A stretch of DNA of 64,000 nucleotides, from positions 124,001 through 188,000 of the forward strand of contig JAPPOV010000026.1 of assembly GCA_028873595.1 (NCBI GenBank), read 5' to 3'. How positions within the stretch are numbered: position 1 is the stretch's first letter; the number at the start of each line of letters is the position of its first letter. The position numbers and the translations under genes are program-made. Below the pieces are notes generated by a model, which made no database searches, was not told the origin of the DNA, and worked only from the letters and a program-made list of their open reading frames with translations. Shown here in pieces: positions 1 through 64,000 of the stretch. The stretch comes from Gemmatimonadota bacterium. GTDB taxonomy: Bacteria; Gemmatimonadota; Gemmatimonadetes; Longimicrobiales; Gaopeijiaceae.

Positions 1-187
1 TCGCAGTGGGCGCGATTTCGTGTGCCTCGAAAAGCCGCTGGAGTGACGAGCGGACCTGATGCTCGGTACCTCCCGCAGCGGCTGCCATTGCACCGAGGAC
101 TGGTGCACGTCCGGACTCAGCGAAGGACTGGTAGATGAACGTTCGGACCGTCCAGTCGAATTCGGTCAGCGGGGGAGCAGCGCTCAT
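1..187 (-). CDS. N-terminal fragment, possible MerB-like helical-domain protein (cut by window edge)
   Basis: A frame open from an ATG at 187 runs off the left edge, so only the first 62 residues are visible. They are helix-rich (TEFDWTVRTFIYQSF, then HQVRSSLQRLFEAHEI) and resemble the winged-helix N-terminal domain of organomercurial-lyase-like proteins, in which a short helical domain precedes the catalytic part. The catalytic cysteines would lie outside the window, so the family call is only a suggestion. The gene starts 25 bases after the stop of the P1-family peptidase on the same strand and may be its downstream operon partner. Confidence 0.45.
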   Translation of the reverse strand, partial: MSAAPPLTEFDWTVRTFIYQSFAESGRAPVLGAMAAAAGGTEHQVRSSLQRLFEAHEIAPTA

Positions 188-212
188 CGCCGGCTTCGCG
201 CGCAGGCGACCA

Positions 213-1382
213 TCACCGAATGACCCCGTATCGGCGGAGGATCTCGACCGTTGCGTCGATGGGAAGCGCTTCGACAGTCCGCCCATTGCTGGTCACGGTC
301 TCGGCCATGAAGAGGGAGTTGTAGATGGCTTCCTCCGTAGCTTCCACCGTGGCTTCGAAAAGCGGACTGACGGTTCCGTTCGACAGGTCGTCGTATCGGT
401 GAACGCCACCGGTGGTTGATCGACGCACGCCGTTCGCAGTGGAGAACGCGATGACGTAGTCGCCGGAGCCGTTGCTCGCGTAGGATCCCGTTCGGGACAG
501 TCCCATGATCGCTCGGCGGGCAATGCGCTCGAGGTTTCGGTCGGATAGCGGTGCGTCGGTCGCGACGACAATCATGATCGACCCCCACTCCTGGACATCG
601 GCGTCCGGGTCGTAGTCCTCGTCTCTACCGACCTGGTTCGCGAAGGCGTACTGCCCGAGCTCCTGTCCGACGGGTGCACCGGCGATTTGAAGAATGCCAC
701 CGAAGTTGGACTGGACCAGAACCCCCACGGTGTATCCACCGAGGCTCTCCGGCAGTACACGGCTGCTTGTGCCGATCCCTCCCTTCCAGCCGAACGCGAC
801 GGTGCCGGACCCGGCGCCCACCGCACCTTCTTCAACGCTGCCGTCCGTAGCACCTTCGAGCGCGGCAGCGACGTGCTCCGGCGTGATGGGGCGTGATCGG
901 ATGTCGTTCAGGCCTCCGTCGTTGGTCTCTCCGACGAAGGCGTTCAGCGAACGCACGTTCTGCATGTCGTCCTGGTCGAGCATCCATTCGACCATGGCGT
1001 CGGCCGCTTTCCAGACACATAGCGTGCAGGTCAGGAGAATCGGAGTCTCGAGTTCCCCGAGTTCACGCACTTGAGTGACACCGAGCAGCTTTCCATAGCC
1101 GTTACCCACGTGGAGCGCCGCGGGGACGCGGCTCATGTACGCGTTGCCGGAGTGAGGCACGATGGCCGTCACGCCGGTTCGTACGTTCGGCTCCTGGATC
1201 ACCGTGCTGTGGCCCACCCGGACGCCATCGACATCGGTGATGGCGTTGTGGGCTCCCGTGCGGAAGACACCAACTTCGATACCAAGATCTCGTGCGCGCA
1301 CACGATCTGTGCTCTGAGCGTGAACGGTGGCCGGCGCGAAGACCGCGAAGAGCGTGACGGTGAGGATCGATAGCCGAGGCAT
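213..1382 (-). CDS. P1 (DmpA/S58) family N-terminal-nucleophile peptidase, secreted
   Basis: This 389-residue protein has the hallmarks of the DmpA/P1 aminopeptidase family, which hydrolyses small peptides, including D-amino-acid or beta-peptides, after autocatalytic cleavage into two chains. Residues 1-22 form a signal peptide ending in AHA before Q23, so it probably acts in the periplasm. The N-terminal part has the family pattern around DVDGVRVGHSTV (50-61). The conserved KGGIGTSSR lies at 200-208. The GSIMIVVATDAPL block gives Ser268 as the predicted nucleophile, with self-cleavage after Gly267. Length matches the family. Substrate cannot be told from sequence. It follows ctaB on the same strand with a hairpin between them. 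Confidence 0.9.
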   Translation of the reverse strand: MPRLSILTVTLFAVFAPATVHAQSTDRVRARDLGIEVGVFRTGAHNAITDVDGVRVGHSTVIQEPNVRTGVTAIVPHSGNAYMSRVPAALHVGNGYGKLLGVTQVRELGELETPILLTCTLCVWKAADAMVEWMLDQDDMQNVRSLNAFVGETNDGGLNDIRSRPITPEHVAAALEGATDGSVEEGAVGAGSGTVAFGWKGGIGTSSRVLPESLGGYTVGVLVQSNFGGILQIAGAPVGQELGQYAFANQVGRDEDYDPDADVQEWGSIMIVVATDAPLSDRNLERIARRAIMGLSRTGSYASNGSGDYVIAFSTANGVRRSTTGGVHRYDDLSNGTVSPLFEATVEATEEAIYNSLFMAETVTSNGRTVEALPIDATVEILRRYGVIR

Positions 1383-1405
1383 GCGATTCTCCTTGATGGC
1401 AATTC

Positions 1406-1425
1406 CACCGGAGCGGTCTCCGGTG
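1406..1425 (-). terminator. Hairpin between ctaB and the P1 peptidase gene
   Basis: A perfect 8-base-pair stem (CACCGGAG / CTCCGGTG) closes a CGGT loop in the short gap after the ctaB stop. There is no T-tract, so it may be a weak terminator, a processing site or an RNA-stability element. Confidence 0.4.
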
Positions 1426-1443
1426 TAGGGATCGGGGTGTGGC

Positions 1444-2349
1444 TCAGGCTCCGGTCATCAGAATGCGGAGCGTGTCGAACAGCATGAAGCCGAGAAGCAG
1501 CGGATGGTAGAGGAGCGAGGCAAGAAAGACCCCGCGGGCTCGCTCGTCGGTCATGTCTGAGCGCGCCCGAATGGCCGTGGTCAGGAAGGCGAGGCCGAGC
1601 AGAGCGGCACCCAGCGCATAGGGGAGGCCGGTGAAGCCCAGGATCGTCGGAGTCCAGCTGACTGGGATGAGCAGGGCCGTAGATGCGACCATCTGCGTGC
1701 CGATTGAACGGGCGCCACCCTCCGGAATCAGCCGGAAGCCAACGCGGGCATAGTCCGCTCGCAGCATCCATGCGAGACCCAGTACGTGCGGCAGCTGCCA
1801 GAGGTACCCGATCGCAAAGAGGGCGAGTCCCCCAGGGTCGATCGATCCGGTCACGGCCGTCCAACCGATGAGCATGGGAAGAGCACCGGGTACGGCGCCC
1901 GCCAGGGTCGCCATGTAGGACCGCGTCTTGAGCGGCGTGTAGACCCCATGGTACATGAGACCACTCATCGCCGTGATCAGAGCGGGTAAGGCCCCGATTG
2001 CCAATCCCATGTAGACCAGGCCACCGAGCAGAAGGGCACTGCCGAAGGCCAATGCTTCCATCGGGGCCACTCGGGCCGTTGGGAGTGGGCGACCCTGGGT
2101 GCGGTGCATGATCGCGTCGACGTCCCGCTCGACGAACTGATTCAGCGTGAGGGCTCCCGCCGTTGCAAGGCCCGTCCCGGCGATCGTGTGGATCGCGAGG
2201 GCCAGCTCGATTCGCCCGCTGCTCGCCACGAAGGCGCTGACCCCTGCCGTGATCATCACATACCCGGCGATACCGGGTTTGGTCAGCTCGTAATACGCGT
2301 GGAGACGCGAGCTGCTCGATCGTGTGATGGGTACGTTCGCCTGGGCCAT
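1444..2349 (-). CDS. ctaB: Protoheme IX farnesyltransferase (heme O synthase)
   Basis: The 301-residue polytopic membrane protein belongs to the UbiA prenyltransferase superfamily. It attaches a farnesyl group to heme B to make heme O, the precursor of heme A for cytochrome oxidase. The signature is NQFVERDVDAIMHRTQGRPLP from N70 to P90, with the Mg-diphosphate-binding aspartates D76 and D78. The second conserved loop, YTPLKTRS, starts at Y127. About eight or nine hydrophobic segments are visible. The frame stays open for another 145 codons upstream, but that stretch is arginine-rich and unlike the family, so the ATG at 2349 is preferred. No Shine-Dalgarno sequence is obvious there. No cytochrome-oxidase gene is adjacent. 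Confidence 0.92.
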   Translation of the reverse strand: MAQANVPITRSSSSRLHAYYELTKPGIAGYVMITAGVSAFVASSGRIELALAIHTIAGTGLATAGALTLNQFVERDVDAIMHRTQGRPLPTARVAPMEALAFGSALLLGGLVYMGLAIGALPALITAMSGLMYHGVYTPLKTRSYMATLAGAVPGALPMLIGWTAVTGSIDPGGLALFAIGYLWQLPHVLGLAWMLRADYARVGFRLIPEGGARSIGTQMVASTALLIPVSWTPTILGFTGLPYALGAALLGLAFLTTAIRARSDMTDERARGVFLASLLYHPLLLGFMLFDTLRILMTGA

Positions 2350-2833
2350 GGGGTTGGGCCGGGGGTGAGGCGAAACGCCGGTGACTCGCACTGCGGACAC
2401 CCGGCGCTCACGGAATGGAAAGGTACCGAGGGCGGCAGGTCGGGCGAAGAGTGTCCGCGTGGCGCGCGACGGGCTTCGCGACCGATCACATCTGTGTCGG
2501 TCGAGCACCATGTCGAGAATGCCGTTCAAGTGCTGCTTCATCGCAGCTCTCGCCGCCTTCACACCGTTCAACCCCTCACGCGTAAGGTTGACGAGTCGCC
2601 TGGCCGTCCCTCCAGGGGCTGGGGTGGGATCGAAGACCCGCGAAGAGAGGAGGTTCTTCCTCTCCAGTCTGCCCGGGATCACGTACACCGCGCTCTGAGA
2701 ACCGGCGCGGCCGGCTCGTGTCTCCCGTTCGTTACGAAGGCTGCCCCGTATGCCCTGTCTCCGATTCGCTAGACGACAGTGCATAGCATCTGTTTAAGTA
2801 TGAACAAGGATGTTCGCGGTATCGGTGTGAGAG
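2350..2833. other. Non-coding stretch upstream of ctaB, nothing recognised
   Basis: The region has open frames on both strands, but their translations are low-complexity and arginine-rich and resemble no family I know. No tRNA cloverleaf was seen. The ctaB promoter should lie here but no clear boxes stand out. Confidence 0.5.
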
Positions 2834-2851
2834 TCTCTGTCCGGACAGAGA
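2834..2851. promoter_or_regulatory. Perfect 18-bp palindrome in the intergenic region
   Basis: TCTCTGTCC is followed directly by its reverse complement GGACAGAGA. A gapless symmetric site in an AT-richer region, about 240 bases before the fasciclin-protein start, fits binding of a dimeric regulator. The inner CTGTC/GACAG half-site recurs in the second palindrome at 2993-3015. Confidence 0.5.
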
Positions 2852-2992
2852 TGCCGCTCGGGGTAGACCGCGGTGTGTTCTGTAAAGCACGATATATCAT
2901 ATGGTTACAGATACAGAGATGCATGGCGTCGGGCAGGGCATGTGCAATTTGTGGTGATTGAGGCGTCCCGTGTCCATGTCGGCATATACGGG

Positions 2993-3015
2993 CTGTCTAG
3001 GAATAACCTAGACAG
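2993..3015. promoter_or_regulatory. Operator-like inverted repeat abutting the fasciclin promoter
   Basis: Nine-base arms CTGTCTAGG and CCTAGACAG are separated by AATAA. The right arm ends five bases before a TTGACA box, so a bound protein would touch RNA polymerase. The geometry fits a dimeric transcription factor, but no regulator gene is adjacent to name it. Confidence 0.55.
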
Positions 3016-3019
3016 ATAC

Positions 3020-3047
3020 TTGACATATCGAGGAGCTTGTTTACTCT
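3020..3047 (+). promoter_or_regulatory. Sigma-70-type promoter for the fasciclin lipoprotein
   Basis: A consensus TTGACA at 3020-3025 is followed after 16 bases by TACTCT at 3042-3047, a weak -10 match. It lies 44 bases upstream of the ATG and directly downstream of the inverted repeat. Confidence 0.5.
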
Positions 3048-3090
3048 CTGTTCAATTACAATCATCCTAGCGAAAGCTATGGAGGCTACG

Positions 3091-4014
3091 ATGCTTCGCA
3101 TAAAATCCATTCGAATCGCCGGAGTCTTGCTGGCGGCGATCGGCCTTGCCGCGTGTGAGGAGGAGGCGACGACGGTCATTCCGGAGCAACCGGTCTCGAT
3201 CGCAGCGACCGCGGCAGGCACATCGGGTCTTTCGGCCCTCGTTTCTGCACTGCAGGCCGCCGATCTCGTTACAACGCTGGAAGGAACGGGACCATTCACA
3301 GTCTTTGCTCCCCTCAATTCGGCGTTTGGCGCGCTCGACCCGGCGGTCCTCGATGGGCTGCTCCAGACCGGCAATGTCGATCTTCTGACGCGTGTTCTGA
3401 CATTTCACGTTGTCGCCGGTGCTGCAGCGGCATCTACGGATCTGTCCGATGGACAGTCGTTCACGACCGTCGAGGGGGGGACGCTCACGATTGGAGTCAG
3501 CGCCGGCGGTGGCGTGACTGTGAACGGCGCGAACGTCGTCAGCGCTGACATAGAGGCTTCGAACGGAGTCGTGCACTTCATCGATGCGGTGCTGCTGCCC
3601 GAGGGCTTCAACGCGTATGAGACGGCCGTCTTGACGGGAACGACGACGACGCTGGCCTCGGCAGTACTCGCGGCCGAGCTGGACGACGACCTATCCGGCA
3701 CGGGACCGTTTACGATCTTCGCACCGACCAACGAAGCGTTCGCGGCGCTCTCGACGGTGCCGTCAGGCCAAGCCCTGACGGATGTCCTCACGTATCACGT
3801 CCTCGACTCGGAAGTCGCCTCGGGGGATCTGAGTGACGGACTACAGGTCACGAACACGCTGCTCGCGGGTGGCGTGTTCACGGTCAACATCAGTGGTAGC
3901 GATGTGACCATCACGGATGGTTCGGGCAACACGGTGAACGTGATCATCACCGATGTCCCGGCCTCCAACGGCATCATCCACGTCATTGACGCGGTGCTGA
4001 TTCCGACCCCGTAG
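3091..4014 (+). CDS. Lipoprotein with two fasciclin (FAS1) domains
   Basis: The 307-residue protein starts with a lipoprotein signal (MLRIKSIRIAGVLLAAIGLAAC) and a lipobox cysteine at residue 22, so it is probably anchored in the envelope. Two tandem FAS1 domains follow, roughly 30-165 and 170-306. Each has the H1-type motif (GPFTVFAPLNSAF; GPFTIFAPTNEAF) and the H2-type motif (NGVVHFIDAVLLP; NGIIHVIDAVLIP). FAS1 domains mediate adhesion or protein-protein contact; no catalytic role is implied. An ATG twelve bases upstream is possible, but GGAGG at 3081-3085 fits the start at 3091. A promoter with an operator-like repeat precedes it and a strong terminator follows, so it is a single-gene unit. 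Confidence 0.92.
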   Translation: MLRIKSIRIAGVLLAAIGLAACEEEATTVIPEQPVSIAATAAGTSGLSALVSALQAADLVTTLEGTGPFTVFAPLNSAFGALDPAVLDGLLQTGNVDLLTRVLTFHVVAGAAAASTDLSDGQSFTTVEGGTLTIGVSAGGGVTVNGANVVSADIEASNGVVHFIDAVLLPEGFNAYETAVLTGTTTTLASAVLAAELDDDLSGTGPFTIFAPTNEAFAALSTVPSGQALTDVLTYHVLDSEVASGDLSDGLQVTNTLLAGGVFTVNISGSDVTITDGSGNTVNVIITDVPASNGIIHVIDAVLIPTP

Positions 4015-4047
4015 CTTCCATAGCCAAGCCACAGATCCAGGGGTCGG

Positions 4048-4090
4048 CGGGTCTCGGGGTGTTCGCACCCCGGGGCCCGTTATCTGTTTT
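4048..4090 (+). terminator. Rho-independent terminator after the fasciclin gene
   Basis: A stem of about 14 pairs (4048-4061 with 4066-4079, including two G-T wobbles) closes a stable TTCG tetraloop and is followed by TATCTGTTTT. Confidence 0.8.
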
Positions 4091-4153
4091 GCCCAGTCGT
4101 GCGAGCGGAAACTCGACAAACGTCTTACCAGTAGTACCTACTTTGAGACGACG

Positions 4154-4822
4154 ATGAGCGATCACCACGATATCAGCGCGCAGGATCGGCGACGTCGGGA
4201 GCGGGCCACCTGGCGTAACGGCCTCGTCGTGTCCGTACTCCTGCACCTGATCGTCTTCCTTGGGTGGAATGGCAATGTGATTCCGGGCTCCCCGTTCGCC
4301 GCGGCCGGGCCACGGGCCGGTGACAACCGGGCTGCAGCCGGTTCGCTTCAGGCGCTGAATGTCCGGACTCCTCCGAGCCGCCCGATCATCCAGCCGCCTA
4401 TGCCACTCGCGGTCAACGTCGAGGTGGAACCAGTGGAATGGGAGGACGAAGTGGAGTACGACCCCGCGTCCGTGCTCGGTGAAAAGCCAGGACTCGACGA
4501 GGGTCCGGGACTGGATAGCGGGACCGGTGAAGGTGACGGCGGGAACGAAGAGGAGGGCTTCTACCGCCGCCAGCCCGCAACGCCTCGCGGGATGATCATC
4601 CCACCTACGAACGGGGATCTCCGTGGCACAGAGGTCCAGGTATGGGTCTTTGTGGATGAGCGTGGGCGCGTGGTGGCAGACTCCACTCGTCTCGATCCCC
4701 CGACTCGGGATCGTGGGTTCAACCGTCGACTGATTGAAGAGGCCTCGCAGTGGACGTTCCGGCCGGCCGTTCAGGAAGGGAAGGCGGTTTCGTCCTGGTT
4801 CCCGTACAAGATCACGATGTAA
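4154..4822 (+). CDS. TonB-family energy transducer-like protein
   Basis: This 222-residue protein has the TonB layout: a short basic cytoplasmic N-terminus, one membrane segment near 23-41 (GLVVSVLLHLIVFLGW), a long periplasmic linker rich in proline, glycine and acidic residues, and a C-terminal TonB-type domain (about 145-222, with VQVWVFVDERGRVVADS and EEASQWTFRPAVQEGKAV). TonB proteins pass proton-motive-force energy from ExbB/ExbD to outer-membrane receptors. No exbB, exbD or receptor gene is nearby, so partner and cargo are unknown. It is the first gene of a plus-strand run leading into arsC and the porX homologue. Confidence 0.82.
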   Translation: MSDHHDISAQDRRRRERATWRNGLVVSVLLHLIVFLGWNGNVIPGSPFAAAGPRAGDNRAAAGSLQALNVRTPPSRPIIQPPMPLAVNVEVEPVEWEDEVEYDPASVLGEKPGLDEGPGLDSGTGEGDGGNEEEGFYRRQPATPRGMIIPPTNGDLRGTEVQVWVFVDERGRVVADSTRLDPPTRDRGFNRRLIEEASQWTFRPAVQEGKAVSSWFPYKITM

Positions 4823-4968
4823 TCCGCCGGCTACCTGCTGCCAACACAGTGGCCAGGCCTGGTACGGGATGGGGCTGAAGGCGTTCCGTGGCTGCCCCGG
4901 CACAGGATCCTCGGGGCTGTCGGTGATGGTATCATTCGGTGGGAGCTACCAGTGCACCGGAGCAGGCG

Positions 4969-5577
4969 ATGACGGACGGGCAGGCAATCGACGTGTGGTT
5001 CGGGGACGGGGCACCTCATGCGGAGGAGATCGGGGTTGTGGCTCGCTTGCTCAGCGTCGACGTAATCGCACATGAGGGAGGTGGCCCGAGCACTATGGTC
5101 GGCGACGTGACACTGCCGGGCGATGCACCGAGATGGGTCATCGAGGCCGCCGTGCTGCGGGCCCTCGAGCCGAAGCACCTCCTCTTCGTCTGTGTCGCGA
5201 ACTCGGCCCGAAGTCAGATGGCCGAGGGCCTTGCACGATCGCTGGCGCCGGAAGGTGTGACGATCTCGTCGGCCGGTTCTGAGCCGACACGGGTGCGTCC
5301 ACAGGCCATTCAGGCGCTCTCTGAGGTCGGTCTCGACATAAGCGGCCACACCTCGAGCGGCACGAACGACGTATCGGGCCATGTCGATGCGGTGATCTCA
5401 CTGTGCGCCGAGGAGGTCTGCCCGGTATGGCTCGGTCACGCGTGGCGGTTGCACTGGAGCCTGCCTGATCCAGTCGGGTCCGGCCAGACTCCGGAAGAGG
5501 AAATGGACGCGTTTCGGTCCGCCCGTGACGAACTGGCTCGTCGACTCACGGTGCTGTTTCGTGGGTCCTCCGAGTAG
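4969..5577 (+). CDS. arsC: Arsenate reductase, thioredoxin-coupled LMW-phosphatase type, with N-terminal extension
   Basis: Residues about 69-202 match thioredoxin-dependent arsenate reductases, which reduce arsenate to arsenite on a low-molecular-weight tyrosine-phosphatase fold. The P-loop CVANSAR supplies Cys75 and Arg81. A LCAEEVCPV segment supplies the relay cysteines Cys136 and Cys141. LHWSLPDP supplies the acidic Asp157. The first 65 or so residues are an extra domain I do not recognise. A GTG 30 bases upstream is in frame, but the ATG at 4969 has a GGAG a few bases ahead. The stop lies 9 bases before porX, suggesting cotranscription. A tyrosine-phosphatase role is the alternative, but the second cysteine pair favours arsenate reduction. 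Confidence 0.8.
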   Translation: MTDGQAIDVWFGDGAPHAEEIGVVARLLSVDVIAHEGGGPSTMVGDVTLPGDAPRWVIEAAVLRALEPKHLLFVCVANSARSQMAEGLARSLAPEGVTISSAGSEPTRVRPQAIQALSEVGLDISGHTSSGTNDVSGHVDAVISLCAEEVCPVWLGHAWRLHWSLPDPVGSGQTPEEEMDAFRSARDELARRLTVLFRGSSE

Positions 5578-5586
5578 CTTTCACGA

Positions 5587-7161
5587 ATGACACAGTCCGC
5601 GCGCGCGAGGAAGCGCATTCTCTGGGTCGACGACGAGATCGATCTCCTGAAGCCGCATCTGCTTTTTCTGCAGGCGCGTAATTACCATGTGGACGCGATT
5701 TCGAACGGCGACGACGCTCTGGAGCTCATGCGGGAAGCGCCGTATGACCTGGTCCTGCTCGACGAGCAGATGCCGGGGCGTAGCGGGCTCGAGGTCCTGG
5801 AGATCATGCGCCGGGAGGCTCCGCACCAGCGGGTCGTCATGGTTACGAAATCGGAGGAGGACCACACGATGACTGAGGCGATCGGCCGCCGTGTCGACGA
5901 CTACCTGGTCAAGCCGACCTCGCCTCGTCAGGTCCTCAGCGTGGTCACCCGCATTTTGGAGGGCTCGTCGATCCGACAGGCGCGGGCGGCGCAGGACTTC
6001 GCCGCCCGTTTCGGCACACTCTCGCGGAACGCGCAACGGGCGCAGAGCGCGGACGAGTTCGCGTCAGTGTACACGGAGCTCGTCGACTGGCAGCTGCGAC
6101 TCGGCGAGGCCGGGGAGGAGGGTCTGCTCGACACGGTCGCATCGCTCGTGACGTCGCTGCGCAGGGATTTCGGCGAATGGGTGATGCGGGAGTATCCAGC
6201 GTGGATGAAGGACACGCCCGATCGACCGCGACTCTCGGTGGACCTCGTTCGAGAGTTTCTGGTTCCACGGCTCTCATCGAATCCGGTGTACTTCGTCGTG
6301 CTCGACTGCATGCGACTCGACCAGTGGCGTGCGATCGCTCCGTTGCTGGCCGAGTTCTTCGAGATCGACGAAACCGTGCACTACTCGATTCTACCGACTG
6401 CGACTCCGTATGCTCGGAATGCGATCTTTTCCGGCCAGTATCCGGACGAGATTGCGAGGGCTCACCCCGGCTGGTGGGATGCTTCCGACGACGAAGGCAG
6501 CCTGAATGCGTTCGAGGACGAACTTCTGGTCGAGCAGCTCAAGCGGTTGACCGGGCGCAACGTCCCGGTGCACTACGAGAAGATCTTCTCCGACCGGCAG
6601 CGGGAGCAGGTCCGAGGTCGGGTGAATTCGGCCTTGAAGAAAGAGGGGTCGGTCATCGCTCTGGTCTTCAACTTCGTGGACCTCATGACGCATGGCCGGT
6701 CCGAGTCCCCAATTCTCATGGAGGTAGCTCGGGACGAGGCTGCACTCCGAGATCTCACCCGAGCCTGGTTCGAGCGCTCGACCGCGTTCGATGTCCTGCG
6801 CGAGGCCGCTCGGCGGGGCCACGAGGTAATCCTGACAACGGACCATGGCTCAATCCTCTGCCAGCACCCGTCGACCGTCTTCGCCCGTAAGGATGCGACG
6901 AGCAATCTGCGTTACAAGTTCGGTCAGGATCTGCGCGCCGAGCAGAAGAACACGGCGTACCTGACGCGTGACGAGGGTCACCTTCGCCTCCCTGCGGGCC
7001 GCCTCGGGATGTCGTATCTGATCGCTCTGGAGGACTACTTCTTCGTCTATCCCACGAAGCTTCGTGAGTATCAGGCCCGGTACAGAAATTCATTTCTCCA
7101 CGGCGGCATCAGTCCGGAGGAAATGATTGTGCCGGTCGCCAGCCTCAAGCCGCGTCGCTGA
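5587..7161 (+). CDS. porX: PorX-like response regulator with PglZ (alkaline-phosphatase-superfamily) effector domain
   Basis: Residues 1-125 form a receiver domain: acidic pair D15/D16, phosphorylatable D59 in DLVLLDEQMPG, T87 and K109. A helical linker leads to a PglZ domain from about 230. Metal-site and active-site landmarks are D240 (VVLDCMRLDQWR), the nucleophile region PTATPYAR at 270-277, and D419-H420 in TTDHGS. This matches PorX, the Bacteroidota regulator of type IX secretion, whose PglZ domain is a zinc phosphodiesterase. At 524 residues the length also fits. No histidine kinase (PorY) or type IX secretion gene is in the window, so its pathway here is unknown. The MsbA-like transporter follows 12 bases later. 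Confidence 0.88.
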   Translation: MTQSARARKRILWVDDEIDLLKPHLLFLQARNYHVDAISNGDDALELMREAPYDLVLLDEQMPGRSGLEVLEIMRREAPHQRVVMVTKSEEDHTMTEAIGRRVDDYLVKPTSPRQVLSVVTRILEGSSIRQARAAQDFAARFGTLSRNAQRAQSADEFASVYTELVDWQLRLGEAGEEGLLDTVASLVTSLRRDFGEWVMREYPAWMKDTPDRPRLSVDLVREFLVPRLSSNPVYFVVLDCMRLDQWRAIAPLLAEFFEIDETVHYSILPTATPYARNAIFSGQYPDEIARAHPGWWDASDDEGSLNAFEDELLVEQLKRLTGRNVPVHYEKIFSDRQREQVRGRVNSALKKEGSVIALVFNFVDLMTHGRSESPILMEVARDEAALRDLTRAWFERSTAFDVLREAARRGHEVILTTDHGSILCQHPSTVFARKDATSNLRYKFGQDLRAEQKNTAYLTRDEGHLRLPAGRLGMSYLIALEDYFFVYPTKLREYQARYRNSFLHGGISPEEMIVPVASLKPRR

Positions 7162-7173
7162 CCAGCGATCAGA

Positions 7174-9000
7174 ATGCCGCTCTACCGGCGACTCCTCGTC
7201 TTCCTGCGCCCGCATTCGGGCGCCGTGGTACTCGCGGTGGTCGCCGCCGCGATCTACGCCGTATTCGACGCGATGACGTATGTCCTGCTCATCCCGTTCG
7301 TGCAGGCGCTCTTCGTGAGCGGTGGCGCACCAGCGGCGGCGAGTGGGTCCGTGATGCAGAGCTTCCTCGACGCGACCGTGTACACGTACGTCGACGTCGA
7401 GGGAGACCCGCTCGAGGCCATTGGGCGGATCATCATCCTGCTGATCGCCGTCTTCTTCGTGAAGAATGCCTTTGCCTTCACACGCGCATACCTGCTGGCG
7501 CGGGCCGAGCAGGGGGTGAACCGCGATCTCCGAGATGCCGTCTACGACCACCTGCTCGACCTCGATCTCGGGTTCTTCGGTCGGACGCGAATGGGGCAGA
7601 TCGTCAGTCGGCTGACCACCGAGATCGAGCAGTTGCGTATGCTGGTCACGCGGGAGATGTCGCGCCTGGTGTCGGCCGTCTTCGAGTTCGTCGTCGCGCT
7701 CGCCGCGATGCTGCTCATCTCATGGAAGCTGACACTGGCGGCGTTTGTCGTGATCCCGGCGGCGATGGGGATCTGGGGTCCGCTGGTGAACGTGCTGCGT
7801 CGGCGTGATCGACGTGTCCTGCATCTGGGCGGTGAAGTCAATGCGCACATCTTCGAGACCCTCGCCGGCATCCGTCTCGTGAAGTCTTCGTCGGCCGAGG
7901 TGCGGGAGCGCGAGCGCTTTCACGGGCTCACGGCCGAGTACTTCCGACAGTTCATGCGCGCCGAGGTCGGCCGGGCGATGGCGGTCCCGATGACCGAGAT
8001 GCTGGCGGCTGCGGGCACCATCGCGCTCTTGTGGTACGGAGCGCGCCTCGTGGTAGGGGCGGAGATCATCGGAGCGGAGTTCGTCGGATTCCTCGGCCTG
8101 TCGCTCAAGTTGTACGCGCCGGTGAAGAACGTGGCCAAGTTTCCCGCGATTGCGCAGCCTGGACTCGTCGCGGCCGAGCGCGTGTTCGAGTTCCTGGGTG
8201 CGGAGCCCGAGATCGTCGATAAGCCGGATGCGAAAGCGATCTCGACATTCGAGCAATCGATTGTGTACGACAATGTCACGTTCGCCTACCGAGACGACGA
8301 TCCGGTCCTGCGCGACGTCTCCTTCACAGTCCCTCGCGGGAGCGTGTTGGCCCTGGTGGGTCCGAGCGGCGCCGGTAAGAGCACGGTCGTGGACCTCCTG
8401 AGCCGCTTCTTCGATGTGACCTCTGGTTCCGTCTCGGTCGACGGAGTCGATGTCCGTGACCTGCGAGTCTCCGACCTCCGTTCGCTGATGGGGATTGTCT
8501 CGCAGGAGACCGTTCTCTTCCACGACTCGATCCGGGCGAACATCGCCTACGGTCGGCCCGAGGCGACCTCCGATCAGGTGGAAGAGGCCGCCCGCGCCGC
8601 GAACGCGCATGACTTCATCGAGCGGATGCCTCACGGGTACGAGACGATCATCGGAGAGCGAGGGGCCGAGCTGTCGGGGGGGCAGCGCCAGCGCATCGCG
8701 ATTGCACGTGCGATTCTGCGCGATCCCCCGATCCTGATTTTCGACGAGGCCACGAGCTCGCTCGACACGGAGTCGGAGCGCCTCATCCAGAACGCAATCG
8801 ATCGACTTCTCGAAGGCCGCACTGTGTTCGTCGTGGCGCATCGACTGTCGACGGTACAGCGAGCGGATCAGATCCTGGTCCTCGAGGGCGGCCGGGTCGT
8901 CGAGCAGGGCGATCATCAGACCCTGCTGGCGCAGAGCGGTCGGTACAAGCGCCTTCACGACCTCCAGTTCGATACGTCGCCGAGGCTCACGCGGACATAA
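7174..9000 (+). CDS. MsbA-like ABC exporter (fused permease and ATPase)
   Basis: This 608-residue half-transporter has six membrane helices in residues 1 to about 300 and a nucleotide-binding domain at about 340-600. Walker A GPSGAGKST is at 396-404, the LSGGQ signature at 500-504 and Walker B ILIFDE at 520-525, followed by the H-loop in VVAHRLSTV. It would work as a homodimer. The family includes MsbA, which flips lipid A across the inner membrane. That job is supported by the LpxL-type acyltransferase remnant directly downstream, but a general lipid or drug exporter is possible. It sits 12 bases after porX. Confidence 0.87.
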   Translation: MPLYRRLLVFLRPHSGAVVLAVVAAAIYAVFDAMTYVLLIPFVQALFVSGGAPAAASGSVMQSFLDATVYTYVDVEGDPLEAIGRIIILLIAVFFVKNAFAFTRAYLLARAEQGVNRDLRDAVYDHLLDLDLGFFGRTRMGQIVSRLTTEIEQLRMLVTREMSRLVSAVFEFVVALAAMLLISWKLTLAAFVVIPAAMGIWGPLVNVLRRRDRRVLHLGGEVNAHIFETLAGIRLVKSSSAEVRERERFHGLTAEYFRQFMRAEVGRAMAVPMTEMLAAAGTIALLWYGARLVVGAEIIGAEFVGFLGLSLKLYAPVKNVAKFPAIAQPGLVAAERVFEFLGAEPEIVDKPDAKAISTFEQSIVYDNVTFAYRDDDPVLRDVSFTVPRGSVLALVGPSGAGKSTVVDLLSRFFDVTSGSVSVDGVDVRDLRVSDLRSLMGIVSQETVLFHDSIRANIAYGRPEATSDQVEEAARAANAHDFIERMPHGYETIIGERGAELSGGQRQRIAIARAILRDPPILIFDEATSSLDTESERLIQNAIDRLLEGRTVFVVAHRLSTVQRADQILVLEGGRVVEQGDHQTLLAQSGRYKRLHDLQFDTSPRLTRT

Positions 9001-9011
9001 GCAAGTCCGCC

Positions 9012-9371
9012 GTGGTGGCCTCGGACCGGGGCGTCACGGCCGAGCGGCCACGCGTGTTCGTGATTCGACGACCGGGGTGGCACCAGCGGTACGTTCTCGA
9101 GGCCCACCGACTCGACCTGGAGCGAACGGGAGATCTCGAGGCCGATACCCGAGCGATGCTCACCGCCTACCATGCGATCCGCGAAGAGGCGATCATGTCT
9201 GCCCCGGATCAGTACTCCTGACAACACAGGCGCTGGAAGACGCGCCCGCCCGCACAGGACGCTGCGCCACGAGGAGGGAACCGAGGAACAGCCCTCGGGT
9301 CCGCCGGTTACAAGGCAGTACCAACTCGAAACGACATATCGGACCCAGGGCTACCCAGAGCCGAATCGTGA
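9012..9371 (+). pseudogene. Remnant of LpxL/HtrB-type lipid A acyltransferase with an in-frame TGA
   Basis: In the frame starting at the GTG at 9012, the translation matches only the C-terminal quarter of lipid A late acyltransferases: RPRVFVIRRPG, then GDLEADTRAMLTAYHAIREE, then APDQYS. At 9219-9221 a TGA sits exactly where the family has tryptophan. The following codons give QHRRWKTRP, the usual end motif, and the frame continues to a TGA at 9369-9371 that overlaps the GTG of the next gene. The catalytic HxxxxD region is absent because the MsbA-like gene occupies the upstream DNA. Either an internal deletion plus a nonsense mutation has killed the gene, or the assembly is wrong here. Confidence 0.75.
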
Positions 9372-10117
9372 TCTACGTCTGCATCCCCGCGCACAATGAA
9401 GCCGCGACGATCGGCGTCCTCCTCTGGAAGACGCGGAACGTCCTCGGCGAGTTCGGTCGTGACTACCGACTGGTCGTACATGACGACGCGTCGACGGACG
9501 AGACGGTAGAGGTGCTCCAGCGCTATCGCCGGTCACTTCCCCTCACCGTGCTTCGCTCAGAGGAGCAGATCGGGTATGGCGCCTCGGTCGAAAAGCTGCT
9601 TCGGCACGTACGGGACGACGCTCCGTACCCGAAGCGCGACTGCGCCGTGGTTCTTCAGGCGGACTTCACTGAACGCCCAGACGACATCGTCAGCGTCGTG
9701 AAGATCCTCGAGGGTGGAGCCGATATCGTGGCGGGTTCGATCGACGAAGAAGACGCGCGGGGCGTCAAAGGATACAAGGCCGTGCGCTGGGCATCGCGGA
9801 CCTTCCTGAGAACTCTGTTTGCGGATGCTCCGGTCTCCGATCCGTTGGCCGGTTTGCGCGCGTATCGGGTGATCGTATTGAAGAAGGCGTTGCGCGATCG
9901 CACGGAGAATGACCCTCTGATTTCGTCCGACGGATGGGCCGCGAACGTCGAGCTGCTGAGCCGACTCGCGCCGCACGCGCGACGGATCGCCGAGGTTCCT
10001 CTTCACCTGCGATACGATCTGCACGCGCGCCCGTCTCGGTTCCGTCCGTGGCGCACATTCCTGGGGCTGGTCCGGTTGCCCGGCTCGATGTGGTCCGCCG
10101 ATGTGGGGGCCGTATGA
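9368..10117 (+). CDS. Family 2 glycosyltransferase
   Basis: The 249-residue protein is a GT-A-fold glycosyltransferase without membrane helices. It opens with IYVCIPAHNEAATIG, has the nucleotide-binding DDAST (D39, D40) and the catalytic/metal D99 in VLQADF, and resembles DPM1-like and polysaccharide GT2 enzymes. No ATG is suitable; the GTG at 9368 sits exactly at the start of the conserved N-terminus and overlaps the stop of the acyltransferase remnant as GTGA. Its own stop overlaps the next ATG as ATGA, so the three frames were built as one translationally coupled operon. Donor and acceptor are unknown; an envelope lipid or LPS sugar is likely from context. Confidence 0.85.
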   Translation: MIYVCIPAHNEAATIGVLLWKTRNVLGEFGRDYRLVVHDDASTDETVEVLQRYRRSLPLTVLRSEEQIGYGASVEKLLRHVRDDAPYPKRDCAVVLQADFTERPDDIVSVVKILEGGADIVAGSIDEEDARGVKGYKAVRWASRTFLRTLFADAPVSDPLAGLRAYRVIVLKKALRDRTENDPLISSDGWAANVELLSRLAPHARRIAEVPLHLRYDLHARPSRFRPWRTFLGLVRLPGSMWSADVGAV

Positions 10118-11076
10118 CGATGCTTCGAATGCGTCATCTTCTTGGGGCCTGTGCCCTGGGATGTGCGTTTGCGGTGGTTCCATCTGTGGGTCTCACCGCG
10201 CAGGAGGAGCGCTCCGAGCGCGACATCCTCCTCGACTCCCTTCGGACGATCTACGACATCGAGGAAGGCGACGTCCCTGTCGTCCTGGAGGAGGGGGAGG
10301 TCCCCGTCGATCCCTTCGCGGCACCGGCGCCGTTCGGTCCAGGTGAGCACCTGGAGTACAAGGTGAAGGTCGGCATCTTCAACGCGGGTGATGGCTACAT
10401 GAGCGTGCTCGGAATCGACGAGCACGAAGGAAATCCCGTCTACCGCGTGAATCTGGGCATCGTGGGCGGCATCGGGCCTGCTCGGGTCAACGACATGTAT
10501 CACACCTGGTTCGACGTGACCACGCTGCAGACATGGCGGTACATCCGGGATATCGACGAGGTCGGATATCAGAGCTATCGGCACTGGGAGTTCTACCCGG
10601 ACATCATGCGGTGGGAGCGGATCGACTTCGATCGTGGTGGAGATCTCGGGTCCGCGCTCCCGCTCGATGAGATCTCCTTCATCTATTACATCCGCACGCT
10701 TCCGCTCGAGGTGGGGAAAACGTACACGCTGAATCGCTACTTCAAGGAAGATGGAAACCCCGTAAAGGTGACCGTTCTCCGAAGGGACCAGCGGGAGACC
10801 GAGGGTGTGCTCTACAACACCATCGTCGTGTCACCGGAAATTCAGAGTGACGGCTTGTTCGGCCAGGGCGGGAAAGGTGAGATCCACTTCACCGACGACG
10901 AGCGACGACTGCCCGTCTATGTGAAATCGGATATCCAGAATTTTCCCGGCTCGTTGACGCTTCATCTCAGACGCGCCACTCCGGGACATCCGCTCAATCC
11001 GGAATCGCGCGCCGAGGCGATGGCCGGTCGCGAGCAGCGGGCCCAGGCAGCCGCCGCCGATTCACTGCGGCGCTGA
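10114..11076 (+). CDS. DUF3108-type secreted protein
   Basis: The 320-residue protein has a signal peptide (MTMLRMRHLLGACALGCAFAVVP, cleavage near LTA-Q). A conserved beta-rich region from about 75 starts GEHLEYKVKVGIFNAGDGYM and is typical of DUF3108 proteins, periplasmic proteins of unknown biochemistry that are often encoded with envelope genes. The C-terminus is an alanine- and arginine-rich tail. The ATG overlaps the GT2 stop by four bases, which decides the start and implies coupling. The cysteine at residue 13 is not in a convincing lipobox. Confidence 0.75.
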   Translation: MTMLRMRHLLGACALGCAFAVVPSVGLTAQEERSERDILLDSLRTIYDIEEGDVPVVLEEGEVPVDPFAAPAPFGPGEHLEYKVKVGIFNAGDGYMSVLGIDEHEGNPVYRVNLGIVGGIGPARVNDMYHTWFDVTTLQTWRYIRDIDEVGYQSYRHWEFYPDIMRWERIDFDRGGDLGSALPLDEISFIYYIRTLPLEVGKTYTLNRYFKEDGNPVKVTVLRRDQRETEGVLYNTIVVSPEIQSDGLFGQGGKGEIHFTDDERRLPVYVKSDIQNFPGSLTLHLRRATPGHPLNPESRAEAMAGREQRAQAAAADSLRR

Positions 11077-11095
11077 CTCAGAAACACCGCACTCC

Positions 11096-11650
11096 ATGAG
11101 ATTGACGATGCGGCAGCTACGCCTGAAGACGGTGTGGTTGATCGTGATTCCTTTTTTCTGGTTTGCCGCTCCGACGCCGAACCTTCTCGCCGCTGGTTCG
11201 CTTCTGGCTGTATGCGGGCTGTGGATTCGGGGCTGGTCCGCGGGCACGATCCACAAGGATCAGGAGGTGGCCACGACGGGCCCCTACGCGTTTACACGAA
11301 ACCCGCTATACCTCGGCTCGTTCTTTATCGGGGCCGGGGTATCGTTGGCGGGCGGACACTGGGTGTGGCCGGCACTCTTTCTGACGTTCTACGCGTTGGT
11401 CTACTCCAGAGCCATGACGGGAGAGGTTCGTCACCTCACCGAGCTCTTCCCCGAGGCGTACGGCGAATATGCTGCGAACGTTCCGTTCTTTGTGCCCCGG
11501 CGCACACCTTGGCGAGGTAGCTCGGCCGGTGGTGAGGCACGGGAGGGCTTCCGCTGGGCGCAGTACAGGCGGAACAAGGAGTGGGAGGCGTCCGTCGGAG
11601 TGTTGGCGACCTTTGTGGCACTCGGAGCGAAGGTCGTTTTCGGCGCCTAG
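11096..11650 (+). CDS. ICMT/PEMT-like membrane methyltransferase
   Basis: This 184-residue integral membrane protein has several hydrophobic segments and the isoprenylcysteine carboxyl methyltransferase-like motif VATTGPYAFTRNPLYLGSF, with GPY at 62-64 and RNP at 68-70. A later EVRHLTELFPEAYGEYAANVP segment is the conserved glutamate-containing part. Family members methylate lipids or small hydrophobic acceptors with S-adenosylmethionine. Bacterial substrates are mostly unknown. It lies 19 bases after the DUF3108 gene and ends the plus-strand operon. An internal ATG at 11108 is an alternative start. Confidence 0.8.
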   Translation: MRLTMRQLRLKTVWLIVIPFFWFAAPTPNLLAAGSLLAVCGLWIRGWSAGTIHKDQEVATTGPYAFTRNPLYLGSFFIGAGVSLAGGHWVWPALFLTFYALVYSRAMTGEVRHLTELFPEAYGEYAANVPFFVPRRTPWRGSSAGGEAREGFRWAQYRRNKEWEASVGVLATFVALGAKVVFGA

Positions 11651-11760
11651 CTGCATGGAGCTGGCCCTACACGCCGGCTCGCGGCTGCGGTCGGCGGGTG
11701 GCATTGCCGGCGTGCGACTCCGGGCGTCGTAGGTGTGCTCTTCCGGATCAAGCTCCTGGA

Positions 11761-12873
11761 TCAGAGCGTCACGTAACGCTCCATTGCGAGCGCGACCTTC
11801 TCCAGGACGTCATCCACTCCGATCCGGCTCATGCCGCTGCGGTAGGCCGGCATGATGGGGTACTCCTCGCCGGGATATTCGGCGTATCCGTCTACAACGA
11901 GGTCCTCGTATGCTTGCCACGGCCCGGATCGCTTCGGATTCGTGTATCCGAAAAGGGACACACACGGCGTACCGAGGGCCCGAGCGATGTGAAGTGGGCC
12001 GGTGTCCGGAGAGATGACGAGTGCGGATCCAGCCACGATCCACATCAGGCGTCGGAGGTCGTCTCCCAGTTCGTCGATCACGTGAGCCGCGGTCTCCTCG
12101 AGGATCTCGTCGGCGATGGCACGCTCGACCGGAGATGGCCCACCTACGATGACCGGTTGGAGACCGTGCTCGCGCTCGATCGCCTCCAGCACGCGGGCAT
12201 ATCCTTTCGCATTCCAGTTCTTTTCGAGCTTGCTCGTGCCCACGACGACCGCGCACACCGGCCTCTCCAGCTGGTCGAAGTACTCGGTCTGGAGTCGGCG
12301 CTCATCGTCCGAGAATGTGAGACCCCAGTCCGCCGGGTGCGGGTCGACTCCCAGATAATCGAGAAACTCGAGGTACTGGTCCTGCACGTGTCGTTGCCCG
12401 CGCGCCGGGATGCGTTCGTTCGTGAACAGCCATTGAGCGTCGCGAGCACGCATTCGATCGAAGCCGAGTTTGACACGGGCTGGCGTCAACGCGGTAATCA
12501 GGCCGGCCTTGAAGTACACCTGCAGACCGATCAACAGGTCAAACTGCCGGCCGCGCATCTCCCGCATGAGCTCCCGGAAGCCGACCCACGCCCGAAGGCC
12601 GCGTCTTCGCCGGAATATGATGAAATCGTCGATCGCCGGGTGATCCCGGACCATGAGCCACGGTACCGGCTGGATGACCCAGGTGATGCGTGTTTTCGGC
12701 CACGCCCGCTTCAGCGCGGTCGCCACCGGCAAGACGTGGACCGCGTCGCCGATGGCGGAAAGCATCACGATGCAGATCTCTTTCGGAGGCTGGCCCTGCC
12801 AGCCGTGGCCGGGGACAATGTGTCCCGGCGCCGGGTTCCTTTCGGGGTGAGCCCCCTCAGCCCAGACGCTCAC
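11761..12873 (-). CDS. Family 9 glycosyltransferase (LPS heptosyltransferase-like)
   Basis: The 370-residue protein matches GT9 ADP-heptose:LPS heptosyltransferases: an N-terminal ICIVMLSAIGDAVHVLPVA motif, a central VVVGTSKLEKNWNAKGYA segment and the C-terminal donor-site pattern SPDTGPLHIARALGTPCVSLFG. It would add a core sugar to lipid A-Kdo on the cytoplasmic side. The first 30 residues before the motif are longer than usual. The GTG start at 12873 overlaps the stop of the kinase gene as GTGA, so both are translated together, consistent with a core-LPS unit. Confidence 0.88.
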   Translation of the reverse strand: MSVWAEGAHPERNPAPGHIVPGHGWQGQPPKEICIVMLSAIGDAVHVLPVATALKRAWPKTRITWVIQPVPWLMVRDHPAIDDFIIFRRRRGLRAWVGFRELMREMRGRQFDLLIGLQVYFKAGLITALTPARVKLGFDRMRARDAQWLFTNERIPARGQRHVQDQYLEFLDYLGVDPHPADWGLTFSDDERRLQTEYFDQLERPVCAVVVGTSKLEKNWNAKGYARVLEAIEREHGLQPVIVGGPSPVERAIADEILEETAAHVIDELGDDLRRLMWIVAGSALVISPDTGPLHIARALGTPCVSLFGYTNPKRSGPWQAYEDLVVDGYAEYPGEEYPIMPAYRSGMSRIGVDDVLEKVALAMERYVTL

Positions 12874-13643
12874 AGCTGTGTTCTCCGGGTAGCGAGGGCA
12901 CCGAGGAGTTCCCGGTCGCCGAGATGTTCACCGGTGGGTGTTCCGTTCTTGGCGATCGACCGCACGAGCCGTAGCTCCATGCGCTCGGCTGCGCGGCTCG
13001 AGGGGCCGGGTAGCACGCGCGCTCGATCGAGGTCCACGACCCAGGCCGGCTCTTCGTGATCGTCCGACAGGAGGATGTTCCTCGCGTTGAGATCGACGTG
13101 GTACACGCCCGCCTCACCCAGCGAGCGGATCAGGTCGCCTGCGCGGGCCATGCACAGCAGCCACGCTCGGGTGCCATCATGCTCGTGGAGCAGGTCGGCC
13201 AGCGTACGCACCTCCGGCACGACTTCCGTCACCAGATCACAGCGGTACGAGGCCTTGTGGATGTACGTGGCTCCGGCGATGGGAGCAGGTGTCCGCACCC
13301 CTCGCGCCCGGCTCGCCTCGATCGCGGCGATCTCCCGGAACGGTCTCGGCGTCCCGCCGCGCATGTACCGATCCTCCATGTGCATCGCCATGGCCCCGCC
13401 TCGGCGGTAGTGCCGTACCGCCCACCGGGAGCGACGTTCGGGTCCGAATAGAGGTGCAGGGACGGAGTGCACGAGGCCCCGACCCTGATAGTCGATTCGG
13501 TCCTTCTGCTCCGATGCCCAGCGATGGAGGGTGTTCTCCTTGAGGATCTCTTCCGCCCATTCGAGCGCCTCGCTCCACGCGAGTACCTCACCACCTGCAT
13601 GACGGTGACGCAGGTATCCCCGGGGGAGGGGCGGAGAAGCCAT
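12870..13643 (-). CDS. Kdo/lipopolysaccharide kinase-like protein (WaaP/KdkA fold)
   Basis: This 257-residue protein has an atypical protein-kinase fold related to 3-deoxy-D-manno-octulosonic acid kinase and WaaP. The catalytic loop is YHVDLNARNILL (H182, D184, N189), followed by the metal-binding WVVDLDRAR (D204). It would phosphorylate Kdo or a core heptose of LPS. An in-frame TTG farther upstream would overlap the preceding gene, so the ATG at 13643, 19 bases after that gene's stop, is chosen. It is coupled to the GT9 gene. Confidence 0.83.
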   Translation of the reverse strand: MASPPLPRGYLRHRHAGGEVLAWSEALEWAEEILKENTLHRWASEQKDRIDYQGRGLVHSVPAPLFGPERRSRWAVRHYRRGGAMAMHMEDRYMRGGTPRPFREIAAIEASRARGVRTPAPIAGATYIHKASYRCDLVTEVVPEVRTLADLLHEHDGTRAWLLCMARAGDLIRSLGEAGVYHVDLNARNILLSDDHEEPAWVVDLDRARVLPGPSSRAAERMELRLVRSIAKNGTPTGEHLGDRELLGALATRRTQL

Positions 13644-13662
13644 CGAGGTCGCGGCCGAGCCG

Positions 13663-14079
13663 TCAGGCGTCGGGCTGAGCCTCCGGGACCTCAACCAGGT
13701 ACACGCCGGGACCGTCGATCGTCTTTCCCTTGGCCTTGATGCGGAAGGTGTACTGTCCCGCGTGAGGGAACAGGACTTCGTGCATGGGCACCACCACGGG
13801 CGTCTTTGCTGGTGCTTCGAACTCCGTCGGCTTTCGCACTTCGGTCTCTACGTCGAGGACGCGTTCGGAAAACGGCTCGGTCTCGTGGTCGAGCGTGACC
13901 TGGAAGCGATATCGCCCGAAGTCCTCGCGATCCCACTCGATCACGATGACCAGCACCATGTGGTCCTGGAGAGCGGGGAAGCCGGGGGCCGGGAGTGAGT
14001 GGAAGATGCCGTGGACGTCCAGGCGTCCGTCCGGCCTCGGCTGCGCGTCTTCGCAGATTGCCGAGAATCGAAGCTGCAT
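13663..14079 (-). CDS. Small conserved protein, DUF6941-like
   Basis: The 138-residue protein has no signal peptide or membrane segment. It looks like a single beta-sandwich: MQLRFSAICEDAQPRPDGRLDVHGIF at the N-terminus and HAGQYTFRIKAKG near the end. It resembles small proteins grouped as DUF6941, for which no function is known. It lies between hyuB (15 bases) and the Kdo kinase gene (19 bases) on the same strand, so it is probably cotranscribed with them, though the functional link is unclear. Confidence 0.6.
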   Translation of the reverse strand: MQLRFSAICEDAQPRPDGRLDVHGIFHSLPAPGFPALQDHMVLVIVIEWDREDFGRYRFQVTLDHETEPFSERVLDVETEVRKPTEFEAPAKTPVVVPMHEVLFPHAGQYTFRIKAKGKTIDGPGVYLVEVPEAQPDA

Positions 14080-14094
14080 GAGGATCTCTCGTCG

Positions 14095-15690
14095 TTAGTC
14101 TCTGGCGTGGCCCCAGCCACCGCCGCCGGGTGAGCGGATGCTCACGATGTCGCCGGCTTGCACCCAGAAGGTGTCCTTACCGCGTAGTTTCCGCTCCTCC
14201 CCGTCCCGAATGAGTACGTTCTCGCCAGGCGCACCGTCTTCTCCTCCTTGAGCGCCAGCCGGTCCGTGCTCCCGACGCTCACACAGCAGAGCGACGCGCG
14301 CAGGTCCCATGACCTGCACATCGCGCCGCAGGCCGTCGCCTCCACGGTATGCTCCGCCGCCGCCCGATCCGCGGCGAATGCCGTACTGTGTGATGCGGAA
14401 TGGGTACGCGTGCTCGAGGGCCTCCACCGGTGTGTTCAGCGAGTTCGACATGTGTACGTGGACACCGCTCAGACCGTCGCCCGTGGGTCCGGCACCCATG
14501 CCGCCACCGACCGTCTCGTAATAAGCGAAAGGCTCTCCGGTCCGGGGATCGGTGCCGCCGACGGTGGTGTTGTTCATGGTACCCTGCGAGAGTGCGGGCA
14601 TCAGTTCTGGGAGCGCGGAGGCGAAGGCGCGGAAGAGGACGTCGGTGATGCGCTGGCTCGTTTCTACGTTCCCAGCCGCGACGGAGGAAGGTGGTGACGC
14701 ATTCACGACGCTTCTCTCGGGCAGATCGAGTGTGACCGCAGACATGGAACCACCACCCGCTGGAAGGGGCTCTCCGAGCAGCGCTTCTACGACGCAACGC
14801 ACGACGTAGCGGGTTGCCGACGATGTGATCGCGGCCACTGCGTTCACTCCTCCCGGGACCTGCGGGGACGTCCCCACGAAATCGATCCGGAGCCGAGTGT
14901 CATTCAGTTCGAGGCGTGCCTTGATGGGGATGGGTCCGGAACCGAAACCGTCGTCTTCCAGGATGTCTTCCCCGAGGTATATCCCATCCGGGATCTGAGC
15001 CAACCCTGCCTCCACGAGTCGGTCGGCGTATGAGATGAGTGCGTCCATGGCGGCAAGCGTTGCACCGATGCCTCGACGCTCCGCGATCTCCAGCAGCCGG
15101 GTCGCCCCGGTGTGGAGGGCGGCGATCTGCGCGTCGAGATCCCCCGCGCGTTCGACCGGTGTCCTGACGTTGGCCAGCAGCAATGCCCATACCTCGTCAT
15201 TCCGGACACCGTCCCGGTAGAGCCGGATGGGTGGTATGCGGACACCCTCCTCGAAGATCTCTCTTGCCAGTGGCATCGAGCCTGGCGTTGATCCACCTAC
15301 GTCCGAGTGATGTGCCCGCGAGGCGACGTATCCCATCAAGCTTCCGTCAGGCGCGTGGACAGCCGAGATCAGGGTGATGTCGGGCAGGTGGGTCCCGCCA
15401 CGAAACGGATCGTTCAGGCAGATGATGTCGCCGGGCGCGATTGTTGTCAGTTCGTCGAGTGCTGCAGTCACGCTCATGGGCATGGCGCCGAGGTGCACCG
15501 GCATGTGGTCGCCCAGCGAAACAGCTTCTCCTGACGGATTGAAGAGGGCGCAGGAATAGTCGCGACGCTCTTTGATGTTCGGAGAGAACGACGCCCGTTT
15601 CAGGGCTGCGCCCATCTCTTCCGCCAATGCGGTAAAGAGGTGACGAAACACCTCCAATTCGACCGCGTCAGGACCGCCGCTATGGTTCAC
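14095..15690 (-). CDS. HyuB-type hydantoinase/oxoprolinase subunit
   Basis: The 531-residue protein matches hydantoinase B/acetone-carboxylase-alpha-like proteins: AEEMGAALKRASFSPNIKERRDYS near the N-terminus, DHMPVHLGAMP, LNDPFRGGTHLPDIT, and a C-terminal glycine-rich SPGGGGWG. With HyuA it opens hydantoins or 5-oxoproline using ATP. No hyuA gene lies on either side, which is unusual because the subunits are usually adjacent or fused. The GTG at 15690 is preceded by a GGAG. Length fits the family. Confidence 0.85.
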   Translation of the reverse strand: MNHSGGPDAVELEVFRHLFTALAEEMGAALKRASFSPNIKERRDYSCALFNPSGEAVSLGDHMPVHLGAMPMSVTAALDELTTIAPGDIICLNDPFRGGTHLPDITLISAVHAPDGSLMGYVASRAHHSDVGGSTPGSMPLAREIFEEGVRIPPIRLYRDGVRNDEVWALLLANVRTPVERAGDLDAQIAALHTGATRLLEIAERRGIGATLAAMDALISYADRLVEAGLAQIPDGIYLGEDILEDDGFGSGPIPIKARLELNDTRLRIDFVGTSPQVPGGVNAVAAITSSATRYVVRCVVEALLGEPLPAGGGSMSAVTLDLPERSVVNASPPSSVAAGNVETSQRITDVLFRAFASALPELMPALSQGTMNNTTVGGTDPRTGEPFAYYETVGGGMGAGPTGDGLSGVHVHMSNSLNTPVEALEHAYPFRITQYGIRRGSGGGGAYRGGDGLRRDVQVMGPARVALLCERREHGPAGAQGGEDGAPGENVLIRDGEERKLRGKDTFWVQAGDIVSIRSPGGGGWGHARD

Positions 15691-15793
15691 CCGGGCTCCG
15701 CTTCATCTGAGAACCGATCACGATTACCTTCCACGGCTGAAGCTAAGGCGTTGAAGCAGCGCGCTGAAGGCAATACCCCCTGAGGAGGATCAA

Positions 15794-16048
15794 TTGTCGC
15801 ACGAGAAGCTACTGGAGCGTGCACGTGACGAGCTGTTCAGTCATGTACATCGCTGCGGCGTCCTGCAGGCTGCTGAGGAAGATCAGAAGCACTGGATGGA
15901 CGAGACGATCGACTACATCGGGGAGCGCTATCCCGATTTGACGGATGGTGACCTCCGGGGTCTCCATGATGTCGGCATCCGTTTCTGCAAGCCTGCGATC
16001 GGGCACGGCGAAGCCACCTCCCGCATGGTTGAAGAAGCCGTCACCTGA
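15794..16048 (+). CDS. Small hypothetical acidic helical protein
   Basis: I do not recognise this 84-residue soluble protein. It is mostly helical, rich in acidic and histidine residues, with two cysteines (in HRCGVLQAAEED and IRFCKPAIGHG). It has no signal peptide. The start is a TTG at 15794, supported by a very strong GAGGAGG ribosome site at 15782-15788. It is followed by a GC-rich hairpin, which suggests a single-gene transcript divergent from hyuB. Confidence 0.6.
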   Translation: MSHEKLLERARDELFSHVHRCGVLQAAEEDQKHWMDETIDYIGERYPDLTDGDLRGLHDVGIRFCKPAIGHGEATSRMVEEAVT

Positions 16049-16080
16049 CGCGGTTTCTCGTACTGCCACGTCTAATGGTT

Positions 16081-16113
16081 GGAGGGCCGGAGGGGATGAC
16101 GCTCCGGCCCTCC
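16081..16113 (+). terminator. Strong GC-rich hairpin after the 84-residue protein gene
   Basis: A perfect 12-pair stem (GGAGGGCCGGAG with CTCCGGCCCTCC) closes a 9-base loop 33 bases after the stop. It lacks a T-tract, so it is a terminator-like or stabilising hairpin rather than a textbook terminator. Confidence 0.6.
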
Positions 16114-16158
16114 CCACGTGGTTCATCCAACCCGGGATCGGCTCTACGGGCGTTTCGG

Positions 16159-16186
16159 TTGACGCACTGCGGAGATTGGGTATAAT
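16159..16186 (+). promoter_or_regulatory. Near-consensus sigma-70 promoter
   Basis: TTGACG at 16159-16164 and a perfect TATAAT at 16181-16186 are separated by 16 bases. Transcription would start near 16193, giving an untranslated leader of about 85 bases for the zinc-ribbon gene. Confidence 0.7.
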
Positions 16187-16192
16187 TCCGCC

Positions 16193-16277
16193 CACTTTTT
16201 TGTCTGTGAGAGCTGGGGAACCCCTGATCGTAAGGGGTGTTCGGCGTAAGCCGGGCGGCGACTCAGGGGGGAGTGCC
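16193..16277 (+). ncRNA. Structured 5' leader of the zinc-ribbon gene, possible cis-regulatory RNA
   Basis: Between the promoter and the TTG start, the leader can form a stem ACCCCT/AGGGGT with a GATCGTA loop and a second GGC-GTAA-GCC hairpin. A CCGGGCGG segment sits close to the G-rich ribosome site. No known riboswitch family could be matched. It may simply be a folded leader. Confidence 0.35.
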
Positions 16278-16616
16278 TTGGCCAACGCGGTGCAGCTGGA
16301 CAACGAGAAGCAGCTGCTGAAGCAGTATTATGCCGGCCAGCAAATCGAGTCTCCGAACGGAGGCTTCCTGATCCGGCTTGGCATTCGTCCACGAGAGGAC
16401 GGCGCTGCGACGGCGATCTTCGAGTGCAGCGTTTCCTGGATCCGCTACGCAGTAGTGATTCGAAAGGCCACGCGAACGGAGCGCAAGAAGGTCAAGGACG
16501 CGCTCACCGCCGGTGAAGATCTCGTCTGCCCGCGTCATGGGCCGAGCGCTCGACTTGTGCGCAAGGGTAAGGAGTTGGTGTGCAGGGACTGTGGCGTCGT
16601 GTATGGGAAGGTCTGA
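16278..16616 (+). CDS. Small zinc-ribbon protein of unknown function
   Basis: The 112-residue protein ends in a zinc-ribbon-like site, CPRHG plus CRDCG, with ligands C84, H87, C102 and C105. The N-terminal two-thirds is a small soluble domain with a basic stretch (RKATRTERKKVKD), so nucleic-acid binding is possible but unproven. No ATG fits; the TTG at 16278 follows a G-rich ribosome site (GGAG at 16270-16273). A strong promoter and structured leader suggest high or regulated expression. Confidence 0.6.
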   Translation: MANAVQLDNEKQLLKQYYAGQQIESPNGGFLIRLGIRPREDGAATAIFECSVSWIRYAVVIRKATRTERKKVKDALTAGEDLVCPRHGPSARLVRKGKELVCRDCGVVYGKV

Positions 16617-16733
16617 CGCATTCTCCTGCTAACGGGGCCGGTCGTCTGGTGGTACGGCCCGACCGCGCGCATTAAGTTTGGCTCCATGAAACACCGCGTG
16701 CGATCACCTGCGGCTCGTTCCGGAGCTTAGTCG

Positions 16734-17837
16734 ATGCCCGAAGGGTTCCTCTCCTCCGAGGAATACGACGAGCATGCGCACCGGCTCTACAACGACGGTG
16801 ACTACGACGGCGCCCTCGAGATGTTGAAGGAGGGCCTTTCGCTGTACCCCAATGCCGTCGAACTGTCCGTCGGTCTCGGGTACGCACGGTTGGCTCGCGA
16901 AGAATATGCTTGGGCGAGGCACGCATTTGAGCGAGCCGTCCTGCTCGACTCCGGTCACGAAGATGCACTCGTCGGATTGGGTGAAACCCTCCTGCGGTTC
17001 GGGGAGCGAGCCGAAGCCCTGCGACTCTTCAATCAGGTTGCAGCGATGGGCTTCGATGACGACATCGAGCTCATGCTTACGATCGGTCGCGCTCTCTACC
17101 GCGCCGCCCTGTATGCCGAGTGCCGTGACGTCTTCGCAAAGGCGGCTGCGAGTCGGCCCGATTCGGCGGAGGCCGTCGCGTCTCTGGGGTACGCCCTGCA
17201 TCGTCTTGGGGATGACGTCGGCGCGGGTCGCCAGGTCCGGCGTGCCCTGCGACTCGATCCGGACCTTCACGAGGCTCGCATCTACCTCGGCCATCTCCTG
17301 TACGACCGGGGAGACTGGGAAGGGTCGCTGCGGGAATTCGAGCGCGTACCACCTCAGGAGCACTGGGACCCACTCGCCGTCTGGCGGCTCATGGAGCTCA
17401 AGCGGACACTCTGGCATATGGATTCGGGGGACGCTCGCCTGGCACCGTGGGAGCAGCGACTCCACGAATTGGAGGAACTCGAAGACCCGATCGATCGGCT
17501 TCTCTCGGAGGTCGAGAGTCGGATGGGCGCGGGTCACCCGTCCAACTATTTCGACCCGAGCCAGCTCGAACTCTTCGAGCGCAAGACGTACGGTTCAGAC
17601 CCGTCTCGCGTGATCCGCCTTGCCGATGGCCACCTTCTGCGCGGAAACTGGATGGAAATCGTGCGACAGATGCGTGACCAGGCAGGGTTCGGGCACGAGA
17701 CGGTGCAGCAATACATGCGCCGCCTTGCAGAGCGCTGGCTGGAGCAGGCTGAGGTGAGGATCCCCAGCACCGATCCAGAGTCGTTCCTCCGAGCCGCGGT
17801 CGAGGCCGGGCTCATCCGCCTGGAAGTCGAGGAGTAG
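16734..17837 (+). CDS. Tetratricopeptide-repeat protein
   Basis: The 367-residue soluble protein has about six TPR helix pairs in residues 10-210 (for example AHRLYNDGDYDGALEMLKEG and ALHRLGDDVGAGRQVRRAL) and then a divergent C-terminal part rich in charged helices. TPRs are protein-binding scaffolds; there is no catalytic domain or signal peptide, so it is probably cytoplasmic. GGAG at 16722-16725 supports the ATG. The next gene starts 5 bases after its stop, so the two likely act together. Confidence 0.82.
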   Translation: MPEGFLSSEEYDEHAHRLYNDGDYDGALEMLKEGLSLYPNAVELSVGLGYARLAREEYAWARHAFERAVLLDSGHEDALVGLGETLLRFGERAEALRLFNQVAAMGFDDDIELMLTIGRALYRAALYAECRDVFAKAAASRPDSAEAVASLGYALHRLGDDVGAGRQVRRALRLDPDLHEARIYLGHLLYDRGDWEGSLREFERVPPQEHWDPLAVWRLMELKRTLWHMDSGDARLAPWEQRLHELEELEDPIDRLLSEVESRMGAGHPSNYFDPSQLELFERKTYGSDPSRVIRLADGHLLRGNWMEIVRQMRDQAGFGHETVQQYMRRLAERWLEQAEVRIPSTDPESFLRAAVEAGLIRLEVEE

Positions 17838-17842
17838 GACCC

Positions 17843-18637
17843 GTGTCGAATCAGGTTCTGGAGCGTTTCCACCGAGCGCTCATCGAAGAAATCCAGACAC
17901 AACGGCCGGAGTATCTCACCGGTCCGTTCACCGTGGCGGAGATCTACCAGAACCTTGTGCCGTACGGATCGCATCGCGACCGCATCGGGGTCGAGATGAA
18001 TGGTGACTATGAGGATGCGCTTCTCCGGCTCCTGGCCGGCGAAGCAGAATACCTGATACTGGATTCCGAACCGGCACGTCAGGCGCTTCAGGCCGAGGTC
18101 GGAAGTCCGAATCCCAACACCGGTCTGTATCGGGAGTTCGCCGCGGTGGACGTGCGGCTGAATCCGGCCTACCTCGACCTTTCCGCATCCGTCATGGATC
18201 AGCTTTCGGATCTGATCGAAGATCCAGTCATAGAGGACCCCCTTACGATGACGGATCTTGCTCCGAGCTCAGCGCCCGCTGCCCAGCTGGGCCTCGTCCC
18301 TCCCGGTGCGGACATCTTTTCCGAGGCAGAGGCACCTGCGGCGGCGGGGCCTGTCGAGGCTTCGGATGATCCCCAGGTGGAGTCGGCTGTGTCTGCCGCT
18401 CGGTCCCCATTGGCTCCGGAGTTCGTCGCAGAAGAGTCGGAACCCGTTGGAACTGCGTCCGGCAGCGTCCCAGGGCAGTGCCCGTGGTGCAGTGAGACCC
18501 TGCCGGACCGCATTTCGCTCAAGTTCTGTCCCTTCTGTGGCACTGATCAGAGTCTTGTCCCGTGCTCGTCATGCGGTTCTGAGATCGAGCCTGGCTGGAG
18601 CTTTTGCGCCTCGTGCGGCGCGAGTTCAGAAGGGTAG
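17843..18637 (+). CDS. Protein with C-terminal double zinc ribbon
   Basis: Residues 1-115 form a compact conserved domain (LERFHRALIEEIQTQRP at the start) that I do not recognise. A low-complexity acidic, alanine- and proline-rich linker runs from about 130 to 210. Four CxxC knuckles follow: C213/C216, C229/C232, C241/C244 and C255/C258, giving two zinc ribbons. Such tails usually mediate protein or nucleic-acid contacts. Start is GTG at 17843, 5 bases after the TPR gene. No membrane segment is visible. Confidence 0.75.
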   Translation: MSNQVLERFHRALIEEIQTQRPEYLTGPFTVAEIYQNLVPYGSHRDRIGVEMNGDYEDALLRLLAGEAEYLILDSEPARQALQAEVGSPNPNTGLYREFAAVDVRLNPAYLDLSASVMDQLSDLIEDPVIEDPLTMTDLAPSSAPAAQLGLVPPGADIFSEAEAPAAAGPVEASDDPQVESAVSAARSPLAPEFVAEESEPVGTASGSVPGQCPWCSETLPDRISLKFCPFCGTDQSLVPCSSCGSEIEPGWSFCASCGASSEG

Positions 18638-18648
18638 GTGGCTGATTG

Positions 18649-19104
18649 ATGCGGCGACGCCGCAACGGCGCCGTCTTCCTGCTCGTCCTGGCGGGCGCAG
18701 GCTGCGAGGCGATCGACCCTGCGCTCCGCCCCGACGATCAGCTTATCTCGGAGTTGGGCCTCACCGAGCGTGATCGAGTGTACACGGTGTCGTTGGCCAC
18801 GGATGTGGGAGAGCGCGCCGAACCTGATTCGATCGTTGTCCAGCCGGGCGACTACCTGCAGTTCGTCTCGTCCGACTGGTTGATTCACGAGGTGCATTTC
18901 GACTCGGCCATGATGGATGATCAGACTCGGTCTTTCATGGTTGCGACGGAACAAATGAACTCTCCGCCACTCCTGCAGCAGGGAGCTCGCTTCGTTCTTT
19001 CGTTCGTGGATGCGCCCTTGGGCACGTACCCGTTCCGGCTCCAGGGGAATCGGGCGGACGGACGCGGTGTGATCGTAGTGGCGTCTCCTCCCGGCGTGCC
19101 GTAA
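18649..19104 (+). CDS. Cupredoxin-fold lipoprotein, probably without a type 1 copper site
   Basis: The 151-residue protein has a lipobox (LAGAGC, C19) and a plastocyanin-like beta-sandwich: SIVVQPGDYLQFVSSDWLIHEVHFDSAMM and GTYPFRLQGNRADGRGVIVV. The usual copper-ligand cysteine near the C-terminus is missing, so electron transfer through a blue-copper centre is unlikely. The start at 18649 is favoured by a G-rich stretch nearby; a TTG one codon upstream is also in frame. It follows the zinc-ribbon gene by 11 bases. Confidence 0.7.
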   Translation: MRRRRNGAVFLLVLAGAGCEAIDPALRPDDQLISELGLTERDRVYTVSLATDVGERAEPDSIVVQPGDYLQFVSSDWLIHEVHFDSAMMDDQTRSFMVATEQMNSPPLLQQGARFVLSFVDAPLGTYPFRLQGNRADGRGVIVVASPPGVP

Positions 19105-19106
19105 TC

Positions 19107-19125
19107 TGCCGAGCGTTTTTCGGCA
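19107..19125 (+). terminator. Short hairpin after the cupredoxin gene
   Basis: TGCCGA and TCGGCA form a 6-pair stem around a T-rich loop three bases after the stop. The following CCCTTTCC is only weakly T-rich, so termination strength is doubtful. Confidence 0.35.
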
Positions 19126-19152
19126 CCCTTTCCACGTTCTCATCCTCTCGTC

Positions 19153-20217
19153 ATGCCACGTATTGCGCTCATCCCAGGCGACGGAATCGGAGTCGAGGTG
19201 GTGCGTGAAGCCCGCCGGGTTCTCGAGTTCATCGCAGAGGCCGAAGGTGCGGATTTCGAACTCGTGGACTGGGATCTGGGCGCCGACCGGTTTCTTCGTG
19301 ACGGCATCACGATCACCGACGAAGAGTTCAACGCGCTCGATCAGGATCACGACGCGGTCCTCCTGGGTGCGTTGGGGGATCCTCGAGTCCCGAGCAATCA
19401 ACACGCGAAGGACATTCTGCTGGGGATGCGCTTCAAGCTGGACCTGTACGTGAACTTCCGGCCGTGCGTCCTTCTCTCCCCTTCGCTTTCGCCGCTCGCA
19501 TCCGCGCCGGCTCTTCGACTCGAGATCTTTCGAGAGAATACCGAGGGCGAGTACACCGGGATGGGCGGAGCCATGCGGGTCGACACCCCTGCGGAGGTCG
19601 CGATCGAAGAGAACATCGCGACCAGGCTCGGTGTCGAGCGTATCGTACGCGCGGCGTTCGAGTATGCCGACACACGGGGCCGAAGTCGCGTGACGCTCGT
19701 GGACAAGGCCAACGTCATGCGCTTCGTCGGGGGCCTGTGGCGGCGAGTCTTCGAGGAGGTCGCGAGCGAATACCCGCACATCGAGGCGGATGCGATGTAC
19801 GTCGACGCCATGGCGATGGACCTCGTTCGGCGGCCCGAGCGTTATCAGGTGCTGGTGGCGTCCAACCTTTTCGGGGATATCATCAGCGACTTGGCGGCGG
19901 AGATCACCGGTGGTCTGGGTATGGCCCCGTCCGCCAATATCCACCCCGGCCGAAACGCCCTTTTCGAGCCTGTGCATGGGTCCGCGCCGGACATCGCCGG
20001 GCAGGAGAAGGCCAATCCGATCGGTGCGATCCGGTGCGTCGCACTCATGATGGACCACTTCGGGCTTCGTGCGGCTGGCGAACGGATCGAGTCGTCGGTG
20101 GTGACGTGTTTCGAAAACGGCCAGACGACTGAGGACCTGGGGGGATCGCTCTCCACGACGGAGGCCGCGACGGCCATTATCGATCACGTACGCTCTGCGT
20201 ATGCCGAACACGGCTGA
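19153..20217 (+). CDS. Isocitrate/isopropylmalate dehydrogenase family enzyme
   Basis: The 354-residue protein is a beta-decarboxylating dehydrogenase: IALIPGDGIGVEVVREA at the N-terminus, substrate-binding arginines in FRENTEGEYTG and neighbouring segments, VDKANVMRF, and the metal-site SNLFGDIISDLAAEITGGLGMAPSANI. It is probably a 3-isopropylmalate dehydrogenase (leucine synthesis) using NAD. Family members also act on homoisocitrate or tartrate. No leuA, leuC or leuD is adjacent, so the substrate is not settled. Length is normal. Confidence 0.85.
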   Translation: MPRIALIPGDGIGVEVVREARRVLEFIAEAEGADFELVDWDLGADRFLRDGITITDEEFNALDQDHDAVLLGALGDPRVPSNQHAKDILLGMRFKLDLYVNFRPCVLLSPSLSPLASAPALRLEIFRENTEGEYTGMGGAMRVDTPAEVAIEENIATRLGVERIVRAAFEYADTRGRSRVTLVDKANVMRFVGGLWRRVFEEVASEYPHIEADAMYVDAMAMDLVRRPERYQVLVASNLFGDIISDLAAEITGGLGMAPSANIHPGRNALFEPVHGSAPDIAGQEKANPIGAIRCVALMMDHFGLRAAGERIESSVVTCFENGQTTEDLGGSLSTTEAATAIIDHVRSAYAEHG

Positions 20218-20385
20218 CGTCGGCAGGTGGCTCTTCGGTCAACACATCGTAGTGTTCCGGATACATTAGATGATCACGTCGAAGGCCGTCTGCATGAAGG
20301 TGGATAAGCCTCAGGCTTTCCTGCAGTATCCGGACGAGCCATTGGGAACCGAGTTCGTTTGGGCCGGATTCCACATCCGCACCTC

Positions 20386-20955
20386 ATGATCCCGTATTCC
20401 TCATCGGATCTTCCGGGTCTCTGTGCCCGCATACGTGACCAGACCGGAGAGGTCGAGCGCCTGCTCTCGGAGGGGGACGCCGATCATGCGTCCTGGCGAC
20501 CCGACGAGGCGAAGTGGTCGCTTACCGGCCACACGGCGCACATGTCCATTGTAAATGGGCTCTACGTCGAATCGATCCGGGTAGCGCTCGACGACGCGAG
20601 CCTGCCGGGGGCAGGCATGACGGAGGAGCGGTGGAGGCACCCTGCGATTGCGACCTGGTTCGTGGGCATGAACCAGCCTCCGCCGAAGCTTCGAATCAAG
20701 ACCTTCAAGTCGATGGTCCCCGATCCCGGGACGACATCGGAGGCCGCTCTGGCCGACTTCGTGCTCGTCCAGGACGGGCTCCTCGATGCGATCACCAGGG
20801 CGGACGGACTGGATCTCGGGCGCATTCGATTTGGGTCGCCCTTCCTCGGACTCCTGCGACTCTCTGCCGGAACGGCGATCGCCCTGATCGTGGCGCACAA
20901 CAACCGACACATCTGGCTGATGCATGAGGTGAACCGCATGCGATCCGAGGGGTAA
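20386..20955 (+). CDS. DinB-family protein
   Basis: The 189-residue protein is a predicted four-helix bundle of the DinB/YfiT type. WSLTGHTAHMSIVNGLYVESI supplies an early histidine and VAHNNRHIWLMHEV supplies the later HxxxH-like pair, the usual metal-binding set. Family members include thiol-S-transferases, but most are uncharacterised. The ATG at 20386 fits the conserved start; a TTG 27 bases upstream is an alternative. The 168 bases before it hold no gene I can support. Confidence 0.72.
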   Translation: MIPYSSSDLPGLCARIRDQTGEVERLLSEGDADHASWRPDEAKWSLTGHTAHMSIVNGLYVESIRVALDDASLPGAGMTEERWRHPAIATWFVGMNQPPPKLRIKTFKSMVPDPGTTSEAALADFVLVQDGLLDAITRADGLDLGRIRFGSPFLGLLRLSAGTAIALIVAHNNRHIWLMHEVNRMRSEG

Positions 20956-21004
20956 CTGCACCGACTGAACTCTCCTGTACTTCACACCGTTCGAATGAGG
21001 CTTC

Positions 21005-22213
21005 ATGGCAACGCAGGGTCATGCACGTGACGTGGTCGTCCTTTCCGGCAAACGCACTGGTTTTGGGACCTTTGGAGGCTCCCTGAAGGACTTCACGGCG
21101 ACAGATCTGGGGGTCTTCAGCAGTGCGGCGGCCATCGAGGCCGCCGGGCTGACGCCGGACCAGGTAGATCACACGTTCTTCGGCAATGCACTTCAGACGT
21201 CATCCGACTCGATCTATCTCGCTCGTCACGTAGCGCTCCGCTCGGGCATTCCACTGGAGAAGCCCGCCCTGACGATCAACCGGCTGTGTGGATCCGGCTT
21301 CGAGGCCATTGTCCAGGGTGCCAAGGAGATCGTTCTCGGTGAGGCAGACGTTTGTCTGACGGGCGGCGCGGAGTCGATGAGTCAGGCACCGCACGTGGTG
21401 CGCGGGGCTCGCTGGGGTAAGGCACTTCGCCTCGGCCCGGCAGGACCTGCGTTCGAAGACCTGCTCTGGGAGGCGCTCCTCGACACCAATTGCGACCTGA
21501 CGATGGCGCAGACCGCTGAGGAACTCGCCGATCGGTACACGGTGACGCGTGAGGAGGCCGATCAGGTCGCCTACAACTCGCAGCAGCGTGCCCAGGCAGC
21601 GTGGGACAACGGGTACTTCGATGCCGAGATCGCCGAGGTGTTGATCAAGTCGCGCAAGGGTGAAACGAGCTATGCCGTGGACGAGCACCTCCGTCCCGAG
21701 ACCTCGATGGAAGCCCTTGGCGGACTGCGCCCGTACTTCCGCAAGGACGGGCTGGTCACCGCAGGGAACGCCAGCGGCATCGGAGACGGGTCTGCCAGTG
21801 CGGTCCTGGCCAGTGCCGAATGGGCGGAGGCGAACGACGTTACACCCATCGGCCGCATCGTGTCGTGGGGCTTCGTAGGGGTCGAACCTCAGATCATGGG
21901 CATCGGACCGGCTCCGGCGGCGCGCATGGCGCTCGAGAAAGCCGGCCTTTCGCTCGATGACATGGACCTCGTCGAGGTGAACGAAGCGTTCGCTCCTCAG
22001 TACAAGGCGGTCGAGAAGGAACTCGGTCTCGATCCCGACAGGACGAACGTCAACGGTGGCGCCATCGCGCTCACGCATCCTCTGGCCGCATCGGGTGCGC
22101 GGATCACGATTCACCTGCTCCACGAGCTACGGCGTCGCGGCGGCAAATACGGTCTGGGCTCCGCCTGCATCGGGGGTGGCCAGGGCGGTGCCGTGATCGT
22201 CGAAGCGCTCTAG
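21005..22213 (+). CDS. Thiolase (acetyl-CoA C-acyltransferase)
   Basis: The 402-residue enzyme has the full thiolase set: nucleophile Cys95 in INRLCGSGF, His358 in GAIALTHPLAASGAR, and Cys388 in GSACIGGGQGG. It condenses or cleaves acyl-CoA with CoA in the cytoplasm. The position before His358 is threonine where glycine is usual. A 3-hydroxyacyl-CoA dehydrogenase lies two genes downstream and an enoyl-CoA hydratase farther right, together covering the core of a beta-oxidation or butyryl-CoA-type route. Direction cannot be told from sequence. Confidence 0.92.
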   Translation: MATQGHARDVVVLSGKRTGFGTFGGSLKDFTATDLGVFSSAAAIEAAGLTPDQVDHTFFGNALQTSSDSIYLARHVALRSGIPLEKPALTINRLCGSGFEAIVQGAKEIVLGEADVCLTGGAESMSQAPHVVRGARWGKALRLGPAGPAFEDLLWEALLDTNCDLTMAQTAEELADRYTVTREEADQVAYNSQQRAQAAWDNGYFDAEIAEVLIKSRKGETSYAVDEHLRPETSMEALGGLRPYFRKDGLVTAGNASGIGDGSASAVLASAEWAEANDVTPIGRIVSWGFVGVEPQIMGIGPAPAARMALEKAGLSLDDMDLVEVNEAFAPQYKAVEKELGLDPDRTNVNGGAIALTHPLAASGARITIHLLHELRRRGGKYGLGSACIGGGQGGAVIVEAL

Positions 22214-22239
22214 GTCAAAAGGCCGAGGATCCCTGCCGC

Positions 22240-23094
22240 GTGAGTGACGAGGCCGGTCGTAGCCTCACGCGACAGGAGTTCGACGCGGTCATTCGTCGGG
22301 CCGCTGAAATCGCAGCGTCTGACCCGGATGCGGAAGAGGGGCGGCTCAGTGAGGTCGAGCTGTATCGCATCGCAGGCGAAGTGGGCCTGACGGAGGGACA
22401 TGTTCGTACGGCCCTCTCCGAGGTTCGGCGTGGTCAGGTGGGAGGTACGGTGCTGGATCGGATCTTCGGGCCTGCTACTGTGCGCGCGTCTCGTACCGTG
22501 CCGGGAACGATTGCCGAACTCAAGGTGCACCTCGACGACTTTCTGATCGCAAGTCAATTGCTCCAGCCGGTCCGTCGGGCACCGGAGCTGCTCGTGTATC
22601 AGCCGTCGCTCGACTGGGCGTCGCAGCTAGCCAGGGCGGCGAGCTTCACGTCTCAGAAGCATTACATCGCGTCGGCAAAGTCCGTTGAGGTACGCTTCGA
22701 GAGGGTCGACGATGAGCGGACATTGATAGAGCTTCTCGTCGACCCGGGTACGCGAACGGAAGACTTGGCCGGTGCTTTGGTCGGAGGGGGCGCTGCGGGT
22801 GGTGTTTCGGGAGCGCTCGTCGGTGTCGCAGCTGCAACAGCGGTTCCGGGAGCGCTCGCGATCGGTCTGGGTGTCGTCGTCGGTCTCGGTGCGTGTGGCG
22901 GCGTCGGAGTCGCGGTCGGTCGCGGGCATCAGAAGAAAATCACGCAGGTGCGAAATGAAGTCGAAGGTGTGCTGGATCGGCTCGAAACAGGTGAATCCTT
23001 GGAGCCGCCTCCGGCATCGTGGCGGCGTTGGGTAAAGAAGCAGTTCCACGGAGTGGCACGTGACATGACACGTACCGAGAAAGACTTGAGATGA
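22240..23094 (+). CDS. Uncharacterised protein with glycine-rich membrane hairpin
   Basis: I do not recognise the 284-residue product. Residues 1-65 are a soluble helical region (LTRQEFDAVIRRAAEI; AGEVGLTEGHVRTALSEVRRG). Residues about 175-230 are a glycine/alanine/valine-rich hydrophobic stretch that could form two membrane helices or a glycine zipper. A charged C-terminal tail follows. Start is GTG at 22240. It sits between the thiolase and hydroxyacyl-CoA dehydrogenase genes with gaps of 26 and 10 bases, so it is cotranscribed with them. Confidence 0.6.
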   Translation: MSDEAGRSLTRQEFDAVIRRAAEIAASDPDAEEGRLSEVELYRIAGEVGLTEGHVRTALSEVRRGQVGGTVLDRIFGPATVRASRTVPGTIAELKVHLDDFLIASQLLQPVRRAPELLVYQPSLDWASQLARAASFTSQKHYIASAKSVEVRFERVDDERTLIELLVDPGTRTEDLAGALVGGGAAGGVSGALVGVAAATAVPGALAIGLGVVVGLGACGGVGVAVGRGHQKKITQVRNEVEGVLDRLETGESLEPPPASWRRWVKKQFHGVARDMTRTEKDLR

Positions 23095-23104
23095 AGTTCA
23101 CTAC

Positions 23105-23992
23105 ATGGAGGAAGCGTTGAACATCAGCAAGGTCGGAGTCGTTGGATGCGGTCTCATGGGCAGCGGGATTGCCGAGATCGCCGCGAAGAGCGGCTTCGAG
23201 GTAATGGTCCGGGAAGTGAGCGATGAGTTCCTGGAAGTCGGACAGAAGCGGATCCGTAAGTCGATGGACCGCGCGGTCGATAAGGAAAAGCTGACCGCAG
23301 AGGACCGTGACGCCGCCTGGGAGCGGCTGTCGTTCACGACTGCGGTCTCCGATCTAGCAGACTGCGACCTCGTCATCGAGGCGATCATCGAAGATCTCGA
23401 GATGAAGAACGCCCTCTTCGGCCAGTTGGATGAGCTGTGCGGCGATCACACGATCTTCGCATCCAACACGAGTTCGCTGACCATCACGGACATGGCCGCG
23501 CACGCACGTGCCGACCGGTTCGTGGGGCTGCACTTCTTCAATCCAGTGCCGGTCATGAAGCTGGTCGAGGTCGTGCGAACCATCGCGACGAGTGATGAGA
23601 CGTATGATCGTGCCTTTGAATTCTCCAAGGCGCTGGGGAAAGTCCCGATCGCCGCGAAGGACAATTCCGGCTTCGTCGTGAACCTGCTGCTCGTGCCTTA
23701 CATGCTCGACGCGATCCGCCAGCTCGAGCGCGGTGTGGCCACGATCGAGGACATCGACACGGGCATGACGCTCGGGTGCGGTTACCCAATGGGTCCGTTC
23801 ACCCTCTGCGACTTCGTCGGGAACGATACACTCTACAAGATCTCCGAGATCATGTTCGACGAGTACCGTGAAGAGCGGTACGCGCCTCCTCCGCTGTTGA
23901 AGCGAATCGTCGCGATGGGGCGTTATGGTCGGAAGACGGGGCAGGGTTTCTACGACTGGGGTGGCGAGAAGCCGGTACCGCTTCCCGTCTAG
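23105..23992 (+). CDS. 3-hydroxybutyryl-CoA dehydrogenase family
   Basis: The 295-residue protein has an N-terminal NAD-binding fold (KVGVVGCGLMGSGIAEIAA) and the 3-hydroxyacyl-CoA dehydrogenase catalytic region GLHFFNPVPVMKLVEVV with His143 and Glu155, then a C-terminal helical dimerisation domain ending GRKTGQGFYDWG. It interconverts 3-hydroxyacyl-CoA and 3-oxoacyl-CoA using NAD(P). The single-domain form of about 290 residues matches the butyryl-CoA type. It is downstream of the thiolase and followed by a GC hairpin, so it ends the operon. Confidence 0.92.
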   Translation: MEEALNISKVGVVGCGLMGSGIAEIAAKSGFEVMVREVSDEFLEVGQKRIRKSMDRAVDKEKLTAEDRDAAWERLSFTTAVSDLADCDLVIEAIIEDLEMKNALFGQLDELCGDHTIFASNTSSLTITDMAAHARADRFVGLHFFNPVPVMKLVEVVRTIATSDETYDRAFEFSKALGKVPIAAKDNSGFVVNLLLVPYMLDAIRQLERGVATIEDIDTGMTLGCGYPMGPFTLCDFVGNDTLYKISEIMFDEYREERYAPPPLLKRIVAMGRYGRKTGQGFYDWGGEKPVPLPV

Positions 23993-24000
23993 CGACGCGG

Positions 24001-24023
24001 CGCCTCCCCTGCGAGGGGAGGCG
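24001..24023 (+). terminator. Hairpin ending the thiolase-dehydrogenase operon
   Basis: A perfect 10-pair stem (CGCCTCCCCT with AGGGGAGGCG) closes a GCG loop nine bases after the stop. There is no T-tract. Confidence 0.55.
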
Positions 24024-24171
24024 TCGCCCCTCGGCAGTACCTGAGCAGGGCGTCGTCGCGAAACGGCGTGTGGCTCAGCCGCTCGAGCTCGAGTGAGCAA
24101 TCAGTCGTGCGAGTGCGGGAGCCGCTCTGAGGCGGGCGCACCGATCCCGCTGCCGGCTCTATACCAGATAC

Positions 24172-24201
24172 AAAAAAGGCGGCCCCGTGAGAGGGGCCGC
24201 C
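24172..24201 (-). terminator. Rho-independent terminator of rpsU
   Basis: Read on the minus strand, GGCGGCCCC and GGGGCCGCC form a 9-pair stem with a 6-base loop, followed directly by six T residues. It lies 24 bases past the rpsU stop. Confidence 0.85.
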
Positions 24202-24225
24202 CTGGATGTCCGTGACGTCAGGACC

Positions 24226-24429
24226 CTACGGGCGCTTCCGGCGCTGGCGACGACGCTCGCGACGAATCGCAGCCTCCCGCTTGCGCTTACGCTGGGCGCT
24301 GGGCTTTTCGTAGTAGCGACGTTTACGCAGCTCTGAGTAGAGGCCTGAACGCTGAACCTTCCGCTTGAAGCGGCGCAGAGCGCGGTCGAGGCTCTCGTTG
24401 TCCTGTACGACGACTTCCAAGACGATCAC
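24226..24429 (-). CDS. rpsU: 30S ribosomal protein S21
   Basis: The 67-residue, strongly basic protein has the S21 signature: [24 protein letters not shown] followed by [18 protein letters not shown]21 joins the small subunit near the anti-Shine-Dalgarno end of 16S rRNA and helps start-site selection. Length is normal. The usual dnaG and rpoD neighbours are absent. A good terminator follows. Confidence 0.95.
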
Positions 24430-24534
24430 ATCCTTTGGTAGACCAATGCAGTCGAGCGTAAAAACCTAAATACGCCGGGTGCAGCGAGCAACAGAGTCGT
24501 GGAAGTGGCCGCCCTGACTCGACGTCGCCCATGC

Positions 24535-25308
24535 TCAGGGTAGACGACCTTCTCTGTGGAGCGTGTGTGTGTAGAGTCGATACGCCTCGGGGTACGCCAT
24601 GAAATCCCTCGCCCATGCCTCAAAGTCCGGTAGGGGAAGGAGGGCTTCGATGTGATCGACGACGATACGGGCGAACTGCACTCTATCCTTCGTTCGGAAG
24701 TCGATGCTCTCGCCTTCGAGGATCCGGTCGACGGCCTCTGCGAAATGATCCGGGTCGATGAGTGAAATGAAGTGGCACACCTGGTCGATCCGGTAGGACT
24801 CATAGAGGGAGCGAAGCCGGTCGAGCTCGTCGTCCGAGACGTTCAGGTCTCCGTCGATCCAGTGGCCCGCGATCTCGACCGCATTGGCGTTCAGGAGCGT
24901 CCTGAATTGACCTCGCAGGTTTGTGTGGCCCCCGGCGTGTCGGTTCCTCGTGTGGAGGGCCGAGTTGAGCAACCCATGCAGAAGCGGGCGGCCGAGGCCG
25001 CGGGCCTTCTCGTGAATCTCGGGTTCGGACCCCTCCACGAAGATGTCCGCAGTGCGAATCTCGTCGGCGTGATGCTCGGAGTGGCTCGGGCGGAATGCGA
25101 AGTATCCGTGCCAAGTCGCTTCCGTAGCCCGGAACGTGACGAGAAAGCAGGCCCAGGTATCGGAGCCGTCCTCGAGGAAGCCGACGGACCGTCGCCGCTC
25201 GGGCGGTGCGGTCAGGGGCGTGCGGGGGGAAGCCTTCAAATCACCGTGGATACGTGAGATACGGCGTATCGACCAAGAAATGATGCTTGTGTCGGCTGAG
25301 CGGTGCAA
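24535..25308 (-). CDS. Two-module unknown protein (order A-B), related to neighbours at 26334 and 27587
   Basis: The 257-residue protein has two modules. Module A (about 52-130) runs from DTWACFLVTFRATEATWHGYFAF to RTADIFVEGSEPEIHEKARG and LLNSALHTR. Module B (about 160-250) has RLRSLYESYRID and ends LLPLPDFEAWARDFMAYPEAYRLY. Both modules recur in the gene at 26334 but in the opposite order, and B alone recurs at 27587. No catalytic motif, signal peptide or membrane segment is evident. The N-terminal 40 residues are doubtful; a TTG at 25239 is an alternative start. rpsU is downstream. Confidence 0.6.
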   Translation of the reverse strand: MHRSADTSIISWSIRRISRIHGDLKASPRTPLTAPPERRRSVGFLEDGSDTWACFLVTFRATEATWHGYFAFRPSHSEHHADEIRTADIFVEGSEPEIHEKARGLGRPLLHGLLNSALHTRNRHAGGHTNLRGQFRTLLNANAVEIAGHWIDGDLNVSDDELDRLRSLYESYRIDQVCHFISLIDPDHFAEAVDRILEGESIDFRTKDRVQFARIVVDHIEALLPLPDFEAWARDFMAYPEAYRLYTHTLHREGRLP

Positions 25309-25443
25309 CCACCTGGATTCAACAACAGCATTTTCCTTGCAGTCGCTATAAACAGATGGTTATTCTCAGAATCCGACCCTGAATTCTGGCAGTGCGGGGC
25401 GGAGGGTTCAAAACGCATTTCGCCAAGCTCCGGAGCAGCCGCG

Positions 25444-26337
25444 ATGCAGCTTCATTCGACAACGACGACTGAGATCCGCACGGAGGCCATGGGTGATGTC
25501 CCGGGCATTTGTGAGCTCCCGCTGACACGGGCAGTCGTGCAGTACCGCGATGTGCACGAAATGGATGCCGCTGGTGGGCGCATCGAGGACATCGGGCTCG
25601 CCCTCGTCGTGGAGGGTCGGTATGCCTCCACGGCTGAAGTGGTCGATCTTGGAAGTGGGAGCGTGAAGGTGCTCGACCTGAGCACCGAACTCGTGGTGCT
25701 CGATTGGGTGTACGATCCGACCGTGGAGCACATGGCTGAACTGATTACCGCCTCGGCGGCTACACAGCAGTCGGGTGACTTGCGTGCGTACAGCCGCAAG
25801 TTGGGTCTGCGTGTCCTCGAGCGTGTGGGATTCGGGCCGCTTTCGCGCCCGACGTTCCTGAGGATCGGTTTCCGCGATATATGTCGCGATCTGGACCTGC
25901 ACGAGGGCACGTCCATCCGTTTCATTCTGGGGCCGGGTCGACTCACTCGCGCACACCTGGACTATGATGCGTGTGCGCTCGTCTTCAGAACCGCTTTCGA
26001 CGAGCCGGACACCCAGCTGGAGCATGCGCTCGGTGTCGCGTTCCCCGAGGCGGATCTGCACCGGGAAGACGCGTCCTCACCGACCGGCACGGTCTCGTAC
26101 CATGTCCGGCTCCCGGTACCGACGAGTCTGGGCGAGGCACGACGCGTACTCGGTGGTATGCGTCGGGGTCTCGTTACACTCATGGCCCGTTTCGAGGCGG
26201 ATCGGTTCGCATCCGTGGAGGCGCTCATGGAGACCTTCGGGGCTCGGGAGACACTGGCCGGTCTCCAGATTTACGAGCCCCGGACCAATGTTGTCCGCCT
26301 GTATCCGCCGATCCCTGGATCACACGTCGTCCATTGA
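25444..26337 (+). CDS. Uncharacterised 297-residue protein coupled to the two-module gene
   Basis: I do not recognise this protein. It is soluble, acidic and rich in beta-forming segments (IEDIGLALVVEGRYAS; GSVKVLDLSTELVVLDWVY) with a helical C-terminal part (GEARRVLGGMRRGLVTLMARFEADRF). An upstream ATG frame exists, but its translation is unlike the rest, so the ATG at 25444 is preferred. The stop overlaps the next start as TTGA, so the two proteins are probably made together and may interact. It is divergent from the two-module gene at 24535. Confidence 0.6.
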   Translation: MQLHSTTTTEIRTEAMGDVPGICELPLTRAVVQYRDVHEMDAAGGRIEDIGLALVVEGRYASTAEVVDLGSGSVKVLDLSTELVVLDWVYDPTVEHMAELITASAATQQSGDLRAYSRKLGLRVLERVGFGPLSRPTFLRIGFRDICRDLDLHEGTSIRFILGPGRLTRAHLDYDACALVFRTAFDEPDTQLEHALGVAFPEADLHREDASSPTGTVSYHVRLPVPTSLGEARRVLGGMRRGLVTLMARFEADRFASVEALMETFGARETLAGLQIYEPRTNVVRLYPPIPGSHVVH

Positions 26338-26894
26338 TTGCCCCTTTTGCGGAGGCCGCCGGGCCCGATGCGGACGGTCTTCGCCGGGCGTATGCCGAGT
26401 ATCGTTTGCGACAGGGCCGCGAGCTCGTGTTCATGCTTCCCCCCGAGGCCGTGCGTCCACTTCTACGCCGGCTTCACCGGACGGCGTCTCCCACGGACGT
26501 CATCGCGGATGATCCGTTGACGGCCCTCGCCGAATACTGTGCTGCACTGCTTCCTCTACCGCCGTTCGAAGTGTGGCTCGAGGATGCGCGGGAGAATCCG
26601 GACGCGTATCTGGAATCGCTGGATCGGGTTGCCAGCGCTCCGACGGCGTCTTCGCCCGCGACCCTGGAGGCTCGTTGCTTCCGGCGGGCCGGAACCGAGT
26701 GGGTCGCGCGCCTTCGGGCGTTCCGAGACGAGGACGTATGGCGCGGATTCATCTCCTTCGAGGCCGATGAGCCTGACGTTGTGCAGCGGACTGCCCTCGT
26801 CTTCTGTGAAGATGGCCCTCGGGAGGTCCGAGATCGGTTCCTTTCCTTCGAACTTGCGGCTCTGGAGTCCTTTCTGCACTCCGCCACGGCTTGA
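26334..26894 (+). CDS. Two-module unknown protein (order B-A)
   Basis: The 186-residue protein carries module B first (GLRRAYAEYRLRQGRELVFML through LLPLPPFEVWLEDARENPDAYLE) and module A second (EWVARLRAFRDEDVWRGFISF, RTALVFCEDGPREVRDRFLSF, LESFLHSA). This is the reverse of the gene at 24535. Shared positions include Y-x-x-Y, Q/D, P-x-E/D and LPxPxFxxWxxD in B, and W, FR, WxG and RTAxxF in A. No function is known to me. Start is TTG at 26334 overlapping the previous stop. An AT-rich hairpin follows. Confidence 0.65.
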   Translation: MIAPFAEAAGPDADGLRRAYAEYRLRQGRELVFMLPPEAVRPLLRRLHRTASPTDVIADDPLTALAEYCAALLPLPPFEVWLEDARENPDAYLESLDRVASAPTASSPATLEARCFRRAGTEWVARLRAFRDEDVWRGFISFEADEPDVVQRTALVFCEDGPREVRDRFLSFELAALESFLHSATA

Positions 26895-26895
26895 C

Positions 26896-26916
26896 CGTTT
26901 TTTTGTAAAAAAAACG
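26896..26916. terminator. Bidirectional A/T hairpin terminator
   Basis: CGTTTTTTT pairs with AAAAAAACG around a three-base loop directly after the stop of the B-A protein gene. Confidence 0.5.
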
Positions 26917-27060
26917 TCACGCGGCTGTGCCGTTGCAGGATGCTGCCAAGTTCCCAAAGCTGCTGTGATATATGGACTTCCGAGCCAGGGAGCGTGTCGC
27001 GTATAGGCTGCGATGACATCGAGGAACAGTTGATTATAGGAATTTTAAGGATTTCGTAAA

Positions 27061-27072
27061 GTGTTGCAACAC
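27061..27072. promoter_or_regulatory. Perfect 12-bp palindrome GTGTTGCAACAC
   Basis: A gapless symmetric site about 187 bases upstream of the ribbon-helix-helix-like gene, in AT-rich DNA, could bind a dimeric regulator, possibly the product of that gene. This is inference only. Confidence 0.4.
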
Positions 27073-27123
27073 AACGACTTACGCAATGCGCAAAAAGCGG
27101 TGAATCTTCGCCAAAAAGGGGTT

Positions 27124-27141
27124 GCGCCTCCCCGGAGGCGC
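27124..27141 (+). terminator. GC hairpin followed by short T run
   Basis: GCGCCTCC and GGAGGCGC form an 8-pair inverted repeat followed by CTTTAGC. A similar GCGCCTCCGG motif recurs near 27172. It may end a small transcript. Confidence 0.4.
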
Positions 27142-27258
27142 CTTTAGCATATGGGCACTTGAGGTTGCTAGCGCCTCCGGCCGCACTCGCTGACGCGGGT
27201 GTCGGCATCCCAACGAAAGTGTAACTTTTCCACAACCAGTCGTGGGTGAGGTGTGTCC

Positions 27259-27465
27259 ATGTGGGAGACGCGTTCCGTGCAACTTTCTGTCCAGCTTCCG
27301 CGAGACATCGCGGAGCAGGCGGAAGAGATTCAGATCTCCGATCCGGAGTTCTTGAGCCGGGTTGTTCTATATGGTTTGACACGCCGATCGATCTATCGTC
27401 ACCTCCGCGAGAACGAGTCGAGTGCCGCGGATCTTGGCGGGGAGGCCTTGCCAGCCCAGGTCTAG
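27259..27465 (+). CDS. Small ribbon-helix-helix-like protein
   Basis: The 68-residue protein has a beta strand (VQLSVQLP) followed by two helices (RDIAEQAEEIQIS; PEFLSRVVLYGLTRRSIYRHL), the pattern of CopG/Arc-type DNA-binding dimers. Such proteins often repress their own operon, and palindromes lie just upstream. GGTGAGG at 27244-27250 is 8 bases before the ATG at 27259; a GTG two codons earlier is too close. A module-B gene follows 121 bases later, an arrangement reminiscent of a regulator-effector pair but unproven. Confidence 0.55.
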   Translation: MWETRSVQLSVQLPRDIAEQAEEIQISDPEFLSRVVLYGLTRRSIYRHLRENESSAADLGGEALPAQV

Positions 27466-27586
27466 GACGCGGGAAAGCCTTGCTTTAGCGAACCTCTTGG
27501 TCCAAACGTAGGCTCGGATCGAAGCTCCATTTCGACCGGTCCCATCAGGGTCGAGGGGTTTGTTCACGTCCGGCGGAGGCATCGCG

Positions 27587-27919
27587 GTGAACGGAGCACA
27601 CGGCTCGGACGAGCCGCTCCACATTCTGCGCGCCAAATATCACGACTACTGCTCTGCACAAGTCGCAGATCTGCTCGTGTATATGAGTCCCGATGAGATC
27701 TACCTCCTGGCGCATCGAGCGATGCGCGAGGAGGGAGACGCCGACGACGTTTCTTACGCCGAAATGGTGCGCGTTGCCACGGACTGGCTGAGTCGCCGGG
27801 TCGCGCTGCCCCCCTTCGACGTCTGGGCCGAAGATTACCGCAAGAATCCCGATCGGTACGAGGAGTACTTCATGGGACTGTGGGAGTCGGAGACCGAGAG
27901 TGGCCGAGAGACGTCGTGA
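27587..27919 (+). CDS. Single-module unknown protein (module B)
   Basis: The 110-residue protein consists almost entirely of the module B also found at 24535 and 26334: LRAKYHDYCSAQVADLLVYMSPDEIYLL and VALPPFDVWAEDYRKNPDRYEEYF. This shows that module B can stand alone. A GGAGG at 27575-27579 supports the GTG at 27587. No enzymatic motif is visible. It converges with ssb, 21 bases away. Confidence 0.65.
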   Translation: MNGAHGSDEPLHILRAKYHDYCSAQVADLLVYMSPDEIYLLAHRAMREEGDADDVSYAEMVRVATDWLSRRVALPPFDVWAEDYRKNPDRYEEYFMGLWESETESGRETS

Positions 27920-27940
27920 ATTCGGTGAGCTAGTGACTAG

Positions 27941-28399
27941 CTAGAAGGGCAGGTCGTCGTCGGGGTCAGTGGTCGGAGGTGCGCCGCCACCAAAGGGGTC
28001 AGTGGCCGGAGGTGCGCCGCCACCAAAATCGGACCCACCGCCACCACCGAAATCACCGCCACCGCCGCCGGATGATCCGAGCATGACCATCTCCGTCACG
28101 ACGATGTCGGTCCAATACTTCGTTCCGCCTTCGCCCTCCGTCTGCGAGTACTCGACCCGGCCCTCGACGTAGAGGCGATTCCCCTTCTTCACGTACTGCT
28201 CGACGATGTCGACCAGGCGCCCGAAGAAGGTGAGGCGATGCCACTCCGTCTTTTCTTTCTTCTGCCCGGAGCGATCCGTCCAGGAACGGTTCGTGGCCAG
28301 GGATAGCTTCCCCACCCGCGCGCCGGAGCTCGTGGCCCGGATTTCAGGGTCGTTCCCCACGTTACCGATCAGCATGACCTTGTTGAGCGAACGACTCAT
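27941..28399 (-). CDS. ssb: Single-stranded DNA-binding protein
   Basis: The 152-residue protein has the OB-fold start MSRSLNKVMLIGNVGNDPEIR and the conserved WHRLTFFGRLVDIVEQYVKKGNRLYVEGR. A glycine-rich linker and the acidic tip DDDLPF follow. It coats single-stranded DNA as a tetramer and recruits partners through the tip. The frame extends 50 codons farther upstream, but the ATG at 28399 matches the family. The linker contains a duplicated 11-residue unit (FGGGAPPxTDP). Confidence 0.95.
   Translation of the reverse strand: MSRSLNKVMLIGNVGNDPEIRATSSGARVGKLSLATNRSWTDRSGQKKEKTEWHRLTFFGRLVDIVEQYVKKGNRLYVEGRVEYSQTEGEGGTKYWTDIVVTEMVMLGSSGGGGGDFGGGGGSDFGGGAPPATDPFGGGAPPTTDPDDDLPF
27962..28027. 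repeat. 33-bp tandem duplication in the ssb linker
   Basis: Two head-to-tail copies (27962-27994 and 27995-28027) differ at one base and encode two copies of the glycine/proline linker unit. The repeat is in frame and may vary in number between strains. Confidence 0.85.
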
Positions 28400-28578
28400 G
28401 GCAGCAGGACTCCTCGTTACGTACCGCCCGGTCGGGCGAGAAGGGTGATGTGTGCGGGTATGTGTGTACCTCAGAGGGCCGGAAAGTAAGCCGGGTTTCC
28501 AGGTTTTTCCATGACGTTGAGGGCGGCTATCTTTTGCCCTCTTTACCATCCGACCACGCCTCAGGGAGACTCTTTGCC

Positions 28579-29364
28579 ATGGGCGACATGACCTACATCA
28601 AGGTCGAGCGCGACGATGAAGTTGCGATCGTCATCATCGACCGTCAGGACAAGCTGAACGCCCTCAACGCCGACGTGGTGCAGGAGATTGGCGAAGTGTT
28701 CGATCGCCTGCGCGATGACGATGCCGTGCGTGCTGTGATCCTGACGGGCGCGGGAGAGAAGGCCTTTGTCGCCGGGGCGGACATTGGTGAGCTGGCCACG
28801 ATGAACTCGATGACCGGCGTCGCGGTCAGTCGGGCGGGCCAGGAGGTCTTCCGGGCGATCGAACTGTTTCCCAAGCCGGTCATCGCAGCGGTGGGTGGAT
28901 ACGCGCTCGGCGGAGGGTGTGAGCTGGCGCTTGCTTGCCACATCCGGGTGGCGAGTGAGCGGGCGCGGTTCGGGTTGCCCGAGGTCGGGCTAGGGATCAT
29001 CCCCGGATATGGTGGAACGATCCGCCTCGCGCGCCTCATCGGTCTGGGGCGTGCGATCGAACTGACCCTGACCGGGGATATGCTCGGCGCCGAGCAGGCT
29101 CAGACGATCGGCCTGGTCTCGGCTGTGACCTCACCGGACGCGCTGATCGACGAAACCAAGGCGCTCGCGAGGAAGATCACGAAGAATGGTCCGGTGGCTG
29201 TTCGGCTCGCGCTCGAGTCGATGTACCGAGCCGTCGATACGGCGACCGAAGATGCTCTGGGCTTCGAATCTTCCGCCTTCGGATTGCTCGCCTCGACCGA
29301 CGATATGAAAGAAGGCATGCAGGCTTTCCTCGAGAAGCGAAAAGCCGACTTCAAGGGCACCTGA
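28579..29364 (+). CDS. Enoyl-CoA hydratase/isomerase family protein
   Basis: The 261-residue crotonase-fold protein has the oxyanion-hole segments AGADIGEL (65-72) and YALGGGCE. The two catalytic glutamates of true hydratases are present, E115 in GGGCELALAC and E135 in LPEVGLGIIPGYGGT. It hydrates trans-2-enoyl-CoA to 3-hydroxyacyl-CoA, the step between the dehydrogenase encoded at 23105 and an acyl-CoA dehydrogenase not seen here. It is transcribed divergently from ssb. GGGAG precedes the ATG at 28579 by 11 bases; an ATG three codons later is possible. Confidence 0.9.
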   Translation: MGDMTYIKVERDDEVAIVIIDRQDKLNALNADVVQEIGEVFDRLRDDDAVRAVILTGAGEKAFVAGADIGELATMNSMTGVAVSRAGQEVFRAIELFPKPVIAAVGGYALGGGCELALACHIRVASERARFGLPEVGLGIIPGYGGTIRLARLIGLGRAIELTLTGDMLGAEQAQTIGLVSAVTSPDALIDETKALARKITKNGPVAVRLALESMYRAVDTATEDALGFESSAFGLLASTDDMKEGMQAFLEKRKADFKGT

Positions 29365-29492
29365 ACCGCTCCATTAACGCTGGTGCGACACCAGCCGGAC
29401 ATGCCGAAAGACGGACTCTGTCGCAGTTCTCGTGAGCTGGTGGAATCGTTAACTTTCGCCATGCTTTTCGCGACTATCCCGACCTCCCGGCC

Positions 29493-30617
29493 TTGCATCT
29501 GAGCGCGCTCTCGCTGAGGCACTTCCGGAACCTCCGAAACCAGGAGCTGGAGTTGCCTCGCGAAGGCGTCGCCCTGATCGGCGACAACGCCCAAGGCAAG
29601 TCGAATTTTCTTGAGGCGATCTACTACCTTGAGACGCTTCGTTCCTTCCGGGGCGCCCGTGACGCTCAAATGCTGGGCTTCGGTGAAGAGGTCTTCCGTG
29701 TCGTCGGAACCACCGAAGGCGGAGACGATGAGCCGCGCGGTGTCCAGGTCGCGGCTGCCTTCCAGAAGAAGGGAAAGCGCAAGAAGGTCTCCGTGGATGG
29801 GACCGAGCCTGATCGACTCACCGATGCCCTCGGTCACCTCTCTGCGGTCATCTTCTCTCCCTCGGACGTGGATCTCGTGAGTGGGGGGCCTTCAGAGCGC
29901 CGGCGCTTCCTCGACATCGTTCTGTCGCTCAACGAGCCTGGGTACGTCCGTGCACTCTCGGACTACAGGAAGAGTCTGTCCCGCCGAAACGCCGCCTTGA
30001 GGGCCGGCCAACCGTGGTCGCTCGTCTCCGTGTGGGATCAGGGGCTGATTCGTGCCGGCGCCGAGATCATGGTGGCCCGCAGGGATTGGATCGGAACCCG
30101 GGCGAGCGCATTCGGTGACTACTATGCGCGCGTGAGCGGCGGCCGGAGGGCGCGGATGACGTACAGACCGAATGTCTCACTCGAGGACGCAGCGAGCACG
30201 GATGCGGTCGAGCATGCGTTTCGCGAGGCGCTCGAGGCTGCGCGGGACCGGGAGGCACGCCGCGGAGTCACGGTGGCCGGACCTCATCGGGATGACGTTC
30301 GTCTTCAACTGTCCGACGAAGGAGACGATCTCGATCTGCGGGACTATGGCTCCGGGGGGCAGCGTCGGACCGCTGCGCTCGCGTTGAGGTTGGTCGAGGC
30401 GATGACCATCCGAGAGCGCCGTAGCAGGCGGCCCATGATCCTGCTCGACGATGTCTTCGCGGAACTCGACGGTGGACGAAGTGAGCGGATTCTCGAGCTC
30501 ATGGACGGTGAAGACACGGGGCAGGTCGTGCTCACCGCACCCAAGGATGCCGACGTACGGATCCGCCGCGATGCGCTTCCTCGGTGGCGAATTCAGGCGG
30601 GAGAGATCACCACGTGA
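29493..30617 (+). CDS. recF: DNA replication and repair protein RecF
   Basis: The 374-residue SMC-like ATPase has Walker A GDNAQGKSN at 30-38, the signature region GSGGQRRTAALALRL and Walker B RPMILLDDVFAELD. It loads RecA at gaps with RecO and RecR. Start is TTG at 29493, directly at the conserved MHLSALSLRHFRNLRN. Its stop overlaps the next ATG by one base. The order recF-dciA-gyrB resembles the region near the origin in many bacteria, but dnaA and dnaN are absent from the window. Confidence 0.95.
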   Translation: MHLSALSLRHFRNLRNQELELPREGVALIGDNAQGKSNFLEAIYYLETLRSFRGARDAQMLGFGEEVFRVVGTTEGGDDEPRGVQVAAAFQKKGKRKKVSVDGTEPDRLTDALGHLSAVIFSPSDVDLVSGGPSERRRFLDIVLSLNEPGYVRALSDYRKSLSRRNAALRAGQPWSLVSVWDQGLIRAGAEIMVARRDWIGTRASAFGDYYARVSGGRRARMTYRPNVSLEDAASTDAVEHAFREALEAARDREARRGVTVAGPHRDDVRLQLSDEGDDLDLRDYGSGGQRRTAALALRLVEAMTIRERRSRRPMILLDDVFAELDGGRSERILELMDGEDTGQVVLTAPKDADVRIRRDALPRWRIQAGEITT

Positions 30618-30970
30618 TGGGTGTGTCGCCAATGAGGAGATCTGCGGGTAGCCGCGACGAGCCGGGTCGGTCCCGGAAGCCGGTCGCACTCGGCTCGGTG
30701 GTCGACAAGATCCTCGAGAACCATGGCGTGCTCGATCAGGTGCGTCGGATGTCGGTCCTGGACGAATGGCCTGAACTGGTGGGCGAGGCCGTAAGTCGGG
30801 TGACCCATGCGCGCAGTGTTGAGGAGGCGGTCCTCATCGTCGAGGTCCGCAACAGCGCGTGGTTGATGGAACTGAATATGATGAAGGGCGACTTCGTCCG
30901 GCGTGTGAACGAGCACATGCCGGATACGCCCATCGAACGAATCGTCTTCGTGCAGGCGGAGACCGAATAG
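30617..30970 (+). CDS. DciA-like protein (DUF721)
   Basis: The 117-residue basic protein has the DUF721/DciA core: LGSVVDKILENHGVLDQV, EWPELVGEAVSRVTHARSV and VLIVEVRNSAWLMELNMMK. DciA loads the replicative helicase in bacteria lacking DnaC or DnaI. Its place between recF and gyrB is typical. The ATG at 30617 overlaps the recF stop (TGATG), which decides the start. Confidence 0.88.
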   Translation: MGVSPMRRSAGSRDEPGRSRKPVALGSVVDKILENHGVLDQVRRMSVLDEWPELVGEAVSRVTHARSVEEAVLIVEVRNSAWLMELNMMKGDFVRRVNEHMPDTPIERIVFVQAETE

Positions 30971-30991
30971 GCGCGACTCCGCGTCGGATAA

Positions 30992-32941
<1,950 letters not shown>

Positions 32942-32962
32942 CGACCAGGAGTACCGGTCGCC

Positions 32963-34423
32963 TCAGGGTGCGGAGTCTCCTAGGAGATCTTCCGCGGTCA
33001 CGATTCGAGCATCGTCCCGGCGGGCGACATCGCGGCGGAGCCAGGTGGGTGAGGAACGTCCTGTGAAGACAAGGCGCAGCCGGCGCTCACGACCGAAGCC
33101 GTAGCGTGTCCCCCGAATACTCTGGTCGAGTTCCTCGAGGGGATTGAGCGTGGCCTTCGTCGGACGACGTTCGGGTGGATCCCACAGACATGTTCCGTAA
33201 TAGGTCGCGCCGGTGCCGAGCGTCCCGGCCACTGGAATCTCCGCGTCCGCGTTCCAGATCGATCCGCTGTCGCGTGCGTTCGAGCCCAGGGTTTCCAAGG
33301 CGTCGATCTCCATGTGACGCCGGCAGAGGGGCGGCATCATCTGCTGGATGTGGTTGCGGATGGCTGGTCGGATCTCCTCTGCGTAATACGGAACGATCTC
33401 GACGTCTCGCTCGGATGTTCGCCACGGCAGGATGAACCGTAGCCAGAAGGCCACGAACGGGTCCGAGATGGCGTAGCGGGTCGTGCGGCTTCGCGGTGCT
33501 GCATCCAGAGAACGCCGGGTGCGGACGAAGCCCAGCTCGGAGAGTCTCTTGAGGTACGGGGCAACCTGCCCGCTCTTCGTCAGATCCGGGATCGCGTTCG
33601 ACAGCCTCGCCCATTCGGCCTCTCCGCAGGCAAGCGCTTCGAGCAGCGCCGTGTAGCGTGTGACCGTTTGAACCGATCGTTCCAGCCAGCTCATCGGGAG
33701 TTCTGCCAGGGGCCCATGGTCCGTCAAGAGCAGACGCCGGACATTGGTCCCGACGGTGACGGACGTGTCCAGGTGTGTCAGAACCCCCGGAAGGCCGCCG
33801 AAGACGCCGTACGCACGGATCTTGTCGCGTGCCCGGGTGCCCGGCAGATGCGGTGCCGCGGCTCTGAGCGGCAGTGCGTCGACGTGAAGCTCCAGAGCCG
33901 GAGCGGCCGCCTCGAACCTCGATCCAATGGGAGGCATCGACCCGGCACGCCCTGCGAGGACCACGTGGAAGTGAATCCGGGCGGCGCGGGCATTCGTGAG
34001 CGCCTCCGCCAATCCCTCTTCAAATCGGGCTCGAGCGTCGAGGAGGCGATGGGCATCGTCGAGGATCAGGACAAATGGCCGATCGTGCGCCAGGCTCAGA
34101 AGCTCGGTGAAGAGCGTCGGCCAACTCGGAATCCCGGTATCCTCACCGCCGTGTTCGGTCGATCCGTGGACGTGGTGTGCAGTTTCCGGTGCCGCAGAAA
34201 CGGGAAACCGCGCGCGGATTCGGTCGCGGAGGTCACGGCGAATGAGTGGATCCGGCCGGGGGGGACAGCGGAACCGAATGCCTGGATACCGTTCGCTCGC
34301 ACGTCGTACGAGGGATGACGTCCCTGCGCCGGGGAGGCCAGAGACCACGATGGACCGTGCCTCGTGTCGATCCAGCTCGATACGCAGGAGGCCGAGTTCG
34401 CGAGATCTTCCTGTGAATTTCAC
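32963..34423 (-). CDS. AAA+ (STAND-like) ATPase with C-terminal DUF234-type region
   Basis: The 486-residue protein opens with MKFTGRSREL, has Walker A GLPGAGTSS (29-37) and Walker B PFVLILDDAHR near 115-125. A winged-helix-like segment follows (TKSGQVAPYLKRLSELGFVRTRR), then a C-terminal DUF234-like nuclease-fold region (RYAISDPFVAFWLRFILP). Such ATPases are common in archaea and scattered in bacteria and are suspected to act in defence or DNA handling, but none is well characterised. Start is GTG at 34423, facing glnN across an AT-rich region with direct repeats. Horizontal transfer is possible. Confidence 0.75.
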   Translation of the reverse strand: MKFTGRSRELGLLRIELDRHEARSIVVSGLPGAGTSSLVRRASERYPGIRFRCPPRPDPLIRRDLRDRIRARFPVSAAPETAHHVHGSTEHGGEDTGIPSWPTLFTELLSLAHDRPFVLILDDAHRLLDARARFEEGLAEALTNARAARIHFHVVLAGRAGSMPPIGSRFEAAAPALELHVDALPLRAAAPHLPGTRARDKIRAYGVFGGLPGVLTHLDTSVTVGTNVRRLLLTDHGPLAELPMSWLERSVQTVTRYTALLEALACGEAEWARLSNAIPDLTKSGQVAPYLKRLSELGFVRTRRSLDAAPRSRTTRYAISDPFVAFWLRFILPWRTSERDVEIVPYYAEEIRPAIRNHIQQMMPPLCRRHMEIDALETLGSNARDSGSIWNADAEIPVAGTLGTGATYYGTCLWDPPERRPTKATLNPLEELDQSIRGTRYGFGRERRLRLVFTGRSSPTWLRRDVARRDDARIVTAEDLLGDSAP

Positions 34424-34429
34424 GTGTCA

Positions 34430-34473
34430 AGTTAGCGAATATAATGAAAATAACAAAGTTAGCGTAATGTAAT
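34430..34473. promoter_or_regulatory. AGTTAGCG direct repeats in the glnN/ATPase divergent promoter region
   Basis: AGTTAGCG followed by A/T-rich sequence occurs at 34430 and again at 34457, 27 bases apart, in a markedly AT-rich gap. A TATAGT box at 34484-34489 may serve glnN. The repeats could bind a regulator of nitrogen assimilation or of the ATPase. Confidence 0.4.
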
Positions 34474-34567
34474 TTGGTCTAAATATAGTATGGACAGGGT
34501 TGAGGCGTGACGGGGTTGCCCCCACGTTCCTTCCAGTTCCAAACGTCACTTCCCATCTGGAGTTCTC

Positions 34568-36748
34568 ATGAGCAGAGTGATCCCTCGCTTCGACACGCTG
34601 GCTGCGGCGAAATACGATCCAGCGCCATCTCTAGAGAAGCGCCACCGTACGAACCTCGAAGAAGTCTTCGGCGAAAATCTTTTCGGCCTTCATGAGATGA
34701 AGTCGCGCCTGCCCAGCGCCGAGTACGAGGCACTTCTTTCGACGATCCAGAACCGGACTGAGCTCGATGCGTCCGTAGCGGATTCGGTTGCGTCAGCGAT
34801 GAAGGAGTGGGCGCTGGAAAAAGGTGCGACCCATTACTCGCACTGGTTCCAGCCTCTGACGGGCAGCACGGCCGAGAAGCACGACTCGTTCCTCAAGCCG
34901 ACCGGTGATGGACGTGCAATCACCGAGTTCCGCGGTAAGGAACTCGTGCAGGGTGAGCCTGACGGCTCGTCGTTCCCATCCGGTGGCCTGCGCGCCACCT
35001 TCGAGGCTCGCGGATACACTGCCTGGGATCCGACATCGCCCGCCTTCCTCATGGAAGGACCCGGGGGTGCATACCTTTGCATCCCCAGCGCTTTCGCGTC
35101 GTGGACTGGTGATGCGCTCGACAAGAAGACACCTCTTCTTCGCTCGATGGATGCGATTGACGTGCAGGCTCGTCGCGCGCTCAAGCTCTTCGGTTCACCT
35201 CCCAAGCCGGTGACCGCGACGTGTGGTGCCGAGCAGGAGTTCTTCCTCGTCGACGAAGAGTTCTACTACCGCCGCCCGGATCTCCAGACGGCCGGCCGAA
35301 CGCTCTTCGGCACGAAGCCGCCAAAGGGTCAGGAACTTGATGACCACTACTTCGGCTCCATCCCCGCCCGGATCCTCGAGTGCATGAACGAGGTCGAGCT
35401 GGAACTGTACCGGCTCGGCGTACCGATCACGACACGTCATAACGAAGTCGCGCCGGGTCAGTACGAGATGGCACCGATTTATGAGGATGCCAATCAGGCC
35501 GCTGACCATCAGCAGCTCGTGATGTCCACGCTGCGCCGCGTTGCGCGGAAGTATGGCCTCGTGTGCCTCATGCACGAGAAGCCCTTCCAGGGCGTGAACG
35601 GCAGCGGGAAGCACCTGAACTGGTCCATGGCCACTGAGGATCAGAATCTCCTCGAACCCGGTGACACGCCGCACGACAACATGCAGTTCCTGTTCTTCTG
35701 CTCGGCCACGCTGAAGGCCGTGGCGAAGCACCAGGATCTGCTCCGGGCGGCTGTCGCGCACGCGGGTAATGACCACCGTCTGGGTGCGAACGAGGCCCCA
35801 CCTGCGATCATTTCGGCGTTTTGTGGTGACCAGCTCCAGGATGTGTTCGAGCAGATCGAGAAGGCCGGCGAAGCGACGAGCAGCAAGCCGTCCGGACTAC
35901 TCGGACTCGGGGTGAAGTCTCTGCCTCAGCTCCCCAAGCACGCGGGTGACCGGAATCGGACGTCACCGTTCGCCTTCACGGGCAACAAGTGGGAGTTCCG
36001 TGCGCTCGGCTCGTCGCAGAGTGTCTCGTTCCCGGCCATGGTCCTCAACACGATCGTAGCTGAGGCCATCGACGAGCTGTGCACGAAGCTGGAGGCCGAG
36101 CTGGAGAAGGGCACATCGTTCGACGATGCGCTCCGCGACCTGCTCGCTGCGGAGATTCACGAGTTCAAGCACGTAATCTTCAACGGCGACAACTATTCGG
36201 ACGAGTGGGTCACCGAAGCCGAAGGCCGCGGTCTGCTCAACCTGCGCAGCACGATGGACGCGTTGCCGAAGATCGTCGATGAGAAGAACCTCGAGCTCTT
36301 CGAGAAGTACGGCGTACTCTCACACCGGGAGCTCGAGTCCCGTTACGAGATCTTCGTCGAGCAGTACTTCATCGCCATCAACATCGAGGGCGAAACGGCT
36401 CAGTTGATGGCCGAGACGATGTTCATGCCTGCCGCGGTGCGATACCTGAACGACTTGCTCACGACGGCCGAGCGGGCCGACGATCTCGGCATGAAGGCCG
36501 ATGGGGTCATGGCCACGGCGAAACGGGTGAATGAGCTCGTCGACCAGCTCAACGAGAAAGCCAGCATTCTCGCTGAGCAGAATCAGACCCTCGGTGGTGA
36601 CGATGTTGTTTCGAAGGCTGAGCACATGCGCACGAACATCATTCCCGCGATGAACGATGTTCGCGATGTGGTCGACCGTCTGGAGCGCGTCGTGCCCGAC
36701 GATCTGTGGCCGGTTCCGGCCTACCGGGACATGCTCTTCGTGAAGTAG
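34568..36748 (+). CDS. glnN: Glutamine synthetase type III
   Basis: The 726-residue protein has the type III layout and length: an N-terminal GSIII region ([16 protein letters not shown]), [22 protein letters not shown], the metal-binding [28 protein letters not shown] and [11 protein letters not shown], and a C-terminal extension. It forms glutamine from glutamate, ammonia and ATP, probably as a dodecamer. Type III enzymes are typical of Bacteroidota, Cyanobacteria and related groups. GGAG precedes the ATG. The upstream AT-rich region with repeats is the likely control point, and a strong hairpin follows. Confidence 0.95.
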
Positions 36749-36787
36749 GAAGGGCGTCGCGCTCGCAAAGAGCGCCTGAACAGGCGA

Positions 36788-36815
36788 GGGGCCGGCGGAT
36801 TGATCCGCCGGCCCC
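36788..36815. terminator. Strong bidirectional hairpin between glnN and the lipoprotein gene
   Basis: A perfect 13-pair inverted repeat (GGGGCCGGCGGAT / ATCCGCCGGCCCC) with a two-base spacer lies between convergent genes and can end transcription from both sides. T-tracts are poor. Confidence 0.65.
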
Positions 36816-36866
36816 TTCGCCGTGGTCCGTGCATCAGTCGCTCAGACCGAGTTTCGTCGGAGACGA

Positions 36867-37262
36867 TCAGGGGTTGGGTACCAGTTCGGCGGTGAGGGAC
36901 ACGGGGATGACGTGGCACTCATCGGCTGTGACTACGACTCCGGCCAGGGTCCAGGTCTGGTAGCCGGGGTGCTCGACGGTGACAGCATAAATGCCGGGCC
37001 GCTCACCGGCGCCGGACAACGTGGTGCCATCCCAGGAATCGGTGACGACCTCTTCGTACGTTCCTTGGTGCAGCGTCATCGTCGCGTCCGCTGCAATAGC
37101 CGCGCCCGTCGACTGGTCGAGCACGGTAACGTTCAAGCCGTAGACGAACTGTTCTGTACATACGATCGGCTCACCGATGCCTACGGTGCGGCACCCCATT
37201 AGCATGACGAGCATCGCACTCATGACGGTGCCGCTCACCCATAGCCGATTCGGTCTCTGCAT
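36867..37262 (-). CDS. Small lipoprotein with carboxypeptidase-regulatory-like fold
   Basis: The 131-residue protein has a lipobox (LMGC, C24) and a beta-sandwich domain like the carboxypeptidase regulatory-like or PEGA folds: LNVTVLDQSTGAAIAADATM and GIYAVTVEHPGYQTW. These domains usually bind ligand or partner proteins on the cell surface. Two further cysteines (in EPIVCTEQ and ADECHVIP) may form a disulfide. The ATG at 37262 is chosen for the lipobox spacing and the GAGGTGAG upstream. Confidence 0.65.
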   Translation of the reverse strand: MQRPNRLWVSGTVMSAMLVMLMGCRTVGIGEPIVCTEQFVYGLNVTVLDQSTGAAIAADATMTLHQGTYEEVVTDSWDGTTLSGAGERPGIYAVTVEHPGYQTWTLAGVVVTADECHVIPVSLTAELVPNP

Positions 37263-37366
37263 CCTCGTCTCACCTCGACTCTGACCCACCGGGGCTCCGC
37301 GTCAGTGTGCGGAGACGTGCTACCTGCACGCATTCAGGTAACGAACGAACCTTCGTCGTTGTGACA

Positions 37367-38617
37367 TCAGTCAGACGCGGCCATCTCGCCCATAGCTTCG
37401 AAGATCAGACCGAGCAGATCGTTCATCTGATTCCCGCGTATCCAGCGAGCGACGACGACGAGTTCGTTTGCTGGATCGACGTAGACGAGATTCGAGCCGG
37501 CACCCGAGTGTGTCCATGTGTGATCGGGGGCGTTCGAATACCGTCGGCCGTCCGGATTCAGCATGAAGTTCATGAACCCGTATGTGTCGTTCACTTCGCC
37601 CGGCGTCGTGGACAGATCGATCCACTCCTCGGAGATGATCCGCTGCTCATTCCACATGCCCTTGTGCATGGTCAGCAGTCCGAAGCGAGCCAGGTCGTAG
37701 GCGTTGATCAGCATGCCGCCTCCCCAGTGGCTTCCTCCACTCGGCGCCTGGACCATCGTACCGTCCATGATGATCCACGAGTTCTCGTAGCCGTGCCATC
37801 GCCACGTCGGGGATGCCCCGATCGGGTCCATCACATGCTCTCGTAGCACCTCCGGGAGCGGGCGGCGCCAGACACTCGTTGCCGCCAGCGCGAGCAGGTT
37901 CACACGCGTGTCGTTGTACTCGTAGACGGTTCCGGGTTCGACACGTGGGCGGGTAAGCCACGTCGAGCGGTCCTGATCCGGGCGATCCGCCCATTCGGGC
38001 TTGCCCCAGAGCGTTCCCTCCCAGTCGCTCGTCTGACGAAGCAGGTGATCCCAGGTGATCTTCCGATTGTTCTCCGACTCGAACAGAAGCTTCGGACGGC
38101 GCCCATCCTGGTCTCCCGGTTCACCATCGCCGGGTTCCAGCACGATCGGCGGCATGTACGAGCGTACGCGATCGTCGACGCTCCCGATCAGGCCCCGATC
38201 CCATGCCAGGCCGACCGTAGTCGAGAGGAAGCTTTTTGCGACGCTGAAGGTGTTGTCGACCTTCTCCGGATCGCCCCACTCGGCAACGATGTAGCCCTTG
38301 TGGACGATCACGCCGCTCTGCGGAGCCCGGACCGTGAACGGGCCGATCGCTTCACCCCTCGGCTCCCGCCCGAAGGTCATGTCATGATTCAGGTTCAGAT
38401 CGCGAGGAGAGGGCGACTCGGCAGCGATCGCGAATCGAACGGCCTCGTCGAGCTTGGCAGCATCGAACCCGGCGTCAGCAGGGCTTCGGCGCTCCCAATC
38501 GAGATGCGCGCCGGGCCAGTACGTCTGCGCATGGGCTGCGGTCGTGGGGGCCAGTACCGCCGAGAATGCGAGGAACACGGCTGAGCGGAATACGCGTGAA
38601 GATGTGCGTGAGATCAT
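37367..38617 (-). CDS. Secreted serine hydrolase of the beta-lactamase/DD-peptidase fold
   Basis: The 416-residue protein has a signal peptide (cleavage near AHA-Q31) and the class C-like motifs: Ser125 and Lys128 in FSVAKSF, Tyr234 in YEYNDTRVN, and a C-terminal HSGAGSN triad. These belong to the beta-lactamase-related hydrolases, mostly esterases or peptidases. The insertion EPGDGEPGDQDGRRP is unusual. A true beta-lactamase is unlikely without the classical KTG. Upstream frame extension is not needed because the ATG at 38617 starts a clear signal peptide. Confidence 0.87.
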   Translation of the reverse strand: MISRTSSRVFRSAVFLAFSAVLAPTTAAHAQTYWPGAHLDWERRSPADAGFDAAKLDEAVRFAIAAESPSPRDLNLNHDMTFGREPRGEAIGPFTVRAPQSGVIVHKGYIVAEWGDPEKVDNTFSVAKSFLSTTVGLAWDRGLIGSVDDRVRSYMPPIVLEPGDGEPGDQDGRRPKLLFESENNRKITWDHLLRQTSDWEGTLWGKPEWADRPDQDRSTWLTRPRVEPGTVYEYNDTRVNLLALAATSVWRRPLPEVLREHVMDPIGASPTWRWHGYENSWIIMDGTMVQAPSGGSHWGGGMLINAYDLARFGLLTMHKGMWNEQRIISEEWIDLSTTPGEVNDTYGFMNFMLNPDGRRYSNAPDHTWTHSGAGSNLVYVDPANELVVVARWIRGNQMNDLLGLIFEAMGEMAASD

Positions 38618-38752
38618 GACAGGCTCGCGTCGATAAGCTGTGGGGACGAGACAGCCTAGGTGCCCCCCGCGTTGAGCGCCACGGCCTCTCCCCCGTACAC
38701 TCCTCGAGTCGTATCTTGGCGAGTCCGCTCGGAGCCGTGATCCAACGAGGGC

Positions 38753-41700
38753 ATGACCGACACGATCACCGCGATACCGCGTCTCGTCGATTCCCTCGCG
38801 TCGGCATCTCGCCGCCACAAGCTGGCCCGTAAGCTTCTGGTTGCGCCGAGTCATGCGGCAGGCCGTGAGCTGCTCCGTCGGTTGGCGCTCGTCGGTGACG
38901 GCTGGGTCGGTTTCGAGGTCGTCACGCCCCAGAGACTCGCCCAGAAGCTCGCACAGCCCGAGTTGGAGGAGGCGGGCCTCGACGTCATGGATCGGTTCGA
39001 GCAGCAGGCGCTGCTGGATCGTGCATTGGACTCCGCTCTCGCTGCTGAAGAAGGTGTGCTGGGCGAGCTCTCCGAAGGAGTCGGGTTTCGGGAGCGTGTC
39101 CACGGCGCGATTCTCGCGCTTCGGCTCGCCGGTGTAGGGCCCAGAGATCTCGATGACGCTCGATTCGCTCAGTGGGAAAAGAAGCTCTTCCTCGTTCGCG
39201 TCCTGCAGCGATACGAGAGGCTCCTTACCGAACGACATCGCGCTGATGCGGCGACTCTGCTTCGGCTCGCGATGGTCCATCTGGACCGTGAAGGGGCTCA
39301 ACTCCCGTCGATCCTGGAAGCCGACCAACTACTTCTCGTCCCCGGGCTGACGATGCGCGGCTTGTCCGGGGATTTCATATCGGCTCTGGCCGCCCGGGGT
39401 GGGCGTCTGCTCGAAACGGATCCGGTACTGGGACTCGATGTGCCGAAGTCGTTGCTGTGGGGTCGTTGCGGGGAGCCCTCCGCCGGGTCGTATCTGAACC
39501 TGCCGGAAGAGAGAGAGGAGCCGGCCTCGCTGGACTTTTTCTGTGCGGCCTCGATCGACGCCGAGCTGCGGGAGGTGCTCCGGCGCGTGGTGGAGTTGGG
39601 ACTCTCATGGGACGAGGTGGAGATCGTCGCGACGGATGGCACCGCGTACGGATCGGCGCTCCACGCAATCGCTACGCGGCTCGAGATCCCGGTGACGTAT
39701 GCGGTCGGGCTACCGATCGGGCGGACGCGCACAGGACGAGTCGTTAAGGCGTACCTGGACTGGATCGAGGAAGGCTTCCAGGCCGCGCCTATCCGGCGGC
39801 TTCTCGAGGCCGGGGATCTCCGGCCGCCGAGGTCGAGAGGCAACCATGCGCCGGCCGCGTTGGCTCGTCGCTTTCGGAGCCTGCGTGTCGGGTGGGGCCG
39901 GAAGCGTTATCGCTCCCAGATCCGTGAAGCCCTGAAGGGCCTCGATCGCATGGAGCCGAATCATCGGGAGTCCGAGGCAAAGTTCGAGCGTCGCCGCGAA
40001 CGGACTCGGGTCGAGCTGGAGGCGATTCGGTCGATCCTCTTCCCCGCCCTCAAGGCGACCCCGGCGGTTCCCGATCGCATGGGGGAGGGTGGTGACCCCG
40101 TGTCGCCGGCCGAGATCGCCCGCGGCTTAAGGGCGTTCCTGCGTCGTGTGCCGGGAGGCCGAGGGCCGGATCGCAGTGCACGCGAGGAGGTAGGGCGCAT
40201 ACTCGAGCGGATCGAAGCCACCCTGAACCGACGGACGGAGTTCCGCGCCGCCGTTTCAATCCTGAGGCGCCATCTGGAGTTGCGTGTGCGCCCCGAGATT
40301 GTCGGAGACGATCCGGATGGCGCCGGGGCACCATGGGCTTCCACAGGTGGCGCGCTCCACCTGAGCGATCTTGAGCACGGGGGATACTCCGGTCGAGCGG
40401 TGGTCTTCGTCGTCGGTCTCGACGCAGAACGGATGCCCGGCAGTGGTGGTCAGGATGCGGTTCTTCTCGACAGCGACCGGCGTGTACTCGGAAGCGCCCT
40501 GCCGACGTCAGCCGAACTCCTGCGGGAGAAGGTGTTTCGTTTCGCTGCGTTCTTCGCTCGGCTTCGAGGACAGGTGTCGCTGAGCTTCGGTGCCTGGCAG
40601 GCTACCGAAGCACGCGCGGTCGGTCCCTCGTCGATCCTTCTCCAGGCACTGCGCCTCGCTCGGGGTGATGCTTCCCTGACGTTTCAGGATCTGCATCATG
40701 TGATGAGTCGGGCGATCAGCGCGATTCCCCAAAAAGGGCGGCCGGCACTCGACGGAGACGATGTGTGGATGCTCGCGCTCGGGGCCGGTGTGGTCCTGAA
40801 GCGGGGTGTCGATGCCGTCCGTGCCTCCTTCCCGGAGCTCGATGCGGGTTTGGTCACCGCCCACGAGCGGGTTCACGGAGAGCCTGGCCCCGTGCACGGC
40901 GTCATCGAGCCGAGGCCCGAGGAGCTCGATCCGAGGACGAGAGAGGACGTCGTGCTCTCGGCCAGCAAGCTGGAGGCGTTGGGGCAATGTCCGCTCCGCT
41001 ACCTCCACAGTGCAGTGCTTCGGATCTATCCGCCGGATGATCCGGAGCTCGATCCCGATGTCTGGCTGGACCCGCGTCAGCGTGGAAGCCTCCTTCATCA
41101 CGTCTTCGAGGCGACGATGAGGACCACCCGGGCGGACGGGATCAAGCCGGACGAGCCCGGATTCGAAGCTCGGGCGCTGGAGATCCTTGCGGAGCGTATT
41201 GAGTGCCTGCGAGACGAAGTGCCCATCCCGGGCGAAGGCACGCTGCATCGTGAGATCTCCGCGCTTTCCGATGACGTGCGCTCCTTCGTGCGGATGATCC
41301 GTAGCGACAGTCCGCAGAGCGTCGCTTTCGAGCTGAAGTTCGGCCTCGGTGAGGACGAGCCGGTTACCATCGACCTGACGGGTGGTCGACTCCGGCTCCG
41401 CGGAGCAATCGACCGAGTAGATCAGGATCTTTCTGGTCTTCACGTGGTGGATTACAAGACCGGTAGCACATCCGGCTACGGACTCGATCCGTTCCATGGT
41501 GGTCGACGCCTTCAGCATGCCATCTACGCGCGGGCTGCGGAGCAGCGACTCGGTGTTGATGTCGTCGATGGCCAGTACCATTTCCCGACTCGAAAGGGAC
41601 AGAACCAGACGTTCACGTATGACCGGGTGCAACTGACCGGTCTCGAGGCGCTTCTCGACCTGCTGATGGAGGGCGTTGCCCGCGGGCACTTCGTGCCGAC

Positions 41701-41872
41701 CGACGATCCTGCCGACTGCACCTACTGCGACTACACGGACGTGTGCCGTGCGCGTCGCAATGCGCACGGGAAGATCGGTTCACCGATGGCTGAATGGTCG
41801 AAGGAGCAGTTGGAGTCCCCACTTCGACCGGCGGTCGAGCAGCTCAAGCGCGTGCGGAGCTTCGAGGAGTAG
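38753..41872 (+). CDS. AddB-like PD-(D/E)XK nuclease with iron-sulfur cysteines
   Basis: The 1039-residue protein resembles AddB/RexB and RecB-family exonucleases. The N-terminal two-thirds is a degenerate helicase fold. The C-terminal nuclease domain shows GSLLHHVFEATM, D887 in GAIDRVD and D900-x-K902 in HVVDYKTGS. Four cysteines (C746, and C989, C992, C998 in CTYCDYTDVC) fit the AddB 4Fe-4S staple. AddB works with the AddA helicase-nuclease on double-strand breaks, but no addA is adjacent. AddA may be elsewhere, or this nuclease has another partner. Confidence 0.87.
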   Translation: MTDTITAIPRLVDSLASASRRHKLARKLLVAPSHAAGRELLRRLALVGDGWVGFEVVTPQRLAQKLAQPELEEAGLDVMDRFEQQALLDRALDSALAAEEGVLGELSEGVGFRERVHGAILALRLAGVGPRDLDDARFAQWEKKLFLVRVLQRYERLLTERHRADAATLLRLAMVHLDREGAQLPSILEADQLLLVPGLTMRGLSGDFISALAARGGRLLETDPVLGLDVPKSLLWGRCGEPSAGSYLNLPEEREEPASLDFFCAASIDAELREVLRRVVELGLSWDEVEIVATDGTAYGSALHAIATRLEIPVTYAVGLPIGRTRTGRVVKAYLDWIEEGFQAAPIRRLLEAGDLRPPRSRGNHAPAALARRFRSLRVGWGRKRYRSQIREALKGLDRMEPNHRESEAKFERRRERTRVELEAIRSILFPALKATPAVPDRMGEGGDPVSPAEIARGLRAFLRRVPGGRGPDRSAREEVGRILERIEATLNRRTEFRAAVSILRRHLELRVRPEIVGDDPDGAGAPWASTGGALHLSDLEHGGYSGRAVVFVVGLDAERMPGSGGQDAVLLDSDRRVLGSALPTSAELLREKVFRFAAFFARLRGQVSLSFGAWQATEARAVGPSSILLQALRLARGDASLTFQDLHHVMSRAISAIPQKGRPALDGDDVWMLALGAGVVLKRGVDAVRASFPELDAGLVTAHERVHGEPGPVHGVIEPRPEELDPRTREDVVLSASKLEALGQCPLRYLHSAVLRIYPPDDPELDPDVWLDPRQRGSLLHHVFEATMRTTRADGIKPDEPGFEARALEILAERIECLRDEVPIPGEGTLHREISALSDDVRSFVRMIRSDSPQSVAFELKFGLGEDEPVTIDLTGGRLRLRGAIDRVDQDLSGLHVVDYKTGSTSGYGLDPFHGGRRLQHAIYARAAEQRLGVDVVDGQYHFPTRKGQNQTFTYDRVQLTGLEALLDLLMEGVARGHFVPTDDPADCTYCDYTDVCRARRNAHGKIGSPMAEWSKEQLESPLRPAVEQLKRVRSFEE

Positions 41873-41927
41873 GCGGGCACAGACCGAACGCCGCGATGCG
41901 ACGGGAGCGATCTCGTTCAACCGCGGA

Positions 41928-42917
41928 TCAGCTCGGGGCTTTCCCCTCGAGGATCTGCCTCAACACGTCGACGTCGATGTTTCCGCCCGATACGACTGCG
42001 ACGATGCGGTGGTCTCCGGGCACGTGCTCCATTGCGGCCGCGACGGAACTCGCGCCAGCCCCTTCTGCGATCACATGGGCCTGGAACGTCAGTGCCCGGA
42101 TCGCGTCACAGACCCGGTCAATCGAGGTGACGAGTGAGCCGGCAAGAAGATCTCGGGCCATGGGCCACATGTCCGGGAGTACGCTGCTGCCGCCGATGCC
42201 ATCGACGAAGCTCGGAGTTCGCTCTATCGACACGGCTTCCGCCTCTGCGAGTGACGTGGCGAGCGGCGCTGCGGTGTCGACCTCGGCGGCAAAGACGGGC
42301 ACAGTGGAGTTTCGGCCTCGCAGCGCCGCTGCGATCCCACAGCTCAAGCCGCCCCCCCCGTACGGGACCACGACGGTCTGGACCTCGGGAAGATCTTCGA
42401 GGATTTCGAGTCCGACGGTGCCATTTCCGGCGATTACGTTGCGATCACTCACCGGGTGTATGAAGAATCCGCTCTCGTCGGGGTGACCGTGCTCGATGAG
42501 AACGCGCCACCATTCGTCGTACGGAACTGGGACGACCTCGGCCCCCAGCCGGATGATCGCCTCCGTCTTGGCTTTCGGTGCCGAGTCGGGAACGACGACC
42601 CGACACGCCAACCCGAGCCGACGCGCCGCGAAGGCGACACCCTGCGCCATATTCCCGGCGCTGGCCGTGTAGACACCTCCCTCGAGCTTCGCCGGAGGGG
42701 CGAGGGCGATCGCATTGGCTGCTCCACGGATCTTGAATGATCCGATGGGCTGCAGGCATTCGAGTTTAAGCCAGAGCCCGCCTCCACCGCTGCCCCAGCC
42801 GGTGAGTGGAATCAGAGGGGATCGCATCGCGGCATCTGCGATACGCACGCGAGCGGCCTCGATCTCGGCGAGGTCCGGTGGCTGGACCGGCTTGGGGACT
42901 GTCATGAGGGCCACCAT
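41928..42917 (-). CDS. PLP-dependent threonine/serine dehydratase-like enzyme
   Basis: The 329-residue fold-type II PLP enzyme has the Schiff-base lysine K62 in PIGSFKIRGA, the SAGNMAQGVAFAA motif and the phosphate-binding loop VVPYGGGGLSCG. It deaminates threonine or serine to the 2-oxoacid; serine racemase and hydroxyaspartate dehydratase are close relatives. The ACT regulatory domain of biosynthetic IlvA is absent, so it is the short catabolic form. It is divergent from the DUF819 gene by 59 bases. An ATG four codons downstream is an alternative start. Confidence 0.87.
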   Translation of the reverse strand: MVALMTVPKPVQPPDLAEIEAARVRIADAAMRSPLIPLTGWGSGGGGLWLKLECLQPIGSFKIRGAANAIALAPPAKLEGGVYTASAGNMAQGVAFAARRLGLACRVVVPDSAPKAKTEAIIRLGAEVVPVPYDEWWRVLIEHGHPDESGFFIHPVSDRNVIAGNGTVGLEILEDLPEVQTVVVPYGGGGLSCGIAAALRGRNSTVPVFAAEVDTAAPLATSLAEAEAVSIERTPSFVDGIGGSSVLPDMWPMARDLLAGSLVTSIDRVCDAIRALTFQAHVIAEGAGASSVAAAMEHVPGDHRIVAVVSGGNIDVDVLRQILEGKAPS

Positions 42918-42976
42918 GTTGCTCGCGGGCCGCTGTGTCCAGCGCGCGGGTCGCGGGCCAGTGATACCTTGGGCGA

Positions 42977-44194
42977 ATGATCACCAACCCTACTGCTGTC
43001 TTCACGCTGCTCGCCGGTGCCGTCGCGCTGGCCATTGTCCTCGAGGAGCGTACGAAAGTCTTTCGGGCGCTCGGATCGGCGCTCGTCGGAATCCTCCTCG
43101 GGATGCTTTTGTCCAACACCGGCATCATCCCCGGAGAGTCGCCTGCATATGACTTTCTGGGCGGTCCTGCGGTGAGTGCAGGGATCATCCTGATCCTGCT
43201 CACGGTTGATATCCGCTCCGTCGCCCAGGCCGGACCACGGATGCTCGCGGCCTTCGTGATCGGGGGTATCGGATCGGCCATCGGCGCGTCGATCGCGGCG
43301 ATGCTGCTCGTGGACTCGATTGGACCGGAGACATGGAAGCTCGCGGGGCAGTACACGGCGACCTACACCGGTGGTGGCGTGAACTTTGCGGCTGTCGGCG
43401 CTGCACTCGATACGAGCGGAGAGCTCTTTGCCGCCGGAATCGCCGCGGATGTGACGATGACCGCGATCTGGATGGCTACGTGCCTGACCGTTCCGGTTCT
43501 CTTCGCTTCACTCGATCGGAAGGAAGCGAGGGAGGTCGCTGAGGATGGCATCGCCGGCACAGACGGGAGCGCTGGTGTCTCCGAGACTCATCCGGGAGGA
43601 CCGTCCCGCGAGGATACGGACGAGGGCGGCTCCCCGAGCCTTCACGAGATGCTCTACTCCAGCGTAGGCGCGATCGGGCTTCTCGATCTGGCCATGCTGG
43701 CGTTGATCGTACTTGGAACCCTGTGGGCGTCGGATTGGCTGGGTACGACGCTGGCGCCCGTTCCGTCCGTCCTGTTCTTGACGACGATCGCCCTGATCCT
43801 CGCGCAGTTTCCGGTGGTGCGCGGCCTGAAAGGCGCTGGTGTGATCGGCAACTACCTGGTGCTGATCTTCCTGGCAAGCAACGGAGCCATGTCGGTCCTG
43901 GCCAACATCGTCGTCATCGGTCCCCCGATCGTCTACTTCGCACTCGCCACGGTCACGATACACGGCATCGTCATCTTCGGTGTCGGACGACTCGCAGGTC
44001 TCGACCTCAAGACGCTCGCCGTTGCGTCACAGGCGAACGTGGGTGGCCCTGCTTCAGCGATGGCGCTGGCCGCCGCCCGGGGGTATACGGATCGCCTGCT
44101 CCCCGGTGTGGCCGTCGGACTGGTCGGATACGCAGCCGGGAACTACCTCGGTCTGTTCGTCGCTGCAACGCTACGGGGTGTGCTCGGCGGGTAA
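42977..44194 (+). CDS. DUF819 family membrane protein
   Basis: The 405-residue protein has about ten to twelve hydrophobic segments in two similar halves. Conserved glycine-rich parts include YTATYTGGGVNFAAVGAAL and VASQANVGGPASAMALAAARG, matching DUF819/YjcL proteins. The repeated GG-N motifs recall sodium-coupled transporters, but no substrate is established. A cytoplasmic hydrophilic loop (about 178-218) separates the halves. It converges with the thioesterase gene, 9 bases from its stop. Confidence 0.85.
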   Translation: MITNPTAVFTLLAGAVALAIVLEERTKVFRALGSALVGILLGMLLSNTGIIPGESPAYDFLGGPAVSAGIILILLTVDIRSVAQAGPRMLAAFVIGGIGSAIGASIAAMLLVDSIGPETWKLAGQYTATYTGGGVNFAAVGAALDTSGELFAAGIAADVTMTAIWMATCLTVPVLFASLDRKEAREVAEDGIAGTDGSAGVSETHPGGPSREDTDEGGSPSLHEMLYSSVGAIGLLDLAMLALIVLGTLWASDWLGTTLAPVPSVLFLTTIALILAQFPVVRGLKGAGVIGNYLVLIFLASNGAMSVLANIVVIGPPIVYFALATVTIHGIVIFGVGRLAGLDLKTLAVASQANVGGPASAMALAAARGYTDRLLPGVAVGLVGYAAGNYLGLFVAATLRGVLGG

Positions 44195-44203
44195 GCGATG
44201 GCC

Positions 44204-44656
44204 TTACTGGGCGACGAGCTGCGCACGCGCCTCGTCGACCGTCATGCAGTAGGGCTGCAGGATCTCCACCAGCTCCTTCGGGAGCGGTCGCGACTCCAGC
44301 GTGTCGCGTGTGGTGCACACCAGCACCTCGTGCCCCGTGACGGCGAGCTGCCCGGCGGCGAGGTGCAGGACGTCGAAGTTGATCTGCAGGGAACTCGTGC
44401 CGAAATGTGTGAAGTACGCCGCAACGCGCAGCTCGTCGTCGAGCCGCGACGGATAGTGGAAGTCCGACTGGAGGTGGACGCGGGGGAGCCACATGTCCCA
44501 ACGGTCGAACACTTCGGAGTACGGCACGCCGGCGGTCCGAAAGAGCTCCATCTCGGCGAGTTCGAAGAACCGAACATACGCTCCGTAGAAGATGATCCCG
44601 GCTTTGTCGACCGCAGACCAGCGCACGCGTTCGTTGATGGTGAAGAGATCGGACAT
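44204..44656 (-). CDS. Hotdog-fold acyl-CoA thioesterase
   Basis: The 150-residue protein matches the 4-hydroxybenzoyl-CoA thioesterase/YbgC family: VRWSAVDKAGIIFYGAYVRFFELAEMELFR with catalytic-type D17 and the central helix, then LRVAAYFTHFGTSSLQINFDVL. It would hydrolyse an acyl-CoA in the cytoplasm. It is divergent from the aconitase X genes. The start at 44656 matches family length. Confidence 0.85.
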   Translation of the reverse strand: MSDLFTINERVRWSAVDKAGIIFYGAYVRFFELAEMELFRTAGVPYSEVFDRWDMWLPRVHLQSDFHYPSRLDDELRVAAYFTHFGTSSLQINFDVLHLAAGQLAVTGHEVLVCTTRDTLESRPLPKELVEILQPYCMTVDEARAQLVAQ

Positions 44657-44724
44657 GGTCTGTCGATGTCGAGTGAACAAGATGGAGCTAGCCGGGAGGC
44701 GACCCACAAGGTAGCGTCCCGGCC

Positions 44725-46041
44725 ATGCCACTCCACCTCTCCGAACCCGAACGACATCTTCTCTCCGGAGCGTCCGGCGAAGCCGCCGCCATGGCGATGC
44801 GTGTCGTCACATCCGCTGCCGAGCTGCTGGGCGCCTCATCGCTGGTCGAGATCTCGTCGGCCCACATCGACGGATGCCTCCACCATGGGGACGGTGGCGT
44901 CGAATTCGCAGAGACTCTGGTGAAGGGTGGAGGCGAGGTGGCTGTTCCGACGACCCTCAATGTCGGTGCCCTGGACCTGCTGCATCCGGACGTCGTGCAA
45001 GCCGACGCCCACAAGACGGACATGGCTCGGCGGCAAATGGAGGCCTATGTAGCGATGGGCGCGCAGCCGACGTTCACGTGTGCTCCGTATCAGGTGGGAC
45101 ATGAGCCGGGCGTCGGTGAGCAGGTGGCGTGGGGAGAGTCGAATGCGATTGCGTTCGTGAATTCGGTCCTGGGCGCCCGAACCGAACGGTATGGCGACTT
45201 CCTGGATGCATGCTGTGCGCTCACGGGTCGGGCTCCGCTGTACGGTCTGCACCTCGCAGAGAATCGAAGGGCCACGGTCGTGGTCGATGCGACCGACGTT
45301 CCGTCGGAGTTGAAGGGACGCGACGTCTTTTTCCCGGTGCTGGGGACCTGGCTCGGGCTCGAGATCGGTCAGGAGATCTCGGTGATCAAGGGGCTCCCGG
45401 AGTCGACGACGCGAGATCAGCTGAAGGCCCTTGGTGCGGCGGCCGCATCGTCGGGTGCAGTGGCCCTTTTCCATGTCGCGGGTGTCACGCCGGAGGCGCC
45501 GACCGTGCCCGCTGCTCTGGGGCTCGGACTGCCCTCGGATCCGGCTGCTTCCAATCAGAGTTGGGGACGCCAGCCGATGTGGCCGACGCCGCGAACGATC
45601 GAACTCGATTCCGGGAGTGTTCGGGCCGCGCTTCAGAGGCTCAGCACGGCTGCGGGCACGGACCGGATCGATGCAGTGGCGCTCGGGAGTCCGCACTTCA
45701 GTGCGGACGAATTCCGTGCCCTTCACCACTGCCTGCGGGGGCGTCAAATGGGTACGCCGTTCTATGTCTGCACGGCACGCGACACGCTGGCTGAAATCGA
45801 TGCGATCGGGATTGCGGATGAGCTGCGGGCGTCGGGTGTCGAGATCGTCGCAGACACGTGTGTCGTGGTGACCCCGATTCTTCCCGCGAAGAACGGCGTG
45901 TTGATGACCAACTCCGGGAAGTTTGCCCACTACGGGCCATCGAACACCGGGTACGACGTGTTATACGGGAGTCTCGAGGACTGCGTCGAGTCGGCGATCA
46001 CCGGTGAGGTTGTGCGCAGCAGCGAGGTTTGGGTCTGGTGA
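44725..46041 (+). CDS. Aconitase X catalytic (large) subunit
   Basis: The 438-residue protein is an aconitase X large subunit: SAHIDGCLHHGDGGVEFAETL at the N-terminus, VPTTLNVGALDLLHPDVV, and an iron-sulfur ligand set that includes the cysteines in FTCAPYQVGHEPGVGEQVAWGES and ADTCVVVTP. Aconitase X enzymes are hydro-lyases; known examples act on cis-3-hydroxy-L-proline or, in archaea, mevalonate 5-phosphate. The small swivel subunit is encoded directly downstream with a GTGA overlap, giving the split form. Without a proline or isoprenoid gene nearby the substrate is open. Confidence 0.87.
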   Translation: MPLHLSEPERHLLSGASGEAAAMAMRVVTSAAELLGASSLVEISSAHIDGCLHHGDGGVEFAETLVKGGGEVAVPTTLNVGALDLLHPDVVQADAHKTDMARRQMEAYVAMGAQPTFTCAPYQVGHEPGVGEQVAWGESNAIAFVNSVLGARTERYGDFLDACCALTGRAPLYGLHLAENRRATVVVDATDVPSELKGRDVFFPVLGTWLGLEIGQEISVIKGLPESTTRDQLKALGAAAASSGAVALFHVAGVTPEAPTVPAALGLGLPSDPAASNQSWGRQPMWPTPRTIELDSGSVRAALQRLSTAAGTDRIDAVALGSPHFSADEFRALHHCLRGRQMGTPFYVCTARDTLAEIDAIGIADELRASGVEIVADTCVVVTPILPAKNGVLMTNSGKFAHYGPSNTGYDVLYGSLEDCVESAITGEVVRSSEVWVW

Positions 46042-46466
46042 GCGACTCGGCGGCGATCCAAGTGAGGGGGCGTCCCTTGATTCCCGGCGAAGGCAGCGGG
46101 CCGCTGCTCCGCCTCACGCACCCGATCAGCTTCTGGGGCGGCGTGGATCCGACATCGGGTCAGATCGTGGACCCGCGGCACCCGGAGTTCAGTTCCTCGA
46201 TTACCGGTACGGTGCTCGCCATTCCCGCAGCCGTGGGATCCAGCTCGTCGAGCGCCATCATGCTCGAACTGCTTCGAGAGGGAACTGCGCCTGCGGCCAT
46301 CTTGATGGGGAAGGCCGACGCGATCCTCGCGCTCGGCGGCGTAGTCGGCGGCGAGCTGGGGTATGCGCCGATCCCGATCATCGAGGTCTCGGCAGCCGAA
46401 CTCGAACGGCTCCCGGACGGAACTCGGGTGGCGGTCCACGCCGACGGCACCGTCACGTCCGAGTAG
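46038..46466 (+). CDS. Aconitase X swivel (small) subunit
   Basis: The 142-residue protein matches the DUF126/aconitase X swivel domain: GRPLIPGEGSGPLLRLTHPISFWGGVDP, DPRHPEF and VGSSSSSAIMLELLREGTAPAAILMG. It completes the active site of the large subunit. GTG at 46038 overlaps the large-subunit stop, which ensures equal synthesis. Confidence 0.87.
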   Translation: MSDSAAIQVRGRPLIPGEGSGPLLRLTHPISFWGGVDPTSGQIVDPRHPEFSSSITGTVLAIPAAVGSSSSSAIMLELLREGTAPAAILMGKADAILALGGVVGGELGYAPIPIIEVSAAELERLPDGTRVAVHADGTVTSE

Positions 46467-46515
46467 TTCTCGACCACTCGATCCTCGGGCTGTCGTGCAG
46501 GGGACGCTTCGCGTT

Positions 46516-47928
46516 TCAGCTCCCCTGAATCGCTGGCGCTTCGCGTTCCCGACGCCCCACTGCGATCGACGCGAGCAGCACGATCAGCAGAGCCCACGAG
46601 TGCACGTTGTGCAGCCCGGCGTCCCAGGGTGAGATCCTTGGAAGCCCTTCGACGCCGGCTGTCATGGAGGCGGCGAGGATCGTCGGGATGAAGAAGGGGA
46701 GGATGAACGGGTAGGTGCAGACCGTCACGTCGAGAATGTTTGCTCGTCGGTAGGGGCCGACGCCGGCGTTCCTGCCGACCTCTTTGGCGAGCGAGCCCAC
46801 GGTGAGGATCGCCACCGCCGAGTGCGTCGTGAGAACCGTCGCGCCGCTGATCGACCCGAAGATCCACCACTCTGCGCCTCGTGCGCTCTCTGCACGCTCT
46901 TCCACCCAGACGATCAGTCGGTCGAGGAGCCCGGATGCGGTCAGGCCTCCGACCAGCCCCATCAGGAGGATCGTGAAGATCGACACGCCGAACGCACGCC
47001 TCATGCCATCCAGGATGATGCCGGTGGCGATGAAGTTGTCAGGGTCGATGGAAAGCAGGTCCGATGTATTGAAGCGGTCGAGTCCGAGCCCGAGCACGAC
47101 GCCGAATCCGATTCCCGCGAAGAGCCCGACGACCAGGTGTGTGCGGCGCAGGAGCAGGATGAGTACGGCAGCTGGAACGACGAGCATCACCAGTCCGGCC
47201 GGATCTCCTTGGCGTGTCAGCGCGCCGTCCGCACCCGCCGCTCCCCCGAAGAGTGCGAATACGCCGATCGCAACCGCGGCTGCGGGAAGGGCGTACTGCA
47301 TGCGAGACCGAACCACTCCACCGAGGTCTGCGTCCTGCGTCGTAGACGACGCGATGGTCGTGTCCGAGATGGGCGAGACGTTGTCACCGAAGGTGGCGCC
47401 GGCAAGGATCGCACCGATCGCGAACGCGGGGTCCGCCCCGAGGGATGCAGCGGCTGGGTAGAGGAGTGGCGCGCACACGAGAATGGTGCCGAGGCTCGTA
47501 CCGGTGGCAGTCGAAAAGACGGCACAGACCAGAAAGATGGCCACCGCGAATCCACCGCCCCGCACCCCGGTCGCCGACGCGGTCCACACCAGGGCATCGA
47601 CCAAGCCGCTATCTCGGAGCACGACCCCCATGACTCCGGCGAGCAGCCATGCGAGGATGAGCAGCATGACGATGCGGTGGCTCATGCCGTCCATCACCGC
47701 TTCGGCGTAGCGGGCGGGATCGCGGGCGAGCAGGACACCGACACCGAGTGCGACGATCAGGATTGGGCCGAAGCCGGTCTCGTCAGGTGCTCCGGAGAGG
47801 CCGAGCCAGGAGACCCCTCCGAGGAAGACCAGGAAGGGTACGAGGGCCCCGAACCAGCCGCCTCGAAATTCGAGCGGCGTGTCGTGATTCGGTGCGGTCG
47901 GGGGCGAAGCAGCGGGCTGGTCGGGCAT
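46516..47928 (-). CDS. NhaC-family sodium/proton antiporter
   Basis: The 470-residue protein has about eleven or twelve membrane segments and the NhaC-type motif GATFGDNVSPISDTTIASS (about residue 178). It would exchange sodium for protons across the inner membrane; family members also move malate/lactate or amino acids. An upstream in-frame start exists, but ATG at 47928 is preferred. It is the second gene of a minus-strand pair with the CDP-alcohol phosphatidyltransferase, 8 bases away. Confidence 0.85.
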   Translation of the reverse strand: MPDQPAASPPTAPNHDTPLEFRGGWFGALVPFLVFLGGVSWLGLSGAPDETGFGPILIVALGVGVLLARDPARYAEAVMDGMSHRIVMLLILAWLLAGVMGVVLRDSGLVDALVWTASATGVRGGGFAVAIFLVCAVFSTATGTSLGTILVCAPLLYPAAASLGADPAFAIGAILAGATFGDNVSPISDTTIASSTTQDADLGGVVRSRMQYALPAAAVAIGVFALFGGAAGADGALTRQGDPAGLVMLVVPAAVLILLLRRTHLVVGLFAGIGFGVVLGLGLDRFNTSDLLSIDPDNFIATGIILDGMRRAFGVSIFTILLMGLVGGLTASGLLDRLIVWVEERAESARGAEWWIFGSISGATVLTTHSAVAILTVGSLAKEVGRNAGVGPYRRANILDVTVCTYPFILPFFIPTILAASMTAGVEGLPRISPWDAGLHNVHSWALLIVLLASIAVGRREREAPAIQGS

Positions 47929-47936
47929 GAAACGAT

Positions 47937-48671
47937 TCAGCTTGTCCGGGGCCGGAGGAGCCACACCGTGTCGATCCCGAACGACCAGGTCAACATCGCA
48001 AGAGCCAGGGCCGCGACTGCAACGGCGACCGGGCCGGGTATGATCGGTCCCAGGGCGACCAGAAGCGCGATCCCTTGGATCACACAGACCAGCTTTCGAC
48101 GGAAGCTCGGAAAGAGCTCCTCACGTAGCGCCGGCAGAACGAAACTTGCAGCGACGAAGAGGTATCGCATGGCCCCGATCAGAAGGACCCATGCGCCGGC
48201 TCGCGCTTCCGTCCATACGAGGCAGGAGAGCACCAGCATCAGAAACGCATCCGTCTCCATGTCGAAGAGTGCCCCGAAGCCTGTGGTGGTGCGGGTCCGG
48301 CGGGCGACCCAACCGTCCACGCCATCCAGCAGCATGATCACGGTGCCCAACCCGACGATCCACCAGCGTCCGGTCGTTCCCAGGGTGTCCGCGTGCATGA
48401 CGAGTCCCGCCAGGGAGAGCGTCCCGATTGTGCGCAGAAGGGTGACGCGATTCGCAGGGCCGAGCCCACGGTGGGGTAAAGGGTCCGGCAGGGTCGCGAG
48501 GATCAGCGCCCCGGTTGCGGCGTACAGTGCGCCCACGGCTACCAGATAGGTAGCCGGGAGGTCGAGGACGCTCCACGTTGCAGCGGCGACGAGGAGCGTT
48601 ACCGCGAGGCCGACGAGCAATTCCGGAATGGCCTGCGCACGAACTCCCCTCAAGAAAGGGGCTGTGGACAT
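47937..48671 (-). CDS. CDP-alcohol phosphatidyltransferase
   Basis: The 244-residue membrane protein carries the complete family motif: D116, D119-G120, A123-R124, G133, D137 and D141, exactly spaced. It would join a CDP-activated lipid to an alcohol (or the reverse polarity, as in inositol or archaetidyl transferases). Six or so hydrophobic segments are present. The ATG at 48671 overlaps the ATG of the opposite-strand dehydrogenase within one CATG. No ribosome site is obvious. Its position beside sugar- and lipid-type genes suggests a specialised lipid. Confidence 0.85.
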   Translation of the reverse strand: MSTAPFLRGVRAQAIPELLVGLAVTLLVAAATWSVLDLPATYLVAVGALYAATGALILATLPDPLPHRGLGPANRVTLLRTIGTLSLAGLVMHADTLGTTGRWWIVGLGTVIMLLDGVDGWVARRTRTTTGFGALFDMETDAFLMLVLSCLVWTEARAGAWVLLIGAMRYLFVAASFVLPALREELFPSFRRKLVCVIQGIALLVALGPIIPGPVAVAVAALALAMLTWSFGIDTVWLLRPRTS

Positions 48672-49659
48672 GTCGGAAGAGAACACTACACGCGAATTCT
48701 GGGTCCAGGAGCCCGGTCGCGGAGAGATCCGTACCGGTCGGCTGGGTGCGGTCGGCGCCGATGAGGTCGTGGTGCGCACCATCTACTCCGGGATCAGCCG
48801 TGGGACGGAGGCCCTCGTATTTCGAGGTGAGGTGCCAGCCTCGCGGTTCGAGTCGATGAGGGCCCCGTTCCAGAGCGGCGACTTTCCTGCACCGGTGAAG
48901 TACGGGTACATCAGCGTAGGTGTCGTCGAGTCCGCCGGTGACGACGTCGTCGACTTTGTGGGCCAGATGGTCTTCTGCCTTTATCCTCATCAGGATCGTT
49001 ATGTAGTACCGGCTTCCGCCGTGACCGCTCTTCCGGAGGGAGTGCCGCCGGGGCGAGCGGTGCTCGCGGCCAACATGGAGACGGCGGTCAATGCGGTGTG
49101 GGACGCACAGGTCTCGGTCGGAGACCGTGTGCTGGTCATCGGTGCAGGTGTGGTCGGGCTCCTGATCGCATGGCTGATCTCCCGGATCCCGTCGACCGAT
49201 GTCATCATCATCGATGTAAACGAAGCTCGCGTGGGAGTCGCGGAGAGACTCGGTCTGCACTTCGCCACTGAGCCGCCCTCGGGTATGGATGCGGATGTGG
49301 TTCTCCATGCGAGCGGAAGCCCGGACGGTCTGAGCACCGCGTTGTCGGCAGCCGGTCCAGAGGGGCGGATCGTCGAGGTCAGCTGGTTCGGCGACCGGCC
49401 GGTGACGTTGCCGCTCGGGGAGAGTTTCCATGACCGGCGGCTCACAATTCGAAGCAGTCAGGTGGGCCGGATTCCACCAGAGCGAGCGCCGCGCTGGGAC
49501 TACGCCCGAAGAATGGTTGTCGCGCTGGAGTTGCTCGAGTCCGCTGCGGTGGATGCACTCATTTCGGACGAGAGCGCATTCGACGACCTCCCCGACGTGA
49601 TGGAACGCCTCGCGCGCTCCGGGGGAGACACGCTCTGCCACCGCATCCGTTACGACTGA
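48670..49659 (+). CDS. MDR-superfamily dehydrogenase lacking the usual zinc cysteine
   Basis: The 329-residue protein has the medium-chain dehydrogenase fold: an N-terminal GroES-like part ([22 protein letters not shown]) and a nucleotide-binding fold ([17 protein letters not shown]). At the position of the catalytic zinc cysteine it has serine (YSGISRGTE), and the structural-zinc cysteines are absent, so it is probably zinc-free. AAAGGGG lies 8 bases before the ATG at 48670. The PTPS-like gene follows after 16 bases, so it likely oxidises or reduces an intermediate of that pathway. Confidence 0.8.
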
Positions 49660-49675
49660 ACCCCAGAGGATCGAC

Positions 49676-50074
49676 ATGTACAAGCTCAACGTTCGTGACC
49701 ACTTCATGATCGCCCACAGCTTCCGGGGTGAAGCCTTCGGGCCGGCTCAGCGTCTTCACGGTGCGACGTACGTCGTCGATGCGACGTTCAAGCGCGCGGA
49801 ACTCGACGAGGATGGTCTGGTCGTCGACATCGCCCTTGCGGGAGAGCAACTGAAGGCGGTCCTCGATGACCTGAACTATCGGAATCTGGACGAGGTAGCG
49901 GCGTTCGAGGGGAAGAACACGACGACCGAATTCCTGGCCCGTGAGATCCAGGAGCGCCTCGTGCGTGCGGTCCACGATGGCAAGCTGGGCCCGAACGCAT
50001 CGGGCTGCAGCGCCATCGAAGTGACCCTGAACGAGTCGCACGTCGCGTGGGCGAGCTACGAAGCGAGCGTGTGA
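49676..50074 (+). CDS. 6-pyruvoyltetrahydropterin synthase/QueD homologue with altered active site
   Basis: The 132-residue protein has the PTPS fold pattern: DHFMIAHSF (His14), RLHGATY (His28), [13 protein letters not shown] and VTLNES. Compared with QueD and PTPS, the second histidine of LHGH is Ala30, the catalytic cysteine before it is replaced (GPAQRLHG), and the LDHHxLN catalytic histidine segment reads LNYRNLDE. Two zinc ligands and the pterin-anchoring glutamate region remain. It is therefore unlikely to do the standard reaction and probably belongs to a distinct subfamily acting on a related substrate. Its stop overlaps the GT4 start. Confidence 0.82.
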
Positions 50075-51150
50075 CCGCCGCGCCGCCGGCATTCCACCTG
50101 ATCGTTCCGGGGCCGCTCGATCAGCGGACCGGGGGCTACCTCTACGACGCACGCATCGTCTCGGAGTTGGCGGCTCTCGACACGTTGGTGCAGGTGCACT
50201 CGATCCCGGGGCGTTTTCCGGACGCAGACGACCTCGCGCGTTCCGGGCTCGATCGGGCACTCGCCGCGATCGCCGACGGTAGCTCCGTCGTCATCGACGG
50301 CCTGGCATCCGGTGGGCTTCCCGATGTGGTTGCTTCGCACGCAGACCGGCTGGCAATCGTAGCGCTCGTACACCATCCACTTGCCGACGAGACGGGCCAG
50401 ACCTCGGCACAGACCGAGTATTTCTTCGCTTCGGAGCGTGACGCGCTGCGACACGTGCGGGGCGCCATCGTGACCAGTCCATTCACGGCTCGCCGTCTAG
50501 CGGACTTTGACGTACCGGAGGGTCGGATCCACGTGGTCGAGCCCGGAACGGATCCCACCAGCGTCGCCGTGGGTCCACCTGATGGAGACGCGCCTCGCCT
50601 TGTCTGCGTGGCATCCCTCAGTCCGCGAAAAGGTCACGATCTGCTCGTCGAGGCGCTGGCTCGCCTCCGGGCCCTGGAGTGGAGTTGTGTGTGCGCTGGA
50701 AGCACGACGCGGGACGAGGACTTCGCCGGCGAAGTTCTGGCTGAGGTCGAGAGGCTGGGGTTGCGTGACCGGATCCACTTCCCCGGCGAACTCGAGACGG
50801 ACGACATCGAAGAGGTATACCGGACGGCCTCACTGTTCGTGCTCCCCTCTCACTACGAGGGATACGGCATGGCATACGCAGAGGCTCTGGCGCGTGGCAT
50901 TCCTGTCGTCGGGACGACGGGCGGAGCGATCCCCGATACGGTGCCGAGCTATGCCGCGATTCTCATCCCACCCGGGGATGTCGATGCACTGACCGAAGCT
51001 CTCGAGAGCTTGCTCGTGGCCCCCGATCGATGCGAGACGCTCGCCGAGGGGGCGCGCATGCACGCCGAGTCGCTGCCCGGATGGGCGACTCAGGCGGAGC
51101 GGTTCCGGGTGGCAGTCGATGTGCTCACGGCTCGGGGTCCTCGTGTCTGA
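50071..51150 (+). CDS. Family 4 (GT-B) glycosyltransferase
   Basis: The 359-residue GT-B enzyme has an N-terminal acceptor domain ([20 protein letters not shown]) and a C-terminal donor domain with [35 protein letters not shown] (the EX7E motif) and [10 protein letters not shown]. It transfers a nucleotide sugar with retention. GTG at 50071 overlaps the PTPS-like stop as GTGA and its own end overlaps the methyltransferase start, so these genes are translated as a chain. Glycosylation of the pathway product or of a lipid carrier is the likely role. Confidence 0.88.
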
Positions 51151-51946
51151 CGAGGTCTTCAGCGCGGACTGGCTGGCGCTCCGGGAAGCAGCGGACCATC
51201 GCTCCCGGGCGCACGAGCTTGCGGACCGACTTGGGCGGACGGGTCAGGCGGCGGGGTGGACGCACGTGCTCGATCTGGGTTCCGGCACGGGGTCCAACCT
51301 GCGTTACCTGGCGCCACGGTGGCCGTGGGTTCGGTCGTGGACGCTTCTCGACCACGACGCGCGGCTCTTGGGCGCGGCCTCAGCGCCCGGCATCGCTGAT
51401 CCGATCCGACTCGTCGGTGACCTGGCTGCCGAAGGGGTCGACGCGATCTCCTCGGCGGATGTCGTTACCGCGTCCGCCCTGCTCGATCTCGTGTCGGAGG
51501 AGTGGATGACCCGGGTGGTTGATGCGTGCGCCGCCCGTGGAGCTGCCGCGCTCTTCACCCTCAGCTACGACGGATCGATCGACTGGCGTGACGAGGATCC
51601 GGACGATGGACTCGTTCGCGAGGCGATGAACGCTCATCAACGCCGGGAGAAAGGGATCGGTCGTGCACTTGGGCCCGATGCGACGGTCGTCGCAGATCGA
51701 CTCTTTCGGGAGGCAGGCTACAAGACGTGTCTCCGGCCGAGTCCGTGGATTCTCAACGGGCTGAAGGATCGTGAACTGACCCTCGCGCTGATGCAGGGCT
51801 GGATCGAGGCGTCGATCGAGTTGCGTCCGACCGATGCCGACCGGCTGCGCGCGTGGCAGTCGCGCCGAGCCGCGACCGTACAGGCCGGAGCCTACGAGGT
51901 GATGGTCGGGCATTGCGACGTGCTCGCCGTGCCGTCAGATCCGTGA
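51143..51946 (+). CDS. Class I SAM-dependent methyltransferase
   Basis: The 267-residue protein has the SAM-binding motif HVLDLGSGTGSNLRYL (about residue 42) followed by an acidic loop, SADVVTASALLDLVSEEW and LFTLSYDG. It lacks membrane segments. The acceptor is unknown. GTG at 51143 lies eight bases inside the GT4 gene and its stop overlaps the flippase start, which points to an enzyme of the same pathway. Confidence 0.82.
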   Translation: MSDEVFSADWLALREAADHRSRAHELADRLGRTGQAAGWTHVLDLGSGTGSNLRYLAPRWPWVRSWTLLDHDARLLGAASAPGIADPIRLVGDLAAEGVDAISSADVVTASALLDLVSEEWMTRVVDACAARGAAALFTLSYDGSIDWRDEDPDDGLVREAMNAHQRREKGIGRALGPDATVVADRLFREAGYKTCLRPSPWILNGLKDRELTLALMQGWIEASIELRPTDADRLRAWQSRRAATVQAGAYEVMVGHCDVLAVPSDP

Positions 51947-52929
51947 CGCGCCGAACCCTCCTGCTGGTCGCACGGGGCGTGACGAGCGTGGCACTGTTCG
52001 GCGCGCTTGGATTCTTCCTTGAGCCTCGAGACGTGATGGCGCGGCTGGTGGAGATGGATCCAGCCTGGGTCTCCATTGCGCTGCTACTCTCGATTGCTCA
52101 GGTCGTCGGCTCTGCCTGGCGATGGCGCTTCACCGCCGGGCGCCTCGGCCTCGAGTTGCCCATGCCTCGAGCCGTCTCGGAGTACTACCTGGCGACCTTC
52201 CTCAATCAGGTGCTTCCCGGCGGAGTCGTGGGTGACGTCTCGCGAGCGTGGCGTCATGCCCGTGAGGCTGACACGCGGGCATCCGTGCAGTCGGTCGCGT
52301 TCGAGCGACTCTCCGGTCTCATTGTGATGAGCGTGGTCGCGGCCGTCTCCGCCTTGCTGCTTCTGGGCGACGTCTCTGCCGGTGCTCGCATGGGGCTCGG
52401 GCTCCTCATTGTGAGTGGCCTCGGGTGGGCCCTTTGGACCGCAGGCCGAGCCCGTGCTCGCCCGGGATCGACTCAGCTCATGCATGACCTGAGGCGTGCG
52501 CTCCTGGACGGCTTGGCGTTTCCCGTACAGCTCTCGAGCTCGGCCGCGGTTGTGGCGAGCTATATCGCGATCTTCGTCATGGCCGGCCGTGCCGTTCAGG
52601 TCGATATGTCCGGATTGATGCTCGCGATGCTCGCCGGACCTGTGCTCATGTCGATGCTCGTGCCGATGACGATCGCGGGGTGGGGCCTGCGCGAGGTCGC
52701 TGCCGCAGCGCTCTGGAGTGCCGCGGGCCTCACGGCCTCCGACGGAGTAGCGGTTTCCGTGTCCTACGGCCTGCTCGTGCTCGTTTCGAGCTTGCCCGGT
52801 GCCGCGATCCTCGGGCTCACGCTCCTTCGGAGCGGAGATCCAGGTCGAAGAGGAGATCCGAACCGAGGAGAACGTGCCGAATCGCAGGCCGACGCGCCTG
52901 CTCCAGACTCTCGATCTGGGGCAGGGTGA
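51943..52929 (+). CDS. UPF0104/lysylphosphatidylglycerol-synthase-type flippase-like membrane protein
   Basis: The 328-residue protein has seven or eight membrane segments and the family motifs YYLATFLNQVLPGGVVGDVSRAWR and FERLSGLIVMSV. This domain is the flippase half of MprF and, alone, is suspected to move lipid-linked molecules. The last 30 residues are a charged, proline-rich tail. GTG at 51943 overlaps the methyltransferase stop. The final 113 bases overlap the RibD-type gene on the opposite strand. Confidence 0.83.
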   Translation: MTRRTLLLVARGVTSVALFGALGFFLEPRDVMARLVEMDPAWVSIALLLSIAQVVGSAWRWRFTAGRLGLELPMPRAVSEYYLATFLNQVLPGGVVGDVSRAWRHAREADTRASVQSVAFERLSGLIVMSVVAAVSALLLLGDVSAGARMGLGLLIVSGLGWALWTAGRARARPGSTQLMHDLRRALLDGLAFPVQLSSSAAVVASYIAIFVMAGRAVQVDMSGLMLAMLAGPVLMSMLVPMTIAGWGLREVAAAALWSAAGLTASDGVAVSVSYGLLVLVSSLPGAAILGLTLLRSGDPGRRGDPNRGERAESQADAPAPDSRSGAG

Positions 52930-53533
52930 TCCCCGGTCGTCCCGACCCGATGAGGAGCGAGGCGACAGAGACGTGCAGTCGATCCAGAAGATCCGCTTCC
53001 AGGAAGCTGGAGACCGTTCGACCTCCGCCCTCGATCAGCACGCGACGGAGCCCGCGAGCGTCGAGTTCCGCGAGCACGTCAGCCGGATCGAACGTGTTCG
53101 CCGGTGCAGGCAGAACGACGATCTGGACATGTTCAGCGGCGTGCGGGTCTCTGGCTTTACCTTCGGAATCCAGACGATTCGCTGCCTCGCTCTGTATCCA
53201 GAGGGTCGATGCGGCACCGTCCGTGAAAATCGCGCGAGCAGGATCGAGCCGTCCGCGGGGATCCAAGGCGACTCGGACCGGGTTTGGTCCTTCGACGTGG
53301 CGCACGGTCAAGCGCGGGTCGTCGGCTTCGACGGTGCCCGCACCGACGACGACCGCGTCTACTAGTGCACGGAGTCGATGCAGGCGCTCGATGTCTTCAG
53401 GGCCGTTGATGTAGTGCGAATGGCCCGACACCGTCGCGATTCGGCCGTCGAGGCTCTGACCGAGTTGGCCGATGACGAATCGATCGAGTCGTTCGAGCGG
53501 GGCGAAGAGGTCGTCCAGATCGGTCAGGATCAC
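52817..53533 (-). CDS. RibD-type reductase (dihydrofolate-reductase fold)
   Basis: The 238-residue protein matches the reductase domain of RibD/ArfC: FVIGQLGQSLDGRIATVSGHSHYINGPED, LRALVDAVVVGAGTVEADDPRLTVR and VLIEGGGRTVSSFLEADLLDRL. It lacks the zinc deaminase domain of full RibD. Such enzymes reduce the ribosyl side chain of the GTP-derived pyrimidine with NADPH. GTG at 53533 follows the creatininase stop by one base. No other riboflavin gene is near, so a dedicated pathway is likelier than housekeeping riboflavin synthesis. Confidence 0.85.
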   Translation of the reverse strand: MILTDLDDLFAPLERLDRFVIGQLGQSLDGRIATVSGHSHYINGPEDIERLHRLRALVDAVVVGAGTVEADDPRLTVRHVEGPNPVRVALDPRGRLDPARAIFTDGAASTLWIQSEAANRLDSEGKARDPHAAEHVQIVVLPAPANTFDPADVLAELDARGLRRVLIEGGGRTVSSFLEADLLDRLHVSVASLLIGSGRPGITLPQIESLEQARRPAIRHVLLGSDLLFDLDLRSEGA

Positions 53534-53534
53534 G

Positions 53535-54326
53535 TTACGACTCCGGTCCCTCGAAGCGTTCGACCGGAAATACCGATGCATCGCGCACGATGTCCGCCAG
53601 GATCGCACCGTAATGCTCGATGAGCCGGTGTCCGAGCTCCGCAGTGGCGAGGGTCGCGTCCCCGGTTACCCCGTCCGGATTCAGGTCCTGAGCGAGCCAG
53701 GCGAAGGGTGCGACACCCTCGGGCCGGATCCATGCCATCTCGTGCTCGAGCTCTTCACCGAATGATTCGAATCGACGGATCTCTTTTCGACGGACGAGGT
53801 CCGGTCGCAGGTGCAGCATCATCGCCGTTTCAAGCGCCCCGCCGTGCAACCCATGAGTCCACTCGGCATCAGGCAGCGACACATTGCCCGGTCCTGGGAA
53901 GCGGAAGTAATTCGCCTTTACGACGAGCATGTCGTATTCGAGCCGAATGCGAATCGCGGCGGAATCGAGAACCGCCTTGTTGCCCCCATGGCTGTTCATG
54001 AGAACGAGACGACGGATGTCGGCGGTGTACAGACTGCCGGCGATCTCGCTCAGGGTCTCCTCCAGTGACTTCGGCGTAAGTGTCAGCGTGCCGGGGAAGG
54101 CGAGGTGTTCCGGACTGGCTCCGACCACCTGGGCGGGGAGCACGACGTGGGGCACGTCCTCGAGCCGACCCACCGCGTTTGCGATGAGTCCGGCCCCGAT
54201 CTCTACGTCCGTGGAGAGCGGAAGGTGTGGTCCGTGCTGCTCGATGGCCGCGACCGGGAGGATCACGACGGGGTCACGCTCGGCGAGGTTCGCCACCTCG
54301 GGGCTGGTCATCTCGTGCCACTTCAT
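53535..54326 (-). CDS. Creatininase-family amidohydrolase
   Basis: The 263-residue protein has the metal ligands of the family: E29 and H31 in AAIEQHGPHLPLSTD, D40, H113 in MNSHGGN, and E166 in HGGALETAMM. The family includes creatininase, the mycofactocin peptidase MftE, and the archaeal deformylase ArfB, which acts on a GTP-derived formamidopyrimidine. Encoded directly before a RibD-type reductase and in the same block as a GTP cyclohydrolase II, an ArfB-like or related pyrimidine hydrolase is an attractive guess. ATG at 54326 matches the family start. Confidence 0.85.
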   Translation of the reverse strand: MKWHEMTSPEVANLAERDPVVILPVAAIEQHGPHLPLSTDVEIGAGLIANAVGRLEDVPHVVLPAQVVGASPEHLAFPGTLTLTPKSLEETLSEIAGSLYTADIRRLVLMNSHGGNKAVLDSAAIRIRLEYDMLVVKANYFRFPGPGNVSLPDAEWTHGLHGGALETAMMLHLRPDLVRRKEIRRFESFGEELEHEMAWIRPEGVAPFAWLAQDLNPDGVTGDATLATAELGHRLIEHYGAILADIVRDASVFPVERFEGPES

Positions 54327-54337
54327 TCGTTGGCCCC

Positions 54338-55081
54338 TTAGTCGGTAGGCATGTGACGGGCATAAAGATCTCCGGATGAGATCCCGCTCGCTTCGCCGGC
54401 GAGCCACGCACGGACATCGGTTGCCGAACGCCACGTCGACCACAGAAAGTCTCGCCCCTCGCCACGGATCGCATTGTACTCGTACTGAGCCAGCGATTCG
54501 AGCCGGTCGACGCATTCCGTGGTGACCTGGAGTGTGCCCGCGACGAACTCGATTGAGAGCGCCTCGATGGGTCGGGACAGGCCAGCGAGGACATCGGCCT
54601 CGAAGCCCTCGACGTCGATCTTGCAGAAACGTGGTGCGCCGAACTGGTCGATGAGGTCGTCCATCGTCGTGACCTCAACCTCCGTGGAACGGTTCCAGCG
54701 GACGCCCCGGAACGTCGGGTTCTCGTGCACGACGGCATCGCGCCAACCGTCGGCGAGTGTCGATAGCGTCGGGTTGGCGTCGCTGACGGCGAGACGTGCC
54801 GTGCCGGCCCTCCGGCCCACGGCGGCCGGAACCACGGTCACACCCGGTCGCCGACCGACCAGGCGTCGCAACCAGGGGAGAAGGTGCGGCTGAGGCTCGA
54901 GGGCGATTACGCGAGCACCGAGCCTGGAAAAGGCGGCCGTTCGGTCCCCGAGGTGTGCCCCGACGTCGAAGACGAGATCACCGCGACCGACGAACGGAGC
55001 GTACAGGGCCCGAAGGCCTGCCTGTCGACCGGGGCGCCAGTACACCACCACTGAACGGAGCAGGCCCAGCCAGCGTCGCAC
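54338..55081 (-). CDS. FkbM-family SAM-dependent methyltransferase
   Basis: The 247-residue protein has the FkbM pattern: LVFDVGAHLGDRTAAFSRLGARVIALEPQP as motif I and FCKIDVEGFEADVLAGL as the conserved core. FkbM enzymes usually O-methylate sugars or polyketides. GTG at 55081 overlaps the upstream stop by one base, and the creatininase gene starts 11 bases after its end. This makes a second methyltransferase in the 46-63 kb block. Confidence 0.83.
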   Translation of the reverse strand: MRRWLGLLRSVVVYWRPGRQAGLRALYAPFVGRGDLVFDVGAHLGDRTAAFSRLGARVIALEPQPHLLPWLRRLVGRRPGVTVVPAAVGRRAGTARLAVSDANPTLSTLADGWRDAVVHENPTFRGVRWNRSTEVEVTTMDDLIDQFGAPRFCKIDVEGFEADVLAGLSRPIEALSIEFVAGTLQVTTECVDRLESLAQYEYNAIRGEGRDFLWSTWRSATDVRAWLAGEASGISSGDLYARHMPTD

Positions 55082-56715
55082 TAGGGTCGGTCCTGTACGG
55101 CGGACGGCGTAAACGCATTCACGAACCAGTCGCGAAACGTGTCCATCCGTCGGACGTCATCTAGAGCCGGAGGGATGACACCGGGCGCGAAACCCCATTC
55201 CATGAACGGAGCGAGAACCTCAGGGTCGCGGCCGATGACGTGGACCGGAACCGCGCGGCTCGCATCTTCGCCCGTGATGAGTGGAGCGGGTTGATGATCA
55301 CCGAGCGCGATCAGCACCGTCGTGTCGTCGACGTATCTCACCGCGTACGAGGCCATGGCGTCGATCGCGTAGCCTACTGCGAGTGCGTAGTGCTCTCGCA
55401 CTCGATCACCGTGTCGCCAGAGCTCTTCCGGGGTCTCGCCCATGTCGGCAAAGGAGTCGAAGACTTCACCGTTGCCGATGGAATCCCAGTCGTCGAGGAC
55501 GGGCAGGACCGGCGTCCATGGTGCGTGGCTGCTGATGAGTCCGACCTCCGCGAACAGTGGTCGGTCATCGGTTCTGCGGATCGTGTTCTCGAGGTAGGAC
55601 CAGGTGAACTGATCGGGCATCGTCACCCAGTTCAGAGACGGCCCGGCGTAGTCGATGTCCTCCCACGCGTGGATTCGCTCATAGCCGAAGCGGTCACCCT
55701 CGGGCCACGCCATCGTGATCGCGGGCATCAGCGCCGCGGTCCGGTACCCTGCGGCCTCGAAGTCGTCGACGAGCGTCTGGCGGTCGCTCGCCAGCAGAAG
55801 GTCGTACCGCAGCTGATTTTCCAACCATAGCCCGCTCAGGAGCGATCCGTGTCCCAGCCACGACATACCCCCCTGACTGGGTGCGACGAGCTGGCCCGTC
55901 GCAATCAGGAGACCTGCGGAGTCGAATGCCTGGAGCATCGAGTCGAGTCGGGGACGGATGGTCGGTGCGTACCGCTCGTCGTCGATTGCAGACATGCCGT
56001 ACGACTCCACGAAGGCCAGGATCAGATCGCGTCCGTCCAGCCCCGCGAGGAGTCCCGGCATATCGGCATAGTGATCGGGCGCGACGGCCATCTCCGCACC
56101 GAATCGCTCGTTTTCCTTCATCATGCTCGCAACGTGCCGAACCTGCTCGCGCGTCAATTGAACGGCCGGAAGGGCGAGGGCCACGCCGCTCGGGTGGATC
56201 CAGCGGGCCGGTACGGCGACGAGTGCCGTCACGAGTGCTGCGACCCCGACGATCCACTGACGCCGGTTCCCGCGTTCCGGGTGAAGTGTGGAGAGCAGAT
56301 ACCCGAGCAGGATCGCTGCGGCGATGGCCGCGATTGCTGCTCCGACAAGTACGAGCGTGCCGATCACGGTTCCGAGTGTGCCGCGAAGCAGATCCGCGAC
56401 TGCGCTCACCAGCTGGACATCCAGATACAGGTTGAGTGGGCGCGCGAGGCTCATGCGGGCGGTTGTGTCGCCGAGTTGCAAGACGCCTAGGGTGATCACG
56501 AGAAGTCCACATAACCAGGCCGCAGCCTCGGTCCAGCGGGATCGCGGAAGGAGCAGGAACGCCGCGGTCAGGATCGCGGCCTCGAGGGCCAGCACGTGCG
56601 GACCAAAGTCCCGGTTCAGAATCCAGATCGGGATCAGAAGGAAAGAATTGGCCAATACGAGGGTAGCTATTGCCCTCGCACTTCTTCCCGGCCTTTTCCA
56701 GATCTTTCTCGTCAT
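55081..56715 (-). CDS. Membrane-anchored sulfatase-superfamily protein (phosphoglycerol/phosphoethanolamine transferase-like)
   Basis: The 544-residue protein has five N-terminal membrane helices (about 15-180) and a periplasmic alkaline-phosphatase-superfamily domain. LILAFVESYGMSAIDD supplies the first metal-site residues, SQGGMSWLGHGS the nucleophile region, and LIALGDHQPAPLI the second metal-binding Asp-His. It resembles LtaS/OpgB-type enzymes that move phosphoglycerol or related groups from a lipid to a glycan. Next to opgG/opgH, decoration of periplasmic glucan is likely. The predicted ATG overlaps the opgG ATG within one CATG; an ATG 36 bases upstream is an alternative. Confidence 0.8.
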   Translation of the reverse strand: MTRKIWKRPGRSARAIATLVLANSFLLIPIWILNRDFGPHVLALEAAILTAAFLLLPRSRWTEAAAWLCGLLVITLGVLQLGDTTARMSLARPLNLYLDVQLVSAVADLLRGTLGTVIGTLVLVGAAIAAIAAAILLGYLLSTLHPERGNRRQWIVGVAALVTALVAVPARWIHPSGVALALPAVQLTREQVRHVASMMKENERFGAEMAVAPDHYADMPGLLAGLDGRDLILAFVESYGMSAIDDERYAPTIRPRLDSMLQAFDSAGLLIATGQLVAPSQGGMSWLGHGSLLSGLWLENQLRYDLLLASDRQTLVDDFEAAGYRTAALMPAITMAWPEGDRFGYERIHAWEDIDYAGPSLNWVTMPDQFTWSYLENTIRRTDDRPLFAEVGLISSHAPWTPVLPVLDDWDSIGNGEVFDSFADMGETPEELWRHGDRVREHYALAVGYAIDAMASYAVRYVDDTTVLIALGDHQPAPLITGEDASRAVPVHVIGRDPEVLAPFMEWGFAPGVIPPALDDVRRMDTFRDWFVNAFTPSAVQDRP

Positions 56716-58405
56716 GACACCCGTGCTTCGTGCTCGTCTGTCTTCGACCATCCTCCTTGCGGGGATGTTCGGCGCGTGCGTCAGCGAAGACCTTCCTCGT
56801 CCGAGCAGTGATCGCGACGAGTCCGCGGCCCTCCGCACCGAAGGGGTGGAGAATGTAGCGGCTGTCGTGACCATGCCGGATTGGGTTTCCGAGTCCGGTG
56901 GGCCGACACTGTTCGAACACGTTACCGAATATGCGCGACTTCGTGCCCAGGTCGGGTATCGTGCGCCGGCGTCGACCGTGTCTCCCGTGGTGTCCGGACT
57001 GACGTACGATCAGTACCGCGGCATTTCGTTTCGGTCGGATCAGGCGGTGTGGACGGGCACGGGTCCGTTCGAAGTTCATTTCTTCCACCCGGGTGGCGGA
57101 AACGACGTGCCGGTACAGATCCATCTGGTCGAAGATGGTCGGGCGACGGGTCTAGACTTCGATTCGGGCTTTTTCTCGTACGGGGACGAAACCGAGGGCC
57201 TCGACATGAGCCTTTCGCCCAAAGCGGGCTTCGCTGGGCTGAAGGTGCTCTTTCCGCTGAACGATGAGTCCCGCATGGACGAGGTCGTTTCCTTCCTCGG
57301 GGCGTCGTACTTCCGCCTGCTCGGGCCCGGACATGTGTACGGTCTGTCGACGCGTGGCCTTGCTGTCGATGTCGCTCGACCGGAGGGTGAAGAGTTTCCC
57401 GACTTTGTCGAGTTCTGGCTGGTGCGACCGTCGCCCGAAGCCCGGACTCTGACGATCGTAGCTCTTCTCGATGGGCCTTCGGTGGCTGGTGCCTTCCACT
57501 TCGTGCTGACTCCGTCGCCCGACCGGATCGCACCCACGATCATGGACGTAGAGGCCCGGCTCTTCGCCCGCACGGATGTCGGCAAGCTCGGAGTGGCCCC
57601 GCTCACCAGCATGTACTTGCACGGCACCTTCGCACGGGGTGGGGACGATGACTTCCGACCGCGAGTGCACGACTCGGAGGGCCTTCTCATGCATACCGGT
57701 CGAGAGGAGTGGATCTGGAGACCGCTCACCAACGGGTCCGGCGTTCGACTTACCTCGTTACGCGACGTGTCGCCGTCGGGCTTCGGCCTCGTTCAGCGTG
57801 ATCGTGCGTTCGAGAACTACCTGGACCTCGAAGCCCAGTACCACCGTCGCCCCAGTGAGTGGGTTCAGGTTCAGGGAGAGTGGGGCCGTGGAGGAGTCGA
57901 GCTCCTCGAAATTCCGACGGACTCGGAGTTCAACGACAACATCGTGGCGTCGTGGGTCCCCGAAGCGCCGTTTCGGGCCGGAGAGGAACGCACGTATCGA
58001 TACCGGCTCGTGACCTTCGACCAACGCTTCGACGAGGAGGCCGAGGTCGCGTCCGGGCAGGGTCAGACGCTGGCGCAGGTGAAGCACACTCGGATCGGTT
58101 GGGATGCCCTTCCAGGTGAAGCCTCGCCGCCTCCGCGGAGCCAGCGACGAGTGGTCATCGACTTTGGAGGTGGTGTCCTGAACGACATCGCCGAGGACGC
58201 GAGTATCGTTGCCGATGCCCAGACCTCGTCTGGAGATATCTCCGATCTGCTGGTTCACGTTCTTCCCGACGGAGGCCGGCGCGCGACGTTCACGCTTGTG
58301 CCTGAGGTGGGCCGCGGAGCGGATATGCGCGTATATCTCCGGCTCGACGGTCGATCGATCAGTGAAACGTGGAGCTATCTGTGGGAGCCGCCGCGTGTCC
58401 CTTGA
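56714..58405 (+). CDS. opgG: OpgG/MdoG-type periplasmic glucan biosynthesis protein, lipid-anchored
   Basis: The 563-residue protein matches OpgG: LTYDQYRGISFRSDQAVW, FPLNDESRMDEVVSFLGASYFR, GLSTRGLAVDV, MYLHG and the C-terminal immunoglobulin-like part. OpgG shapes osmoregulated periplasmic glucans after OpgH synthesises the backbone. The N-terminus has a lipobox (LLAGMFGAC), whereas the E. coli protein is soluble in the periplasm. The residues between the anchor and the OpgG core are a low-complexity linker. The stop overlaps the next start by 11 bases. Start at 56714 has no clear ribosome site. Confidence 0.88.
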   Translation: MTPVLRARLSSTILLAGMFGACVSEDLPRPSSDRDESAALRTEGVENVAAVVTMPDWVSESGGPTLFEHVTEYARLRAQVGYRAPASTVSPVVSGLTYDQYRGISFRSDQAVWTGTGPFEVHFFHPGGGNDVPVQIHLVEDGRATGLDFDSGFFSYGDETEGLDMSLSPKAGFAGLKVLFPLNDESRMDEVVSFLGASYFRLLGPGHVYGLSTRGLAVDVARPEGEEFPDFVEFWLVRPSPEARTLTIVALLDGPSVAGAFHFVLTPSPDRIAPTIMDVEARLFARTDVGKLGVAPLTSMYLHGTFARGGDDDFRPRVHDSEGLLMHTGREEWIWRPLTNGSGVRLTSLRDVSPSGFGLVQRDRAFENYLDLEAQYHRRPSEWVQVQGEWGRGGVELLEIPTDSEFNDNIVASWVPEAPFRAGEERTYRYRLVTFDQRFDEEAEVASGQGQTLAQVKHTRIGWDALPGEASPPPRSQRRVVIDFGGGVLNDIAEDASIVADAQTSSGDISDLLVHVLPDGGRRATFTLVPEVGRGADMRVYLRLDGRSISETWSYLWEPPRVP

Positions 58406-61400
58406 GCTGAACAGCCCCTTCGTACGAACCCGTCGAACCATCTATTTCGGTCTCGTCGGTGCTACGACGCTGGCGGGCATGTTCATGATGGCCGGCATCG
58501 TGTCTGCGCAGGGATTGACGCTCCTGGAGTTCGTGATTCTCGCGCTCTTCGCTCCGACCTTCGGCTGGATCGTCATGCCGTTCTGGACGGCGGTGATCGG
58601 GTTCGTACTGTACATTACGGGCCGTGATCCCGTGACACTCTCCGCGCGCAGCCCCGTCGTGTGCTCCGTGATCGCAGATAGGCTGTCATTGCGCGGGCTG
58701 CCGCGCACTGCTGTCGTTGTTCCGGTCTTCAATGAGGATCCGGCCCTCGTCGCGGCTCGAGTCTCAGCACTCATGCAGTCTCTGAGGCGCGTGACGCTGG
58801 GAAGCGAGTCTGTACACGTCCACCTTCTCTCCGATACCCAGGACGACGGGATCGCGCAGCGTGAGCGAGTGGAATGGGTCGAGCTTCAGGCACGGCATCC
58901 CGAGATCCCGGTACACTATCGTCGGCGTACCCGAAACGAGGGGCGGAAGGCGGGGAATATCGGAGAGTTCTGTCGGCGGTGTGCGGACGACTATGACCTG
59001 ATGGTCGTCCTCGATGCCGACTCTCTCATGACCGGGGAGGCCATTGTGCATCTGATTCGACAGATGCAGGCTAACCCCGACGTCGGCCTCATTCAGACGG
59101 TTCCGATGCCGGTCCTGCAGCGTTCGCTGTTCGGACGACTGATCCAGTTTGCGGGGAGGCTCTACGGGCCTGTGCTGGCGACGGGCCAGGCATTCTGGTA
59201 CGCCGACTCGGCGAACTACTGGGGCCACAACGCAATCATGCGCCTCCGCCCATTTCTCGAGCACGCCAGGCTTCCGGTATTGAGTGGCCGCCCGCCTCTG
59301 GGGGGAGAGGTTCTAAGTCACGACTTCGTGGAGGCGGCGCTTATGAGGCGAGCTGGGTGGCGGGTCGTGCTTGCCACTGATCTGCCGGGAAGCTGGGAAG
59401 AGGTGCCGCCCAACGTTGATGACTACGCACGTCGGGATCATCGTTGGGCGCAGGGCAGCCTGCAGCATCTGCGCTTGTTCGCAGAGAGAGGTCTGCACCC
59501 GTTGAGCCGCCTGCACTTCGTGCTCGGTGCCATGGGGTATGTGTCATCTCTCCTCTGGCTGCTGATCCTCGTGGCCGGAACCGCATACGTCCTGGCTCCG
59601 TGGAGCCACGGTCCCGTTCTCATCGACCGACAGGTGGTGCCTCCGCCGATCTTCTCCCTCCTCGGACTTACCGCCGTCGTGCTCCTGGTACCGAAAGCAC
59701 TTGGTCTCATGGCTGGACTGCTTCGGGAACGAGCTGCCTTTGGAGGCGCGATGCGCATGGTGGTCAGCGCCGGCCTCGAGACCGTGTTTTCGGTGCTGCT
59801 TGCGCCGCTGATGATGCTGTGTCACGCGCGCTCTGTCGCCGAGATCGTGCTAGGGCGCAGCGTGGGCTGGGGTACGCAGAATCGTGAGCGAACGGATCTG
59901 AGCTGGGTCGATGCAGCGCGGGCCGCGGGCTGGCCGACCCTGGTCGGTCTGGTATTGGGCGGTACAACGCTCGCGCTCAGCCCGCTCTTCTTTGCATGGA
60001 TGAGTCCCATCTTCCTCGGGCTCGTTCTCAGTATCCCGCTGGTCCGGTGGACCAGTCTTCGTGGACTGGGTCAGCGCGCGTACGCTGCCGGCTTGCTGCT
60101 CGTGCCTTCCGAGGTCGATGAACCCGCTGAGGTCGCTTCGGTACGGATGGTGCAGGACACCGTCGGGCGACCGGATCCGACACGACCGTTGGGGGTTCTG
60201 ACAGCTCGCTCGGTTGCGTCTTCAAGTCCCCTCCCAGTAAGTCGCAGTATGTACAACGCAGAACGCGGACTCTTCGATCTTCGCCAAGGGCGCTCGCTCC
60301 TGATCACGGATTGTGGGGCTGTTCACCCGGGCGATGTGCCTGAGACGGGTGTCCTCGTGGCATCCGTCGAGGGACTTGATCCGGCAGCCCTCGATCGACT
60401 TCGGGATATGGGGTCTGAGCCGCTCCGGCTGGTTTTGACCGCACATCGGGTCGGAGCGATGGGCCTTTCGCCGGAGACGTCGAATGCGGTCCCCTCCAGT
60501 AGCTATTCAATAGCGCTTCGACACAACGTGGAACTTCATGAGGTGCTTGCACTGGCCTGCTCTGCAGACACCGATCACGACGCAGTGGCTTGGACGCTGT
60601 CGTCTGCTGCTCCGGCTGAGTCAGCGGGGCTTTCGCTTGTGCACCTTGCACGCTTGATACCGGCAGTGGTCGCGATCCCCATTTGGGCTCCACAGACTCT
60701 TCAGCTCCGAGAAGCGCTAGAGAGTGGTGAGATCCTCACCGTCGACCAGAACGAGGTGCACGAGTTTGTCGCCTCATCGGGGGTCGACGTCGTAGCGGTC
60801 AGCGAAGCGCCTGTGCCGCTAGAGGACGCGGTAGACTCCCGCTTTGTGCTCTTTCGCGAGTCGTACGGACTCCATGAGCACATCGCAGTCATGGTCGGCA
60901 ACCGAGATCAGTGGCCCGATCCTGTTCCGGTCCGTCTCCACTCCGCCTGTCTGACCGGTGACCTCTTTGGGAGCCTCCGTTGTGACTGTGGTGAACAGCT
61001 CCGCCGCAGCATGGAGGTCTTCAAGTCTCGGGGTGGTGGCGTACTGCTCTATCTTGCGCAGGAAGGACGAGGGATCGGACTGCACAACAAGTTCCGTGCG
61101 TACACCCTCCAGGAGGGTGGGCTCGATACCATCGATGCAGATCACACACTCGGGTTCGGGGCCGATGAGCGACGCTACGTTGCTGCCGCGCGAATGCTGC
61201 AGCACCTCGACCTTGAACGTATCGAACTGTTCACCAACAACCCCGAGAAGCTCCAGGCCATGGAAGACTCAGGGATCACGGTCGTCGGTCGGAAGGCTCT
61301 GCACGGGACGCTGAACCGCCACAACCGCCCGTACGTCGAAGCGAAAGTTCACCGGGCTGGGCACTGGCTGAAGGACATGCTAGCGCAGCCAAGGTCGGGG

Positions 61401-61406
61401 GACTGA
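58395..61406 (+). CDS. Fusion: OpgH glucan glucosyltransferase + GTP cyclohydrolase II
   Basis: This continuous 1003-residue frame joins two families. Residues 1 to about 590 are OpgH, a membrane GT2 making the beta-glucan backbone: VVPVFNEDP, VVLDADSLM, WYADSANYWGHNAIMR and RRDHRWAQGSLQHLR, with membrane helices on both sides. The FtsZ-binding N-terminal tail of E. coli OpgH is missing. From about 619 there is a degenerate DHBP-synthase-like segment and then GTP cyclohydrolase II: zinc cysteines C852, C863 and C865 in CLTGDLFGSLRCDCG, QEGRGIGLHNKFRAYTLQ, and FTNNPEKLQAM. Start is GTG at 58395. An internal ATG at 60249 could allow separate cyclohydrolase synthesis, though no good ribosome site precedes it. 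Confidence 0.88.
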   Translation: MSLELNSPFVRTRRTIYFGLVGATTLAGMFMMAGIVSAQGLTLLEFVILALFAPTFGWIVMPFWTAVIGFVLYITGRDPVTLSARSPVVCSVIADRLSLRGLPRTAVVVPVFNEDPALVAARVSALMQSLRRVTLGSESVHVHLLSDTQDDGIAQRERVEWVELQARHPEIPVHYRRRTRNEGRKAGNIGEFCRRCADDYDLMVVLDADSLMTGEAIVHLIRQMQANPDVGLIQTVPMPVLQRSLFGRLIQFAGRLYGPVLATGQAFWYADSANYWGHNAIMRLRPFLEHARLPVLSGRPPLGGEVLSHDFVEAALMRRAGWRVVLATDLPGSWEEVPPNVDDYARRDHRWAQGSLQHLRLFAERGLHPLSRLHFVLGAMGYVSSLLWLLILVAGTAYVLAPWSHGPVLIDRQVVPPPIFSLLGLTAVVLLVPKALGLMAGLLRERAAFGGAMRMVVSAGLETVFSVLLAPLMMLCHARSVAEIVLGRSVGWGTQNRERTDLSWVDAARAAGWPTLVGLVLGGTTLALSPLFFAWMSPIFLGLVLSIPLVRWTSLRGLGQRAYAAGLLLVPSEVDEPAEVASVRMVQDTVGRPDPTRPLGVLTARSVASSSPLPVSRSMYNAERGLFDLRQGRSLLITDCGAVHPGDVPETGVLVASVEGLDPAALDRLRDMGSEPLRLVLTAHRVGAMGLSPETSNAVPSSSYSIALRHNVELHEVLALACSADTDHDAVAWTLSSAAPAESAGLSLVHLARLIPAVVAIPIWAPQTLQLREALESGEILTVDQNEVHEFVASSGVDVVAVSEAPVPLEDAVDSRFVLFRESYGLHEHIAVMVGNRDQWPDPVPVRLHSACLTGDLFGSLRCDCGEQLRRSMEVFKSRGGGVLLYLAQEGRGIGLHNKFRAYTLQEGGLDTIDADHTLGFGADERRYVAAARMLQHLDLERIELFTNNPEKLQAMEDSGITVVGRKALHGTLNRHNRPYVEAKVHRAGHWLKDMLAQPRSGD

Positions 61407-61413
61407 CAAGCCG

Positions 61414-61764
61414 ATGGCTGCGTCTGACGAGTTCACCCTGTATGACCTCCGCGTGGAGGTAGTCGCCGGCGACGGGCCCATGGTGTGCAATCATGTCGTC
61501 GGTGATTACTTCGAGCTCTCCGGCGAGAATCTGAGCCTGCCACCAGGTCAGACGTTTCCGCTGTACCCACTGGCTGCGCTCCTGCCCCTCCTGCCGGCGA
61601 AGCAGCGCGAGACGCACCCCCACGACTGGATGACCACGGACATGGAGATCGCGTGCCCAGACCCGCTCTGTGGCGCTCGATTCCGGATCACGCGAACCGG
61701 ACGGTCCACGTTCCGTCACTCCGAAGTGACGCGCGTGCCCCTCGGAGACGATGAGCGTTTGTAA
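61414..61764 (+). CDS. TIGR04076-like small protein
   Basis: The 116-residue protein resembles TIGR04076 proteins: LYDLRVEVVAGDGPMVCNHVVGDYFELSGENLSLP, then LAALLPLLPAKQRETHPHDWM and a cysteine pair in IACPDPLCGARFRI. The cysteine spacing could bind metal. No function is established for the family. It starts 7 bases after the OpgH-cyclohydrolase fusion, so it is cotranscribed. Confidence 0.75.
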   Translation: MAASDEFTLYDLRVEVVAGDGPMVCNHVVGDYFELSGENLSLPPGQTFPLYPLAALLPLLPAKQRETHPHDWMTTDMEIACPDPLCGARFRITRTGRSTFRHSEVTRVPLGDDERL

Positions 61765-61806
61765 TCTCGGGACCGTCTGGCTGATCAGTGACGGGTCACG
61801 ACTGAG

Positions 61807-62850
61807 GTGACGGTCGACCGCTACGAGCTGAGTCCCGGGTACTCGATCAGTCGACTGATCCACGGTGGATGGCAGTTCTCCTCCGGCCATCGCCTCACAC
61901 AATCGGGTCTCAACGACGCCGTGGATGTCCTCGAGGCGTCGGCGGAGCTTGGGGTCACGACCTTCGACTGCGCGGACATCTACACCGGGGTCGAGGAACT
62001 GTACGGGCGTTTTCTGCGGCGCTGGGCATCGAGCTCGAACGACGCTCCGATCCAGATTCACACGAAGTTCGTGCCGGACTGGTCGGATTTGCCGAAGGTC
62101 GATCGGGCTTACGTGACTCGGATTATCGATCGCTCCTTGGCGCGACTCGGCGTAGAGCGACTGGACCTCGTCCAGTATTACTGGTGGAGGGACGAAGTCC
62201 CGGGCTTCGAAGAAGCCGCTGTGTGGCTCGATGACCTCCGAAAACAGGGGAAAATCCGGCACGTTGCTGTCACGAACCTCGATGTACCACGGCTACGTCG
62301 ACTCGATCAGGCTGGTGTGTCTCCGCTCACCAACCAGGTGCAGTACTCGCTCCTGGATCGTCGTCCAGCGGGTGCACTCACAACGCGCTGTTCGGAGTCG
62401 GTGATGCGGATCCTCGGGTTCGGAGCCTTGGCTGGTGGATTTCTGACCGACCGGTGGCTGCGCCAGCCCGAGCCTGAGGGGTACGCGAATCGGTCACTCG
62501 TGAAGTACCGCCTCATCATCGATGAATTCGGCGGGTGGCAGGCCTTTCAGAACCTTCTCGAGACGATGCGGGACATCGCATCGCGCCGCGGAGTGGAGAC
62601 GTCAGCTGTCGCGATTCGCTGGGTGCTCGATCAGCCAGGTGTCGCGGCCGTGATTTCGGGTGGAACGCGACTGGGTCAGATGGCTCGAAACGCCGCAGCG
62701 TTCGACTTCGAGTTCAGCGACGAAGACCGTGAGGCTCTACGAACACATGTCGATCGTGCGCCCGGGCCTTCGGGCGACGTCTTCGAGCTGGAGCGTGATC
62801 GAGACGGGCCTCACGGTCGGATCATGAAGTACGATCTCAATCGGGACTGA
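61807..62850 (+). CDS. Aldo/keto reductase family protein
   Basis: The 347-residue protein has the AKR barrel pattern: LIHGGWQFSS at strand 1, TTFDCADIYTGVEELYGRFL (catalytic Asp and Tyr), IHTKFVPDW (Lys), and the C-terminal GTRLGQMARNAAAFDF. The position of the catalytic histidine appears changed (LDLVQYYWWRDE). It would reduce a carbonyl with NADPH. Start is GTG at 61807, 42 bases after the TIGR04076-like gene. It closes the operon that starts with opgG. Confidence 0.85.
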   Translation: MTVDRYELSPGYSISRLIHGGWQFSSGHRLTQSGLNDAVDVLEASAELGVTTFDCADIYTGVEELYGRFLRRWASSSNDAPIQIHTKFVPDWSDLPKVDRAYVTRIIDRSLARLGVERLDLVQYYWWRDEVPGFEEAAVWLDDLRKQGKIRHVAVTNLDVPRLRRLDQAGVSPLTNQVQYSLLDRRPAGALTTRCSESVMRILGFGALAGGFLTDRWLRQPEPEGYANRSLVKYRLIIDEFGGWQAFQNLLETMRDIASRRGVETSAVAIRWVLDQPGVAAVISGGTRLGQMARNAAAFDFEFSDEDREALRTHVDRAPGPSGDVFELERDRDGPHGRIMKYDLNRD

Positions 62851-62952
62851 ACGGTTTTCGGCGATCGATCCGATCAAGGTCGGGGTAGCTGTTCGGTGGA
62901 AGGAATCCTGAGTAGCAGTTTGAGCTGGAGAGGTATGTGGCGCGGCGCGCGA

Positions 62953-63114
62953 CTACTTCGTTTCCTTGAACAGGACATGCTTCCGGAGAACCGGATCGAA
63001 TTTGCGGATCTCCATCCGTCCGGGGTGGTTCCGCTTGTTCTTCGTCGTGTGATAGCGATAGCTACTTTCGGTGCTCTGAAGCACGATCTTCACACGCGCG
63101 CCAGCTTTGGCCAT
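62953..63114 (-). CDS. rpmG: 50S ribosomal protein L33
   Basis: The 53-residue basic protein matches L33: [21 protein letters not shown] followed by [19 protein letters not shown]. It lacks the CxxC zinc pairs, so it is the zinc-independent form. The usual neighbours (secE, nusG or rpmB) are not in the window and no tRNA was found beside it. The 100 bases downstream hold no gene. Confidence 0.95.
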
Positions 63115-63148
63115 ATCTGCCTTCCTCTCCCGTAGCGCCGGCGGGTAT

Positions 63149-63183
63149 TTGGGACGGACGTCCGGCGCCGCCGTCCATCCCAA
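63149..63183. terminator. Hairpin between the DsrE gene and rpmG
   Basis: Twelve positions pair with one mismatch (TTGGGACGGACG with CGTCCATCCCAA). It lies just past the DsrE-family stop on the minus strand. There is no T-tract. Confidence 0.4.
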
Positions 63184-63193
63184 GTGTGGACAT

Positions 63194-63571
63194 TTAGAGG
63201 GTGATAACCTGGTCGGGCGGGTTCCCACTCAGGGCCGAGTAAAGCTGAGGGAAACAGCCGGCTGTCACGCCTTCGACAGTCCCCTTTGCCTTCACTTCGC
63301 CCCGCCCGCACTGCTCCAGCGTGCCATCGGCCAAGCCACGGCGAACGGCGCATTGATCGCACATCATCAAGAGGATTCCTCGTTCGCGGGCGACGTTGGA
63401 CAGGCGTTCTCCCACGGGATCACCCGAGCGCAGCACGAATGCGTTATCGTCGAAGAAGAACATCCCGACCACTTCAGCCCCATGGAGATCCTCCTCCAGT
63501 TGAGGCAAGATCATGGTTGCCAGTTGGTAGGTCGAAGCCATGTTCGACCGGAAGACGTAGGCGACTTTCAT
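63194..63571 (-). CDS. DsrE-family protein (SaoD-like)
   Basis: The 125-residue protein matches the DsrE/DsrF-like fold: [23 protein letters not shown] and [15 protein letters not shown] cysteine pair [13 protein letters not shown] could carry sulfur or undergo redox, and a third cysteine lies in [10 protein letters not shown]. Family members relay sulfane sulfur or act in thiol redox. ATG at 63571 starts the conserved domain. It lies 28 bases after the flavoprotein gene on the same strand, so they probably form a redox pair. Confidence 0.72.
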
Positions 63572-63599
63572 TATCTGCTGTACTCCAAGGTTGGGGGTT

Positions 63600-64000
63600 T
63601 CACGCAGCGACCAACCGGTCACCGGCTCGTCTGGCTCCTGCGATGTTTCGGGCGACCGGTCCAAGCTCGAGGTCGGCCAACGGGCCTGATACGCGTACAC
63701 GCGGGTGCCATCGAAGCGCGGAGTCCACGATGGGGTAACCGCAGCGCGCGCACGGCAGCGCCGCGGAGTCGATCAGAGTGTCGACCAGCTGTCCGCCAGG
63801 GCGAACAGCTGAAAATCCGGTCGCGAGCAAGACGCGGTCAGCCAGCAGCTCTTCCGCGGTCGCGAGCCTGAGGGCGAGGCCATCACCATGCGCTTCAAGG
63901 GCTTCAACTTCGCCCTCGTGCCAGCCGATCTGGTTTCGATCAACGGCTCTGCAGAGCGCGAGCCGAACCCCTGGCGGAACCGAGCCCGTGTAGCGCGCCT
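63600..64000 (-). CDS. C-terminal part of FAD-dependent oxidoreductase (cut by window edge)
   Basis: The visible 133 residues of a frame entering from the right edge read as the end of a flavoprotein: RVLLATGFSAVRPGG is a typical nucleotide-binding ATGF segment, ALPCARCGYPIVD contains a CxxC pair, and VRVSGPLADLELGPVARNIAGARRAG is the C-terminal FAD-binding helix. The N-terminal GxGxxG lies outside. The CxxC may be redox-active. Substrate is unknown. Confidence 0.7.
   Translation of the reverse strand, partial: ARYTGSVPPGVRLALCRAVDRNQIGWHEGEVEALEAHGDGLALRLATAEELLADRVLLATGFSAVRPGGQLVDTLIDSAALPCARCGYPIVDSALRWHPRVRVSGPLADLELGPVARNIAGARRAGDRLVAA

Follow-up and report, generated by a model that had tools for sequence, protein, structure and literature searches.

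The window, the whole 64,000-nucleotide stretch of Gemmatimonadota DNA that was analyzed, carries genes for opening GTP alongside genes for sugar transfer, methylation, lipid chemistry and periplasmic glucan synthesis. Do these genes form one pathway, and if so, what could it make? Family calls were made with Pfam and NCBIfam profiles, and every family named in an earlier note based on the sequence alone was identified. The four packed transcription units described there are right: NhaC and the CDP-alcohol phosphatidyltransferase (-); MDR, PTPS-like, GT4, methyltransferase and flippase-like genes (+); sulfatase-fold transferase, FkbM, creatininase and RibD_C (-); and OpgG, OpgH/GTP cyclohydrolase II (GCHII), TIGR04076 protein and aldo/keto reductase (+). 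Inside the units, genes mostly overlap or are spaced by at most 20 bases. The GCHII in the note's gene list is present, but as the C-terminal portion of the OpgH frame and not as a separate gene. The 13 module members are encoded as follows:

47937..48671, (-), CDP-alcohol phosphatidyltransferase (PF01066, 1.1e-13)
48670..49659, (+), BchC-like MDR oxidoreductase without the usual zinc ligands (ADH_zinc_N and BchC-like profiles; alignment)
49676..50074, (+), PTPS-IV type T-fold protein (PF01242, 5.7e-25; alignment; PDB 3d7j/SCO6650, E 2.8e-63)
50047..51150, (+), GT4 family glycosyltransferase (PF00534, 4.8e-32)
51119..51946, (+), class I SAM methyltransferase-like protein (PF13649, 3.2e-5, weak)
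51943..52929, (+), flippase-like membrane protein, LPG_synthase_TM without the synthase domain (PF03706, 5.4e-34)
52817..53533, (-), stand-alone RibD C-terminal reductase, RibD_C, DARPP/ARPP reductase-like (PF01872, 4.7e-41)
53535..54326, (-), creatininase-family amidohydrolase (PF02633, 1.8e-66; alignment)
54338..55081, (-), FkbM-family methyltransferase-like protein (PF05050, 4.9e-15; TIGR01444, 9e-28)
55081..56874, probable start 56715, (-), predicted membrane-anchored LtaS/EptA-fold phospho-alcohol transferase (AlphaFold and Foldseek)
56714..58405, frame open from 56288, start uncertain, (+), OpgG/MdoG (PF04349, 6e-163)
58401..61406, alternative start 58209, (+), OpgH/MdoH (N-terminal ~600 residues; MdoH, 7e-216) fused in-frame to a PRK08815-type GCHII (PF00925, 6e-52) in one ORF

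Distribution and conservation of the gene set

We read the block as a single mobile module for biosynthesis, named here the PTPS-IV module, and not as a chance run of genes. At least 559 loci encode relatives of the PTPS-like protein, and the module occurs in hundreds of genomes. It was found in Gemmatimonadota, Pseudomonadota, Acidobacteriota and Actinomycetota, and on complete plasmids, where free-standing copies of 10 genes make the question of its product directly testable. Haloarcula carries a reduced version, also on complete plasmids; these were used as archaeal evidence in place of a Natrialbaceae MAG locus (L132) that is possibly a binning error. Two faecal phage-labelled contigs (28-29% match) were set aside as ordinary PTPS/QueD-like.

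The core beside the PTPS-like gene consists of the MDR (79 of 80 loci), GT4 (79) and methyltransferase (73) genes, and the same set recurs in most of these loci, in keeping with the one conserved pathway that had been proposed. Gene order is shuffled, with inversions, fusion and split loci, but the genes stay together. For example, the Thioalkalivibrio set is split over two sites (CDP-alcohol phosphatidyltransferase-MDR-PTPS-GT4-methyltransferase and FkbM-creatininase/GCHII/RibD_C) that are together complete. The Palleronia module also encodes a PfkB kinase and a protein of the inositol-monophosphatase family, which would fit a polyol-phosphate intermediate. The core is present in Variovorax and Thiohalocapsa with no dedicated GCHII, suggesting that housekeeping enzymes or a different precursor can feed part of the chemistry. 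No RibD_C was identified near the Actinomadura module or the Streptomyces plasmid module; the Streptomyces version also lacks OpgGH, FkbM and the sulfatase-fold transferase.

Among 59 genomes of the order, the genes for the PTPS-like protein, RibD_C and OpgG occur together nearly without exception (PTPS-IV versus module RibD_C, 20/1/1/37, p 1.5e-13; versus OpgG, 19/2/1/37, p 2.9e-12), with Fisher p values of 1e-12 to 1e-14 from a statistic that ignores kinship. The co-occurrence that the note had asked to see beyond one genome is thus found in several phyla, on archaeal plasmids and in the order-level statistics. Genomic hitchhiking, in which unrelated genes are adjacent by descent, would draw on that blindness to kinship, and the genes for the NhaC-like antiporter, the TIGR04076 protein and the aldo/keto reductase (profile match 3e-58) do hitchhike: these local neighbours are kept in near relatives only, and are therefore placed outside the wider module. 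For the module itself we give this explanation almost no credence, as the same set occurs in several phyla and on archaeal plasmids in shuffled, inverted, fused and split forms.

Entry enzymes and their separation from riboflavin synthesis

We predict that the dedicated GCHII would open GTP and that the RibD_C enzyme would reduce the ribose, giving a diaminopyrimidine with a ribityl-type polyol. The GCHII part of the fused frame (about 60252-61406) retains the three zinc cysteines of the motif HSxCLTGDxxxSxRCDC and the Tyr of KxRAYxLQ; these residues (C233, C244 and C246, and Tyr284) are invariant in 17 aligned module proteins. The N-terminal domain is a degenerate RibB fold, with structure matches to GCHII 2bz0 and to RibB folds. 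It did not match PF00926 (DHBP synthase) up to E 10, and the protein does not qualify as a bifunctional RibBA. The best solved match of the RibD_C protein is 6p8c (2e-25), and its closest solved relatives are 2,5-diamino-6-ribosylamino-pyrimidinone-P reductases; fold and relatives together point to a DARPP/ARPP reductase. Module RibD_C proteins share 50-76% identity with each other, versus 30-44% with riboflavin RibD.

The creatininase, which retains its metal ligands (E29, H31, D40, H113 and E166 in the alignment), may take off an amide or formyl group. The note had assigned it to the family of ArfB. The creatininase family stands, but the profile scores are far better for MftE (136 bits) and creatininase (87 bits) than for ArfB (20 bits, cut-off 180), so identification as ArfB itself was rejected and the support is at the family level. 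The family includes the AFRPP formamidase BrbF of Sinorhizobium and Brucella, which serves riboflavin (PMC9478397). The module enzyme is likened to BrbF by family membership, and by this analogy the creatininase would supply a deformylation step; BrbF genes, however, lie with MarR and CobW and not in the module (PMC9478397). Such a step would be most clearly needed in Actinomycetota, because the cyclohydrolase there has lost the deformylating Tyr (His in Actinomadura, Met in Streptomyces), and the Streptomyces fungicidicus plasmid module encodes a Met-substituted GCHII beside a creatininase. Against this, the Tyr that permits deformylation is present in the window GCHII, which makes a deformylating role for its creatininase less evident.

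SCO6650 and SCO6655 of Streptomyces coelicolor were reportedly studied by the Bandarian group in 2006-2008. SCO6655 is reported to be a FAPy-forming GCHII in which Met stands in place of Tyr105, and the Streptomyces fungicidicus plasmid GCHII has Met at that position. Unlike these Streptomyces coelicolor proteins, the Gram-negative module has a GCHII that keeps the Tyr and carries an N-terminal domain.

Given that GCHII and RibD_C are riboflavin enzymes, and that BrbF serves riboflavin in rhizobia, the module might be an auxiliary route of riboflavin or flavin supply. We consider this very improbable: a full riboflavin set is encoded at other sites of the genome (ribD-ribE-ribBA at C9, ribH at C12), and the module lacks a deaminase, RibH and RibE. 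A riboflavin duplicate was rejected because of this separate set and the absence of a recognizable DHBP synthase domain from the GCHII. The module genes are not the organism's only riboflavin genes, a check that the note had proposed, and the GTP/pyrimidine entry enzymes that it described are borne out as distinct from the riboflavin set.

The PTPS-like protein and the MDR oxidoreductase

The PTPS-like protein carries the FGPAQ signature, invariant in 18 aligned sequences, and has GCHII and RibD_C as neighbours. These features place it in the PTPS-IV subgroup of COG0720 (FGPAQ; AGeNNT cluster-node 62), for which a neighbourhood with PF00925 and PF01872 was reported in 2017 on 561 sequences (PMC5445326). 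That paper names the two neighbours and no pathway or product, whereas here up to 13 genes are delimited, including those for lipid, sugar, methyl, transferase and OPG functions, along with split loci, fusions and plasmid copies. The protein was rightly read as an altered PTPS. Its invariant motifs are HGA (third zinc His replaced) and NYRNLD (catalytic Asp/His replaced), it has no catalytic Cys, and the motifs of catalytic PTPS/QueD (CxxxHGH or CxxxxxHGH; LDHxxLN; three zinc His) were not found in the alignment. SCO6650 (PDB 3d7j) is a full-length homologue. Module proteins of this type are misleadingly annotated as '6-carboxytetrahydropterin synthase, queuosine'.

By its PTPS family, the module could be a branch of the routes to queuosine/7-deazapurine, folate, biopterin or F420, and PTPS-IV has been tied to F420 in an unpublished remark (PMC5041015). 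However, the protein has other residues in place of the zinc ligand and the catalytic residues, a separate QueD-type homologue is encoded elsewhere (G000:C35), and the annotated module neighbourhoods showed no QueE/C/F, FolE or Cof genes. Such a branch is extremely unlikely in our view.

The MDR protein has likewise lost its usual ligands: the Cys-His-Glu/Cys set of zinc-dependent MDR alcohol dehydrogenases is replaced in all 14 aligned sequences, with an invariant SxxSRxTE where CxTD is expected and GY where GHE is expected. Speculatively, the re-tasked PTPS fold and this zinc-less dehydrogenase could form a core of pterin-like or pyrimidine-polyol type. The PTPS-IV subgroup, its GCHII and RibD_C neighbourhood and SCO6650/SCO6655 had all been noted before, so 'undescribed', as the pathway was first called, holds for the product: in the literature searched, no paper combines these genes or assigns a product to the PTPS-IV module.

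Tailoring, lipid and periplasmic glucan genes

Sugar and methyl tailoring, also proposed from the sequence, is supported. The GT4 protein would add a sugar; its nearest solved relatives are of the MshA and PimB types, with a weaker match to a tetrahydrobiopterin glucosyltransferase (9v0l). One or two methyltransferases may then methylate the product, although no substrate for either protein emerged from NCBIfam or PDB searches. The predicted membrane and export functions are represented by the CDP-alcohol phosphatidyltransferase, whose motif DGx2ARx8Gx3Dx3D is intact and which adjoins the PTPS-like gene in 68/80 loci, and by the flippase-like protein (40/80). Together these may link the product to a membrane lipid through a phosphodiester and then expose it. 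We regard the odds as roughly balanced that the product is a pyrimidine- or pterin-like polyol made from GTP that is glycosylated, methylated, lipid-linked and exported.

Alternatively, the module may make a soluble glycosylated pterin- or lumazine-like compound with a redox or light-absorbing role, with the lipid, flippase, sulfatase-fold and OPG genes as accessories that have their own envelope function. The near-invariant core is indeed MDR-PTPS-GT4-methyltransferase, the flippase-like, sulfatase-fold and OpgGH genes are rarer, and the GT4 protein is distantly related to the tetrahydrobiopterin glucosyltransferase. Pterin glycosides of bacteria have been described, as have pteridine glycosyltransferases (PMC5683033, PMC13259868); the pathways of cyanobacteria and of Chlorobium (PGT) likewise combine a pterin-type core with a glycosyltransferase, but start from GTP cyclohydrolase I and an active PTPS, with no lipid or export genes (PMC5683033). 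Yet the CDP-alcohol phosphatidyltransferase is nearly part of the core and is retained in Streptomyces, Rhizobium, Microbacterium and Haloarcula plasmid modules, and the flippase-like gene is often inside the operon. A soluble product therefore seems rather unlikely.

For the lipid-linked product, the module suggests a further step in Gram-negative bacteria. The sulfatase-fold transferase is divergent beyond the Pfam cut-off (PF00884 at 0.002), but its AlphaFold model (pLDDT 85) has LtaP, MCR-1, LtaS, EptC, EptA and GacH as top Foldseek PDB matches, and residues E290, S338, H450, D526 and H527 are invariant. The model, with a TM anchor and an alkaline-phosphatase fold bearing metal-site residues, indicates an LtaS/EptA/OpgB-type protein. 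It shares the membrane-anchored fold and active-site residues of OpgB, LtaS and EptA, with a Ser at the nucleophile region, but identity is 12-18%. The osmoregulated periplasmic glucan pair OpgG and OpgH is encoded alongside. The proposed OpgG/OpgH link holds up, given the co-occurrence in the order (p = 3e-12), the gene fusion, and opgGH or mdoH adjoining the module in Halomonas, Wenzhouxiangella and Methylosinus. The transferase of the window's family would probably pass the phospho-headgroup to glucan made by OpgH/OpgG, a step that is plausible, if speculative, for Gram-negative bacteria. OpgG/H cannot be a general part of the module because the module also occurs in Actinomycetota, in Haloarcula and at many Proteobacterial loci with no opgGH nearby.

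It is also conceivable that the main task of the module is to attach phospho-alcohol groups to periplasmic glucan or lipid in the manner of OpgB, with the GTP enzymes making a regulator or cofactor for that process. The LtaS/EptA/GacH-like fold would fit, as would the OpgH-GCHII fusion and the finding that OpgG in the order occurs almost only alongside the module. We consider it improbable, however, since loci in many Proteobacteria, in Actinomycetota and in archaea carry the module without OpgGH, and GT4, methyltransferase and PTPS genes are more conserved than OpgGH.

Some observations also count against the GTP-derived, lipid-linked product: the core in Variovorax and Thiohalocapsa has no dedicated GCHII, RibD_C is missing from the vicinity of the Actinomadura and Streptomyces plasmid modules, OpgGH lies near the PTPS-like gene in 23/80 loci and is irrelevant in Gram-positives, and the methyltransferase calls are weak. 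We propose only tentatively a new class of envelope molecule, spread by plasmids over bacterial phyla and haloarchaea, in which a GTP-derived ribityl-pyrimidine or pterin-like headgroup would bear sugar and methyl groups, sit on a phospholipid and, in many Gram-negatives, be passed to periplasmic glucan. Knowing the product would account for the orphan PTPS-IV subgroup, SCO6650/SCO6655 and the fusion of GCHII to an OPG synthase, and would tie chemistry that starts from nucleotides to the cell envelope. The fused OpgH-GCHII frame is absent from loci L037, L043, L046, L047 and L049, and was also identified in four relatives, L036, L038, L045 and L053.

Gene block and riboflavin synthesis

All genes named in the earlier note are present between 46516 and 62850 of the window, in a 3.2 Mb Gemmatimonadota genome, in the four transcription units that it described; within each, adjacent genes mostly overlap or lie no more than about 20 bases apart. 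GTP cyclohydrolase II (GCHII) has no gene of its own here: it makes up the C-terminal portion of OpgH, the two being encoded in a single open reading frame (58209-61406). This fusion is common to four loci of relatives (L036, L038, L045, L053), whereas five others (L037, L043, L046, L047, L049) have two separate genes. Thirteen genes remain clustered in the window's family: CDP-alcohol phosphatidyltransferase (CDPAP), MDR dehydrogenase, PTPS-IV-type protein, GT4, methyltransferase (MT), flippase-like protein, RibD_C, creatininase, FkbM, sulfatase-type transferase (SULF), OpgG, OpgH and GCHII. Their order varies, with GCHII between RibD_C and creatininase (L046), adjoining CDPAP (L049) or elsewhere after OpgH. 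NhaC, TIGR04076 and aldo/keto reductase genes do lie in the block, but are merely local neighbours. Next to genes for a thioesterase and a membrane protein of the DUF819 family lies an aconitase X (AcnX) family gene (44725-46041), whose conservation alongside the block is limited to near relatives.

Counts over 59 genomes from the order show that PTPS of the module type co-occurs with RibD_C (20/1/1/37; Fisher 1.5e-13) and with OpgG (19/2/1/37; Fisher 2.9e-12), p-values that are indicative only because genomes were treated as independent. Almost no OpgG occurs without the module in the order; the module is associated with the genes for periplasmic glucan. Co-occurrence, which the earlier note had proposed to check, is conserved well beyond this genome, both in these counts and in other phyla.

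The module is distinct from riboflavin synthesis. The separate set for which a check had been suggested exists (a ribD-ribE-ribBA run at the end of contig C9 and ribH at the end of C12), a sequence search recognized no DHBP synthase domain in module GCHII, and RibD_C is distinct (50-76% identity to the window protein for module RibD_C proteins versus 30-44% for riboflavin RibD). The N-terminal domain of module GCHII retains a RibB-like fold.

Distribution

Scanning species genomes with the PTPS alignment yielded at least 559 confirmed relatives. In the best 80 of these loci, many of them interrupted by contig ends, near-constant PTPS neighbours are MDR (79/80), GT4 (79/80), MT (73/80) and CDPAP (68/80), followed by RibD_C (57/80), creatininase (45/80) and flippase (40/80); less frequent are GCHII and FkbM (37/80 each), SULF (29/80), and OpgG and OpgH (23/80 each). 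Among the hosts are Thioalkalivibrio, Halomonas, Variovorax, Wenzhouxiangella, Thiohalocapsa, Methyloversatilis, Acidobacteriota and Actinomadura. The module is split in Thioalkalivibrio versutus AL2 and strain ALJ7: the core CDPAP-MDR-PTPS-GT4-MT occupies one site, and a second carries FkbM-creatininase together with GCHII and RibD_C. The halves are unlinked yet both kept, which is strong evidence of a single pathway. Dedicated PRK08815-type GCHII was not found in the genomes of Variovorax (L086, L102, L103, L106) or Thiohalocapsa (L061), which keep the module core.

Plasmids carrying the module
Rhizobium sp. SL42: complete plasmid, compact ten-gene module
Agrobacterium: complete plasmid, module present
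Methylosinus OB3b: complete plasmid, module with mdoH adjoining
Microbacterium: complete mobilizable 59-kb plasmid, module present
Thiodictyon: complete plasmid, module present
Streptomyces fungicidicus: complete plasmid, module present
Palleronia: complete plasmid, module present
Haloarcula: complete plasmid, reduced set (creatininase, CDPAP, MDR, PTPS, GT4)

Solitary PTPS-IV genes also occur outside the module on Streptomyces linear plasmids (L181 10001-10399, L187 9001-9426). Genes nearby encode cupins and an MBL-fold hydrolase, as well as a sigma factor and a regulator of the BTAD type, which gives this protein family a second and different context.

Active sites

In the PTPS-like protein, FGPAQ...HGATY is invariant and NYRNLD mostly so; substitutions affect one of the zinc-binding His residues as well as the catalytic Asp/His, and the Cys is missing. 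The window protein matches SCO6650 (PDB 3d7j; 2.8e-63). SCO6650 is reported to lack zinc and PTPS activity but to retain a pterin-type pocket. PTPS-IV genes (e.g., L182, L185, L188) are automatically labelled "6-carboxytetrahydropterin synthase / queuosine biosynthesis" despite the missing catalytic residues, a systematic misannotation. In distant family members (L083/L047 versus other loci) PTPS-IV is about 70% conserved and its module partners about 40-50%, which is unusual given the loss of catalytic residues.

Alignment shows the zinc cysteines and Tyr of module GCHII to be retained; in actinomycetes the Tyr is His in Actinomadura and Met in Streptomyces. The Tyr-to-Met change in SCO6655 halts the reaction at a formylated pyrimidine. 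In the Streptomyces module, creatininase adjoins the Met-type GCHII. BrbF, a creatininase-family enzyme, is a proven AFRPP formamidase (PMC9478397). The window creatininase retains its metal ligands; the earlier note had its broad family right, but the likeness to ArfB is weak, and MftE and creatininase models match far better. The zinc ligands of MDR have been lost. For SULF, prediction points with good confidence to a transferase of the LtaS/EptA type, anchored in the membrane and retaining its catalytic residues.

Precedents and proposed pathway

The nucleus of the module had been glimpsed before: PTPS-IV, with its FGPAQ signature and GCHII and RibD_C neighbourhood, was reported in 2017 from 561 sequences with no pathway given (PMC5445326), and PTPS-IV and F420 appear, as unpublished, in a review of 2016 (PMC5041015). 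Cyanobacteria and Chlorobium are known to have pterin glycosides, and glycosyltransferases for them, by the GTP cyclohydrolase I route (PMC5683033; PMC13259868). In the open-access literature searched, no publication was found that brings the module's genes together or names a product. The observation of the earlier note is confirmed, and its interpretation is partly supported. The module is a real, widespread pathway; attachment of the product to the envelope stands as a good hypothesis, not as a result.

Judging from the enzyme families, GTP would be ring-opened, its ribose reduced to a ribityl polyol, and the compound glycosylated, with methylation among the tailoring steps, before a CDP-alcohol phosphodiester step and exposure at the membrane. 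Reactions for PTPS-IV and MDR are speculative, as is transfer onto periplasmic glucan. The glucan step cannot be general, because the module also occurs in Actinomycetota and archaea, and in Variovorax and Thiohalocapsa without dedicated GCHII.

In several plasmid modules, RibD_C has as its neighbour a gene for a small, b561-like cytochrome b (L182 13026-13565, L184 12528-13085, L189 12011-12544), which suggests electron transfer at the membrane as a step. Within the module of the Palleronia plasmid (L190) are genes for an inositol-monophosphatase-family protein (5171-5974) and a PfkB carbohydrate kinase (10997-11887), a hint of a polyol-phosphate intermediate.

Follow-up and report, generated by a model that had tools for sequence, protein, structure and literature searches.

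A single uninterrupted gene in a member of the Gemmatimonadota joins the membrane glucan synthase OpgH to a complete RibA-type GTP cyclohydrolase II (GCHII), here designated RibA', and we found this fusion intact in ten species of one genus and two of another. The window in which it lies is a 64,000-nucleotide stretch of contig JAPPOV010000026.1 (assembly GCA_028873595.1, positions 124,001 to 188,000), and all coordinates below refer to it unless otherwise indicated. The fusion was confirmed as a genuine single open reading frame. On balance we consider it probable that it has been kept as part of a conserved gene cluster, in which RibA' starts a GTP-derived pathway alongside glucan synthesis by OpgG and OpgH.

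Structure of the fused gene

The frame is open throughout, from a GTG codon preceded by GGAG to a TGA stop, and is composed as follows:

58395-61406, forward strand: OpgH::RibA' fused ORF, 1003 amino acids, about 109 kDa
58395-60167, forward strand: OpgH (MdoH) membrane glucosyltransferase part, residues 1-591 (NF003958; AlphaFold2 model with Foldseek match to cellulose synthase BcsA)
60168-60248, forward strand: linker, residues about 592-619, disordered, its sequence and length varying between species (alignment A1)
60249-60812, forward strand: degenerate RibB (DHBP synthase)-like domain (profile, Foldseek, alignment A2), its first residue being the ancestral RibA' start methionine
60813-61403, forward strand: GCHII domain (PF00925), catalytic residues as in E. 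coli GCHII

The OpgH part passed the MdoH equivalog model NF003958 of NCBIfam (718 bits against a cut-off of 419), carries the GT2 catalytic motifs DADS, SHDF and RRDHRW (residues 207, 308 and 346), is predicted to adopt the membrane glucan-synthase fold and adjoins opgG. All of these are common to OpgH/MdoH of E. coli, the GT2 enzyme of osmoregulated periplasmic glucans (OPGs), from which the fusion differs in lacking the long N-terminal domain and in bearing an entire RibA-type enzyme at its C-terminus. It is most likely that this part, as predicted from its motifs and family, makes the periplasmic beta-glucan backbone from UDP-glucose together with OpgG.

The C-terminal part passed PF00925 (176 bits, cut-off 23.3) and the general RibA model NF001591 (220 bits, cut-off 148), and scored below the cut-off of TIGR00505 (183 against 205.85). 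The top NCBIfam model across the whole RibA' half was NF006456 (PRK08815, GTP cyclohydrolase II RibA with an N-terminal domain), at about 320 bits and thus below its cut-off of 464. Alignment with E. coli GCHII (2bz0) showed that the zinc cysteines C54, C65 and C67, along with Y105, D126, R128, T149 and K154, are all conserved in the fusion, and the zinc-cysteine and catalytic positions did not vary across 21 aligned relatives. The RibA' half is hence most likely, by homology, to open GTP with release of formate and pyrophosphate. The initial annotation, which had described a complete OpgH and a GCHII with its three zinc cysteines in one polypeptide, was borne out on both counts.

That annotation had left unnamed the domain at 60249-60812. 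As this RibB-like domain separates OpgH from GCHII, the C-terminal half of the fusion amounts to a complete RibA-type protein of two domains. The profile of this domain matched DHBP synthase structures (E 2e-5), and Foldseek searches with the predicted model of the C-terminal half retrieved RibBA (4i14), RibBX (6mnz), GCHII and RibB. The RENEGD acidic motif of functional DHBP synthase was absent from both the profile alignment and alignment A2, which sets the protein apart from a bifunctional RibBA; most likely, the RibB domain has been inactivated and the GCHII domain is intact. The AlphaFold2 model of the whole protein (mean pLDDT 83) comprises OpgH, a disordered linker (pLDDT below 50 at residues 592-619) and the RibA' half.

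RibA' thus has in common with E. coli RibA and the RibBA of Mycobacterium tuberculosis (4i14) a full GCHII active site, and with the latter a two-domain fold, whilst differing in the missing RENEGD motif, in not being the riboflavin copy and in its attachment to a membrane enzyme. RibBX of Acinetobacter baumannii (6mnz) is likewise a two-domain RibBA fold with one altered domain. It presents the mirror case, being named as a DHBP synthase with a second domain that we take to be degenerate, whereas RibA' has retained GCHII and lost RibB.

Distribution of the fusion

Searches for the same domain order were conducted in 59 relatives and then in 394 genomes of the class. Amongst the 59 relatives, eight other species of the same genus encode the fusion unbroken from end to end, and a ninth (G008) is fused across the junction, its contig starting inside OpgH. 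The class search added G106 and G335, both of genus g5, in which the fusion is therefore present in at least two species; that of G106 lies on a single-contig chromosome of 4.1 Mb. The carriers besides the window genome are G001, G002, G003, G005, G006, G008, G010, G011, G012, G106 and G335, and across the two genera the fused proteins are down to about 54% identical. Relatives named in GTDB are MAGs of Gemmatimonadota, among them UBA4456, UBA2975 and CP070829.

As 11 other species carry the fusion unbroken, chance is excluded. Close relatives are fused rather than carrying two separate genes, and there was no sign in this genome of a frameshift near 60200, the two findings that the initial annotation had named as fatal to its claim. 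One candidate was rejected: a long frame suggested by the search in genus g14 (G026) proved on translation to contain two in-frame stops between opgH and ribA'.

The gene cluster around the fusion

When genes of unfused relatives were used as queries, the window was found to hold a 15-kb cluster of which the fused genes are two members. The genes surrounding the fusion are:

47937-48668, reverse strand: CDP-alcohol phosphatidyltransferase (PF01066)
48628-49659, forward strand: zinc-binding dehydrogenase, BchC/TDH-like (PF00107)
49676-50074, forward strand: PTPS/QueD-like protein of the SCO6650 type (PF01242; E 1e-50 to SCO6650, PDB 3d7j)
50071-51150, forward strand: GT4 glycosyltransferase (PF00534)
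51143-51946, forward strand: class I SAM methyltransferase (weak PF13649)
51943-52929, forward strand: LPG_synthase_TM/UPF0104 flippase-like membrane protein (PF03706)
52817-53533, reverse strand: RibD C-terminal reductase domain alone, without the deaminase domain (PF01872)
53535-54326, reverse strand: creatininase-family protein, relative of MftE/ArfB (PF02633)
54338-55081, reverse strand: FkbM-family methyltransferase (PF05050, TIGR01444)
55081-56712, reverse strand: sulfatase/alkaline-phosphatase-superfamily-like membrane enzyme (weak PF00884), divergent from opgG
56714-58405, forward strand: OpgG, lipobox-bearing (PF04349, 543 bits), overlapping the 5' end of the fusion by 11 bp
61414-61764, forward strand: TIGR04076 protein (61.5 bits)
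61807-62850, forward strand: aldo/keto reductase (PF00248)

The last two genes (61414-62850) occur 3' of the fusion only in the subclade of the window genome. A cytochrome b561-like gene, present in the cluster of many relatives (for instance L037 8058-8633 and L179 9606-10130), was not found in the window.

The PTPS-like protein failed the QueD model TIGR03367 (45 bits against 89) and, since it lacks the QueD catalytic cysteine and reads HGA in place of the HGH zinc site, probably does not perform QueD chemistry; as judged from these residues, such proteins, usually annotated as 6-carboxytetrahydropterin synthase, are probably misannotated in many genomes. Its close homologue SCO6650 of Streptomyces coelicolor is encoded near SCO6655, which we take to be a GCHII paralogue, and we know of no OPG genes in that neighbourhood. 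The RibD reductase scored 122 bits with TIGR01508, below the cut-off of 186, and its top models include the archaeal-order reductase. In the sulfatase-like enzyme the motifs FxESYG, GDH and VPVHV are conserved (alignment A5); a profile search returned no PDB match for it, so a phosphotransfer role for this enzyme is guesswork.

Occurrence of the cluster and its association with OPG genes

Unfused versions of the cluster were identified in Gemmatimonadota, Acidobacteriota and Pseudomonadota, several of them also with opgG or opgGH, so the fusion unites genes that were neighbours already, as seen across other genera and to some extent across other phyla. The initial annotation had treated the pairing of OpgH with GCHII as unexplained; the single polypeptide stands, yet both genes belong to one conserved cluster.

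Within the 394-genome sample of the class, RibA' was encoded by 40 genomes and OpgH by 29, with both in 28, a co-occurrence with a Fisher p of 3e-32 in a test that ignores common descent. The two lay on one contig, within about 8 kb of each other, in 25 of the 28 shared genomes, the other three being contig breaks. At least nine class members (G007, G070, G123, G147, G161, G233, G266, G293 and G322) had the cluster, or its part comprising ribA' and the sulfatase-like gene, but lacked opgGH; in their genomes these two genes are divergent or close together. Amongst the loci of this kind (L042, L181, L187, L188, L190, L192, L195, L197, L198 and L201), they are directly divergent in most.

Beyond the class, this gene set recurs in Acidobacteriota, where ribA' lies between ribD and the creatininase gene and opgGH is absent. 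It was also found at six loci of Pseudomonadota (the contig of G490 starts inside ribA'), with opgG and opgH inside the set in G800 and G490, and opgG in G718 and G454; at several of these loci opgG or opgGH is within about 5 kb of the cluster. Aquisalimonas lutea has the set, the 19 kb examined there containing no OPG gene, and plasmids of Rhizobium sp. SL42 and Agrobacterium carry the cluster with OPG genes absent. No cluster surrounded the plasmid-borne RibA homologues of Microvirga and Methylosinus, nor the PTPS homologue on a Streptomyces plasmid. The core on a Palleronia plasmid (L208 7113-14887) adds genes for an inositol monophosphatase and a PfkB kinase, hinting at a phosphorylated intermediate.

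Because the cluster exists without opgGH in class genomes, Acidobacteriota and rhizobial plasmids, the cluster's product is not dependent on these glucans. The association of OpgH with RibA' at class level favours a shared role, whilst the clusters without opgGH argue for a function of the compound's own.

Literature searches returned no paper combining OpgH with a GTP cyclohydrolase and none on the cluster; most subscription papers were outside their reach, and a prior description is possible. Each half of the fusion belongs to a known family, and it is the domain combination and the OPG-linked cluster that were not found in the literature searched, the cluster being apparently undescribed.

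Origin and fission of the fusion

In genus g14, opgG, opgH and ribA' are neighbours yet unfused, being interrupted by two in-frame stops in G026 and in separate frames in G150 and G310; the same adjacent, unfused order is present in G320 (L079). This arrangement is the intermediate stage. In other genera ribA' is a few kb off, beyond the sulfatase-like gene. In the trees, the fused genes fall into two adjacent groups, compatible with one or two origins.

The reverse has also occurred. G013 and G004, nested among fused species, share, when compared with G002, a deletion of 2 bp from the linker, which splits the gene into two overlapping frames (L034 7423-7509 and L035 7581-7667). DNA alignment showed this to be the sole indel in 3 kb at 94-95% identity, and it is a natural fission of the fused gene. 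Both genes are intact after the split, with dN/dS of 0.17-0.18 for both halves and 0.08 for the GCHII domain. As this deletion leaves both genes intact and under purifying selection, the physical joint is dispensable.

The ancestral start methionine of RibA' (ATG 60249 in the window) has been kept in every fused species examined, whilst the residues around it vary and some unfused relatives start elsewhere. Internal initiation at 60249 is possible on this pattern, although no strong ribosome-binding site was seen for this ATG.

These observations give weight to the main alternative, that the joining of two neighbours was nearly neutral, that OpgH and RibA' act independently, and that cluster and OPG genes are co-located for shared regulation rather than a shared product. 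Fission with both halves intact under purifying selection, a disordered and drifting linker, the clusters without opgGH and a retained methionine that could yield free RibA' would all be expected of it. Nevertheless, the fusion has lasted across one genus and into another, to about 54% identity, hardly any genome of the class has OpgH in the absence of RibA', and opgG or opgGH adjoins the same cluster in Pseudomonadota, such that we consider this alternative unlikely, if a serious contender.

Function of the fused protein

Both termini of E. coli OpgH are cytoplasmic (PMC3723540), so RibA' would be placed where GTP is available. The initial annotation's proposal of a GTP-consuming enzyme at the inner membrane is to that extent reasonable, with RibA' on the cytoplasmic face.

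The same position, with GTP binding expected by homology, would suit a regulatory domain that senses GTP and adjusts glucan synthesis or cell size, analogous to the UDP-glucose-dependent inhibition of FtsZ by E. coli OpgH (PMC3723540). However, all catalytic residues are retained under strong constraint, RibA' is free in most relatives and accompanied by RibD and other metabolic genes, and the inhibition of FtsZ in E. coli maps to an N-terminal region, all of which make a sensor very improbable. Still less credible is a housekeeping riboflavin enzyme, the match to NF001591 notwithstanding, since nearly all of these genomes have a separate RibBA-type GCHII and RibA' travels with a non-riboflavin cluster. 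The canonical copy of the window genome (G000) is itself cut by two contig ends (C9:2-316 and C12:111983-112276; L002 and L003). Although the window genome is a 52-contig assembly, an assembly or sequencing artefact has next to no likelihood because nine further species of the genus and at least two of g5 carry the fusion uninterrupted, which with the window genome makes 12 species from separate projects, a single-contig chromosome among them, and because it is under purifying selection.

Most likely, then, RibA' catalyses the first reaction of a separate pathway, dedicated to a product other than riboflavin and operating together with the synthesis of periplasmic glucans; the fusion would join two adjacent steps. 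We infer the following order of steps from the families encoded. OpgH and OpgG would make the periplasmic glucan backbone, whilst RibA', at the cytoplasmic face of the membrane, would convert GTP to 2,5-diamino-6-ribosylamino-4(3H)-pyrimidinone 5'-phosphate, which the deaminase-less RibD reductase would reduce to the ribityl form (ribityl-diaminopyrimidine). The PTPS-like protein, dehydrogenase, creatininase-like hydrolase, methyltransferases and glycosyltransferase could convert this to a modified pyrimidine or pterin, and the CDP-alcohol transferase, flippase-like protein and sulfatase-like enzyme might render the product lipid-linked and exported, possibly onto the glucan. The fusion would contribute fixed stoichiometry and membrane tethering rather than new chemistry.

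To our knowledge, the OPG decorations described to date derive from the head groups of phospholipids or from small acids. A more speculative extension, which we hold to be doubtful, is a new class of envelope molecule in which a ribityl-pyrimidine or pterin-like unit, made from GTP, would be placed on a lipid carrier by the CDP-alcohol transferase and flipped; in the OPG-associated versions the sulfatase-like enzyme would then transfer the unit onto periplasmic glucans, and the fusion would couple the first step to backbone synthesis.

The findings suggest that in these uncultured Gemmatimonadota the synthesis of envelope glucans is coupled to that of a pyrimidine or pterin-like compound derived from GTP. 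From the siting of a GTP cyclohydrolase II pathway next to a glucan synthase, and within it in one lineage, an undescribed envelope compound is predicted. The cluster would also provide a function for orphan proteins of the PTPS-like and RibD-like kinds, whose annotation in many bacteria is as enzymes of queuosine or riboflavin synthesis.
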